Shown here piece by piece: positions 1-64,000 of a stretch of DNA of 64,000 bases; positions within the stretch are counted from its first letter, which is position 1, and each line of letters begins with the position of its first letter. Under the pieces are notes generated by a model, which did not search any database, was not told the origin of the DNA, and saw only the letters and a program-made list of their open reading frames with translations. Origin of the DNA: Chondrosia reniformis (lineage: Eukaryota > Porifera > Demospongiae > Chondrillida > Chondrillidae); assembly GCA_947172415.1 (NCBI GenBank), contig OX359198.1, positions 837,401 to 901,400 of the forward strand. Reading direction: 5' to 3'. A program made the position numbers and the translations under genes.

Positions 1-351
1 TATATATATTGTAATAAATGCTGAATGAATATTATTTAGGGAATCATATCTATAAGCCTGTGTATATGTATACAGGCCGTAATGATATACCTAAGTTAAT
101 ATGATGCAAGTATATAGCTATTGACATAGCAATATGACTGACAGCTGCATGGGACGAATGGGAACACTATACACCGTACAGATCTGTATCTCCACGTGGA
201 GACAGCAAACTAAGCGATTACAAGTATATTACGTACAGTATAGTTACGTATAACTATAAAATTATGCCATATATGTATATATGTACGTAGCTCTCAACTG
301 TCACGTATACTAATTGTAATATTGTTTATATACAATACATTTAATCTTCTC
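1..351. other. 3' flank of R1, no gene seen
   Basis: AT-rich sequence downstream of the R1 stop codon. It lacks the conserved downstream block with the GTTCTC/GAGAAC motif seen after most other type-A genes. I see no exon or repeat. Confidence 0.5.
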
Positions 352-3300
352 TTAAGTTTTGTTCACTGCTGAGTACAGAATGTCAGCAGACTGAGGAGGA
401 ACTTCAGGTGGAGCTTCACTGTCACTGACTTCATCAGTTGAGGGCTCATAGTTAATCTCATCTGCTGGCATTTCACTTGTAGTTTGTTTTGTTATCTTCT
501 TCACCTTATTTGGTTGAGTATACAATAGTTCAGGATCAGGATTGACTATATACAAATTTTAAAACAAATTTCCTTTATTACATTCGGTATACTATTAGTT
601 ATATGTGTAACATACCAGCTGATCCTGAAGGCTGTTTTTGTGGCTTCCTTTCCTTATTAGGTTTAGCATATAGGAGATCAGGATCATCAACTGTGACTAT
701 GTATGTACACAGAATAATAATAATTCAGCTTCTGATCATGAATTACAAACATGATATATATACAATTTCACACCAGACATTGTTCATCAAAGGATTTTAT
801 ATAAACCTGAAGATTGTCCTGATTTCATATTTGGTTTAGTATACAAGTCTTCCACTTCATTGATTTCTGCATATAGAGACTCTGGATCTTTAACTGTCTT
901 GGACCCTGATTATAAATATAATCATGCATTGATTAAATATAAATAGATATATATACTACGTATATACTATAGGTATAAGCTATGTATGCATAGGTAAGTT
1001 TGGTCTTGTATATATTTGGTTGGGGACTGAAGTCCTATTAAATGCTGATCAATGATTGCCTCCCAGTCATCCAAGGTGACAAAGATTATCAAAAGAACTA
1101 GTTGTTTTCATTCTCCTTTGGACAGTGTGGTAGTGAGTTTGGATGACTGTCTTCAACTTATTAATTGGTCTCATAATAAGTGAAGATCTTAGTGAAAGGG
1201 TTTACTTATAATTACACTAAGTCTATGAAAAGGCTATGATATCAATAATCATTGCATGGTTGCCAATTAATAAGATTTTAGTCTCCCAACCACAATTTTT
1301 CACTTGGTTGGTTATATAAAATGTCTCTCGCTGATTACTTCTATATATATATGTAATCCACTCCTTGAGGGTTTAGGTAAGCAAAAGTATCAAATTTGCC
1401 AAAATATTCATAATCATAATTGATTTAGTTGAGCATCAGCAAAACTAAATATACAATTCAATTATGATTAACATACGCATATACGTACGTACATCTCTCA
1501 TATCCAGTACTTTTTGGGTTGGTTGTCCAGACTAAACGTTGCAATCGGTAACTTGTGACTACCATTTGAACAACCTTCCCACTAGAATGACGTCACCATG
1601 CATGCAGCGATAACCATTAACTTACGATTACCAATTGCAATGCCAGTCTGGATAACTGACCCAAAAAGTATATACTGTATACTTATTTGGTTTTGTGAGA
1701 TTACTTGTATTACAACTCTCTTCTACTTGTCTCATCGTTGGACTCCGGATTTCATCTAGATCACTATAAATATTCCTCACAAAATCATTATTTTGTTTCA
1801 TGTCTTCATATGCCAAATTATCTACGTCTTCTTTTGAAGTTTGAGGTTTCTGATTTTGATCATCAGTCAATTCTGCAAATGCAACTGGTGTGGAGTCTGA
1901 GGATGATTTCCAGTTTCTATAAGTTAACATGGATAGATACTACTAATGAAAGGATACTGACATGCAATCTATATGGTATACGTAGAAAAGAATCTATCAA
2001 AGTATAAAATTAAAGTCCTTAATTCCAAAATCATACTGTGATAGATGTACATATAAGGATTGAATTTGTTGTGTATCATGGGCGCCTGCCAATTATAGTA
2101 GCCTCTGGATATAATGGCTTCCCAGGTAAAATATGAATAGTACCTGATACCTGATATCTGAACCTGACATCTAATATCTGATGGGATATTGCATGCTTTT
2201 CCTATATCCTATTTAACTAACCTTTTTTTTATTTTAACTGCACAAATTGCACAGATACAGACAAATACAATGATTATGAGGCAGAAAAGACTTCCAATGA
2301 CCACTGCTATTATTAGTATCATTGGGTTGTTGTCATTCTTTGGCTGCTTATAATTAGTCATCACTGTGGACATATAACTGCTCCTGCTCTGTGATACACC
2401 TGCATTAAGTCAATTAATCAAGATTGATGTAATGATAGGTATGACAAATATGGAATTAGCGGTACATCTACAACATAATTAGTAACACACCATAATAATA
2501 TAAAGTACTGTAAGTTCCATTTATTGTACATATCAAATATCAAATAGTCCAGGAATCCCTATTATTCACTTCCTGATTAATCTATGTAACTTGACTCACT
2601 TGCAAAAGAATCATATGGACTACTTTCAAAAGGACAGTCTAACAAGCTGGAAGCTACATTAGTATAAAATGGCAAAATAAGATAATAACAAAATGATAGA
2701 AATGTCTAGTATAACCGATAAAAAATATTTTATGGACACTCTGCATATACATACATACTTTTGGACTCTGATACCATAGGATAGCTCATCTCCTTCTGAT
2801 GTATTGATATATCTGCATGTATACACATGACAATTAAGGTAGACCAACAACTGATTAATAGGATAATACTGCATGAACAGGAAGTGAAGTATTTGATCAT
2901 GATCCGTTATATGTATAATATAATATATGTTTTAGTTACTTACCTACAGTATAATTGACTATTGAAGCAGTGTCAGCAGTTAACGTATTATTAATAGTAG
3001 TTATATTTGTTCGTACTGTCACTCCACATGTGTACATTCCAGTATTTGATGATTGAAAAGAAGTTATAGTCAAATTGTAATATCCACTAGTATCTCCCTT
3101 GATACGTATGTTGTGTGAAGAGCTTCTAGTTAGTTCAATCATATCACTAGTCCATCTCTTCCATGCACTTATTCTTGAACAAGCCAATGTTACATTCTCT
3201 CCATGAGTGGCTGTGATTGTTAAATCAGTTGTGTTGCCTGGATATCCTACCAGTACACTAGTTGCACCATTTTCACTAGTCACTGTAACATATTAAAAGA

Positions 3301-3442
3301 GTATAACAAACGTGTCAGAGTAGTCTTACAGTTGGTGTGTCCATGCACATATCTGAAGTAATAAATATATACCTGACAGTGATTTCAGTGTTATAATTGA
3401 GACCAGGCAGCTGTATACTGCAGGTTTCATGTAGTACTGCAT
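352..3442 (-). CDS. R1: Ig-domain receptor, type-A (YxxP + ITIM-like) tail
   Basis: Predicted type I membrane receptor, 426 aa. Exons (minus strand): 3442-3373 signal peptide starting MQYYMKPAVYSC; 3282-2944 Ig domain (Cys in LACSR, Trp in AWKRW, Cys in MYTCGV); stalks 2812-2759 and 2653-2600; 2399-2222 TM (core ILIIAVVIGSLFCLIIIVFV); tail exons 1916-1705, 905-807, 696-616 and 545-352. Splice sites are GT-AG and the total, 1281 nt, is in frame. The Ig domain has several NxT/NxS sequons. Tail tyrosines: LAYEDM, IYSDL, SLYAEI (fits the ITIM consensus), LYTKP, LYAKP, LYTQP, INYEP and terminal ILYSAV (fits the ITIM consensus). Relative to R3 one YxxP-region exon is missing, apparently by a deletion that left a 70-nt intron between 545 and 616. 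Docking of SH2 proteins is inferred from the motifs. Confidence 0.82.
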
Positions 3443-4277
3443 GACTCCGGACTATATTTATATACAGTATTTGGATAAAAACTTTTGATTTAGTGAATTA
3501 TAAAATACAATTATTATATACTATAACTGTATATGCTTAATTTTTATTATAGCGACAGAGTTTATTAAACTTATGTACGCACATATCCCAAACTTACGTG
3601 AGGCAAAGTTTTTTAATTCAATTCAGAGATTTGAACTTAATACTCTGGTTATAGTCCTGAAGAAATTTCGGAGTATATTCAAATCGGTAGTAGTGCGTTC
3701 TTCATAGGATTCACTATAGAGCGTTACGCAAGCTTTATACGTAATTATAAACCAGGCTCCTATCGCGATAATATATCGATATTTTTCTCTTCCAACCCTA
3801 GGCCTCTAAGTATTACATAATGCATATATACTTACTCACATTCACTTTTACTTGACCATAAATACAACCTGTCATATTTCCTGGCCCATGGGTTATGTTG
3901 CTATTATACGTATATATATATATATTTTAGGTTTATGTTGAAGTATATTATCTTATTCTTATTCTTATATTCTTATTATTAATTTAAGTGCATCATGCAG
4001 CTGAGAATCAGGATGCTAAATATACTGTTAAGTTAAATTTTTATTTCATAAGAGATTATATAATTAATTATATAGAGTGCTCCATGTTCCTATTATACTA
4101 TAGATGCATCAAGCTCCATGCAACATTATACATAATGTAACAATGTATAGCCATATTGGTTAGCAACTATACACACAAACTTACTATAATCACTCTTTGA
4201 CAATTAACATGTACTGTAAATTAAATGTATATACACTTTGCCTATAGAGTAAAGATACATACTGACAAGTAATTACA
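3443..4277. other. R1-R2 intergenic with conserved 330-bp block
   Basis: Roughly 3585-3910 is one of five copies of a block that always lies 3' of a type-B tail and 5' of the next unit. On the minus strand it can read NITHGPGNMTGCI, followed by a GTAAGT donor. The rest is AT-rich with no other signal. Confidence 0.5.
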
Positions 4278-6688
4278 TCAAGGACTTTTAAGCTCTTCAA
4301 CTCTTTCATAAGCTGGGGATTGATGCATTTTAATTTCTTCACACTTCTTGCTTTGTTCATCTACTGCTTCATAGATGACTCTCTCTTGTCTCTCAGCATC
4401 TCTCTGCTTCCTCTTATAACAACATAAATAAGTGAGGATTGACCAAATGATGCTGGTAATGAGAACAGAGATTACTGCAGTTGCTATTATTGAGATTGAT
4501 AGGATGGCTCCCAGATCATAACTCACTGATCCAGTGGCTATAGGTACATGTATATTTAATAGAAATCTATAATAAATAATGGTTGAAATATGTCGTATTA
4601 AACGTACTAGAATTTGAACTAACAGAATGATTGTATAACTCATGTTCATTTTTTCAGAAAATATTTATGCAGAATTGAAACACAGACATGACATAACTAA
4701 CCTTTCAATATGGTAAATGATGTTGATATACCTGTACATATATAAACGATAATAATATTATGGGTTAGAGTTAGGGTTAGGGCTAGCAACTAAGCATAAA
4801 CTTTACTCCAACTCAGGATTATACTTCAGCTATATAGTCCAGTAGACTTATAGAAAGACAAGCTGAAAGGGTACTTTGAATTCATGCCAGCGGATATACC
4901 CTGAGAGGGAGTACTAAGAACATCAAGGCCAGAGGAAAGTATAAAGATTTATCTCTTATATGTACATATGTTAAAGGCCTTGGTGCAATGATCTTCAGAG
5001 CTTGCTAGAAGATGGGATTCTAAACCATGTTCACAATACAGAGATCACTAGGGGTTGAGACCAAATAAAAAAGTTGGGACATGTACAAGGTGCATGTGTC
5101 CGACACATGCAGGGATGCATTGTGTATATACTGTATATAGTTATAAAAGACCATTACATACCCAATGCATCAGTTTCTGGAGAAGACTCTCAGGTTAGAA
5201 ACATTCAATCAGAAAATTTAACCCCAAACTGTGGTTTAAGATGCTCAAAGGAGTCAAAAAATGTACAAAATATTAGCGTGACACAATTTGAAGAATCCAT
5301 ATGTTATTATACAGCTATACAGAATATAGAATATGCAGTTTGCATGTATGCCCATTTACATATATAAAGTGATCATGATCTCTGCATAGACATGTATGTA
5401 GTATATGAAAAATCTAAGATACCATTTTCCTACATGCTATATGCCTATTCTGTAAAAAGAGCCTATAGGGGAACTAAACCTAAAGAGAGCTTTAGATGAA
5501 GATACAGTAGTCTTTTCTTCCTTCTTTTCCCTTCTTTCATCTTCTTCTCCACTGGGTCAGACAGCCGTTTCTGGGAATTCCACCCTTCATCAGTGATCCT
5601 GGGAGTCTTTGTCTTTTTCTTTATCTTGATCTTCTGTGAATCCTTGTATATCTTATCTATATATGTATATCTTACTCCAAGGGAATGGCACTGTATATAA
5701 GACCCAATTAAGATGTATATGTAATTTGCACGACCTGTATGGAGTATATACTAACTTAAAGTTAATTCTATATACATCTATTTGTTATACTTTGAATAAT
5801 TATCTATGGAGCTCCCAGAAAGGATTCCAGGATCACTGATAAGGGTGTGTATATGAATATATGTCATTCACATATATACAGTATTACATACTCCATGCAA
5901 GAATATATGTATATATATGTGTATACAATGGACAATTTTATTGTTGCATACATACTTTTGGACTCCGGTACCATTGTATAGCTTATCTCCTTCTGATATC
6001 GATGTATTGATATATCTGCAAAATATTATAGAACTTGTAATTTTGATATAAACTTTGCTTATATAGTGTATATTTAAATGATCTGATAATGAGGGCATTG
6101 TCTACCATATGCAGTGATAATAACTGATTAATACGATATACTGCATGAACAAGTTTTTCCGGAAAGGAAGTTTTAGTTACTTACCTACAGTATAATTGAC
6201 TATTGAAGCAGTGTCAGCAGTTAACGTATTATCAATTTTAGTTATATTAGTTCGTACTGTCACTCCACATGTGTACATTCCAGTATTTGATGATTGAAAA
6301 GAAGTTATAGTCAAATTGTTATATCCTTTACCTTCCTTGATACGTATATTGTGTGAAGAGCTTCTAGTTATTTCATTCATATCACTAGTCCATCTCTTCC
6401 ATGCCATGTTTCTGGAACACATCAAAGTTACATTCTTTCCATGAGTGGCTGTGATTGTTATATCAGTTGTGTTGCCTGGATATCCTACCAGTACACTAGT
6501 TGTACCATTTTCACTAGTCACTGTAACATATTAAAAGAGTATAATAAACGTGTCAGAGGAGTTGTATATATATACAGTTAGTGTGTCCATGCACATATCT
6601 AAAGTAATGAATATATACCTGACAGTGATTTCAGTGTTATAATTGAGACCAGGCAGCTGTATATTGCAGGTTTTGTGTAGTACTGCAT
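4278..6688 (-). CDS. R2: Ig-domain receptor, type-B (two YxxV) tail
   Basis: Predicted 251-aa receptor. Exons: 6688-6619 signal peptide (MQYYTKPAIYSCLVSIITL); 6520-6185 Ig domain (CSR, AWKRW, MYTCGV); 6015-5956 stalk (ISIHRYQKEISYTM); 4731-4702 a 30-nt microexon (SISTSFTILK); 4537-4278 TM plus tail. All junctions are phase 1 and the sum, 756 nt, is in frame. The tail reads VIYEAV, which fits the ITIM consensus [SILV]xYxx[ILV], then AYERV 21 residues on. Basic residues (KRKQRDAERQ) follow the membrane segment. SHP-type phosphatase recruitment would be the default expectation for such a pair; that is inference. A 1.2-kb intron (4732-5955) contains a diverged single unit of the minisatellite that expanded in R5. 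Confidence 0.8.
4732..5955. other. Long R2 intron with repeat-like segments
   Basis: Holds segments recurring in the equivalent introns of R5 and R10: one around 5215-5260 with a CCCAAACTGTGGTTTAAGATG core, and one around 5540-5610 with CAGCCGTTTCTGGGAATTCC-like sequence, which also recurs near 55640. At 4764-4790 there are two adjacent TTAGGG units, too few to be meaningful. No exon compatible with the phase-1 frame was found. Confidence 0.4.
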
Positions 6689-7770
6689 GACTCCGGACTA
6701 TATTTATATACAGTATTTGCATGTAAACTTTTCATTAAATTTGTTGAATAATACAAGCTTTATATATTATTTGCACTACGTATATAGTCTCTAAATATAA
6801 AAGAGTATATATATGTGTGTGTATATACATTTTGCATGTCCCTATGTTTTAGAATTTGTACATAATACCTGATGACAGTTATTTCAATGTTTTAATTGAG
6901 AATTGAGACACACAGAAACCTAGCTTCCATTCAGTGAATTATACAATAATAAAATTATTACATTTGGCTATAAGATCAAAAGTTTTAGTTATCCACACAC
7001 ATTATAAGCCCTGAAATGATTAATATATATCTTTATAAGACCCCAAACTATATATACTCACTAAATAGGTTGAGTTCTTATATTTTAGGCTAGCAACAGA
7101 GTTTAACTGTATATGTAGTGAAACTGTTCTTACCTTCAAGGTTGTCAACTATTAGTGCAAACTGAGTAAGATTAGAGCAGAATGTTGCTCATACAAATTA
7201 CTTTCTCAGAGCATTAGATGAAATGATACAATAAATTACTGTATACGTATTTGTGAAGGATTCTTTTCCTATAATAACTTCCTTTTTGAAACTTCCTGTG
7301 TGGTTGGCATGTATACGGGTATAGAAAATGTATAATGCATAATCTAGTGGACTAATTTTCACTACTACATAAAAATAATAACATACAAAAGAAACTAGCA
7401 CTAGGCCAGACTGGGCCCATGAGTCACTAATAAAGTTTTAATTACAGTTTATTGTTTATGTCGGTGGGTAGATAGACCTGGGTGATTATATCTGGTCTTT
7501 GCTCCTACGTATATATGGTCCAAGACATATATGTTCCAACTGGTTTTCATTGGCCATATTATATATGAAATATACATATATGTACATATAATATATATCT
7601 ACGGATATATAGATAGAGATATAGATAAAGATAAAGAGATACATATTATACCATGTGTATTTCTTTTAGAGAACATATATGCATAGTACAGTTACTGTAA
7701 TTTTAATTGTTGCATGATATTAACTGTATTTGTTTAAAATGTATAGTCTAAGAGTATATTTCATCTTCTC
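6689..7770. other. R2 5' region with conserved non-coding first exon
   Basis: A conserved minus-strand segment ending in the donor CCTTGAAG|GTAAGA (last exon base 7134) lies about 450 bp upstream of the R2 signal-peptide exon. The same segment occurs with last exon base at 15646, 24787, 34528, 39390, 45615, 52641 and 57721. It has no shared ATG frame, so a 5' UTR exon is the best reading. The remainder (7200-7770) is AT-rich and includes the R3 downstream block with TTCTTTTAGAGAAC near 7663. Confidence 0.45.
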
Positions 7771-10700
7771 TTAAGTTTTGTTCACTGCTGAGTACAGAAT
7801 GTCAGCAGACTGAGGAGGAACTTCAGGTGGAGCTTCACTTTCACTGACTTCATCAGTTGAGGGCTCATAGTTAATCTCATCTGCTGGTATTTCACTTGTA
7901 GTTTGTTTTGTTATCTTCTTCACCTTATTTGGTTGAGTATACAACAGTTCAAGATCAGGATTGACTATATACAAATTTTAAAACAAATTTCCATATTCAG
8001 TTTGAATTCATTACATTTCTAAAAACTGTATACAGAACATTAGACTACTGTAGATTCAAATACTATATATATACTAAACAATGTGCATGTAGGGACCAGT
8101 AAAATTAATGTATTAAATAATTACGTAGAGCCACGTATATAAATTAATTGGTATGCACAATAACATTGGTGGATATTGTGTATGTTATTTTGTACCTGAA
8201 GGTAACTGAGATGATTTCTTTTCCCTGCTAGGTTTATAATTAGCATAATATATTTCAGGATTCTCAAGTGTGACTACATGAATTATTTAATATATGATAA
8301 ACGTATTATCATTGAAATGATTATATATATATAATACTTGCAGCCACATTTAAGTTATAATTAACCTTTTTAAAAGGATCATCTTTTGATTTTTAGAGTA
8401 TCTAAAGACACTGTTTTGTTTTCTCTTTTTGATTGTCAAATGTTTTGACCCTGAGGGTCTTCTTCTTCAGTCTAAAAGTCAAATAATGATCCTTTCAAAA
8501 GATAAGTTAGATGCAGTTATAAGAAATCCTTATTCTATTACATACGGTATGCTATTAGTTATATGTGTAACATACCAGCTGATCCTGAAGGCTGTTGTTG
8601 TGGCTTCCTTTCCTTATTAGGCTTAGCATATAGGAGATCAGGATCATCAACTGTGACTATGTATGTACACAGAATAATAATAATTCAGCTTTTGATCATG
8701 AATTTCATGATATATATACAATTTCACACCAGACATTGTTCATCAAAGGAGTTTATATAAACCTGAAGATTGTCCTGATTTCATATTCGGTTTAGTATAC
8801 AAGTCTTCCACTTCATTGATTTCTGCAAATAGAGACTCTGGATCTTTAACTGTCTTGGACCCTGATTATATATATAATCATGCATTGTTTAAATATAAAT
8901 AGATACACCTACGTATATATATACTAGGTATAAGCTATGCATGCATAGGGAAGTTTGGTCTTGATTGGGGAGTGAAGTCCTATTAAATACTGATCAATGG
9001 TTGCCTCCCAGTCATCCAAGGTGACAAAGATTATCAAAAGAACTAGTTGTTTTCATTCTCCTTTGGACAGTGTGGTAGTGAGTTTGGATGACTGTCTTCA
9101 ACTTATTAATTGGTCTCATAATAAGTGAAGATATGATGGTTCAAGGCTATAATACCTATATAGTCTAGACTGAGAGGTTATAGTGAAAGTATATACTAAG
9201 TCTATGAAAAGGCTAGGATATCAATAGTCATTGCATGGTTGCCAATTAATAAGACTTCAGTTTTCCAACCACAATTTTGGCAAGGTTAACCTACACATAT
9301 GCATAATTGAATTAGTTGATCACCAGCTGCAAAACTAATATACAATTCAATTATGATTATCATCAATGTAACATATAAATATATGCATCCCTCAAATACA
9401 TACATTACGTTTTGAGTCGGTTGTCCAGACCAGACATTGCAATCGGACTGGTAACTTGCAATGTCGACTACCATTAACAAACTTTCCCACTAGAATGACA
9501 TCACCATGCATACGGCAATAACCTTTTACAATTGCCAATTGCAATGTCCAGTCTGGATAACTGACCCAAAAAGTATATATATACTTTATACTTATTTGGT
9601 TTTGTGAGATTACTTGTATTACAACTCTCTTCTACTTGTCTCATCGTTGGACTCCGGATTTCTTCTAGATCACTGCAAACATTCTTCACAAAATCATTAT
9701 TTTGTTTCATGTCTTCATATGCCAAATTATCTACGTCTTCTTTTGAAGTTTGAGGTTTCTGATTTTGATCATCAGTTAAATCTCCAAATGCAACTGGTGC
9801 GGAGTCTGAGGAAGATTTCCAGTGTCTGTAAGTTAACATGGATAGATATTACTAATGAAAGGATATACTGACATGCAAGATCACCTTAAAATTGTGGTTT
9901 TTTGTATATATGTAGATGGAAATTAGAAAAACTACCAAAGTAAACTTATATAATTCCAAAATCAAACTGTGATAGATGTGCATATAAGGAATGAATTTGT
10001 ATCGTACCATGCACATTCATGGGTAATTGCATGCTTTTCCTATATCCTATTTAACTAACCTTTTTTTTATTTTAACTGCACAAATTGCACAGATACAGAC
10101 AAATACAATGATTATGAGGCAGAAAAGACTTCCAATGACCACTGCTATTATTAGTATCATTGGGTTGTTGTCATTCTTTGGCTGCTTAGTTATCATGATA
10201 GAAATGTCTATAGACCCAATATAATATAGTTTACATGATTTTATGTACACTATGGATATGCATATACGTACATACTTTTGGACGCTGGTATCATTGTATA
10301 GCTCATCTCCTTCTGATGTATTGATATACCTGCACGAGTACACATGTATATACATACGTATATGTGCAATTAGAGTAGACCTTATAATTCAGAATGCTAG
10401 ATGCAAAATATGTTATAACTTGTAATTTGATATATATTTATATATATGATCTGATAATGGTCTACCATATATGCAGTGATATATACTGCATGAACAAGTT
10501 TTTACAGGAAGTGAAGCATTTTTTTGTTATTGGCAGTTTAGTCGCTGAAGTCCTTTGCTTTTTTATCCATTTCATCCTGGGCTGCCAAAATGCCATGGTG
10601 TAATGCAGTATAGCCCATTGCCTTGGATTTCTACTGAAATGTAACTGTACTTAGTCTCAACCATATATATATAATATTTAGGTTATATGAATGTATATAC

Positions 10701-11235
10701 ATTATACAATATACGTACATATGTTCTATATGCAGAGGTCAAAACACTTACCTACATTATAATTGACTATTGAAGCAGTGTCAGCAGTTAACGTATTATT
10801 AGTAGTAGTTTCATTAGTTCGTACTGTCACTCCACATGTGTACATTCCAGTATTTGATGATTGAAAAGAAGTTATAGTCAAATTGAAATATCCTTTACCT
10901 CCCTTGATACGTATGTTGTGTGAAGAGCTTTTAGTTAGTTCATTCATATCACTAGTCCATCTCTTCCATGCAATTGTTCTTGAACACACCAATGTTACAT
11001 TCTCCCCAATAGTGGCTGTGATTGTTATATCAGTTGTGTTGCTTGGATATCCTACCAGTACACTAGTTGCACCATTTACACTAGTCACTAAAACATAATA
11101 ATAAAGAGTATGTGTCATGCAGAGCAGGCATTTGATATGTCATATATTGTATATAAATTTACCTGATGACAGTGATTTCAGTGTTATAATTGAGACCAGC
11201 CAGCTGTATATCGAAGATTTCGTGTAGTACTGCAT
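7771..11235 (-). CDS. R3: Ig-domain receptor, type-A tail
   Basis: Predicted 424-aa receptor. Exons: 11235-11163 signal peptide (MQYYTKSSIYSWLVSIITL); 11087-10752 Ig; 10329-10276 stalk; 10207-10060 TM; tail 9825-9614, 8861-8763, 8656-8576, 8273-8196, 7964-7771. The sum, 1275 nt, is in frame. The tail keeps LYTKP, LYAKP, LYTQP, INYEP and terminal ILYSAV. The motif that is SLYAEI in R1 reads SLFAEI here, so its tyrosine has become phenylalanine. The 8273-8196 exon carries YYANYKPS in place of a plain YAKP. The intron between the Ig and stalk exons holds an ankyrin-like remnant (10510-10620). Confidence 0.82.
10510..10620 (-). pseudogene. Ankyrin-repeat-like remnant inside an R3 intron
   Basis: On the minus strand a short open frame reads GYTALHHGILAAQDEMDKKA and then stops. 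The G-TALH pattern is typical of ankyrin repeats. A decayed copy lies in the matching intron of R8 (28930-29045), so the insertion predates the block duplication. It is too short for certainty and could be chance. Confidence 0.3.
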
Positions 11236-12724
11236 GACTTTGGACTATATTTACATACAGTATTTGCATATTAATCATATAACTTTATATTTAGTGAATT
11301 ATAAAATGATAATTCAAAACTTCAGTTATTCAGGTCCCGAAATGATAATTATAAATTTATAGAGGGTTTAACATGTACCGCATATGTATAAGGTATAAAA
11401 CGTATATACGCACATATTCGAAACTTACATGTGGTAGTTTTGAGATTTGAACTTTATACGCTGGTTATAGTCCTCGAATCCGTTGCTTATCCTAAAATGA
11501 AGAATATTCTGGAGTAAATTCTAATTGGTACGTAGTTCCGTGACTGGTTATAAAATGTGTTCTTCATAGGACACACCTGGGACCACTATAGAGCTTCCCC
11601 GCAAGGTATAAACCCAGGCTCCTATATAATCGTAGATAATTTAATATATACATCGATAATATTATGCGTATACCTTTAATTTAATTAACCCCTAAATACA
11701 TTCTGTCATATTTCCTGGCCCATGGGTACCGGTAATGTTGCTACACGTATATGGATTTAAGTTTATATATGTTCCCATGGCCAGTCTGAACGGGGGTTAG
11801 GGGGGGTGGAGGTCCTTAAGCCAAGCCCCTGACTCTCCTCTGAAAGTGGCCAAGAAATGTGCTCTGGATGTGGGTTCTGAGGATTCTTCCAGGAGGGCTT
11901 GCAGGGCCACGATTTGATGGGAACTATAGTCCCAGGATTTTTGTTTGGAAGTAGTAGGGGAGGTTAGGGGGTCTTCGTTGTGGCCCAATTTCCAGGATGA
12001 AAGAGTCTCTTCCCTGTGAGGTGGAGGTGCATGCATCCTTCAGGCTGAGAGGGAGTAGTTGGTGTGTTAGGAGTGGAGTCAGCAGTAGAGGCCAAAACGG
12101 CAGAGGGTGCAAGTATAGCTATGTTGAGAATGCTCACCTGACTGAATGGGAGGGAGGCCTGGTGCAGACCTAGGGTTCTGTCATCCAGGTACCAGATGTT
12201 CAGTGCTGAGTTCACATTGACCATGCATCACAGACTGGATGGTAATGCAGAAAAGAAGGGTGTTCAAAGGGTCACCCTGTTTCCGGGATGTTCTCCTGAA
12301 CAGCGAGGAACATCTTGTCGCGGTGGAGGCTGTTGAAAGCATTCTTAAAGTCTATCAGGTGGTCATTTTCAAGTTATACATCAATGATTTGGATAATATA
12401 GCTATATAGAATATACATTCTCACTATATATTAACTTCTTATAGTAGTTTATAATGCAGAGCTAAATTTCTAAACCTCACTGCTCAGATAAATGAGGAAT
12501 TCCATATTTAGTAATCCACTGAATATATACGTATATAGCTACTGAACTTGTGACATGTATTGTATACATGTGTATATCACTAAAAAGAGCTGATTGCATA
12601 ATATTATGTGCAACATAAGAACATCTGTTTAACTGCACATGCAGTCACGTGCACATGCAGTACTAGTGAATGAATTGCATGACTAAATATATATTGTTTT
12701 GTGAACTGTACATGTAAACTCAGT
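11236..12724. other. R3-R4 intergenic
   Basis: Holds a copy of the 330-bp conserved block (about 11425-11740) and a retrotransposon fragment (11785-12370). The block is decayed here: the NITHG segment runs into a stop. 12380-12724 is AT-rich R4 3' flank, closely matched at 31190-31503. Confidence 0.5.
11785..12370 (-). mobile_element. Degenerate non-LTR reverse-transcriptase fragment, copy 1
   Basis: GC-richer than its surroundings. On the minus strand it has a SALNIWYLDDRTLG segment (the YLDD matches the RT catalytic motif C) and, further 5', remnants of the DFKNAFN motif. Stops and frameshifts interrupt it. It lacks part of the sequence present in copy 2 (30180-31190). Both copies occupy the same position relative to R4 and R9, so they moved with the segmental duplication. 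Confidence 0.65.
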
Positions 12725-15331
12725 TCATTTCTGTTCAACTGTTGCATAAGCTGGTGATTGATGCATTTTAACTTCTTCATATTTCTTATCTTGCTCGCCT
12801 ACTACTTCATAGATGTCTCTCTGTTGTCTCTTTAAGTCTCTTCTCTCATTCTGTTTCTTCTTGACACAGCAGTAGTAAGTGAGGATTGACCAAATGATAC
12901 TTGTAATGAGAACAGAGAAGACTGTAGACACTAACACTGAGAGTGATATGATGGCTTCTTGAGATAGAGTGGATCCTATATACATGTAGTTTAATTTGTA
13001 TCAAAATGATACCAATATATAAAGTATACCTGTTTCATAGAATGAAATTATAATGTTACTTACTTGAAATGACTATCTCTGGTGAAGACGATGGAATGAC
13101 TACACAAGTATATAAATGCAATGAGGAGTTAAGATTTAAATGGAGTATGATAAATGCCCTCACTATCAAGTAGCAAAAGTCAGAATCTAAGAGCCTAATT
13201 AGGACTGGTATATACGTAGGATCAGATAACATCTATATGCATATACGTATACTTACCAGCTACAGTGTAGAATGTCAGATATGTAATATTAGGTATCGGT
13301 CCTACTATACAAGTATATGTTCCAGCATGAGTTGAACTGAAGTGTGAGATGGACAATTTCCTCACTGCTGCTCCTCCTCCAGTGGTAACTACCTCTCCTG
13401 GAGTGGGAGTGACCACACTACCTGCACTGTACCAGTTCTTGGGTGTACCGCTCCTCTCACACTCCATCTGTACTGGTTGACCAATAGTAGGTGTCACCAT
13501 GACATGACATGACATCAGTTGTGTCACCAATCCTTCCTACTCTAACAGTCAGTGTTGGAAGAGAGGCTGAGGAGGAGGGAATGTGATCCTTAACTGTCTG
13601 TGTAGTTGGTGATGGTGTGAGAGTGTTTGTTAAGCCATTAACTTTAAAATGCTTGTATCCCATCACATCACTAGTATTACTCCAGCTGAGTTTACAGCCA
13701 TCACTGTAATGTTGTATGTTGTACCATTCACTAGTCCTGTCAAGTTGTAGTAGATGAGGTTACTGGTTGTGTTGGTTGTGTTGGAACCATACTGGATGAT
13801 ATAGTGTAGTTCTCCATTGGGGTCTCTTGGAGGTATCCAGTTCAGTTCAACACCATCTTGAAACACTCTTGTGAATGTGAGGTGTCTTGGTTTAGTTGGT
13901 ACTGTACTCAGATTATATAATTAACTGACAAGATTAACACAGGGAATCAGGTAATATATATACGTATTCTCTGTGCATTCTACCTACGTATATATATAAT
14001 AATAATAATACGTAAATACATGTACATACAAAACAATCTTGACTATATTTGTATTTACATACAGTACATACCACTTGACTGAGCTCTATAAGTAGCCTCA
14101 TTTGGTTTTGAACTGATATTTTGTCCACTAATAATCCAAACTTTTACCCTGTACAGTCCACCTGGTCTACTGGCAGAGAAACCTCTCTACGTATACCATA
14201 ACTAGATACTGGAACATGTCCAACCTCAATTGGTACTCCTAGATCTAGACGATCATATCTTGTGACATATTTACGTGGACCAGTTCCACCACTAATTCTG
14301 ATCTTAATAGATTCCTCTTTAGTAAAATCTTAGGTATTGGTAAGGTATCTGTAAAAGTATACATATATATACATAATAGTATTGGTATATTTTTCTAGTT
14401 AATTATTTACTTACTATTGGATAAGAATATGTTGATGAAATGCCTTTCTCTAAATATACTGTCAGCACAATAGTAGTCATCACTTATATTTGATGTTCTA
14501 ACAAAGAGTGTAGCTGTTGGACCATTTTCACTTTTATATACATCTTCACTTGGTGATGTTGATAGAGCATATCCAGGTCTAACCCATGTAACATTACCAC
14601 CATTGTATGATCTACACTGTATCTCTCCTATCTCTTGGTCTCCTGCTATTTCTGTGATGTTAGTAATGACAGCTTCATGATCAAGGATTCTGTTCTGACT
14701 AGTAACTATAAAACCTGATACTGTAGTATATATGGAGGGATGGGACTTGTCTTACATGTGTTATACTGTACTAGTGTTATGACAACTCACGATCACTTGG
14801 TGGTACAGCAATGAATGTAAATACAGCACTCTTATTGATACCATCAGCCAGTACAGTACAGGTATAGTTTCCTCCATCACGTGTAGAGATAAGAGGGATT
14901 TTCAAGATATGACTTTCACTATTACATGTTCCATGAGGGCAGGTCCATCTGTAGGTAGTTTGTACTCCATAAGGTATTCCAGTGACTCTACAGGCTAGAA
15001 TAACAGTTGTCCCCAGTTGTACAGTCTCACCAGAATCCAGTGTTGTGTTGTGAGTGTATCCATCAATATGTGATTCTACTTTATGTTCAGCAGTTCTAAC
15101 TATATAGGAACATTAACTATATAATATGTATATACAATGTTAGATTTGGGGAGAATTCATAGTTGAATTCTGTTGTTTATTCAAGTGTCTATAATCTATA
15201 TATATAGATATCAGATATGTCAGTCTATATATATAGTCAGTCAGTTTAATTTTTCTTCATATTTACTTACCATTTTTTGTACCAAATAGAAACAGAAATA
15301 AATAGAAAAATATCCACAAACTAGAATCCAT
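12725..15331 (-). pseudogene. R4: multi-Ig/Fn3 receptor, type-B tail, several frameshifts
   Basis: Layout: 15331-15271 signal peptide (MDSSLWIFFYLFLFLFGTKN); 15099-14791 Ig1 (LACRV, YRWTC, YTCTV); 14705-14415 Ig2 (IQCRS, VTWVRP, YYCADS); 14348-14072 Fn3-like module; 13901-13257 Fn3 plus Ig3 in one exon; 13099-13064 linker; 12975-12725 TM and tail (DIYEVV, AYATV). Compared with paralogue R9: 14348-14072 is 11 nt shorter (losses near 14325 and 14167), one base is lost near 13678 in the Fn3 part, and there is a 10-nt ATGAC-type insertion near 13505. Each shifts the frame, so no full-length product is expected unless these exons are skipped or the assembly is wrong. The signal, Ig1, Ig2, linker and TM/tail exons are open. 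Confidence 0.72.
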
Positions 15332-16794
15332 TCTCTTTATACATACCCGATCTTACTAAGCAAAACACTCCTATAGATTAATAAAAAGCCATATAAGATA
15401 ATTGAATTAAAACTGATTGGCTTAATTGACACTTACCAGTCTTTGTTATGACATTCTACTAAAAACACACTATATTACATAAACATGATAATACGTTAAC
15501 ATTTACAATATAGAACTCTCATTATAGGTTGAGCCTTCAATGTAGATACGTATAAATTACAGTATATATATATACACACATGGTATAGAAGTGTATGCAA
15601 TTTGTTGATTAGTGTTGCTCTATATTATAGTTCAACTGTTCTCACCTTCAATGTTGTCAACTATATATTATATTAGTTTGAGTAAGATTAGATTCTAAGC
15701 CAAAATGCTATTTATGTAGTTAGCTACTTTCTCAGAATGTAGATGAAATGATTGATTTATTAAATTACTGTATGTTTTTATGAAGGAGATTTTCTTATAA
15801 CTACCGTACTCTCTAAATAGGAAAGATGGACCCCTCACTTTTTAGGAGCTGTTGCCGTTCCTGTAATACACACACCCATTCATTGGTTGCTTGGATACCA
15901 TTCTCTTTTCCTTGTGTAGGTACATGGGCAAATGATAGGAACTTTACTGTTAATCATGAAACACTGAAAATTATATATATAATTACAGCTTTCTATGTAA
16001 TTTAGTTAATCACTGTTGTATATATATATTATTGTACACACATATCCCAAACTTACATTAGGTAAATATAGTTTTTTAACCCAATTCAGAGATTTGAACC
16101 TTATACGCTGGATATAGTCCTGAAGAAGAAACTTCCGATATATTATCGATAGTAATGAATTCTTCATAGGAAACACACTATATATATATATATATGTCTA
16201 TAAGAGCGTTTACACAAGCTATATATAAACCCAGGCTCCTAATGGCGTTGTAGTTACTTTGAAAATATATTGATGTCTCTGCCCCTCACCAACCCTATGG
16301 GCCCATCTATATATTAGTATTACATATGTAATTTGATATACAGTTTCCTACTTACTCACATTCATGATCACTTTCACATACATCCTGTCATATTTCCTGG
16401 CCCATGGGTAATGTATGTATTATGTATATATGTGGAATGGTTTTAAGTTTATATATACGTTGAAGCATATATATATTAGTGCTACAGATGAATACGTATA
16501 CTATGCTTTCTATCAAAAAATTAGTTAGTTGAGAATCATTAGAGATTCTATTATTAATTATACAGAGTGCTCCATGCATGTTCCAGACACATATGGATAT
16601 ACCAGGGCTAAGCATCAAGTTCCATGCAGCAATGTACGTATATTATATATATGTAGAGCCATAGCAATTATAAGTACAAACTTATAATCATTCTTTTACA
16701 ATTTAGTTAAATTAAATACTATAAATTAAGTATATAACGGTATACTGTATCAAATTTGCCTATAGTGTAAGATGTATACTGACAAGTAATTACA
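15332..16794. other. R4-R5 intergenic
   Basis: Contains the conserved 5' UTR-like exon of R4 (donor after 15646) and a copy of the 330-bp block at about 16060-16412, directly 3' of the R5 tail. Otherwise AT-rich. The whole stretch is matched at 34178-35655. Confidence 0.5.
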
Positions 16795-19318
16795 TCAAGG
16801 ACTTTTAAGCTCTCCAACTCTTTCATAAGCTGGGGATTGATGCATTTTAATTTCTTCACACTTCTTGCTTTGTTCATCTACTGCTTCATAGATGACTCTC
16901 TCCTGTATCTCTTGTCTCTCAGCATCTCTCTGCTTCCTCTTATAACAACATAAATAAGTGAGGATTGACCAAATGATGCTGGTAATGAGAACAGAGATTA
17001 CTGCAGTTGCTACTATTGAGATTGATAGGATGGCTCCCAGATCATAACTCATTGATCCAGTGCACGGGGCTAAGTACAAGTATAATATATAATATATAAT
17101 GATTGAAATATACATATTAAATGTAGAATTTGAACTAACATAATATACTCATGTTCATTTTTTCACAAAAATATATTATTTATGTAGAATTAAAACACAG
17201 ACATGACATAACTAACCTTTCAGCATGGTAAATGATGTTGATATACCTGTACATACGTATACGTATATAAACGATGATATTATGTTATAATTATTAGCAT
17301 TTATAGACACATAAATATTACATCATGCAGCACTCTATAGAGTAAGATTGGTATTGCACTGTGTCTCAAGGACAGATTGGAGAAGGTCTACCAAAGCCTA
17401 GCTCAATGTAGAGTAGGATCACCTGAATTTAAAGGGTATATACTTTGAATTCATGCCAGCGGATATACTGAGAGGGAGTACTATAAACATTAAGGCCAGA
17501 GGAAATTATATAGGATAAAGATTACATTCATACTAAATTATTATCTCTTATATATATGCTAATTAAAGGCCTTGGTGAAATGATCTTCAGAACTTGCAAG
17601 AAGATGGGAATCTAAACTACTATACGTATGTTCACAATACAGAGATCACTAGGGGTTGAGGTCAAATGAAAAAGGTCACTAGGGGTTGAGGTCAAATGAA
17701 AAAGGTCACTAGGGGTAGAGGTCAAATGAAAAAGGTCACTAGGGGTAGAGGTCAAATGAAAAAGGTCACTAGGGGTAGAGGTCAAATGAAAAAGGTCACT
17801 AGGGGTAGAGGTCAAATGAAAAAGGTCACTAGGGGTAGAGGTCAAATGAAAAAGGTGGAACATGTACAAGGTGCAGTGTCTGACACATGCAGGGATGCAT
17901 TACATACCCAATGCATCAGTTTCTGGAGAAGACTCTCAAGTTAGAAACATTTATTTAGAAGATTTACACCCAAACTGTGGTTTAAGATGCTCAAAGGACC
18001 AGAGTCAAAGATGTACCAAAGAGTAGTGTGACCAGTTAAAAGAATCTACATGTTATTATACAAATTTAATACTATACATGCAGTATATACTGTAACTTGC
18101 ATGTATTATATGTATATCTTACTCCAAGGAAATGGCACTGGATATAAGACCCTAGACATATATTATATATATGTAATTTGCATGACCTGCTATACTTTGA
18201 ATCATTAACACTATAAGGATCTATGGAGTTCCCAGAGAGAATTCCAGGGTCACTGATGAAGGGTGATATACTCTCAGAAACAGCTGTCTGTCCCAGTGGA
18301 ACAGAAGATTAAAGAAAAGATTCTTTTATCCTCATGCAAAGTTAGTCACTTTGTAGGGTCTATATCTTAACGATTATGGACCCTTAACTGAATGTTAGCA
18401 CTCTCGCTATATATAGGGGTTTAGCTCCCTATAAGCATGCATGCCTTTACTGTAGAATAGTATATATATATATATATACATAAATAAACAAACAATGGGC
18501 AATTTATATACGTATAATGTTGCATACATACTTTTGGACTCTGGTACCATTGTATAGCTCATGATCATCTCCTTCTGTATTGATATACCTGTATGAGTAC
18601 AATGTGTATATATATAGCACAATGTACAATTAAAGTAAAAATATTTATAACTTATAAACTTTGCGTAGTGTATATTTAAATGATCTGATAATGGATCGAG
18701 GGCAATTGTCTACCATATGCAGTGATAATTACTATTAATAGGATATACTGTATGAACACGTTTTTACAGGAAGTGATTCTTTAATCATGATCTGTTATAT
18801 GTTTAATATAATACATGTTTTAGTTACTTACCTACAGTATAATTGACTATTGAAGCAGTGTCAGCAACATTAGTTCGTACTGTCACTCCACATGTGTACA
18901 TTCCAGTATTTAAGGATTGAAAAGAAGTTATAGTCAAATTGTAATATCCACTAGTATCTCCCATGATATATAAGTTCTGTGAAGAGCCTGTAGTTAGGTT
19001 TTTCGTACCACTAGTCCATCTCTTCCATGCCCTTGTTCTTGAACAAGCCAATGTTACATTCTCTCCATGAGTGGCTGTGATTGTTATATCAGTTGAATTG
19101 CCTGGATATCCTACCAGTACACTAGTTGTACCATTTACACTAGTCACTGTAACATATCAAAAGAGTATAACAAATATAGAGTATGTGTCAGAGTAGTCTT
19201 GCAGTTGGTGTGTCCATGATGTACATATCTGAAGTAATGAATATATACCTGACAGTGATTCCAGTGTTATAATTGAGACCAGGTAGCTGTATATTGCAGA
19301 TTTCATGTAGTACTGCAT
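16795..19318 (-). CDS. R5: Ig-domain receptor, type-B tail
   Basis: Predicted 248-aa receptor. Exons: 19318-19249 signal peptide (MQYYMKSAIYSYLVSIITL); 19146-18832 Ig, with a shortened C-terminal linker (TVRTNVADTASIV) as in R10; 18588-18532 stalk (ISIQKEMIMSYTM); 17246-17217 microexon; 17069-16795 TM and tail. The sum, 747 nt, is in frame. The tail has VIYEAV and AYERV. Compared with R2 the juxtamembrane region has three extra residues (QEIQERV). Its upstream region is replaced by a mobile element (19437-19880), so the 5' UTR-like exon seen upstream of R2 and R10 is missing. Confidence 0.8.
17643..17853. repeat. Intronic 30-bp minisatellite in R5
   Basis: About seven tandem copies of a 30-bp unit containing GTCACTAGGGGTAGAGGTCA. 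The first units have GGGGTTGAGG where later ones have GGGGTAGAGG. A single diverged unit sits at the same place in R2 (about 5045-5070). The repeat is open in several frames on both strands, but nothing indicates translation. Confidence 0.9.
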
Positions 19319-20367
19319 GACTCCGGACTATATTTATATACAGTATTTGCATATAGACCTTTCATTTATTGAATAATGTATATTCAAGCTTTATCAAAAG
19401 AGTATATATACGTATATGTGTGCATGTGTGCGTATTACCGTAAATCTTCTAAAAATTCGTGAACTTTTGAGACTTTTCAATTCTTACTTTTCGAAGTTTA
19501 GGAGGAAATATGCGCCTCTTCGTTCGCGTCTTGCGAAAAATAGAGACTTCTTGCGAAATTAGAGGCGTTCTGACGCCATTTTTAGGGATGTACAAAATGG
19601 CTGCCTCTGGCTCGTTCTTTGTCACGATATCATGCGTTATTCGTGGGTATCATGTCTACAAAGAGGTTTGGAGCCCCAATATTGGAGAGAAATTCGTGTG
19701 CTTCGACGAGGAAGACAAAGTTCATGACAGCAGTGCCCAATTTCAACGTGCGTTGCCGAAATTAGAGGGCGTTTCCGAACTTTAGAGTTCGCGAAGAGTT
19801 CGAATTTTTAGAGCGTTTCGGTGCAAGATCGCGAAATGTTTGCGAAAATTAGAGTTTCGAATTTTTAGTAAATTAGTAAATGTATAATGTATTATCTAGT
19901 GGGCTAATTTTCACTACTACATAATAATAATAACAGTTCATTTAAGTGACACGTGCATACAAAAGAAACTAGCACTAGGACAGACTGGGCCCATGAGTCA
20001 CTAATAAAGTTTTGATTACAGTTAATTGTTTATGTATGTGGGTAGATAAATCTGGTGATTATATCTGGTCTTTGCTCCTATATGGTGCAACACATGTATG
20101 TTCCAACTGGTTTTCATTGGCCATATATATATATATGAAACATACACATATATACGTACTTATAATATATAATGCATATATCTACGTGTGCATGATATAT
20201 AGATAGAGATAGAGATATAGATAAAGATATATAGATACATAATATAGCATGTGTATTTCTTTTAGAGAACATATATATATATACATAATACACGTTGCTA
20301 TAATTTTAATTGTTGCATGATATTAACTGTATTTGTTTATAATGTATAGAATACATTTCATCTTCTC
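19319..20367. other. R5-R6 intergenic
   Basis: Dominated by the insertion at 19437-19880. The right part (19880-20367) is the R6 3' flank with AT-rich microrepeats and the conserved TTCTTTTAGAGAAC motif near 20255. Confidence 0.5.
19437..19880 (+). mobile_element. DNA element carrying a HIRAN-like N-terminal fragment
   Basis: A CpG-containing insert, very different from its AT-rich flanks. It has repeated AAATTAGAG/CTAAAAATTCG subrepeats, and its two ends share TAAAAATTCG in inverted orientation, a possible degenerate terminal inverted repeat. A plus-strand frame from 19591 reads MAASGSFFVTISC then IRGYHVYKEVWSPNIGEKF and HDSSA. This fits the start of HIRAN-like domains (Y..VW.P..GE..C...E...HD..A), but the frame is cut short after about 65 residues. 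The matching interval between 39110 and 39590 lacks it. Confidence 0.5.
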
Positions 20368-23122
20368 TTAAGTTTTGTTCACTGCCAAGTACAGAATATC
20401 AGCAGACTGAGGAGGAACTTCAGGTGGAGCTTCACTGTCACTGACTTCATCAGTTGAGGGCTCATAGTTAATCTCATCTGCTGGTATTTCACTTGTAATT
20501 TGTTCGGATGTCTTCTTCACCTTATTTGGTTTAGTATACAAATGTTCACGATTCTCAGTTGTAATTGTGTCTAGTATATACAAAATGAATTAGACTAGAT
20601 TGTTAAATCTATAGAGAGCGATTAATTCAATGCTATATATGTGTATTATATATATACATACAGTTTATTATAATAGAAATTTACATGAATATATATACGT
20701 ATATTTACTAGGTATTATACATATAATACCTATATGTTGCCTTGATGATTCACTCTTGACCGTGATAGGCGTATCATACAAGATTTCAGGAGTATCAAGT
20801 ATGACTACATAAAGTACGTATGTCATATGTGTAGAGATTGCCAATGAGCACTTAATTTCAGATTAACATAATTATATACCTGATTCAGAAGTTAATCCTG
20901 GTTGCATTGTTTCCATATTTGGTTTAGAATACAATTTTTCCAGATCATTTATTTGTGAATATGGAGACTCTTCAACTGACTTCATATTCTCCACTAAATG
21001 TATAATACATGTTTATACAAAGTTGAGTTGTGTATGTGAATATGTATATATATATATGTATTTATTTAGACCCAGTGCGGTGTATTGATTGCATGGCCAA
21101 TATTTAACTAATGTATACATATATCATTAATTGATGCATGTTTAATTTACTTGTATGATGACTTTCTTCTGGTCTATTGTGAATGTTCTTTATAAAATCA
21201 TAATCATTTATTTCTTTGTCCTCAAAGGTAGTAGCATACAGATTATTTCTCAAAACTTCATGATTAGCATCCTGATTTTGATCATTATTAGACAATCCTG
21301 TAAATGCAACTTGTGTGGAGTTTGAGGACATCCTTTGATTTCTGCATAAAAATGATAACATTTGTACATTCAGTGCATGTGTTGTTTAAATATAGCATAC
21401 GTATATGCATGAATACAATGAAAGAATTACCTCTTATTGTTTCTACATGCAACTGTTACAATACTACAAATTATTGAAATTATAAGGCAAAGAAATACGG
21501 CTCCAATAATCACTGCTACTATCATAGTCCATGACCATTTGTCACCAATTTGACCATTGCTTGTAGGCATCAAGGTGATATCTTAAACAGAATAATTATA
21601 TAATATGAATAACATACACTTTGAGAGAAAGAATTGTGAACACTGTAGAAATATATATACAGGTGAATAACTTCTACATAAGTTATTAAGTCTAGACCTC
21701 TATATATTATATATACGTATAATGCAGAGATTGAACCTGTAGAGATGTATGTATATTTATAGTGCATACACACTGTAAAACAATTAAAGTGAAATGATCT
21801 TCTATATTTGTGTTTTTTATGGCAATATATACGTATTTTATACGTACATTGCCACTTTTGCCACAATTAACTTATAAAATTTATAATAGAGATGTTCTCA
21901 CTTGATTTTTAACAGTGATAGTTCTTTGCAAAAGTTACAGTTTAATATCCATGCAATGTATTTTTTTTTCCTACATAAAACAATTATATAATACATACCT
22001 ACCTACTGTATAATTGCATATTGAAGCATTTTCTGAAATTAGCATTCTACAAGTCCTTGTTTCATTTTCTGTCTTTCTTAGTGTCACTCCACATGTGTAC
22101 ATTCCAGCATTTGATGATTGAAAAGAATTTATAGTCAAATTGTAATATCCTTTACCTCCCCTTATACGCATGTTGTGTGAACAGTTTTTATTTAGTTCAT
22201 TCATATCACTAGTCCATCTCTTCCATGCCCTTATTCTTGAACATATCAACTTTACATTCTCCCCAATAGTGGCTGTTATTGTTATATCAGTTTTACTACC
22301 TGGGTGTCCTACTAATATTGATCTATAGCTATTTGTACCATTGCCACCAGTCGTACAAGTATCATTGCCACCATGGCCAGTCGTACAAGTATCATTGCCA
22401 CCAGTCGTACAAGTATCATTGCCACCAGTCGTACAAGTATCATTGCCACCAGTCGTACAAGTATCATTGCCACCAGTCGTACAAGTATCATTGCCACCAG
22501 TCGTACAAGTATCATTGCCACCAGTCGTACAAGTATCATTGCCACCAGTCGTACAAGTATCATTGCCACCAGTCGTACAAGTATCATTGCCACCAGTCGT
22601 ACAAGTATCATTGCCACCAGTCGTACAAGTATCATTGCCACCAGTCGTACAAGTATCATTGCCACCAGTCGTACAAGTATCATTGCCACCAGTTGTACAT
22701 GAAACATTATCACCCGTTGTACATATAACATTGCCGCCAGTTACTGTATTAAAAGAGGATAGATCATTGTAGTGCAGGAACTGGACAGATATGAATATAT
22801 ATATACAGTACATAGACATAGTACTGATGTCACTGACCAAACTGAATTTTCTGTACAGTGCTACATAGGGCAAAGACCCTAGCGTGCTATGCACATTGTG
22901 CACTTTAATAATATATATATTATGCATATACATGTATGTCCACTCATTTCAGAAGTTATGTATACATGTACGTATATATACGTATATCAAACATACATTA
23001 TATGTGTTATGTATCCTTTGACCTATATACTTACCTGACAGAGATTTCAGTACTAGTGTTATAGTTACAATCATCCAGCTGTATATTGCGGATTTTATGT
23101 AGTACTGCTTGTCAATGATCAT
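20368..23122 (-). CDS. R6: Ig-domain receptor with NDTCTTGG repeats, type-A' tail
   Basis: Predicted 520-aa receptor. Exons: 23122-23035 signal peptide (MIIDKQYYIKSAIYSWMIVT); 22743-22003 repeat region plus Ig domain (KLICSR, AWKRW, MYTCGV); 21581-21431 TM (core TMIVAVIIGAVFLCLIISII); tail 21341-21151, 20993-20880, 20804-20730, 20570-20368. The sum, 1563 nt, is in frame. The N-terminal part of the Ig exon encodes about 14 NDTCTT units, each with an N-glycosylation sequon and one Cys. Tail motifs: LYATTF, SPYSQI (fits ITIM), LYSKP, LYDTP (matches pYDxP, preferred by Crk-type SH2 domains), LYTKP, INYEP and ILYLAV. There is no separate stalk exon. Confidence 0.82.
22336..22716 (-). repeat. Coding 24-bp minisatellite (NDTCTTGG) in R6
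   Basis: Thirteen uninterrupted 24-bp units encoding NDTCTTGG, plus a further unit beyond a GHGG interruption and two diverged units at the N-terminal edge (NVICTTGD, NVSCTTGG). R11 and R13 have only one or two diverged units at the same place (DNGTCTTGGND; DNDACTTSDND), so the expansion is specific to R6. Nearly identical units imply recent expansion or homogenisation. Confidence 0.95.
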
Positions 23123-23826
23123 AATTCTTTAATTCAATCACTTTTGTGTATGCATATACAAAAATCACAATATTGTCACCAAAACTGAAATACAGAGCTT
23201 TACTTTCGTAGTATATATACATATATATATCAATTCAATGGTTACATACACAGCAACATTTATATCAACGAATTTGAGAATATGATTCCCACATTCACGT
23301 GCAGTATATATTTGTATATGTATAATGTTAATTGTTCTGCATACGTACACTTACACACATGAATGTCACCAGAGATCTAGAGAATTGTATGGTAGGAACT
23401 ATAGTCTAATCCAGCTCCTTTAATTAAATATATATATTGATACAGTGATGGTCTAAGGTTACCGTCCAAGAATATAATATTATAATAACTTACGATTGAG
23501 AAAACAGCTCGTAGTTAATTTGTCTAATCTAAACACAAAGCAATTTAGAGGTGTAATACACTGGACATGAACTTCTCAGTAACAAGTCTTCAATAAAGTA
23601 TATATAGGAAATTCCGAATTTGGCATTATATATAATTCATATAACTTAATTACTATATATGGCCAAAGATGTATATATATATCCTTATATGCATGCATGG
23701 CGACATGTTCTTAATATATATATACTCCATACACAATTGCTTAATATATATTAATCACTCTTACAATAAAGCTAACAAGAGTGAATGCTATATCTCTCAT
23801 TTAATAACAGTATATGAAACATGATA
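23123..23826. other. R6 upstream region
   Basis: 23160-23330 is a decayed relative of the upstream blocks of R11 and R13; it keeps AATATTGTCACC. The remainder is AT-rich and aligns by eye with the 3' flanks of R12 and R14 (GGAAATTCCGAATTTGGCAT near 23607). Confidence 0.45.
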
Positions 23827-24270
23827 TTAGGTTAACATCTCTCCAACTGCTGCATATGCTGGAGATTGATGCATTTTAATTTCTTCAAAATTCCGAATTT
23901 GTTCATCTACTGCTTCATAAGTGTTACTTTGTTGTCTCTCAGCATCTCTCTGCTTCTTCTTAAAACAACAGTAGTAAATGATGATTGACCATATGCTTGT
24001 AACGAGAACAGAGAAAACTGCAGTTGCCACTATTGAGATCGATAAGATGGTTTCATGACTTATTGATCCATTGGCTAAATAAACACATGGATAATATAGT
24101 AAGTACACATTTAAATTTTAACAAATAATATTATGATATATATACACATAATAAAAGGAATGCTATAAGAAAATATTGATACCATTGACATATTGGTATG
24201 TGCATAATTATTCACTTGTTGACATGGAGTCTGATGTTGATCGATGTACCTACAAAGTTCATACATGTTA
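23827..24270 (-). CDS. R7: orphan type-B TM/tail without ectodomain
   Basis: The exon at 24074-23827 is open and encodes NGSISHETILS, a TM segment (VATAVFSVLVTSIWSIIIYY), a basic stretch and a tail with TYEAV and AYAAV. A microexon-like segment near 24265-24232 resembles the 30-nt exons of R12 and R14 but is 4 nt longer and does not keep the phase. No signal peptide or Ig exon lies between here and R8's tail. A 5' UTR-like exon (donor after 24787) and a decayed signal-peptide exon (about 24660-24735) show that a complete gene once existed. It could also act as an alternative 3' tail for R8 upstream. Confidence 0.55.
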
Positions 24271-26087
24271 TAAACACAAATTAAAATGGAATTCAAAATT
24301 TTCATAACTATATATATAGTTGTACATGTATAAGTGAAATTGCAAATAACTTTGAAATGTATTATTATGGATGAAAGTTACATATATGTGCTAAAATTTT
24401 CCATGTTTTCTCAGTCTGTCATACTTGTTCTTTTCTTAAAAAGACGATCATGCCATATTTTACAGTTGAAGGTATATATACAGCTATATACAAAGGAATC
24501 ATCGATCAACTTTCATATAATACTTGCACAATGTTGCAATTTTGAAAGAGTTGCATTTATTATTTGCTTTTTATAACCTATGTGAGTATATGCCTAACTT
24601 ATACACATTTATTCTACCCAAATTTAGAGTATATAAACATTCCTCCATATATAATTCTTAATTCATGTAAATTAAGTTATAGCTCCAAATATCAACTTGA
24701 AACCTTTATGGAAAATATTTCCTATCCGAATCACCTTCTTTTCTGTAAATCAACTATAATGGTTACAACTTTTCAATTGTTCTCACCTTCAAGATTCTAC
24801 TTTATTATGAGTGAGTAAATTTCCCATTCAGTGCTATATATATATAGTCAGTTATTGTTTACATCATCTGACATCTAAGGACTTGTAATAATGTATTTGT
24901 TCCATGTTAACATAAAATTGTTTAAAGGGTTGCTCAATTCTGAACAATAGATAAATTCTTTGATGGTATAATAGAATTTATATACGTATACACACCTACA
25001 TAAGTAATACACTATTCATTTAGTGTATATATACTTGCATCCAAATTCAATTGCAAATTGACTGTAGTCTTCAGTTCTGTCTGAATAAAGTTGAAATCTC
25101 AATGGAGGTTTCCCAGTTTGTATATATATACACATACTCATTCCCAAAAAGACTCGTTTATTCATATATACACATTTTTATTATATTAGCATTGTCTACA
25201 CACTCTATATACACAATAAGTCTGTCAAACTGTATTATATTATACACAATTTCTATGCACATGTATTCAATTTTCAATTTCAATAGCTAATTATTTCTAA
25301 TCACATTTCCATTTAGTAATCTACTAATTTTACTAATAACACTGTGTTGATAGCTTTTTGTTATTCCATAACAAAAACCTATATGGAGCTATAAGCAATT
25401 TTGTCAGGAAGAAGAAAACACTTAGTCCAGTACTATAGGCTATAAGCAGACACTTTTGTATAAGAACAGTTCAACTAAATTCTCATTAGTACATGTAGGC
25501 CATGCAGTAAGATTACATTACAAAGGAGAATATTATGGAGATACGTAATGAGTTTATTATTTACATATTATTGATTATAGGAAATCTAAATTGCAAATGA
25601 ATTATATAATAATTGTTGTAGATATTGGATGTTTCGACATCATTTATAGATAATAATATAAAAGAAAGATCACTGTATGTATGTTTAGTTGACAAGCGTA
25701 TATACAGAGAATTTATCGAGTTAGACAAAACTCTCCCAATTTTGTCATCAGTTCATAATCAAAATATCATGAGTCACCTACAATTGAGTGAACGTTTGCA
25801 TAATAGTATATATATGCATATGTATATAGACAAAGTGCTTACAAATCAAGTAAATGAGATTATAATAATATGTATAGAAAAATGTTTGAAACGCCAAAAA
25901 TGCATATATACTATACATAGTTCTCATCAATGAGAATGGTTCATCTTTTAGTCTTTTGAGCGTCTAGAGATGCAGTTGGTTCTCTTAGAGAACATACATA
26001 TACAGTTGTTGTAATTTTAATTGTTGCATGATATTAATTATAGTTATTTATATTATAATTATAATATATTGTACATTTAATCTTCTC
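24271..26087. other. R7-R8 intergenic, with R7 5' relics
   Basis: Holds the 5' UTR-like exon (24787) and a sequence homologous to the R15 signal-peptide exon but with its start codon lost and a stop in frame. 25050-25460 is conserved near R12, R14 and R15 (for example CTTTTTGTTATTCCATAACA around 25350). 25830-26087 is the conserved R8 3' flank with the palindrome GTTCTCTTAGAGAAC. Confidence 0.45.
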
Positions 26088-29000
26088 TTAAGTTTTGTTC
26101 ACTGCCGAGTACAGAATGTCTGCAGACTGAGGAGGAACTTCAGGTGGAGCTTCACTGTCACTGACTTCATCAGTTGAGGGCTCATAGTTAATCTCATCTG
26201 CTGGCATTTCACTTACAGTTTGCTTTGATATCTTCTTCACCTTATTTGGTTTAGTATACAATAGTTCAGGAGCAGGATTGACTATATACAAATTTATATA
26301 TAAAACCAGTTTCTATTCAGTTGGTTATTTCATATACAGAACATTAGACTACTGTAAATTCAATACTATATATGAAAAAGTACTGATTATTTGCATTCAA
26401 GGACCAGTAAAATTAATGTATATATAATTAGAACTATGTACAGTATAATTTACCGTATATCGGGATATGAATGCGAGAGTAAAAGATTGTGAATTACGGG
26501 TTTAAGTAAACATTGTGGTTAAAAGAATGCGAGATAAAGCTTAGGTGTACGGGGACGTGTATACGAAATTATGAGGTGTCAAATCAATACGTGTCAAAAG
26601 ATTGTGCATACAGTCAAAACTCGAAATTCACATTCTTTTGACACACGCATTCAATTCCCGATATACGGTAATTGGTATGCACAATAACATTGTGGATATC
26701 GCAGTATTTATGTACCTGAAGGAATTTCAGATGATTGTTTTTCCTTGTTAGGTTTAGCATAAAAGGTTTCAGGATTCTCAAGTGTGACTGCATGAATTAT
26801 ATACATAGTACGATATATATATATATATTATATTATATGCCAAATCAGGCAAGTGTCAAAGGATTCTCAGTAATATTATATGTAGATTTGTCTAGTTTGG
26901 AATAATTCTATTCTAAACACATTAGATAACTTATAGAGTTTTTGTGTATAGTATATATAAACAATATTATCATTGTAATGACTATATTTATACTTGTGCA
27001 TGTGTCACATTTAAGTTATAATTTACATACAGTAAGTTTTTAAAGGATCATCTTTTGACTATTAGAGTGTCTAAAGACACAGTTTTGTTTTTCTTGTCTT
27101 GATTGTAAGATATTTTGACCCCAAGGGTCTTCCTTAGTCTGAAAGTCAAAAGATGAGCCTTTCAAAAGATAAGTTCGACACAGTTAGAATAAATCCTTAT
27201 TCTATTACATACAGTAATTATGTGTAACATACCAGCTGATCCTGAAGGCTGTTTTTGTGGCTTCCTTTCCTTATTAGGCTTAGCATATAGGAGATCAGGA
27301 TCATCAACTGTGACTATGTATGTACACAGAATAAGCTTTAAATTACATGATATATACTTACATACAATTTCACAACATACGTATACATAGTGTCCATATG
27401 GGCATTTGTATTATACTGTACGTACCTGAAGTTGGTCCTGATTGCATTCTTTCCATATTTGGTTTAGTATACAAGTCTTCCATTTCATTGATTTGTGTAT
27501 ATGGAGGATCTGGATCTTTAACTGTCTTGGACCCTGGTTATATAATATATAATTGTGCAGTGATTAAGTATAAATAGATGTTTAGGCAATGTGCATAGGT
27601 CTTGTATTTAGTTGGGGACTGAAGTCCTATTAAATGTCGACCAATGATTGCCTCACAGTCATCTAAGATTATCAAAAGAACCAGGAGAGCTGCTTTCACC
27701 TTTTGGATAGTATGGCAGAGAGTTCGCAATTGGATGACTGTCTTCAACTACCAATAACAAACTTTCCCACTAGAATGATGTTACAATACATGCGGTAATA
27801 ACCATTTACAATTACCGATTGCAATATTTAGTCTGGATAACCATCCCAAAAAATACTGTATGCATATTTGGTTTTGTGAGATTACTTGTATTACAACTCT
27901 CTTCTACTTGTCTCATCGGTGGACTCCGGATTTCATCTATTTCACTGTAAACAAAATCATAATTTTGTTTCTTGTCTTCTGCCAAATTAGCTACGTCTTC
28001 TTTTGAAGCTTGAGGTTTCTGATTTTGATCATCAGTCAATTCTGCAACTGCAGCTGGTGTGGAGTCTGAGGATGATTTCCAGTGTCTATATATAAGTTAA
28101 CATGGATAGATATTACTAATGAAATGATATACTGACATGCAAGATCACCTTAAATTTGTAATCTATGTGGTTTTTTATGTTTATAGATGGAAATTAGAAA
28201 AGAATCTGGAGCTACCAAAGTAAGATTTAAGTCCTTAATTCCAAAATCATACTGTGATTGATGTACATACGTATAAGGATTGAATTTGTTTCAAATTATC
28301 TCTATCATGGGTGAATGCCAATTGTAGTATATAGCCTCTGATTAATGGTTCCCAGGTAAAATAAGAATATATAGTATACATTATACATGCAACCTGATAC
28401 CTGATGGGAAATTGCATGCTTTTCCTATATAACTAACCTTTTTCTTATTTTAACTGCACAAATTGCACAGATACAGACAAATACAATGATTATGAGGCAG
28501 AAAAGACTTCCAATGACCACTGCTATTATTAGCATCATTGGTTTGTTGTCATTCTTTGACTGCTTAGTCAACACATCAATAGAAGCTGGCAAAATAAGAT
28601 AATATATAACAAAATATGATAGAAATGTCTATAGACCCAATATAATATAGTTTACATGAATTTATGTACACTATGAATATGCATATATATACATACTTTT
28701 GGACGCTGGTACCATTGTATAGCTCATCTCCTTCTGATGTATTGATATACCTGCATGAGTGCACATGTACATACGTATATGTGCAATTAGAGTACACCTT
28801 ATAATTCAGAATGCTAGATGCAAAATATGTTATAACTTGTAATTTGATATATATTTATATGATCTGATAATGGTCTACCATATATGCAGTGATATATATT
28901 GCATGAACAAGTTTTTACAGGAAGTGAAGTATTTTTTTGTTATTGGCAGGTTATTCGCTGAAGTCCTTTGCTTTTTTATCCATTTCATCCTTGGCTGCCG

Positions 29001-29639
29001 AAATGCCATTGTGTAATGCATTATAGCAATTGCCTTGGACTTCTACCAAAATGTAACTGTACTTAGTCTCAACCATGAAAATCTCGTACGTATATACATT
29101 ATATAATATATATTCTATATGCAGAGGTCAAAACTTACCTACCGTATAATTGACTATTGAAGCAGTGTCAGCAGTAAACATATTATTAATGTTAGTTTCA
29201 TTAGTTTGTACTGTCACTCCACATGTGTACATTCCAGTATTTGATGATTGAAAAGAAGTTATAATCAAATTGTAATATCCATTACCTCCCTTGATACGTA
29301 TGTTGTGTGAAGAGCTTCTAGTTATTTCATTCATATCACTAGTCCATCTCTTCCATGCACTTATTCTTGAACAAGCCAACGTTACATTCTCCCCAATAGT
29401 GGCTGTGATTGTTATATCTGTTGTATTGCTTGGATGTCCTACCAGTACACTAGTTGTATCATTTACACTAGTCACTGTAACATATATATATAGAGTATAT
29501 TAATAATAAAAGAGCATGAGTCATGCAGAGCAGGCATTTGATATGTCATATATTGTATATAAATACCTGATGACAGTGATTTCAGTGTTATAATTGAGAC
29601 CAGCCAGCTGTATATTGCAGATTTCGTGTAGTACTGCAT
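26088..29639 (-). CDS. R8: Ig-domain receptor, type-A tail
   Basis: Predicted 421-aa receptor. Exons: 29639-29567 signal peptide (MQYYTKSAIYSWLVSIITL); 29474-29139 Ig; 28750-28697 stalk (ISIHQKEMSYTMVPASK); 28585-28438 TM; tail 28085-27886, 27533-27426, 27313-27233, 26787-26716, 26281-26088. The sum, 1266 nt, is in frame. Tail motifs: VYSEI, PYTQI, LYTKP, LYAKP, FYAKP, LYTKP, INYEP and terminal ILYSAV, giving four YxxP sites. A 216-bp MITE sits in the intron between the last two exons. The tail and its introns are very close to those of R16, which lacks the MITE. Confidence 0.82.
26453..26668. mobile_element. TA-flanked MITE in the R8 intron
   Basis: 216 bp, bounded by inverted ends; with the flanking TA they read TACCGTATATCGGGA and TCCCGATATACGGTA. 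Similarity continues inward (GAATGCG near both ends). It is flanked by a TA on each side. The R16 paralogue at 59570-59590 keeps the empty site with a single TA. This is the signature of Tc1/mariner-type non-autonomous elements. No ORF. Confidence 0.92.
28930..29045 (-). pseudogene. Ankyrin-like remnant inside an R8 intron
   Basis: Paralogue of the segment at 10510-10620. Substitutions have removed the TALH signature (GCTATAATGCATTACAC in place of GGCTATACTGCATTACAC), so it is non-coding here. Confidence 0.25.
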
Positions 29640-31503
29640 GACTCTGGACTATATTTATATACAGTATTTGCATATTATTAATCATATAACTTTTTATTTA
29701 GTGAATTATAAAATGATAATTCAAAAGTTTCAGTTATCCAGGTCCCGAAATGATTATTATAAATTTATAGAGGGTTTAACTATGTACTGTATATGTATAA
29801 ACGTATGTACATATTCGAAACTTACATGAGGTAGTTTAATATTCAGAGATTTGAACTTTATACGCTGGTTGTAGTCCTCGAATCCGTTGCTTATCCTAAA
29901 ATGAAGAAAATTCCGGAGTAAATTCTAATTGGTACGTAGTTCCGTGACTGGTTATAAAATGCGTTCTTCATAGGACACACCTGGGACCACTATAGAGCTT
30001 ACCCGCAAGGTATAAGCCCAGGCTTCTATATAATCGCAGATAATTTATTATATACATCGATAATATATGCGTATACCTTTAATTTAATTATCCCCTAACT
30101 ACATTCTGTCATATTTCCTGGCCCATGGGTACCGGTAATGTTGCTACACGCGTATGGATTTAAGTTTATATATATATGTTCCCATAGCCAGCCTGATCGG
30201 GGGGTCCTTCAGCCAAGCTCCTGACTCTCCTCTGAAGGCGGGGATGTGGGTTCTGAGGATTCTTCCAGGAGAGCCTACAGGGCCACAATTTGATGGGAGC
30301 TATAGTCCCAGGATTTAGTATAGCAGGGGAGGTTAGGGGGTCTTCGTTGTGGCCCAATTTCCAGGATGGAAGAGCCTCTTCCCTGTGAGGTGGAGGTGCC
30401 TGCTGAGAGGGAGTAGTTGGTGTGTTAAGAGTGGAGTCAGCAGTAGAGGCCAAAACGGCAGAGGGTGCAAGCATATAGCTATGTTGAGAATGACCACCTC
30501 ACTGAATTGGGAGGGAGGCCTAGTTCAATGCAGAGGTGTTCAGGGGAATGTTTAAGAAACTTGTTAGCAGGTCCCTCAGCAAGTCATCTAACCTGTAGGA
30601 GAAGGTGGAGAGGAAACAGGGTGCTGTTCGTAAGACATGCGCATAATATTTTGGGGATTGTTAACTTAAAGGCATTCCTGACAGAAAGCATCATGCATGC
30701 ATGAAACTGTAATCTGTTGCTCTGTGGCCTAATGTCTCTAGGGAAACCACCTTAGATTCGAGCATGCTGTCAAATTCTTCTAAAGGGTTCCTATTGGGGA
30801 GCTGGGAGGGAGGCCTGGCTGGGTTCAATGATACTGAGGTCTGGATAATTCTCAAATGTAGCATACATACCTGGTGGGATTGTCTTTGGCAATTACCTCT
30901 GACTTGCTGTGGTTAAGGACAAGACCCAGTTCCTCCTCAATCAGTCTGAAATCCTGGAGCACCTCCTTGATACTCCCACCTAGGGTTCTGTCATCCAGGT
31001 ACCAGATGTTCAGTGCTGAGTTCACATTGACCATGCATCACAGACTGGATGGTAATGTAGAAAAGAAGGGTGTTCAAAGGGTCACCCTGTTTCTGGGATG
31101 TTCTCCTGAACAGCGAGGAACATCTTGTTGCGGTGGAGGCTGTTGAAAGCATTCTTAAAGTCTATTAGGTGGTCATTTTCAAGGTATACATCAATGATTT
31201 GGATAATATAGCTATATAGAATATACATTCTCACTATATATTAACTTCTTATAGTAGTTTATAATGCAGAGCTAAATTTCTAAACCTCACTGGTCAGATA
31301 AATGAGGAATTCCATATTGGGTAATCCACTGAATATATACGTAGCTACTGAACTTGTGACATGTACTGTATACATGTGTATATCACTATTATGTGCAACA
31401 TAAAAACATCTGTTTAACTGCACATGCAGTCACATGCAGTACTAGTGAATGAATTGCATGGCTAAATATATATTATTTTGTGAACTGTACATGTAAGCTC
31501 AGT
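29640..31503. other. R8-R9 intergenic
   Basis: Contains a 330-bp block copy (about 29825-30140) and the longer retrotransposon fragment (30180-31190). 31190-31503 is R9 3' flank matching 12380-12724. Confidence 0.5.
30180..31190 (-). mobile_element. Degenerate non-LTR reverse-transcriptase fragment, copy 2
   Basis: Minus-strand segments in order: DFKNAFNSLHRNKMF (RT motif A), a GDPLNTLLFYITI segment (motif B), then LNIWYLDDRTLGGS (motif C) and GLVLNHSKSEVI. Frameshifts separate them. The left part (30180-30600) is GC-rich with a Pro/Ser-rich open frame of unknown meaning. It carries sequence missing from copy 1, so it is closer to the inserted element. Confidence 0.75.
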
Positions 31504-33194
31504 TCATTTCTGTTCAACTGTTGCATAAGCTGGTGATTGATGCATTTTAACTTCTTCATATTTCTTATCCTGCTCATCTACTACTTCATAGATGTCTCTC
31601 TTTTGTCTTGTTAAGTCCCTCCTCTCATTCTGTTTCTTCTTAACACAGCAGTAGTAAGTGAGGATTGATGAAGTAACACTTGTAATGAGAATAGAGAAGA
31701 CTGTAGACACTAACACTGAGAGTTATATGATGGCTTCTTGCGATAGAGCGGATCCTATACATATAGTTTTGTATCAAAATGATACCAATATATAAAGTAT
31801 ACCTGTTTCATAGAATGAAATTATAATGTTACTTACTTGAAATGACTATCTCAGGTGAAGACGATGGAATGACTACACAAGTATATAAATGCAATGAGGA
31901 GTTAAGATTTAAATGGAATATGATAAATGCCCTCACTATCAAGTAGCAATAGTCAGAATCTAAGAGCCTGATTAGGACTGGTATATATATATACTTACAT
32001 ACGTATATACGTAGGATCAGATAATATTATTAATCATCTATATGCATATAGGTATACTTACCAGCTACAGTGTAGAATGTCAGATATGTAATATTAGGTA
32101 TCGGTCCTACTATACAATTATATGTTCCAGCATGAGTTGAACTGAAGTGTGAGATGGACAATGTCCTCACTGCTCCTCCTCCTCCAGTGGTAGTTACCTC
32201 TCCTGGAGTGGAAGTGACCACACTACCTGCACTGTACCAGTTCTTGTGTGCACCGCTCCTCCCACACTCCATCTGTACTGGTTGACCAATAGTAGGTGTT
32301 ACTGTGACATCAGTTGTGTCACCAATCCTTCCTACTCTAACAGTCAGTGTTGGAAGAGAGGCTGAGGAGGAGGGAATGTGATCCTTAACTGTCTGTGTAG
32401 TTGATGATGGTGTGAGAGTGTTTGTTAAGCCATTAACCTTAAAATGCTTGTATCCCATCACATCACTAGTATTACTCCCAGCTGAGTTCTTGGCCATCAC
32501 TTTAATGTTGTATGTTGTACCTTCACTAGTCCTGTCAAGTTGTAGTAGGTCAGGTTACTGGTTGTGTTGGTTGTGTTGGAACCATACTGGATGATATAGT
32601 ATAGTTCTCCATTGGGTTCTCTTGGAGGTATCCAGTTCAGTTCAACACCATCTTGAAACACTCTTGTGATTATGAGGTGTCTTGGTTTAGTTGGTACTGT
32701 ATGAACATATTCCTTGCATGGAATAATTTTATACATATTTTGTGGTTTGCATGTACTCAGATTATATAATTAACTGACAAGACTAACACAGGGAATCAGG
32801 TAATATATTCTCTGCATACATTCTACCTATAATAATACATAAATACATACAAAACAATCTTGACTATATTTGCATATTCAATGCATGCAGTACATACCAC
32901 TTGACTTAGCTCTATAAATAGCCTCATTTGGTTTTGAACTGATATGTTGTCCACTAATAATCCAAACCTTTACCCTGTACAGTCCACCTGGTACTACTGG
33001 CAGAGAAACCTCTCTATGTATACCATAACTAGATACTGGAACATGTCCAACCTCAACTGGTACTCCTAGATCTAAACGATCATATCTTGTGACATATTTA
33101 CCTGAACCAGTTCCACCACTAATTTTGATTTTAATAGAGCTCAGATGCCTCTTTAGTAACATCATACCAGGTATTGGTAAGGTATCTGTAAAGG

Positions 33195-33225
<31 letters not shown>

Positions 33226-34177
33226 ATAATAGTATTGATTTATTTTTCTAGTAAATTATTTACTTACTATTGGATAAGAATAGGTTAATGTAATGCCTTT
33301 CTCTAAATATACTGTCAGCACAATAGTAATCATCACTTGTATTTGATGTTCTAACAAAGAGTGCAGTTGTTGTACCATGTTCACTCTTATACACATCTTC
33401 ACTTGGTGATGTTGGTATAATGTATCCAGGTCTAATCCATGTAACATTACTACCATTTTATGATCTACACTGTATCTCTCCTATCTCTTGGTCTCCTGCT
33501 ATTTCTGTGATGTTAGTAATGACAGCTTCAGGATCAAGGATTCTGTTTTGACTAGTAACTCTCAAACCTGAATCTGTAGTATGGGAGGGATGGGACTTGT
33601 CTTATATGTGTTATACTATACGTAGTGTTATGACAACTCACTCGGTGGTACAGCAATGAATGTAAATACAGCACTCTTATTGATACCACCAGCCAGTACA
33701 GTACAGATATAGTCTCCTCCATCAGTTGTAGAGATAAGAGGGATTTTCAAGATATGACTTCCAATATTACATGTTCCATGAGGGCAGGTCCATCTGTAGC
33801 TAGTTTGTACTCCATAAGGTATTCCAGTGACTGTACAGACTAGAATAACAGTTGTCCCCAGTTGTATAGTATCACCAGAATCCAGTGTTGTGTTGTGTGT
33901 GTATCCATCAATATATGATTCTGCTTTATGTTCAGCAGATCTAACTATATAAGAACATTAACTATATCCATATATGCAATGTTAGATTTGGGAAGAATTC
34001 ACAGTTGAATTCTGTTGTTTATTCAAGTGTCAATAATCTATACAATCATATATAGATATCAGATATGTCAGTCTATGTATAGTCAGTCAGTTTAATTTTT
34101 CTGCATATTTACTTACCATTTTTTGTACCAAATAGAAACAGAAATAAATAGAACAATATCCACAAACTAGAATCCAT
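31504..34177 (-). pseudogene. R9: multi-Ig/Fn3 receptor, type-B tail, two nonsense codons and a frameshift
   Basis: Paralogue of R4 with the same layout: 34177-34117 signal; 33944-33642 Ig1; 33558-33268 Ig2; 33185-32898 Fn3-like; 32696-32062 Fn3 plus Ig3; 31872-31837 linker; 31754-31504 TM/tail (DIYEVV, AYATV). Lesions: TAA at 33460-33458 in Ig2 (Tyr TAC in R4); a one-base deletion near 32518 in Fn3 (exon 635 nt; 636 would keep frame); TAA at 31725-31723 at the start of the membrane segment (Ser TCA in R4). None is shared with R4, so the two copies decayed separately or one or both sequences contain errors. The last lesion alone would give a secreted form. Confidence 0.75.
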
Positions 34178-35655
34178 TCTCTTTATACGTACCTGGTCTT
34201 ACTAAGCAAAACACCCCTGTAGGTTAGTTAAAAGCCATATAAGATAATCGAATTAAAGGAATACCTGATTGGCTTAATTGACATTTATACCAGTCTTTGT
34301 TATGACATTCTACCAAAAACAAGCTGTATTAAATAAACAGGCCTAGGATAATAGATTAATATTTACAATATAGAACTCTCGAGCTCACTATAGGTTTAGC
34401 TCCGTATGAGCCTTCAATGTAGATACGTATATAAATTACAGTATATATATACACACATGGTAAGAAGTGTACATATATGCAATTTGTTGATTAGTGTTGC
34501 TCTATATTATAGTTCAACTGTTCTCACCTTCAATGTTGTCAACTATATATATATTAGTTTGAGTAAGATTAGATTCTAAGCCAAAATGCTATTTATGTAG
34601 TTAGCTAATTTCTCAGAATGTAGATGAAATGATTGATTTATTAAATTACTGTATGCTTTTATGAAGGAGATTTTCCTATAACTACCGTACTCTCTAAGTA
34701 GGAAAGATGGACCCCTCCCACCTTTTAGGAGCTGCCACCGTCCCTGTAATACACACACCCATTCATTGGTTGCTTGGATACCATCCTATTTGTTCCTTGC
34801 GTAGGTACATGAGCAAGTAATAGGAACTTTACTGTTAATCATGAAACAGTACTACTGCTGCAAATTACAGCTTTCTATGTAATTTAGTTAATCACTGTTG
34901 TATATATTGTACGCACATATCCCAAACTTACATGAGGTATATATAGTTTTTTTAATCCAATTCAGGGAGAGATTTGAACTTAATATGCTGGTTATATATA
35001 GTCCTGAAGAAAATTCAGGAGTAAATTCAAATATCGATAGTAATGCATTCTTCATAGGACACACACTATATATATGTCTATAAGAGGCTTCACGCAAGCA
35101 ATAATCCCAGGCTCCTAATGGCGATAATTTAGCGAGTACCTTTGTAGTAACTTTGAGAATATATTGATGCCTCACCATGCACCCCTATAGGCCTATCTAT
35201 AAGTATTACATTTACTTACCCACATTCACTTTCATGCACTTGACCATTAATACATCCTGTCATATTTCCTGCCCCATGGGTAATGTTGCTACATGTATAT
35301 ATGTATTATACGTTGAAGTATATATATTAGAGCTATGCTATACGTATACTATATATAGCATGCTTTCTATCAAAAGATATAAAGTAAGTTGAGAATCATT
35401 AGAGATTCTATTATTAATTATACAGAGTGCTCCATGCATGTTCCATGCACATATGGATATACCAGGGATAAGCATCAAGTTCCATGCAGCAATGTACGTA
35501 TATATATGTATAGCTATAGCAATTATAAGTACAAACTTATAATTACTATAATCATTCTTTTACAATTTAATTATGGTACAATAAATTAATTAAGTAATAA
35601 TACTGTATCAAATTTGCATATAGAGTATAAAGATGCATACTGATAAGTAATTACA
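34178..35655. other. R9-R10 intergenic
   Basis: Carries R9's 5' UTR-like exon (donor after 34528) and the best-preserved 330-bp block (about 34915-35285). In this copy an open minus-strand stretch from 35178 reads AWDYCLREASYRHIYSVCPM and beyond. No gene could be built from it. Confidence 0.45.
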
Positions 35656-38600
35656 TCAAGGATTTTTAAGCTCTCCAACTCTTTCATAAGCTGGGGATTG
35701 ATGCATTTTAATTTCTTCACACTTCTTGCTTTGTTCATCTACTGCTTCATAGATGACTCTCTCCTGTATCTCTTGTCTCTCAGCATCTCTCTGCTTCCTC
35801 TTATAACAACATAAATAAGTGAGGATTGACCAAATGATGCTGGTAATGAGAACAGAGATTACTGCAGTGGCTACTATTGAGAGTGATAGGATGGCTCCCA
35901 GATCATAACTCACTGATCCAGTGGCTAAGTACATGTATAATAGAAATCTATATATAATATATAATGATTGAAATATGTCATATTAAACGTACTAGAATTT
36001 GAACTAACAGAATGATTGTATATATCATGTTCATTATTTCAGAAAATATTTATGCAGAATTGAAACACAGACATGACACAACTAACCTTTTAGCATGGTA
36101 AATGATGTTGATATACCTGTACATATATAAACGTTTATAATTATTAGGATTATAGACACATGAATATTTAACCTTATAATGCATCTTGAAAGATAATAAA
36201 TATACTACCTCCCTATAATTAGTTTTGAATCAGATCTTATAATATATGTAATAGCAACTAAGTATAAACACCTTACAGTCTAAGGTTTATTTAATCTGTC
36301 TAATTTAACATTAAATATATAGACCTTATACATATGTACATACGTACATAATATGTGATATATATATATATATATATATATTCACATGATGTTCATTGTC
36401 AACCTTAACTGTTACCATACACATCTTCCTGATATACTAAGGTTTGCATCATTTTCACGAAACAAAGAAATTGGTTTTAGAACACTTACCTTCTCTAGAA
36501 GATACTACTGAGCTGGTCTCTACAGTAATTGCCATACGTTTGTATGTACCTGTATCATGTAGAGAAAAAAATATATATATTACATTATATATTTTGTTTA
36601 ATATGCATATTGTATACATGTATACATAATATTGGAAATTATATACAAAAAAGGGTGACTGACTAATATCTTATAATCATATAACATGCAATTAGGATGA
36701 GATTTTTTTTGGTATATACTCATGTTTATTATAACTCTATAGACAATCGCATACTTTTTAAAGATGAACTCTTAAAGTCTGTATTTGTTTGCATTATTTG
36801 ACTCTTCTCATTTGAATAAAGTGATATACCTATATAATATAATGTATGCGAATATATTTATATATATGTACGTAGATTAAATATACGTATATGTATTTTG
36901 TTTTGGATGGTACATCTTTCTGTCGAAAGATGTACCATCAGTAGATCAGAAGAATTAGAATCAGAAGATTTAAACCCAAACTGTGGTTTAAGATGCTCAA
37001 AGAGTCAAAAGATGTACCAAAGATTAGCCCAACAGAATCCATATTATACAACTTTATACTATACATGTAGTATATTGTAACTTGCATGTATACCCATTTA
37101 CATATTAACGTGATCATGAACTCTGCATAGACATGCATGGTCATAACCAGCTGTCCTGGGTTCAATTCCCAGCAATTGCTTCTTTCGTGTTTTTCCCTCT
37201 TTATGATGTTTCATTGATTATTACTTGTGGTTTGATTATCACATCGATTATTCATAGATTTACTCAGCTCTCCTGTGGTTGATGGTGGCCAGCGACCCAT
37301 TGGTTAAGATGGCCCCTCCCACTGGAAATGGGCTGGGTCTTGATTATTAGCTTGTCTGATGAAGTGAATCACCACTAATTAAGAATGTACACTGATTATT
37401 TGTTGTAGTTAGTTTAAGAGGGAGAACATGGGAGAGGCATTGCTGTGGCAGTTGTAGCTCAGTGGCAGAGCAACTGGTGGTCATAACCAGCTGTCCTGGG
37501 TTCAATTCCCAGCAATTGCTTCTTTCGTGTTTTTCCCTCTTTATGATGTTTCATTGATTATTACTTGTGGTTTGATTATCACATCGATTATTCATGCATA
37601 TCTTACTCCAAGGGAATGGCACTATATATAAGACCCAAGACATATACAGTATACATATATATATACATAATTTGCATGACCTGTACTGTATGGAGTATAT
37701 ACAATATATATATATATATACAGGAGTAATAACTTAAAGTTAATTCTAAATCTATTTGTTATACTTTGAATCATTAACACTATAAGGCTCTATGGAGCTC
37801 CCAGAGAAAATTCCAGGGTCACTGATAAAGGGTGATATATTCTAAGAAACAGCTGTCTGTCCCAGTGGAACAGAAGACTAAAGAAAAGATTTTGTATCCT
37901 CATTCAAAACTACGTAGCACTCTCACTATATATAGAGGTTTAGCTCCCTATACGCATGCATGCCTTTACTGTAGAATAGTATAATAAATAAACAATGATT
38001 TAGATTATTCATATTATGATGAATGTCCTAAAGGTTTATAAAAAATGCATATAAATGTATAAGAAATCCGTAATTTCTTATGCTTCGCAATCATAATATT
38101 AACTTAATGAATGTCTGTGTAAGTGAATATATGTATATGTCATTCATATATATGTATATACATTATTGCATACTCCATATATACATATATGGTTATACAA
38201 TGGGCAATTTATATATATAATGTTGCATACATACGTTTGGACTTTGGTACAATTGTATAGCTCATCTCCTGATGTATTGATATACCTGCATGAGTACAAT
38301 GTGTATATATAGCACAATGTACAATTAAAGTAAAAATATTATATAACTTATAAACTTTGCACAGTGTATATTTAATAATGGAGGGCAATGTCTACCATAT
38401 GCAGTGATAATAACTGAAATTACTGTATGAACAAGTTTTTACAGGAAGTCAAGTATTTGATCATGATATGTTATATGTTTAATATAATACATGTTTTAGT
38501 TACTTACCTACAGTATAATTGACTATTGAAGCAGTGTCAGCAACATTAGTTCGTACTGTCACTCCACATGTATACATTCCAGTATTTGATGATTGAAAAG

Positions 38601-38987
38601 AAGTTATAGTCAAATTGTATCCATTACCTCCCTTGATACGTATGTTGTGTGAAGAGCTTCTAGTTATTTCATTCATATCACTAGTCCATCTCTTCCATGC
38701 ACTTGGTCTTGAACACACCAACGTTACATTCTCCCCAATAGTGGCTGTGATTGTTATATCAGTTGTGTTGTTTGGATATCCTACCAGTACACTAGTTGCA
38801 CCATTTCCACTAGTCACTGTAACATATCAAAAGAGTATAATAAACGTGTCAGAGCCGTTGTATATATATACAGTTGGTGTGTCCATGATGCACATATCTA
38901 AAGTAACAAATATATACCTGACAGTGATTTCAGTGTTATAATTGAGACCAGGTAGCTGTATACTGCAGATTTCATATAGTAATGCAT
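35656..38987 (-). CDS. R10: Ig-domain receptor, type-B tail, extended stalk
   Basis: Predicted 287-aa receptor. Exons: 38987-38918 signal peptide (MHYYMKSAVYSYLVSIITL); 38816-38508 Ig (LVCSR, AWKRW, MYTCGV; short linker as in R5); stalks 38285-38235, 36829-36755 (ISLYSNEKSQIM) and 36549-36490 (TYKRMAITVETSSVVSSRE); microexon 36116-36087; TM/tail 35924-35656. The sum, 864 nt, is in frame. The tail has VIYEAV and AYERV and ends GELKNP. The two extra stalk exons were not found in R2 or R5; the first resembles the R15 stalk exon. If they are skipped the protein stays in frame, so splice variants are possible. A SINE dimer lies in the long intron. Confidence 0.78.
37139..37595 (+). mobile_element. 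tRNA-derived SINE, partial tandem dimer
   Basis: 37448-37519 folds as a tRNA-like head: acceptor GCAGTTG/CAATTGC, D arm GCTC/GAGC, T arm CTGGG/CCCAG, with box A TAGCTCAGTGG and box B GGTTCAATTCC. The anticodon loop lacks U33, so it is not a working tRNA. A 117-bp segment from mid-tRNA onward (37479-37595) is repeated at 37139-37255. The simplest reading is a 5'-truncated first copy followed by a 3'-truncated second copy. Both outer flanks carry CATGCAT, a possible target-site duplication. The equivalent R5 intron lacks the element. Confidence 0.75.
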
Positions 38988-39882
38988 GACTCCGGACTAT
39001 ATTTATATACAATATTTGCATATAGACCTTTCATTTATTGAATAATGTATATACAAGCTTTATCAAAAGAGTATATATACGTATATGTGTGTGTGTATTA
39101 TACAATTTGCATGTCCCTATATTTTAGAAGTTGTACGTAAATGTCTGTTGAAAGTTGCAAGCATATATATTTCAGAAACCTTCCATTTAGTGAATTATAC
39201 AATGATGCAATTATTATATTTGACTGTAGGATCAAAAGTTTTAGTTATCCACACACATTATAGGCCCTGAAATGATTAATATATATCTTTATAAGACCCC
39301 AAACTATATATACTCACTATATAGGTTTAGTTCTTTTATTTTAGGCTAGCAACAGAGTTTAACTGTATATGTAGTGATACTGTTCTTACCTTCAAGGTTG
39401 TCAACTATTAGCGCAAACTGAGTAAGATTAGAGCAGAATGTTGTTCATACAAATTACTTTCTCAGAGCGTTAGATGAAGTGATACAGTAAATTGCTGTAT
39501 ATGTATTCGTGAAGGACTATTTTCCTACATAACTTCCTTTTTGAAACTTCCTGTGTGGTTGGCATGTTTACGTACGGATATAATAAATGTAAAATGCATT
39601 ATCTATAGTGGGCTAATTTTCACTACATATATGTTCCAATTGGTTTTCATTGGCCATATATACGTATATATATATACGAAACATACACATACATACGTAT
39701 ATATCTACGGATATATAGATAGAAATAGAGATATAGATAAAGATAAAGAGATACATATTATACCATGTGTATTTCTTTTAGAGAACATATATACATAGAA
39801 CAGTTACTGTAATTTTAATTGTTGCATGATATTAACTGTATTTGTTTATAATGTATATAGCTAGAATACATTTCATCTTCTC
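38988..39882. other. R10 5' region
   Basis: Contains the 5' UTR-like exon (donor after 39390), matched near 7134 upstream of R2, and the R11 3' flank with TTCTTTTAGAGAAC near 39773. No coding exon seen. Confidence 0.45.
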
Positions 39883-42486
39883 TTAAGTTTTGTTCACTGC
39901 TGAGTACAGAATGTCAGCAGACTGAGGAGGAACTTCAGGTGGAGCTTCACTGTCACTGACTTCATCAGTTGAGGGCTCATAGTTAACCTTATCTGCTGGT
40001 ATTTTACTTGTAGTTTGTTTTGTTATCTTCTTCATCTTATTTGGTTGAGTATACAACAGTTCAGGATTCTCAGTTGTGATTGCGTCTAGTATATACAAAA
40101 TGAATTAGCCTAGATTGTTAAATCTATAGAGAGTGATTAATTCAATGTTATATATGTGTATTATACATACAGTATTATAGAAATTTGCATGAATATATAC
40201 GTATAGGTATTATACATATAATACCTATATGTTGCCTGGAAGATTCATTCTTGACCTTGATAGGCGTATCATACAAGATTTCAGGTATGACTACATAAAG
40301 TATGTCATATATGTAGATTACCAATGAGCACCTATTTTCAGATTATTATAATTATATACCTGAAGTTAATCCTGGTTGCATTGTTTCCATATTTGGTTTA
40401 GAATACAGATCATTTATTTGTGAATATGGAGACTCTTCAACTGACTTCATATTCTCCACTAAATGTACATGTTTATACAAAGTTGAGCTGTCATGTGAAT
40501 ATGTATAATAGTCCAAAAATTGAATATGTATATATATATGTGTATTTATTTAGACTCAGTGTGGTGTATTGATTGCATGGCCAATATTTATTAATTACAG
40601 AGAATTGTTAACTATTGTACGCGTATATCATTAACTGATGCATGTTTAAAAAAATTACTTGTATGATGACTTTCTTCTGGTCTATTGTGAATGTTCTTTA
40701 CAAAATCATAATAATTTATTTCTTTGTCCTCAAAGGTACATAGTAGCATACATTGTCAGATTATTTTTCAAAACTTCATGATCAGCTTCCTGATTTTGAT
40801 CATTATTAGACAATCCTGTAAATGTAACTTGTGTGGAGTTTGAGGACATCCTTTGATTTCTGCATAAAAATGTGATAACATTTGTGCATGTGTCGTTTAA
40901 ATATAGCATACGTAATATGCATGAAAGTATTACCTCTTATTGTTTCTACATGCAGCTGTCACAATACTGCAAATTATTGTAATTATAAGACAAAGAATTA
41001 CAGCTCCAATAGCCACTGTTACTATCATAGTCCATGACCATTTGTCACCAATTTGACCATAGCTTGTAGGCATCAAGGTGATATCTTTACACAGAAAATA
41101 ATATACACTTTGAGAGAAAGAATGAATTGTGAAACACAAAATAACATATACTGTACATGGGACCCTAGTATAGCTCACAAACCATGCAGCTATAGCTGTA
41201 TTACAATGTATATTATCCACAATCAATAGCCTCCAAGGTTTGTGTCATTAACTTTTCTTTCCATATAATGAATATAATTCCAATGAGATTTACAAAATTA
41301 AGCCTCATAGACTGTTAGCATGTATATACTTGGATGAAACATAGAGGTTGATTTATTAGACTCCCTCTCAACTGATATACCTATAATTGTATATAAGTAC
41401 ATGCACATGTAATAGCATTGGAGTAATATAACTATATAATGTATATGTAGACATTTCATACATTATATACAAAAATTCATTAAATATTTGAATCAGTGAT
41501 CTCTAAATATCAGAATTTAAACAAAGAGAAATGTCCTCCTCTATATATATACATGTATACGTACACACCATTTCCACAACAATGAACTAATAATGGGGAC
41601 ATTATCTACTGTATACAGTGTGAACTTCACCTCGGACATCCGCCAGAATATACGTAATTACTCTGCCTCGGCCTCGTATAATATATATTCTGGCTACCGT
41701 CCTCGCCCTTGGGTATAATATATATATTTGTGCTTAATATGGTAATTACTCTTTGCCACTTTTTGCCACAATAAACAATTTAATAGAGATGTTCTCAATT
41801 GATTTTTAATAGTGTAATATAGTTCTTTGCAAAAGTTGGTGAAGTTATTATATATTTTTAACAGTTTGTATAAATTATGCTATGTTTATAATATGATGTA
41901 CATGATATATTATTCGTTTTACATTATTAATTAATTTATAATTACTTACCTACTGTATAATTGCAAATTGATTCAGAAGAATTATTTCCAAATAACATTC
42001 CACAAACACTTTGTCGACGTAGTGTCACTCCACATGTATACTTTCCAGCATTAGTTGATTGAAAGGAAGTTATAGTCATATTTAAATATCCACAACCTCT
42101 GTTGAAATGTATGTTGTATGAAGAGGCTTTACGTATTTTATTCACATCTGATCCACTAGTCCATTCCTTGACTGCCCTTATTCTTGAACAAGCCAACGTT
42201 ACATTCTCCCCAATAGTGGCTGTGATTGTAATATCAGTTGTATTGCCTGGATATCCTACTAATACTCTATAGCTATTTGTACCATGATCATTGCCACCAG
42301 TTGTGCATGTACCATTATCACCAGTTACTGTAGTATTAAAAGAGAATATACCCATGCCAGTGCAAAAGCTGGACAGATATGTACTTCATATATATATGCA
42401 TATAATATATCCACTCATTTCAGAATTTATCTACAGTGCAAGTATATATACATACGTATATCAAACATCATGAGATGAGATTCCCA

Positions 42487-42622
42487 AAAACTGAGTGGCT
42501 GATCGACGATCCTTCTCATATAAAGGAGCTAGTAATTGGAATAATCTCCCTATCTCATTGAAGAGGATATCCTCATTTGTGAATTTTAAAAGAAAGCTTA
42601 AGGAGTACATATTTAATTTATA
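42487..42622 (+). mobile_element. LINE-type retrotransposon 3' end fragment
   Basis: A plus-strand frame reads DRRSFSYKGASNWNNLPISL, then FKRKLKEYIFNL and a stop. The pattern S+RG..WN.LP....S...FK..L is the usual C-terminus of metazoan non-LTR reverse-transcriptase ORFs. It is strongly 5'-truncated and sits in the first intron of R11. Confidence 0.7.
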
Positions 42623-42661
42623 GTAATTATACTTGTAATTTTAACAATGAACCTATTTTAT

Positions 42662-42908
42662 ACTAGAAATATTAAAAAAAATTTCTACAAAAATAGTGAA
42701 GATGTAGGGATGGCATAAAAAGTAGAGAAACAAGAAAGGGATGTTACACAGTGAAGCATTAGCTGTGCATGAATCATACAACACCCTTGCTTGTAGGATT
42801 CATGTATAGCTAATGCTTCACTGTGTAACATCCCTTTCTTGTTTCTCTACTTTTTATGCCATCCCTACATCTTCACTATTTTTGTAGAAAATTTTTAATA
42901 TTTCTAGT
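42662..42908. repeat. 247-bp near-perfect foldback
   Basis: The two arms, each about 110 nt, are inverted copies with few mismatches and a spacer of about 20 nt (TACAACACCCTTGCTTGTAG). The outer ends read ACTAGAAATATT and AATATTTCTAGT. As RNA it would form a long hairpin. No ORF. The adjacent sequence to about 43410 also ends in a CATCCCTACA motif that matches one inside the arms, so the foldback may be part of a larger DNA element. Confidence 0.9.
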
Positions 42909-43410
42909 TTCTGTACTTTTTATGGAGCATGGGCTAGGAATTAGATTCGTATAATTAAAATCATTTTGGTTTCGCAATCTTCGACTGATTAAGACGTCAT
43001 TAAAATGGCGACTTTATTGAGGCCTTGACTCTAGGGTCATGAAAACCGCCATGCTCAATAATAGCGTTATCGCTCTCGCTTCTACAAAAGAATACAGCTC
43101 GGAAAATTTGCAGTAGTTTCGTGTAACAATTAGTCCAAAAGCTTATATAGTTTTTTAGTTATGGCTGACGAAGAATAAGAAGAAGAAGAAGAAGAAGAAT
43201 ATGAAGAAGACGAAAATGGGAATTTTTAAAGTTTATTATTTCGCCAGCGGGACATATTTGCTTGCTTTTAAGGTCTATTTAGAGTATGTATATTGTATAT
43301 TTAGCTATACATAGCCTTGTTTTGTCGATTTTCGGCCTATTTCGGGATTTCGCTCCTATACCAATGTATGGGGAAAACGAAAAAAACCGTGTCATCCCTA
43401 CATAGGGAGT
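42909..43410. other. Insert of unknown type within R11's first intron
   Basis: Less AT-rich than its flanks, with a (GAA)n run at 43170-43205 and a frame that starts MADEE but stops at once. It ends in GTGTCATCCCTACA, inverted relative to the TGTAGGGATGGCA inside the foldback, which suggests a TIR-bounded non-autonomous transposon of about 700 bp. Confidence 0.4.
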
Positions 43411-43673
43411 ACTACCGTACTCCCTGATTAGTGCTCTTTTATTTGTTATTATATATGTATATATATAGGACCCCCAGGTGGACCAGCCAAATGAGCTGAT
43501 GGGGCTTCCTATTCAAATGATAAATAATGAAATGAAAAATGAAATCATGAAAACATGCATGTTATGTATCATTTGACCTGTATATACTTACCTGACAGAG
43601 ATTTCAATACTAGTGTTATAGTTACAATCAGCCAGCTGCATATTGCAGATTTCATGTAGTACTGCTTGATCAT

Positions 43674-44668
43674 TATTATTTAATTCGATCTTCCCCACTT
43701 TGTGTGTTTAACTATAATAAGGATTACACATATATACATTCAAATACATTTAACACATTATTATCTTCCCAATTTTGCATCCTAAACTGACGACATTAAT
43801 TAAGTCTACTGCAATCACAGACCTAGCGTGTGAAAACCTGGGATTGCCCAGCTGATCTACTTAATGTTGACTGCAAGATTTGGGTGCTGTTTTTTGAACG
43901 TATGCACTTGATTAATTTACAAAAACTGCAAACCCGCGATATTGTCACCGAACGTGTATATTTTATTAACGTTTTTTTCTGAAATTCTGAGCTTTCGTAT
44001 ATTCAAGAATTATATACATAGCAACATAATACCTTTATGTATCGACGAAGTCTGATTTTGTAACTTTCCAACACTCAATATACAAATGCCATGGCGTGAA
44101 TGTCGTCGTATAGAGAGAGTTGTATGCCTAATAAGGCTAGCCAAATCCATATTCTTAATTTAAATATATATAGAGCTCATAGTTTTACAATATGAATAAA
44201 TTATACCTGATACAGTGATAGAAGAGGTATTATATCCTAAAATCACTTACCTATAAGAAAACAGCTCGAGGCAGTTAATCTAAAAGCAAAGCAATTTAGA
44301 GGTGTAATACACTGGACATGACCTTCTCAGTCACATGTAAGTCTTCAAAATGTTTATATAGGAAATTCCGAATTTGGTATTATATATAATATAGCTTAAT
44401 TGCTATGACCGAAGATGTATCCTATAGCTTATACATATACATGCAAGGATCACGTTCTTAATATATAAGTATATACAAGATAAATGGAGGCTCTTATTAT
44501 GAAAATTGTATACTAACACGTTTTTCACTTTAATTTCTTGCAATATATAATTTTTATTGACCATCAAAAGATGTGCATACATCTAACACTTTGTACAAAA
44601 TCAGAGCATGCTTTTGATTTAGTTCTTTTAAATAGTTCAGAAACGTTAAAAATGTATAATACATGATA
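43674..44668. other. R11 upstream region with conserved CpG-bearing block
   Basis: 43790-44110 is nearly identical to 49875-50225 upstream of R13. It contains AACCCGCGATATTGTCACCG and an AACGTTAATAAAATATACACG segment (minus strand), unusual for this AT-rich locus. It may be a promoter or an old inserted element. The rest matches the R14 3' flank. Confidence 0.5.
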
Positions 44669-45073
44669 TTAAGTTAATATCTCTTCAACTGCTGCATATG
44701 CTGGAGATTGATGCATTTTAATTTCTTCAATATTCCGAATTTGTTCATCTACTGCTTCATAAATGTTACTTTGTCGTCTCTCAGCATCTCTCTACTTCTT
44801 CATAAAACAACAGAAATAAGTGAGGATTGACCATATGCTTGTAATGAGAACAGAGAACACTGCAGTTGCTACTATTGAGATTGATAGGATGGTTTCATGA
44901 CTAACTGATCCATTGGCTAAACACATGGAAAATCTAACTTGTAGGTATATTATAATGTATATTATTTTGATATATACGTATATATACACAATGATAAAAG
45001 AATGGTAGATTTAGAAAACATTGATATGTGCACAGTTATTCACTTGTTGACATGGAGTCTGACGTTGATGAAG
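44669..45073 (-). pseudogene. R12: orphan type-B TM/tail, nonsense after the TM
   Basis: Microexon 45073-45044 (SSTSDSMST) and TM/tail exon 44916-44669. TAG at 44794-44792 replaces a Gln codon just after the membrane segment (CCFMKK*), cutting off the IYEAV and AYAAV motifs, which are still readable downstream. No ectodomain exon is present. The 5' UTR-like exon (donor after 45615) and a decayed signal-peptide exon (about 45490-45590) remain. Confidence 0.75.
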
Positions 45074-46791
45074 CTGCAAAGTGATTTAGAAGATAAAATG
45101 TTATTGTATATATATTTAATAATATGTAACAAATGCACAAATTAAAATTATAGAATTTGCATACGTAACTATATAGTTGTACATGTATTAAGTAAAATTG
45201 CAAATAATTTCGATATGTATTTTATATTATGGATGATATTTATATAAAATTAGGTGTTTTCTCCGTCATACTTGAAAAGACGGTGCCATATATATATATT
45301 TTACAGTCATCAATGTTCCATTAAGTAAATGTTGCAATTTTGAAAGAGTTGCAATTATTAATTCCACTGCTTTTTATAACCTACATGAGTACAGTATATG
45401 CCTAACTTTACAGATTCATTATACCCAAATTTAAAGAGTATAAACATTCCTCCATATATAATACTTGGTACGTATATATATATTCATGTGAATTAAGTTA
45501 TAGAGCTCCAAATATCAACTTGAAACCTTTAAAATTTGTGAGAATATTTCCTCTCCGAACCAACTTCTTTTCTGTAAATCAACTATATGGTTACAAATTT
45601 TCAATTGTTCTCACCTTCAAGGTTGTCTACTTTATTATGAGTGAGAATTTTGAGTAAAACTCCCATTCAGTGCTTAGCCTAGTTGTTGTTTACCTTAAAG
45701 TTGGCAGTACTATTATATAATATTGGATTTAAATTGTTTTCGCTGTGTATATATGTATATCACCTGATATCTAAGGACTTGTGATAATGTATTTTCCATG
45801 TTATATATATATATATGTAAAACTGTTTTTATATAAAGGGTTGCTCATTTCTGAACACATAGACAAAAAGTATATATATACATAAACCATGCATACACTG
45901 TCCATTTTGTGTATACTTGCATTAAAATGCAATTGCAATTAGACTGTAGTCTTCAGTTCTGTCTGAATTAAGTTGAATTCTCAATGGAGTTTCCCAGTTT
46001 GTATACACACATATATACTCATTCCCAAAAGACTCGTTCACCTGTATATTCATACACATTTTTATTATATTAGCATTGTCTCCACTTCACACTCTACACA
46101 ATATGTCTGTCAAACTGATTATATTATACACAATTTCTATGCACATGTTATCAATTTTCAATTTCAATAGCTGATTATTTCTAATCACGTTTCCATTTAG
46201 TAATCTACTAATTATACTAACAATACTGTGTTGATAGCTTTTTGTTATTCCATAACAAACACCTATGGAGCTATAAACAATTTTATCCGGAAGAAGAAAA
46301 CACTTAGTCTAGTACTATAAGCAGACATTTTTGTTTAAGAACTAAATTCCCATTAGTACATGTTTATGAGTACTATAGTCACTGTTGCATAATATGCTAT
46401 TTCTATATAACATCATTTTTAACTGTTTTAATTATATTATACAAGCGATGCAGTAAGATAATACATTACAAGAGAGAATATATGGAGATAATGAGTTTAT
46501 CATTTACATATTATTGATTATATATAGGGAAATCTAACTTTGCAAAAGAATTATATAATAATTGTTGTATATAGATATTGGATGTTTTGACATCATTTAT
46601 AGATAATAATATAAAAGAAAGATCACTGTATGTATGTTTAGTTGACAAGTGTATGAGAGAAGTTATCGAGTTAGACAAAACTCTCCCAATTTTGTCATCA
46701 GTTCATAATCAAAATAGTCACCTACAACTGAATTGAGTGAACGTTTGCATAATAGTATAGTATAATTATATATTGTACATTTCATCTTCTC
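45074..46791. other. R12 5' relics and R13 3' flank
   Basis: Holds the 5' UTR-like exon near 45615, the signal-peptide relic, and sequence parallel to 24820-26080. Part of the conserved downstream block seen after R8 and R15 is missing here, including the GAGAAC motif. No gene. Confidence 0.45.
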
Positions 46792-49780
46792 TTAAGTTTT
46801 GTTCACTGCCGAGTACAGAATGTCAGCAGACTGAGGAGGAACTTCAGGTGGAGCTTCACTGTCACTGAGTTCATCAGTTGAGGGCTCATAGTTAATCTCA
46901 TCTGTTGGTATTTCACTTGTAGTTTGTTCGGATGTCTTCTTCACCTTATTTGGTTTAGTATACAAATGTTCACGATTCTCAGTTGTGATTGTGTCTAGTA
47001 TATACAAAATGAATTGTTAAATCTATTAGAGTGTATTATACCTACAGTATTATAGAAATTTGCGTGAATATATACGTAGGTATTATACATATAATACCTA
47101 TATGTTGCCTGGAAGATTCATTCTTGACCTTGATAGGCGTATCATACAAGATTTCAGGTATGACTACATAAAGTATGTCATATATATATGTAGACTTTAC
47201 CAATGAGCACTTAATTTCAGATTATTATAATTATATACCTGAAGTTAATCCTGGTTGCATTGTTTCCATATTTGGTTTAGAATACAACTCTTCTAGATCA
47301 TTTATTTGTGAATATGGAGACTCTTCAACTGACTTCATATTCTCCACTAAATGTATATACAAAGTTGAGCTGTCATGTGAATATGTACGTATATATATGT
47401 GTATTTATTTAGACTCAGTATGGTGTATTGATTGCATGGCCAATATTTATTAATTACAGAGAATTATTAACTATTGTATACATATATCATTAATTGATGT
47501 ATTTTTAATTTACTTGTATGATGACTTTCTTCTGGTCTATTGTGAATGTTCTTTACAAAATCATAATCATTTATTTCTTTGTCCTCAAAGGTAGTAACTT
47601 GCAGATTATTTTTCAAAACTTCATGATTAGCTTCCTGATTTTGATCATTATTAGACAATCCTGTAAATGCAATTTGCGTGGAGTTTGAGGACATCCTTTG
47701 ATTTCTACATAATAATGTGACAACATTTGTACATTCAGTACATGTGTCTTTTAAATATAGTATACATAATATGCATGAATATAATGAAAGAATTACCTCT
47801 TCTTGTTTCTACATACAACTGTTACAATACTGCAAATTATTGTAATTATAAGACAAAGAAATACAGCTCCAATAACCACTGCTACTATCATAGTCCATGG
47901 CCATTTGTCACCATTGCTTGTAGGCATCAAGGTGATATCTTTATACGGAATAATAACTTTAAAAGAAAGAATTGCAAAACACTTTAGAAATAATATACAT
48001 AATACCTCACAATCCATTACAAACTTTATGTAATAATTTGAAAATTAAAGGGAGAAAATTTTAATGTTATAGTATACTAGTACAGTGAGTTGCTTATTCT
48101 TCACAGGTACACTTTTGAAATCTGTACTTGTTGACTCTAAACAGCCACTTGTACTTAAAGAAAATGGTACACCTGTAGCTATAAATAAGTTAAGGTGGCT
48201 GAAGTGAGTGGGAAGGGAAGGCAACCAAAGAGAGTAGGCCAAAGAGAGCAATCATATTACAGTTGTATCTCTATAATTTGAGCTGTTCCTATATATAATC
48301 TTTTGTCTATATATGTTCATGATACTCTTTGCTACATGTACATATACTTACGTATATAAAATGTAATAAATATTAAGAAAATAACTGATTTTTTTATACA
48401 ATGCATTGCATTTCAATCTCAACACTCTATATAACTCTTTTACATGGTTAATAATGCTAGACCTTATATAATTATATCTATATATATAGCTGTTTGTGTG
48501 TATATAGCTTTCTTTTTATATAATAGTTATAATTCTGATATTAGATACACAAAATTAAACCTCATATATTGTTAGCTTACCAGATATACTTACACGACTT
48601 TCATTAAACATAGAGGTTGGTTTATTAGACTCCATCTCAACTAATATATCTATAATTGTGTATACGTATTAAAACAAGTTATAGCATTGGAGTAATGTAA
48701 CTATATAATGTAGACGGTAATTACCTACATTACAAAAATTTAATAAATTTTTGAATCAGTGCAGAGTTTAAACAAAGTGAAATGTTCTCATCTACATATA
48801 TCCGTACACACTATTTCCACAGCAACGAACTAATAATGGGGACATTATACAGTATGAACTTCATCTCGGACATCCACCAGAATATAATTACTCTGCCTAG
48901 GCCTTGTATTATATATATTCTGGCTACCGTCCTTACCTTAATACATATAATGGTAATACATATATTTGTGCTTAATATGGTAAATTACTCTGCCACTTTT
49001 TGCCACAATAAACAATTTAATAGAGATGTTCTCACTTGGTCTTTAATAGTAATATAGTTCTTTGCAAAAGTTCATGATTGTGAAGTTATTATTTTTAACA
49101 GTTTGCATAAATTATATCTGATGTACATGTTATATATTATTCTTTTTTACACTATTAATTAATGTATATACTTACTTACCTACTGTATAATTACATATTG
49201 AAGCATTATCTCCAAATAACATTCCACAAATATTTCCTTTTCGTAGTGTCACTCCACATGTGTACATTCCAGCATTTGATGATTGAAAGGAAGTTATAGT
49301 CAAAAAATAATATCCACTATCATTTCCCTTGATACCTAGGTTACTTGAAGAGTGTCTATCTCTAGATATTTCACTCATATCACTAGTCCATCTCTTCCAT
49401 GCACTTGTCCTTGAACAAGCCAACGTTACATTCTCCCCAATAGTGGCTGTGATTGTTATGTCAGTTCTACTGCCTTGATATCCTACTAATATTCTATAGC
49501 TATTTGTATCATTATCACTAGTTGTACATGCATCATTATCACCAGTTACTGTAGTATTAAAAGGGAATATACCCATGCCAGTGCAAAAACTGGAAAGATA
49601 TGTACTTCATTATGTCCACTCATATCAGAATTTATCAAACATGCATAATTTGTATTATGTATCCTTTGACCTACTTACCTATCCTTTGTCCTACTTACCT
49701 GACAGAGATTTCAGTACTAGTGTGATAGTTATGATCAGCCAGCTGTATATTGCAGATTTCATGTAGTACTGCTTGATCAT
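46792..49780 (-). CDS. R13: Ig-domain receptor, type-A' tail
   Basis: Predicted 386-aa receptor, the intact counterpart of R11. Exons: 49780-49699 signal peptide (MIKQYYMKSAIYSWLIITIT); 49548-49180 short DNDACTTSDND segment plus Ig (LACSR, AWKRW, MYTCGV); 47938-47797 TM; tail 47704-47514, 47346-47239, 47163-47098, 46994-46792. The sum, 1161 nt, is in frame. Tail motifs: SPYSQI (fits ITIM), LYSKP, LYDTP, LYTKP, INYEP and terminal ILYSAV. The tyrosine that is LYATTF in R6 is absent (LQVTTF). A proline-rich APPEVPPQS precedes the terminal motif, as in the other type-A tails. Confidence 0.82.
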
Positions 49781-50858
49781 GATTATTTAATTCAATCTTC
49801 CCCACTTTGTGTATTTAACTATAATAAGGATTACACATATATGTACATTCAAATATATTTAACACATTATTATCTTCCCAATTTTGCATCCTTAACTGAC
49901 GACATTAATTAAGTCTGTTGCAATCACAGACCTAGCTTGTGAAAACTTGGAATTTCCCAGCTGATCTACTTAATGTGACTGCAAGATTTGGGTGCTGTTT
50001 TTTGACCGTAAGCACTTCATTAATTTCCAAAAACCGCAAACCCGCGATATTGTCACCGAACGTGTATATTTTATTAACGTTTTTTTCTGAAATTCTGAGT
50101 ATTCGTATATTCAAGAATAATTATTATATACATAGCAACATAATACCTTCACGTATCGACGAAGTCTGATTATATGACTTTTCAACCCTCAATATACAAG
50201 TGCCATGGCGTGAATGTCGTCGTATAGAGAGAGTTGTATATATGCTGCATGGGTGCCCTGTAAGGCTAGCCAAATCCATCTTCTTAATTTAAATATATAG
50301 AGCTCATAGTTTTACAATATGAATAAAATTATACCTGATACAGTGACAGAAGAGGTATTATATCCTAAAATCACTTACCTAAGAAACAGCTCGAGACAGG
50401 TAATTTGTCTAATCTAAACACAAAGCAATTTAGAGGTGTATACACTGGACTTGATCTTCTCAGTCACAAGCCTTCAAAAATGTTTACATAGGAAATTCCG
50501 AATTTGGCATTATATATAATTCATATAACTTAATTATTATCTACTTATAGCTTAATTGCTATAGCCGAAGATGTATCCTATTGCTTATATATATATACAT
50601 GCATGGCTCATGTTCTTAATATATATATAAGTATAATATATACAAGATAAATGGAAGCTCTTATTATGAAAATTGCATACTAACACGTTCTTCATGATCA
50701 CTTTAATTTCTTGCAATATATAATTTTTAATTGACTATCAAAAGATGTGCATACATCTAACACTTTGTAGAAAATCAGAGCATGCTCTTGATTTAGTTCT
50801 TTAAATAGTTCAGAAACGTTATACTCTGTATATATACAAAAATGTTTAATACATTATA
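49781..50858. other. R13 upstream region
   Basis: 49875-50225 is the second copy of the CpG-bearing block. A minus-strand open frame inside it (50114-49932) is not kept intact in the R11 copy and has no recognisable domain. The remainder is AT-rich R14 3' flank. Confidence 0.5.
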
Positions 50859-51267
50859 TTAGGTTAATATCTCTCCAACTGCTGCATATGCTGGAGATTG
50901 ATGCATTTTAATTTCTTCAAAATTTCGAATTTGTTCATCTACTGCTTCATAAATGTTACTTTGTCGTCTCTCAGCATCTCTCTGTTTCCTCTTAAAACAA
51001 CAATAATAAATGATGATTGACCATATGCTTGTAATGAGAACAGAGAAAACTGCAGTTGCTACTATTGAGATTGATAGGATGGTTTCATGACTTATTGATC
51101 CATTAGCTAAACACATGGAAAATCTAATATAACTTGTAGGTATATTATAATGTAAAATATTTTGATATATACGTATATATACACATAATAAAAGAATGGT
51201 AGATTTAGAAAACATTGATATGTGCACAGTTATTCACTTGTTGACATGGAGTCTGATGTTGATGAAG
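50859..51267 (-). CDS. R14: orphan type-B TM/tail without ectodomain
   Basis: Microexon 51267-51238 (30 nt, SSTSDSMST) and TM/tail exon 51106-50859 are both open and in phase 1. The tail has IYEAV and AYAAV. There is no Ig exon up to R15's tail at 53875; only the 5' UTR-like exon (donor after 52641) and a decayed signal exon near 52570. It is the only orphan with both exons undamaged. R15's stalk exons end in phase 1, so splicing from R15 into this tail would keep frame; this is untested. Confidence 0.6.
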
Positions 51268-53874
51268 CTGCAAAGTGATTTAGAAGATAAGTTATTGTAA
51301 ATATATTTAATAATATGTAACAAATACACAAATTAAAATTATAGAATTCGCATAACTATAGTTGTAAATGTATTAAGTAAAATTGCTAATAACTTTGAAA
51401 TGTACTATATATTATGGATGATAGTTATACATAAATATGTTAAAATTTTCAGTATATATATTAGGTTTTCTCTGTCACACTTGAAAAGATGGTGCCATAT
51501 ATATACAGTACAAGTTACAATATACTAAGGTAATCTAATATAAATAAATAAATAAATAATATAATTAATTAATTAATTAAATAATTCATATGGCTCCAAG
51601 AAAGGACCTAGAAACAAAATGGGCATATCATCATAAAGTTTAGGGTATAAAACTCATTTTAAATTAAGGGATTTTTCATTTAGGCCTCCGTTTGTTAGAA
51701 AACGGAGGACAAAGTCTGCATATAAAATGCCATAGGACTATAGAAAACCTATAGGAAATTTATATTGAAACCAAGTGTTATATTCATAAAAATTTTCAAT
51801 TGGTCAGATCACTTTGAAACTAACATATACGTATATAAAGGCCTAGGCCTTTTATGTCCCTTGTGTACAAGTTACAAAATGGTCTCTAACCCTGTTGATT
51901 ATGCCAATGCATGCAACCAACCGTCGGTGTTCTTAGCTCCCTCACAAGGCAAATCAAATCTGCTGTGGTTATTAGCTGAGACCCCTTTAATACTGGAGCC
52001 TTTGTTGATATATGGCATGCAGATGCATCATCTTCAGTCTATACTAAGGTGTGAAAAGGTAATTGGTAGGCCATGTGTTCTACCTTGCAATTGGATGATC
52101 TGTATCAACTACTACTCTCTATGCAGTAGTTGAGGATTTCAAAGCCTGCAACAGTACTAGTGTGACTAAAGTCTTGTACTGTTTAAAATACTGATTATCC
52201 TAGGGGTCACTTGGATCTCTTTAATTTGTAACTTGCACTGTGTAGCTAGTACTTGATTGTAATTTTAATATTACATAGTCACTTGGATCTCTTAAATTTG
52301 TAACTTGTACTGTGTAGTATATATATATATATATTACAGTAATCAATGTTCCATTAAATAAATGTTGCGATTTAATTTGAAAAAGAGTTGCAATTTATTA
52401 ATTCCACTGCTTTTTATAACCTACCATGAGTACAGTATACGCCTAACTTTACAGATTCATTATACCCAAATTTATAGAGTATAAATATTCCTCCATATAT
52501 AATATATGGTACGTATACATTCATGTAAATTAAGTTATAGAGTTCCAAATATCAACTTGAAACCTTTAAAATTTCCCGTCTGAGTCACCTTCTTTTCTGT
52601 AAATCAACTATAATGGTTACAACTTTTCAATTGTTCTCACCTTCAAGGTTGTCTACTTTATTATGAGTGAGTAAATTCTCAGAATTTTGAGTAAAACTCC
52701 CATTCAGTGCTATATATACTTAGTAAGTTATTGTTTACATTAAAGTTGGCAGTACTATATATAATATTGGATTTAAATTGCTTTCACTATAATATACGTA
52801 TATATGTATATCACCTGACATCTAAGGACCTGTAATAACGTATTTTCCATTTTATATAACATACGTAAAACTGTTTTTATATAAAGGGTTGCTCAATTCT
52901 GAACGTTTATAGACAAATTCTTTGAAAGTATAATATTATAGAATTTATACATAAACCATGCATACACTGTCCAATTTGTGTATACTTGCGTTCAAATACA
53001 ATTGCAAATAGACTGTAGTCTTCAGTTCTGTCTTAATTAAGTTGAAATCTCAAAGGATGTTTCCCAGTTAGTATATATACACATACTCATTCCCAAAAAG
53101 ACTCGTATACACCTGTATATTCATACTCATTTTTATTCAATTTTCAATTTCAATAGCTAATTATTTCTAATCACATTTCCATTTAGTAATCTACTACACA
53201 GTGTTATTATATTAATAACACTGTGTTGACAACTTTTTGTTATTCCATAACAAACACCTATGGAGCTATAAGCAATTTTGTCAGGAAGAAGGAAGAAGGA
53301 AGAAGAAAACACTTAGTCTAGTACTTTAAGCAGACACTTTTGTATAAGATCTAAATTCCCATTAGTACATGTTCATGAGTACTATATAGTCACTATTGCT
53401 ATTTCTAACATCATTTTTAGCTGTTTTAATTACATTATACAAGCCATGCGGTAAGATAATTCATTACAAGAGAGAATATTATGGATCCATAATCGAGTTA
53501 GACATAACTCTCCCAATTTTGTCATCAGTTCATAATCAAAATATCATGAGTCACCTACAACTGAATTGAGTAAACGTTTGCATAATAGTATATATATATG
53601 CGTATGTATATAGACAAAGTGCTTACAAATCAAATAAGTGAGATTATAATAATATGTATAGAAAAATGTTTGAAACGACAAAAATGCATATATACTATAT
53701 AGTTCTCATCAATGAGATGGTTAATCTTTTAGTCTTTTGAGCGTCTAGAGATGCAGTTGGTTCTTTTAGAGAACATACATACGTATACAGTTGCTGTAAT
53801 TTTAATTGTTGCATGATGTTAATTATAGTTATTTATATTATAATTATAATATATTGTACATTTCATATCTTCTC
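51268..53874. other. R14-R15 intergenic with a large insertion
   Basis: 51510-52340 is absent from the paralogous site near 45300. Outside it the region parallels 45074-46791 and holds the 5' UTR-like exon, the signal relic and the R15 3' flank with TTCTTTTAGAGAAC near 53762. Confidence 0.45.
51510..52340. mobile_element. Unclassified ~830-bp insertion upstream of R14
   Basis: Begins near TAAATAAATAAATAAATAAT and ATTAATTAATTAATTAA microsatellites, contains CCTCCGTTTG...AACGGAGG-type short inverted sequence, and ends with two imperfect copies of a TAGTCACTTGGATCTCT-containing unit (about 52205 and 52277). A 122-codon plus-strand frame (51765-52133) shows no recognisable domain. The paralogous locus upstream of R12 lacks the sequence. 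Confidence 0.5.
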
Positions 53875-56800
53875 TTAAGTTTTGTTCACTGCCAAGTGCA
53901 GAATATCAGCAGACTGAGGAGGAACTACAGGTGGAACTTCACTGTCACTGACTTCATCAGTTGAGGGCTCATAGTTAATCTCATCTGCTGGCATTTTACT
54001 TGTAGTTTGTTTTGTTTTCTTCTTCACCTTATTTGGTTGAGTATACAACAGTTCAAGATCAGGATTGACTATATTCAAATTTTAAAACAAATTTCCATAT
54101 TCAGTTTGAATTCATTCATTTCTAAACTACATGTAATACAGACTACTGTAGATTCAAATACTATAAATATATATCATCGACTAAACCATGTGCATGCAAG
54201 GACCAGTAAAATTAATGAATATTAGAGCCATGTATATTAATTGGTATGCACAATAACATTGGTGGATATTGTGTATGTATTTATGTACCTGAAGGTATTT
54301 CAGATGATTTATTTTCCCTGTTAGGTTTAGCATAAAATATTTCAGTATTCTCAGTGATTGTGTCTATATACACATTATATACAAATTTGTAGAAAAATGA
54401 AATATACTAATGTATACATATAGAAAGATCAATATATGTTATAATATATACGGGTATTAAGCAAATTTAAACTTGTTATATATACAAATTTTAAAGCACA
54501 TTTCTATTCAGTTTGAATTTTTTACATTTCTATATAATCTAAGCTATATACGTATATAGAACATTATACTCTGGATGAAAATACTATATACGTATATACT
54601 AAACAATGTACATACAGGTACCAGTAAAATTAATGTAAATTTAGAACCATGCAAGCAACATTAATTGGTATGCACAATAACATTGGTGGATATTGTGTAT
54701 GTTATTTTGTACCTGAAGGTAACTGAGATGATTTTTTTTCCTTGTTAGGTTTAGCATAAATGCTTTCAGGATTCTCAAGTGTGACTGCATAAATTGTATA
54801 TGCATGTAATATGATATCTGATATAAAACTAGTCAAGTGACCAAAAGATGAATCACTAGAAGGAATCAATTTCTGGTTGCTATTTTTGTTTGAAATTCAT
54901 ATACATATCTAATGATTTTCCACATCTTGCATAGCTTTTTCAAGGCATTGTATAAATTTCTTTTTCTAACCATGAGTATTTCATACATGTACTTCTAATG
55001 TTAATTAATAATCTAGAGAGAGAGAGTTTGAGTATGCAATAGTATATGTATACCTGATGTTTGTCCTGATTGCATTGTTTCCATATTTGGTTTAGCATAC
55101 AACTCTTCCAGATCATTTATTTGTGAATATGGAGACTCTTGAACTGCCTTAATATTTACTTCTAAATTTATATTTACATGAAAAGTCATAAATGTATTAT
55201 GCGCATTTCTTGGTACAACATTATCATATATGTACATTTATACATTTTATATATACGTATAATATAAATGACTAAATATTCACTTGCACTATGGCTTTGT
55301 TCTGGTTCATTGTGAATGTCTTTTATATTATCATAATTTATTTCCTTTTCCCCAAAGGTCAAATTGTCCACTTCATTTGAAAATGGAGGTTTCTGATCAT
55401 CACTAGACAACCCCACACCAGTTATATATGCATCATCATTAGACTGGCCTGTATATACAACTGGTGTGGAGTTTAATGATGTCTTTTTACTTTTGTTTCT
55501 GTAGATTTGAAAATAATAATAATAATAATAATAATTTTCAATTAATTATAATATGCATGAACAATAATATATATAATATGCCAAGGATTCAGAAAAGATC
55601 AAGAAAATGACAAAGATTCCCAGCTAAGGTCACAGATGAAGGGTGGAATTCTCAGAAACAGCTGTCTGGCCCAGTGGGGCAAAAAAGAAAGAGAAGACTC
55701 CATCCAAACCTCTCTCCAGGTTTAGTTCCCTAAAGGCTTTACATAATTTATTACAGGGTAGGCATAGTATGTGGGTAAAAGCGTATTAGATTATTCATGA
55801 ATACAATGAAAGAATTACGTAGATATACGTATACCTTTTGCTTTTGCTAACTGCTGCAATTATACAAACTAGAATTGTAATTATAAGACAAAGAAGAACA
55901 GCTCCAATGGTCACTGCCATAATGATGATCAAAGTGTCACCCATTGGATCATTTCTTGTAGGACTTGAGGTGTTACCCAGCACTAGTAGATCACTGCTTG
56001 TAGGACTTGAGGTGTCACCCAGTAGATCACTGCTTGTAGGACTTGAGGTGTCACCCATTAGATCACTGCTTGTAGGACTTGAGGTGTCACCCAGTAGATC
56101 ACTGCTTGTAGGACTTGAGGTGTCACCCAGTAGATCACTGCTTGTAGGACTTGAGGTGTCACCCAGTAGATCACTGCTTGTAGGACTTGAGGTGTCACCC
56201 AGTAGATCACTGCTTGTAGGACTTGAGGTGTCATCCAGTAGATCACTGCTTGTAGGACTTGAGGTGTCATCCAGTAGATCACTGCTTGTAGGCATTGAGG
56301 TGTCACCCAGTAGATCACTGTTTGTAGGACTTGAGGTGTCATCCAGTAGATCACTGCTTGTAGGCATTGAGGTGTCACCCAGTAGATGACTGCTTGTAGG
56401 ACTTGAGGTGTTCTCTTTCAATTGCAGAATATAACACATTTATAGCATCCATGATTTACACACATATAATATATTTACTTACTTTTTAAAGATGCACTAA
56501 AGAAGGGTGTATTTGCTAGCTTTATATGGCTCATCTCACTTGAATAGAGTGATATACCTAATTACAGTACATATGCATTCATAAATACATGTATATACAT
56601 ATATACATACAATGCTTGTACGTACATTGTCAGATAAACATGAGTGTATATATATTTTATTAATTCTTCATTTACTATTTACCTATTGTATAATTGACTA
56701 TTGAAGCAGTGTCAGCAGTTAACGTATTACTAATAGTAGTTATATTTGTTTGTACTGTCACTCCACATGTGTACATTCCAGCATTTGATGATTGAAAAGA

Positions 56801-57479
56801 AGTCATAATCAAATTGTAATATCCACCCATGGTACTTATACTTGCCAATGGATAGCTTATATTTATTTCATTTGTATCACTAGTCCATCTCTTCCATGCC
56901 CTTGTTCTTGAACACACCAACTTTACATTCTCCCCAAGAGTGGCTGTGATTGTTATATCAGTTGTGTTGCTTGGATGTCCTACCAGTAAACTAGTTGTAC
57001 CAGTTACACTAGTCACTGAAGGAAATGCATAAATACAAGCAAAGTTATTCATAGAAACTATTAAGATAAATTGTTTATATTTAAAGACCATGCATGCTTT
57101 TATGGGTCTGTTGATTGTCTATATACATATATACATACTATATAGATTTCATAGACCATTGCAATTAATGGCATGAATAATATCTGCATATAATGTTTTA
57201 TGAACAAAAGATTCATGAAAAATCTAAAATACCATGCTATGCCTGTAATATTCATGTATTATTTGTATTTAGGACTTCTGGATGATTTATATGAAATGTA
57301 AAAATGAGAATATAATTGAGAAACCTAAAAATTATACAGAAAATCTATATAAGTAGATTTGTATTGTATATCTCACCACCTGATCTTATTAGAAATCCAC
57401 ATAACTGTAACGTTACAGCTCCCAATATCAACTTGAAAACTTCACATTTTGCATGAAAACACTTCATGTTTGAATTCAT
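53875..57479 (-). CDS. R15: Ig-domain receptor with mucin-like stalk repeats, type-A tail
   Basis: Predicted 584-aa receptor. Exons: 57479-57377 signal peptide (MNSNMKCFHAKCEVFKLILG); 57015-56683 Ig (KLVCSR, AWKRW, MYTCGV); 56557-56483 stalk (ISLYSSEMSHIKL); 56414-55835 repeat stalk plus TM (core LIIIMAVTIGAVLLCLIITI); tail 55498-55284, 55161-55054, 54784-54713, 54363-54289, 54068-53875. The sum, 1755 nt, is in frame. Tail: VVYTGQ, AYITGV, INYDNI, SPYSQI, LYAKP, IYAKP, FYAKP, LYTQP, INYEP. The terminal motif is ILHLAV: its tyrosine is His, so the conserved ITIM-like site is lost. The stalk repeats are Ser/Thr/Pro-rich and probably O-glycosylated. Confidence 0.8.
55960..56415 (-). repeat. Coding 36-bp minisatellite (LLGDTSSPTSSD) in R15 stalk
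   Basis: About twelve 36-bp units encoding LLGDTSSPTSSD with variants (LLDDTSSPT, LLGDTSMPT, TSSHLLG, SDLMGDT). They sit directly before the TM segment in the same exon. No equivalent is seen in the other units. Confidence 0.95.
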
Positions 57480-59213
57480 CTTTTGCTAATACAATCCTCT
57501 AATTAGGCCATAAAACACAATATGAAGAATTTTTTTAATAATTTGACATGGTTGAGCGTCAGGTCTTCTTCAGCATTGATGGTAAAAATGTTCAATTTCT
57601 TTTTATATACTCATGTAATTGTGTATATACATATATACGTTGTACTTAGGGATATATTCATGCATACTGTTGACAGATTTATACATTGTATAAAAAACTT
57701 GCAATATTAGTTGATCTCACCTTCAAATTTGTCAACTATTAATACAAACCTCCCAGCGATTTGGGTAAAATTGATTCACAGTGAATAATACACTTATCTA
57801 TATAGGCAGAAAATTACTATATACATAAACGAAAGATATAATGTCCTATTATTATACGTATATAAAGAATATTTATATACGTAACTTCTTTTTTGATATA
57901 CTGTATTTCCCCTAAGCATATATGTACATACAGAAATTGCATTATATATATACGCATGTAGTAATTGAATTTTCACTTCTTTTCGTACACTCGATCATAC
58001 ACATTTTTATTATATTAGCATTGTCTGTCATGCTTTATGTGTATATTATATATAGGTATGTCTGTCAAACTGTATTATATCATAATATGATTTTCAATTT
58101 CAATAGCTAATTATTTCTAATCACATTTCCATTTAGTAATCTCCTAATTATACTAAAACACAGTGTTGACAACTTTTTGTTATTCCATAAAAGAGGAGCT
58201 ATATATATATGTTATATATATATATATATATTATATATATTTGGAATCATATACATATACATATACATATACAACTGTTAAGAATTATTATATAAATTAA
58301 CATTAAAACATTCTTTTGAAATTTGTATGGTAATTCTCTAAAATATAAAGAATACAGCATACCAGCATAAATTCATTCATTTGATTGAAAAAAATTGAAA
58401 TCATCAATATCATCTTAAATTATTATACAGTTGAGCACAAAACTATAGCTGAAGGGTCATACATAACTTGCCAAGTGAAATTGTATATACGCAGGGCAAA
58501 TTCTATTGTAAGATATATGTATGCTTGACCAATTGCAAGTCTGTACATTTTATACACTAATTTCTGTAATATATATTTATATTTAGCATATGCTTGTATA
58601 TATATTAAAGTATGTACACCTAAATAAACTGAGGTGAATCTAACTTAAGTTTGTATCAAAAGTTATGTACAGTATATAGTAGTTGATTGGAATTATTAAT
58701 ATTGGCTATAGTCCTCTATGGGCATTTGTCCATTCTTCACACATGTAAGTCAAGTCTATATTCACTGGTCTAGACAGTTTCTTCAAAGTTATTGATAATG
58801 GATGTCATTCCTTCCCCTGCCCTACTGTAGGTTTGGAGAGCACATGTTCCAATCCTCCTTCATGTTCTACGAAGGGTACATACATACAGCATTCCAGTAC
58901 TGAAGACTGTTACAGAGTACTTGGACTACATGATATACTGCCACTCAATAATAATATATATATGCGTATGTATATAGACAAAGTGCTTACAAATCAAGTA
59001 AGTGAGATTATAATAATATGTATAGAAAAATGTTTGAAACGACAAAAATGCATATATACTATATAGTTCTTATCAATGAGATGGTTCATCTTTTAGTCTT
59101 TTGAGCGTCTAGAGATGCAGTTGGTTCTTTTAGAGAACATACATATACAGTTGCTGTAATTTTAATTGTTGCATGATATTAATTATAGTTATTTATATTA
59201 TAATTATAATATA
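57480..59213. other. R15-R16 intergenic
   Basis: 5' UTR-like exon of R15 (donor after 57721), a TATATA-type microsatellite at 58200-58245, a short CATATA run at 58250-58270, and unclassified sequence at 58680-58920 that is absent from the other intergenic regions. 58970-59213 is the conserved R16 3' flank (TTCTTTTAGAGAAC near 59126). Confidence 0.45.
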
Positions 59214-62200
59214 TTAAGTTTTGCCCACTGCCAAGTACAGAATGTCAGCAGACTGAGGAGGAACTTCAGGTGGAGCTTCAAAGTCACTGACTTCATCAGC
59301 TGAGGGCTCATAGTTAATTTCATCTGCTGGTATTTTACTTGTAGTTTGTTTTGTTTTCTTCTTCACCTTATTTGGTTGAGTATACAACAGTTCAAGATCA
59401 GGATTGACTATATACAAATTTATATATAAAACCAGTTTCTATTCAGTTGGTTATTTCATATATATACAGAACATTAGACTACTGTAAATTCAAATACTAT
59501 ATATGAAAGAGTACTGATTTTTTGCATTCAAGGACCAGTAAAATTAATGTATATATAATTAGAGCTATGTACAGTATAATTTAATTGGTATACACAATAA
59601 CATTGTGGATATTGCAGTATTTATGTACCTGAAGGAATTTCAGATGATTGTTTTTCCTTGTTAGGTTTAGCATAAAAGGTTTCAGGATTCTCAAGTGTGA
59701 CTGCATGAATTATATACATAGTACGATATATATATATTATATTATATACCAAATCAGTCAAGTGTCAAAGGATTCTCAGTAATATCATATGTAGTTGTCT
59801 AGTTTGGAATAATTCTATTCTAAACACGTGCACATTAGATAACTTATAGAGTTTTTGTGTATAGTATATACGTATAAACAATATTATCATTGTAATGACT
59901 ATATTTATACTTGTGCATGTGTCACATTTAAGTTATAATTTACATACGTAGTAAGTTTTTAAAGGATCATCTTTTGACTATTAGAGTGTCTAAAGACACA
60001 GTTTTGTTTTTCTTGTCTTGATTGTAAGATGTTTTGACCCCAAGGGTCTTCCTTAGTCTGAAAGTCAAAAGATGAGCCTTTCAAAAGATAAGTTTGACAC
60101 AGTTAGAAGAAATCCTTATTCTATTACATACAGTAATTATGTGTAACATACCAGCTGATCCTGAAGGCTGTTTTTGTGGCTTCCTTTCCTTATTAGGCTT
60201 AGCATATAGGAGATCAGGATCATCAACTGTGACTATGTATGTACACAGAATAAGCTTTGAATTACATGATATATACTTACATACAATTTCACAACATACG
60301 TATACATAGTGTTCATATGGGCATTTGTATATATACTGTACGTACCTGAAGTTAGTCCTGATTGCATTCTTTCCATATTTGGTTTAGTATACAAGTCTTC
60401 CATTTCATTGATTTGCAATTGCGCATATGGAGGATCTGGATCTTTAACTGTCTTAGAGCCTGGTTATATATACATATAATTGTGCAGTGATTAAGTATAA
60501 ATAGATGTTTAGGCAATGTGCATAGGTCTTGTATTTAGTTGGGGACTGAAGTCCTATTAAATGTCGACCAATGATTGCCTCACAGTCATCTAAGATTATC
60601 AAAAGAACCAGGAGAGCTGCTTTCACCTTTTGGATAGTATGGCAGAGAGTTCGCAATTGGATGACTGTCTTCAACTACCAATAATAAACTTTCCCACTAG
60701 AATGATGTTACAATACATGCGGTAATAACCATTTACAATTACCGATTGCAATGTTTAGTCTGGATAGCCATCCCAAAAAATACTGTATACATATTTGGTT
60801 TTGTGGGATTACTTGTATTACAACTCTCTTCTACTTGTCTCATCGGTGGACTCCGGATTTCATCTATTTCACTGTAAACAAAATCATAATTTTGTTTCTT
60901 GTCTTCTGCCAAATTATCTACGTCTTCTTTTGAAGTTTGAGGTTTCTGATTTTGATCATCAGTCAATTCTGCAAATGCAACTGCAACTGGTGTGGAGTCT
61001 GAGGATGATTTCCAGTTTCTATATATAAGGGGTATATATAAGGGCCTTAAGGGGTTTCCTAGGGGTAGGAATACATCACCCTATCACAGCCTTAGAGACA
61101 GAAAGTAATTGGATTCCTGCAAGATGGAGAGTTAGGATGAAAGTAGTGTTGTACTGGAGAAAGCTGTTAATCAGGCCAGATTCTGTTAAAAGAGTAATCG
61201 ATTACATTTTAGCTAATAATATAAGGGTTGACTGGGTCTCAAAGATTGTTAGCATATTTGATAAGTTGAAACTAGGGGACCCCAGAACTGTTATGTTTTT
61301 GTCCTTTTGTATTACTGTATTTTACAGGGTGCCTAGAATAGTAGCCACTGGCTAAAGGCTTTCCCTGTTTAAATAAGATTACCATACCAAACCAAAAATT
61401 TGTAATCCATGTGGTTTATGTTTATAGATGGAAATTAGAAAAGAATCTGGATCTACCAAAGTAAGATTTAAGTCCTTAATTCCAAAATCATACCGTGATT
61501 GATGTACATATAAGGATTGAATTTGTTTCAAATTATCTCTATCATGGGTGCATGAATGCCAATTGTAGTATATATATAGCCTCTGATTAATGGTTCCCAG
61601 GTAAAATAAGAATATATAGTATACATTATACATGCAACCTGATACCTGATGGGAAATTGCATGCTTTTCCTATTTAGCTAACCTTTTTCTTATTTTAACT
61701 GCACAAATTGCACAGATACAGACAAATACAATGATTATGAGGCAGAAAAGACTTCCAATGACCACTGCTATTATTAGTATCATCGGGTCCGGGTTGTTGT
61801 CATTCCTTGGCTGCTTAATCATCACCTTGGACATATACCTGCTTCCACTCTGCTCACTTGACACACCTGAATATATTATGTAATGATAGGTATGTTGTGG
61901 TTGTTGTTGTTTATATGCAATAGAAGCTGGGTTGTGGGAGAAGAGGGAAATCCCCATTAATCAGGTTTTTCCAATTATCCAGTTTATTGCTAATTAGCTA
62001 TTTTAATTTGTGAGGGAACTTGCTGTGCCCAATTTGTATGAGTTCAAAACTTTTAAAATCTACAGTCCGGTATATAATCCCTATTATTCACTTCCTGATT
62101 AACCAACTTATATACTGTATGTAATTTGACTCACTTGCAACAAAATCATACGGACTAGAAAAGATGGATTGAAGTTCTGTGAGTGCACTTTCCAAAGGAA

Positions 62201-63592
62201 CCACGTCAGAGTTTGACAAACTAGGAGCTACAGTAATAAAAAATAATGAGAAAATTTATATATGCACACTCTTCATATATATATATACACATACGTTTGG
62301 ACTCTGGTACCATTGTATAGCTCATCTCCTTCTGATGTATTGATATACCTGCATGAGTAACAATGTGTGTACATAAACAATAGCTATATAAGCGGTAAAT
62401 ATTTTTTGTATTATATATTATTTCCCTATATCATATTACGGAATTATATAAGAAAGATATTATAGATGAGAATATGTATATACGTACGTACATATGTATG
62501 TATAAAAGTATACACAAGGCACTGTATTGTAATTTGGCTTTAGAATAAAATCCCTTATATATAAACCAATCAAAATATGAAAGTATATACAATTAATATA
62601 TGCGTTTAAGTATTGCATGTTACTGCAAAAACATATATATATATATAAAATTAATAAACGCTTAACCTCACTTATTGTATAGTTGGTAATAGCTCCAGTT
62701 ATAACGTCCTCTGGAGAGTTTGAGGTAAATTCTGTAACTCCACAAGTATATGCTCCATTATTTGTAGAATCAAAGGAAGCTATTTTTAGACATTTTTTAA
62801 CACTGCTTACACTAACAGCAATATTGTTTTTTAATTCAGAATCTGCTGTCCATACTTTCCATGCTAATGACCTTGAACAGATCAATTCTACATTCTCTCC
62901 AAGAGTTGCAGATATTGTAGTTTCTGTTGGACCATTGGGGTCTCCAACAGTTACTTGACCATTCTCAGCTTACGTACATAATAGGAGAGCATGTATACTG
63001 TTATCACCATGCCACATATAAACTGTATAATATTATGTATATAGAGAGCAAGAGCAAATTTTTGAAAGGAAAATTGCTAAGTTATTTTTAATCACATCTG
63101 TAACAAGAAAAACTGGAAAAACGCTCAATTATGTATATATCTAATTAAGCTGTAACTCTTTATTTAGCTAGGGCCCAGATTTAATTTAATTGTTTTGAAG
63201 AACATTTCAGCAGGATTTGGAGAAAATAGCCATATGTCCACCTTTTGTATTTTAAATTGTATATAATCAACTTAATATTTTTATAATGGACAGGTGCACG
63301 CGCAGATGAAAGTAAGAGAGAGGAATAATTTTGGCTCAGACTTCTGACAAAATATGCAAAATAATTAATTATATAATTTATATATTATATAATTACTCGG
63401 CCTCTGGCTCATATTATTATAGTTTGGCTATATAATCTTCACCTCTGGGCTACAACTATTATACATACATCTAATATAATGTACACAACGGTGACTATAA
63501 TAATATTATATACTTACTTCCAGCTAGACATTGCAAGACGAAAATAACACCCAACCACAGGACAGAGTTCACATAGTAACCTTTAAAAAGCT
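59214..63592 (-). CDS. R16: diverged Ig-domain receptor, type-A tail; start not resolved
   Basis: Exons: hydrophobic leader ending at 63528 (SVLWLGVIFVLQCLAG); 62968-62672 Ig (LICSR, AWKVW, YTCGV); stalks 62348-62295 and 62227-62135; TM 61866-61683; tail 61018-60813, 60459-60346, 60232-60152, 59700-59629, 59407-59214. From the Ig exon on, all phases agree. The leader has no in-frame ATG before an upstream stop, so the first exon is either further right or frame-damaged. The Ig is the most diverged single-domain ectodomain here, yet the tail is nearly that of R8: VYSEI, PYAQL, LYTKP, LYAKP, FYAKP, LYTQP, INYEP, ILYLAV. This mismatch fits exchange of the tail with R8-type genes. Confidence 0.72.
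61028..61375 (+). mobile_element. Unclassified insertion in the R16 intron
   Basis: Replaces a short stretch present in the matching R8 intron (about 28097-28150). A 72-codon plus-strand frame (61137-61355, starting MKVVLYWRKLLIRPDSVKRV) has no domain I recognise. No terminal repeats are evident. Confidence 0.4.
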
Positions 63593-64000
63593 GAATGGGC
63601 TTCAGACATGACTTTAGAGATATATAGATATATAAGCTACAATCCTAATATATATATATAAAAGATATACATATATATATAATTATGAAAAGACTTTATA
63701 GATACTCAAAAAGATCGAAGGATTTAGATCAGCCTTTTCATTTTATTTTTTACGTATTTGTTACATATTCCAATTCCGTCTTCAGTATGAGCATATAATT
63801 ATATTGTAAATAAATATTAATCTTACTTTATCGATCGGCCAACTTGCATCTTAATCTGAAGGATTTGATCACACTAAAGGATTTAGCTCTTCGGTTAAAA
63901 TTTCTGAGGAATTAATACGTCCCGTCGAAAGAATTTAAAACTGTAATATATATTCCACTCGGAAATGGCGAGTTTTATACGTTCAACGTTTCCGCAGGGA
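63593..64000. other. Right end of window
   Basis: Upstream of R16; AT-rich. A first coding exon for R16 could lie here or beyond, but I could not identify one. Confidence 0.35.

Follow-up and report, generated by a model that had tools for sequence, protein, structure and literature searches.

Do the immunoglobulin (Ig) receptor genes arrayed on contig OX359198.1 (C10) of the kidney sponge, Chondrosia reniformis, form a paired-receptor complex, and what would such a complex recognize? The array proved to be real in the window, that is, the whole stretch of 64,000 nucleotides analyzed here. All receptor exons found lie head to tail on the minus strand, as a previous sequence-only reading had claimed, and the host, which that reading had guessed to be a sponge, is one. 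Its count of sixteen units holds for tail modules (n = 16; eight of class A and eight of class B, in line with the two unrelated classes described) but not for ectodomains, of which there are 13, comprising 11 single-Ig and two Iga-Igb-FN3-Igc sets (units 8 and 13). The exon plan said to be common to all units did not survive this census either, since besides the two ectodomain types there are B tails (3, 5 and 10) that follow an A tail with no Ig exon in between. Nor does the cluster end at 63592, the limit of the claimed span 352..63592; it exceeds the window by about 14 kb and reaches C10:915,019, with two extra Ig exons, two extra B tails and additional A-tail matches. Chance resemblance among the single-Ig exons is excluded, because with the unit 14 Ig exon as query the others of the window match at E values of 3e-22 to 9e-63. 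Damaged copies are also present: the tails of units 5 and 8 contain stops, and in unit 8 Igb is also interrupted by a stop and the FN3 match is broken. By window position, the features are as follows.

62673..62954, minus: unit 1, divergent single-Ig exon, 46% identical to unit 15
59214..61813, minus: unit 1, TM_A exon and A tail (YxxP exons, terminal ILYLAVGKT*)
56681..57016, minus: unit 2, Ig exon
53875..56411, minus: unit 2, stalk, TM_A and A tail with terminal ILHLAV (ITIM Tyr to His)
55934-56411, minus: unit 2 stalk, Ser/Thr/Pro-rich 12-aa repeat
50868..51267, minus: unit 3, B2 tail, no Ig exon of its own
51238-51267, minus: unit 3, candidate 30-nt Ser/Thr mini-exon
50868-51107, minus: unit 3, TM+YEAV..YAAV exon
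49178..49774, minus: unit 4, signal-peptide exon and Ig exon
46792..47909, minus: unit 4, TM_A and A tail
44678..44917, minus: unit 5, B2 tail, no Ig exon of its own, TAG stop past the membrane span
41948..43667, minus: unit 6, signal-peptide exon and Ig exon
39883..41028, minus: unit 6, TM_A and A tail
38506..38987, minus: unit 7, signal-peptide exon and Ig exon
35659..35925, minus: unit 7, B1 tail (TM, VIYEAV, YERV)
31510..33921, minus: unit 8, Iga-Igb-FN3-Igc-B tail, damaged (Igb stop, FN3 match broken, TM exon TAA)
29137..29639, minus: unit 9, signal-peptide exon and Ig exon
26088..28562, minus: unit 9, TM_A and A tail
23836..24075, minus: unit 10, B2 tail, no Ig exon of its own
22001..23110, minus: unit 11, signal-peptide exon and Ig exon
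22335-22741, minus: unit 11, GGNDTCTT 8-aa repeats, in frame 5' of the Ig exon
20368..21525, minus: unit 11, TM_A and A tail
18830..19318, minus: unit 12, signal-peptide exon and Ig exon
16798..17061, minus: unit 12, B1 tail
12731..15079, minus: unit 13, Iga-Igb-FN3-Igc ectodomain and B tail with YEVV/YEEV/YATV
10750..11235, minus: unit 14, signal-peptide exon and Ig exon
7771..10184, minus: unit 14, TM_A and A tail
6183..6688, minus: unit 15, signal-peptide exon and Ig exon
4281..4538, minus: unit 15, B1 tail
2942..3442, minus: unit 16, signal-peptide exon and Ig exon
352..2346, minus: unit 16, TM_A and A tail

The typical gene is predicted to encode a small type I membrane protein that runs from a signal peptide through an I-set-like Ig domain, a short stalk and a membrane span to the tail. 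Every one of the 13 single-Ig exons (11 inside the window, two beyond it) has an open reading frame and, as judged by eye, a phase-1 donor, and a candidate phase-1 acceptor was likewise read by eye in every TM_A (9/9) and TM_B (10/10) exon examined; a recognizable signal-peptide exon accompanies nine of the 11 single-Ig units of the window. The receptor ectodomains present the Ig fold and its Cys-Trp-YxC signature, and a simple scan for the Cys-Trp-YxC pattern failed to pick up the single-Ig exons. Weak V-set matches occur in 24 of 27 family members, and of the two sets the I-set is the better fit (unit 15 scores 27.2 against an I-set cut-off of 23.7, and 20.7 against a V-set cut-off of 26). 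A structure model built from 27 close sequences (mean pLDDT 41) was rejected, and a second alignment adding four distant Ig domains of the window yielded a model with a mean pLDDT of 71.7. Hydractinia Alr structures were not among the 50 matches listed in either fold comparison, from which we draw no exclusion.

Class A tails consist of YxxP exons, two to four YxxP sites per unit being countable in placeable exons, followed by a terminal ILYSAV-type ITIM. The YxxP-rich tail with a terminal ITIM-like motif proposed earlier is thus seen in seven of the eight A tails (ILYSAV or ILYLAV), the exception being unit 2, with ILHLAV. Class B tails combine the membrane span with YxxV sites, and the compact YxxV pair ascribed to them is confirmed by at least two such sites in all eight; the pattern [SIVL]xYxx[ILV] also occurs in three of them (VIYEAV in units 7, 12 and 15). 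YxxV/I pairs with a spacing of 6-12 are found in two of ten chromosome 10 B tails (units 8 and 13, that of unit 8 being broken) and in eight of 11 other B tails compared. These pairs mostly carry V rather than I/L, so that the canonical ITAM is absent from the B tails, and the single-Ig B units have lost the middle tyrosine; an activating B output is for these reasons a guess. On these motifs, the several YxxP sites of class A would serve in adaptor docking and its terminal ITIM in the docking of SHP-type phosphatases, whereas class B would offer two or three YxxV sites, with ITAM-like spacing in some copies.

The distribution of the two tails across ectodomains bears directly on the paired-receptor question. 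The Ig domain of unit 15, a B unit, is 88%, 85% and 83% identical to those of the A-tailed units 16, 14 and 9, respectively, upholding the claim of near-identical ectodomains with different tails, and on chromosomes 8, 13 and 1 both tail types also accompany the second ectodomain type. A tree of single-Ig exons (11 of 13, unit 1 and x2 being omitted as too divergent, here and in the Ig dN/dS analysis) required three tail changes for three B rows, the maximum. The second-ectodomain tree, inferred on the 14 units with all three domains out of 28 FN3 matches of that type, rejected a single B clade (AU test, p = 0.00014); in it tail labels show some clustering (values as low in 27-36 of 500 shuffles) and the A label of c8_7713 is based on a partial YxxP match. 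Weak inner branches dominate both trees (starred, 2/11 in the second-ectodomain tree and 1/8 in the single-Ig tree). Tail class does not track ectodomain phylogeny, the tails being swapped on both ectodomain types. Of the paired-receptor and allorecognition hallmark that the sequence-only reading had recognized, the paired architecture stands, with tails on two ectodomain types, and an allorecognition role is plausible.

The B tails lacking an ectodomain admit two explanations. The alignment of the four A-to-B2 intervals ruled out an ectodomain of their own. Tails 3 and 10 are intact and their differences mostly silent, for which reason these orphan tails may be alternative tails of the upstream gene. 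On dN/dS estimates covering eight of ten chromosome 10 B tails (units 8 and 13 excluded), B2 pairs gave 0.16 (3/10), 0.08 (3/x3) and 0.28 (10/x3), with one-sided Fisher p values of 0.002, 0.0007 and 0.02 for pairs that are not independent of one another. Alternatively, tails 3, 5, 10 and x3 could be remnants of genes stripped of signal peptide and Ig exon, a possibility that we take seriously without leaning towards it. The unit 5 tail, with its stop and weaker constraint (dN/dS 0.38-0.51, Fisher p 0.08-0.15), would fit a remnant, as would the deviating mini-exon acceptor of unit 10 and a weak signal-peptide-like stretch in the unit 5 interval (E = 0.002). A signal-peptide remnant common to the intervals was nonetheless rejected, the corresponding stretch lacking an ATG in unit 3 and containing a stop in unit 10. 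Intact frames in units 3, 10 and x3 at the low ratios given above are improbable for remnants, and the A-then-B2 order recurs four times (3, 5, 10 and x3). The simplest reading is that an A tail and the B2 tail trailing it belong to one gene with two alternative, phase-compatible last-exon sets, in which the B tail right behind the A tail would replace it.

The Ig exons, pooled over 11 copies, show a dN/dS of 1.00. For the A5 exons the pooled value is 1.03, and the A-tail exons show no purifying selection. Such values near 1, together with the decaying copies of units 5 and 8, are what would be expected of an ordinary adhesion-receptor family undergoing neutral birth and death, its Ig divergence being drift and its tail swapping a by-product of tandem duplication. 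We consider this quite improbable, given that the 11 Ig exons contain no stops, against 14.7 expected without constraint, and that on a second contig (1,552,588 bases, probably the other haplotype) Ig exons diverge from the primary copy far more than tail, intron or outlying Ig exon. There, 14 of 15 Ig ORFs have their best match in the primary copy, at 70-94% identity, whereas a B-tail ORF matches at 122/123 positions, the signal exon and intron at 52/53 and the outlying Ig exon at 75/76. The protein collection was clustered at 90% identity (of 25 Ig clusters, 20 are single sequences and five are pairs), and near-identical second-contig copies could therefore hide within clusters. Two further ORFs lie on contigs of 623 and 563 bases of unknown origin. 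Together with the putative haplotype, these very short contigs speak, as far as they go, against the lack of variation that had been named as contrary to an immune or self-recognition complex.

An excess of amino acid change in binding-type loops is seen or not according to the loop definition used. A wider definition, drawn after the alignment had been seen, gave 3.67 (1.57-16.4) versus 0.65, and the analysis repeated with loops from the structure model gave 2.29 (0.83-10.5) versus 1.09 (permutation p = 0.05). The PHI test detected recombination at 5- and 10-site windows (p = 0.001) and was not significant at 20 sites (p = 0.21), and a one-breakpoint mosaic test on full exons reached p < 0.05 in only 4 of 15 ORFs, uncorrected for 15 tests. 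The Ig domain is intact and fast-changing, and it bears signs of recombination.

Taken as a whole, these data lead us to favor, with some confidence, the view that the locus is a polymorphic, fast-evolving paired-receptor complex, most likely serving contact recognition of self versus non-self cells. In it, the Ig domain would be the putative binding part, its ligand possibly the same receptor on an adjoining cell, and the tail would set the signaling output. Recombination and duplication may keep transferring Ig sequences from A to B backbones or the reverse, which would allow either output to read similar specificities. The fully specified version, an allorecognition complex in which one polymorphic Ig exon is spliced to an ITIM/YxxP or a YxxV tail, with cassettes on at least two ectodomains and several chromosomes, is rather unlikely to hold in every part. 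Pathogen recognition likewise yields diversifying, recombining tandem receptor families, and the Ig exons have also expanded at other places in the C. reniformis genome, as they might if the receptors bound microbes or symbiont products instead of sponge cells. We regard this as unlikely: no sequence feature indicates microbial ligands, and two tails per ectodomain type suit contact signaling at least equally.

Vertebrate KIR/LILR and other paired receptors combine near-identical ectodomains bearing different tails with tandem copies and recombination. The sponge locus resembles KIR/LILR in these respects, a likeness of architecture only, but differs in that its second tail has YxxV sites of its own. 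The nearest parallel to the alternative A/B2 tails is Botryllus FcoR, although the FcoR ectodomain is Ig-sushi-Ig-Ig and is encoded beside a fester-family partner, whereas the sponge genes have a single Ig and no known partner. Excerpts of two papers describe the Hydractinia Alr complex as 41 genes, with Ig-superfamily receptors carrying ITIM/ITAM-type motifs in one complex, and report a role of Alr1/Alr2 in recognition (PMC11999971, PMC12065747). By that description, Alr is likewise an Ig-superfamily receptor complex with such motifs in an early-branching animal, but most genes of the sponge locus carry one I-set-like domain.

Sponges are reported to distinguish self from non-self grafts (PMC5450542), and no sponge receptor for this recognition was found in the portions of the literature searched. 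A candidate sponge allorecognition system named in those portions is the aggregation factors (Grice 2017, cited in PMC12065747), an extracellular proteoglycan-type complex (PMC11999971), unlike the Ig receptors with predicted SH2-docking tails described here. According to the Botryllus review, candidate allorecognition proteins are not conserved among sponges, cnidarians and ascidians (PMC12065747). A mapped Ig-receptor complex whose tails are of the ITIM type, and whose putative second haplotype is strongly diverged, provides a defined locus for comparing genotypes with graft outcomes, and could reveal whether sponges, too, use the two-tail logic known from natural killer receptors. Were an allorecognition complex with alternative tails borne out, ITIM-type paired self-recognition signaling would exist in Porifera besides Cnidaria and chordates. 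Two SH2-SH2-PTP arrangements, candidate partners of these tails, adjoin in a row on C3.

The complex is a real tandem array: most of its receptors have a single Ig domain, their two types of tail are swappable, and it is recombining, partly decayed and partly constrained. Using exon queries in tblastn searches of the 117.38 Mb genome (15 contigs; window at C10:837,401-901,400), we identified in the window eight terminal exons of class A (YxxP-rich tails) and eight exons of class B (YxxV tails), in agreement with the two tail classes of the sequence-only reading, and the receptor exons found all lie on one strand, as that reading had it, here the minus strand. Its sixteen units hold for the tails, but the ectodomains number only 13 (11 single-Ig exons and two Iga-Igb-FN3-Igc sets), giving 13 candidate genes, not 16; these two ectodomain types, and B tails that have none, contradict the exon plan it assumed to be common to all units. 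The host, on which it was conditional, is indeed a sponge, Chondrosia reniformis.

Single-Ig exons are of phase 1-1 wherever both ends are readable. Read by eye, 13 of 13, including two beyond the window, are open with a phase-1 donor at their end, and candidate phase-1 acceptors precede 9/9 class A and 10/10 class B membrane-span exons examined. A signal-peptide exon of the MQYYTKSSIYSWLVSIITLKSLSSG type lies upstream in nine of the window's 11 single-Ig units, its start having been checked for three. Unit 11 carries about 17 copies of an in-frame 24-bp (GGNDTCTT) repeat, with a cysteine per copy, on the N-terminal side of its Ig domain (window 22335-22741), and unit 2 about 13 copies of a 36-bp repeat encoding 12 Ser/Thr/Pro-rich residues, as a stalk ahead of the membrane span (window 55934-56411). 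Beyond the window, the cluster includes the following elements:

C10:901,638, decayed A exon
C10:902,015 and 903,807, B tails
C10:906,086 and 912,043, A terminal exons
C10:908,819-909,157, single-Ig exon
C10:914,702-915,019, single-Ig exon

Among the 149 matches listed in a whole-genome search, single-Ig exons more than 40% identical to unit 15 occur on C10 only. The Iga-Igb-FN3 ectodomain is also present at C8:7.56-7.85 Mb and on C13; FN3 exons of its type further occur on C1, C10 and C14. This FN3 type accounts for 28 of the 71 FN3 matches listed (26 reach E 4e-32 or better; the other two, C8:7,696,021 and C8:7,844,684, are partial). Within 1.5 kb after these 28 lie eight A-type tails, one partial A-type tail (C8:7,713,397) and nine B-type tails; the ten FN3 exons without an assigned tail comprise six on C14, three at C10:1.12-1.18 Mb and one at C8:853,932, with a weak B-like match only. 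The terminal YSxVNK tyrosine is kept in five of the six C8 copies shown, two of which match the strict ITIM pattern. On C6 (0.35-1.87 Mb and 3.07-3.15 Mb), tyrosine-phosphatase exons are interspersed with many Ig exons that share 27-40% identity with the window's Ig, in what seems to be an extensive tandem expansion of Ig receptor tyrosine phosphatases. A further large array of this tandem kind, at C13:1.65-2.35 Mb, contains FN3 exons, with tyrosine-phosphatase exons at least over 1.65-1.96 Mb.

The tree of the Iga-Igb-FN3 ectodomains (14 units) mixes A and B tails, with three changes, two of them forced by well-supported branches. The AU test rejects a single B clade (p 0.00014), though tail labels show some clustering (27-36 of 500 shuffles gave values as low). 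The single-Ig tree, with one of eight inner branches starred, shows three changes for its three B rows, the maximum. This mixing in both trees indicates repeated recombination between ectodomain and tail. The PHI test on the 11 Ig copies gave p 0.001, the least attainable with 1000 permutations, at 5- and 10-site windows and 0.21 at 20 sites; eight close copies gave p 0.001 at 5 and 10 sites.

Pooled dN/dS was 1.00 for the 11 Ig exons, 1.03 for the class A tail exon A5 and 0.63 for the eight B tails. The Ig exons contain no stops, against about 14.7 expected if unconstrained (tree length 1.09), which together with a dN/dS near 1 indicates that the reading frame of the Ig exons is preserved as their residues change. 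With loops placed from the canonical Cys/Trp/Cys, dN/dS in loops versus framework was 3.67 (1.57-16.4) versus 0.65 (0.28-1.79) in six close copies and 1.78 (1.12-3.03) versus 0.61 (0.39-0.98) in all 11; with structure-model loops it was 2.29 (0.83-10.5) versus 1.09 and 1.51 (0.85-3.20) versus 0.85, respectively (permutation p 0.05 in both). These values are suggestive of excess amino-acid change in the loops.

No ectodomain exon was found between A tails 2, 4, 9 and x1 (the last beyond the window) and the following B tails 3, 5, 10 and x3. The same four intervals carry a candidate 30-nt Ser/Thr mini-exon directly before the membrane exon, with a differing acceptor in unit 10. B tails 3, 10 and x3 differ mostly by silent changes, with dN/dS of 0.16 (3/10), 0.08 (3/x3) and 0.28 (10/x3) and one-sided Fisher p of 0.002, 0.0007 and 0.02; each pair has 9-14 differences, and the three are not independent of one another. 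The stop-bearing unit 5 tail is under looser constraint (0.38-0.51; p 0.08-0.15). Since these tail exons are kept yet could not form a receptor alone, they should be spliced to something, and the upstream Ig exon, whose frame fits, is the putative partner.

The protein collection holds ORFs from the window's own contig, entered at 8,106,400 bases versus 7,657,449 for C10, and from a 1,552,588-base contig with at least 15 Ig ORFs among those listed. Fourteen of these 15 have their best primary Ig exon match at 70-94% identity, and the fifteenth corresponds to the outlying single-Ig exon x2 at 98% (75/76 over the full ORF). A B-tail ORF on this contig matches unit 15 at 122/123 residues, 37 of the 123 being intron-derived, and the signal exon and intron of Ig ORF P0009 match unit 9 at 52/53, its Ig at 90%. 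The contig is probably a second haplotype, which fits the alternate haplotype that the genome note records as deposited (PMC12181767). Fifteen ORFs (14 from this contig and P0004 from a 623-base contig) were compared with two-part mosaics of primary copies, which fit better for four (P0004, P0014, P0021 and P0023; p 0.002-0.047, uncorrected) and were not the better explanation for 11.

The A tails consist of small exons, most bearing a single YxxP. Their terminal sequence is DILYSAVNKT or a close variant, and the ITIM tyrosine in it is kept in seven of eight, with His in unit 2. The B tail is a single exon with a membrane span, YEAV (or YEVV) and YERV, YAAV or YATV. B tails 7, 12 and 15 also contain one ITIM-pattern site; YxxV/I pairs at ITAM-like spacing occur in the unit 8 and unit 13 B tails and in 8 of 11 B tails examined from elsewhere, and the middle tyrosine is lost in single-Ig B tails. 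ITIM and ITAM are used here as motif names, YxxP sites would have an adaptor role, and either tail class may be the activating one. SH2 matches are abundant in the genome (63 at E up to 1e-5). On C3, SH2 and PTP matches follow one another in the order below; they are partial, and two of them read across stops that are probably introns:

C3:9,116,351, minus strand, SH2
C3:9,113,984, minus strand, SH2
C3:9,112,923, minus strand, PTP
C3:9,110,350, minus strand, SH2
C3:9,108,757, minus strand, SH2
C3:9,106,746, minus strand, PTP

The minus strand of C3:9,106,746-9,116,518 thus looks like two consecutive SH2-SH2-PTP arrangements resembling SHP-type phosphatase genes, which would make ITIM-to-SHP signalling possible in C. 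reniformis. Open frames of 355-395 aa with several SH2 matches each, an unusual arrangement, lie at C9:1,355,380-1,360,658.

Anatomy and comparison give good support to the paired-receptor interpretation of the sequence-only reading, with vertebrate KIR and LILR as points of comparison. The most likely function is immune or in self-recognition, and allorecognition is plausible. No sponge locus of this kind appears in titles and abstract openings of the papers listed on sponge allorecognition, histocompatibility, aggregation factors, ITIMs, Ig expansion or Ig phosphatases or on Chondrosia Ig, and the words immunoglobulin, receptor and tyrosine have no occurrences in PMC5450542. Portions of PMC12065747 describe ITIM-type motifs in Hydractinia and Botryllus candidates and FcoR splicing that swaps motifs, and an excerpt of PMC12465263 gives Ig I-set counts in seven sponges.

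The window also contains a tRNA gene (37448-37520, plus strand; Rfam RF00005, 55 bits) and a 30-bp minisatellite of seven copies with 99% matches (17646-17856). Fragments with a YLDD motif, which we take to be reverse-transcriptase-like, lie at 11964-12227 and 30861-31037, within the two duplicated blocks that surround unit 13 and unit 8.
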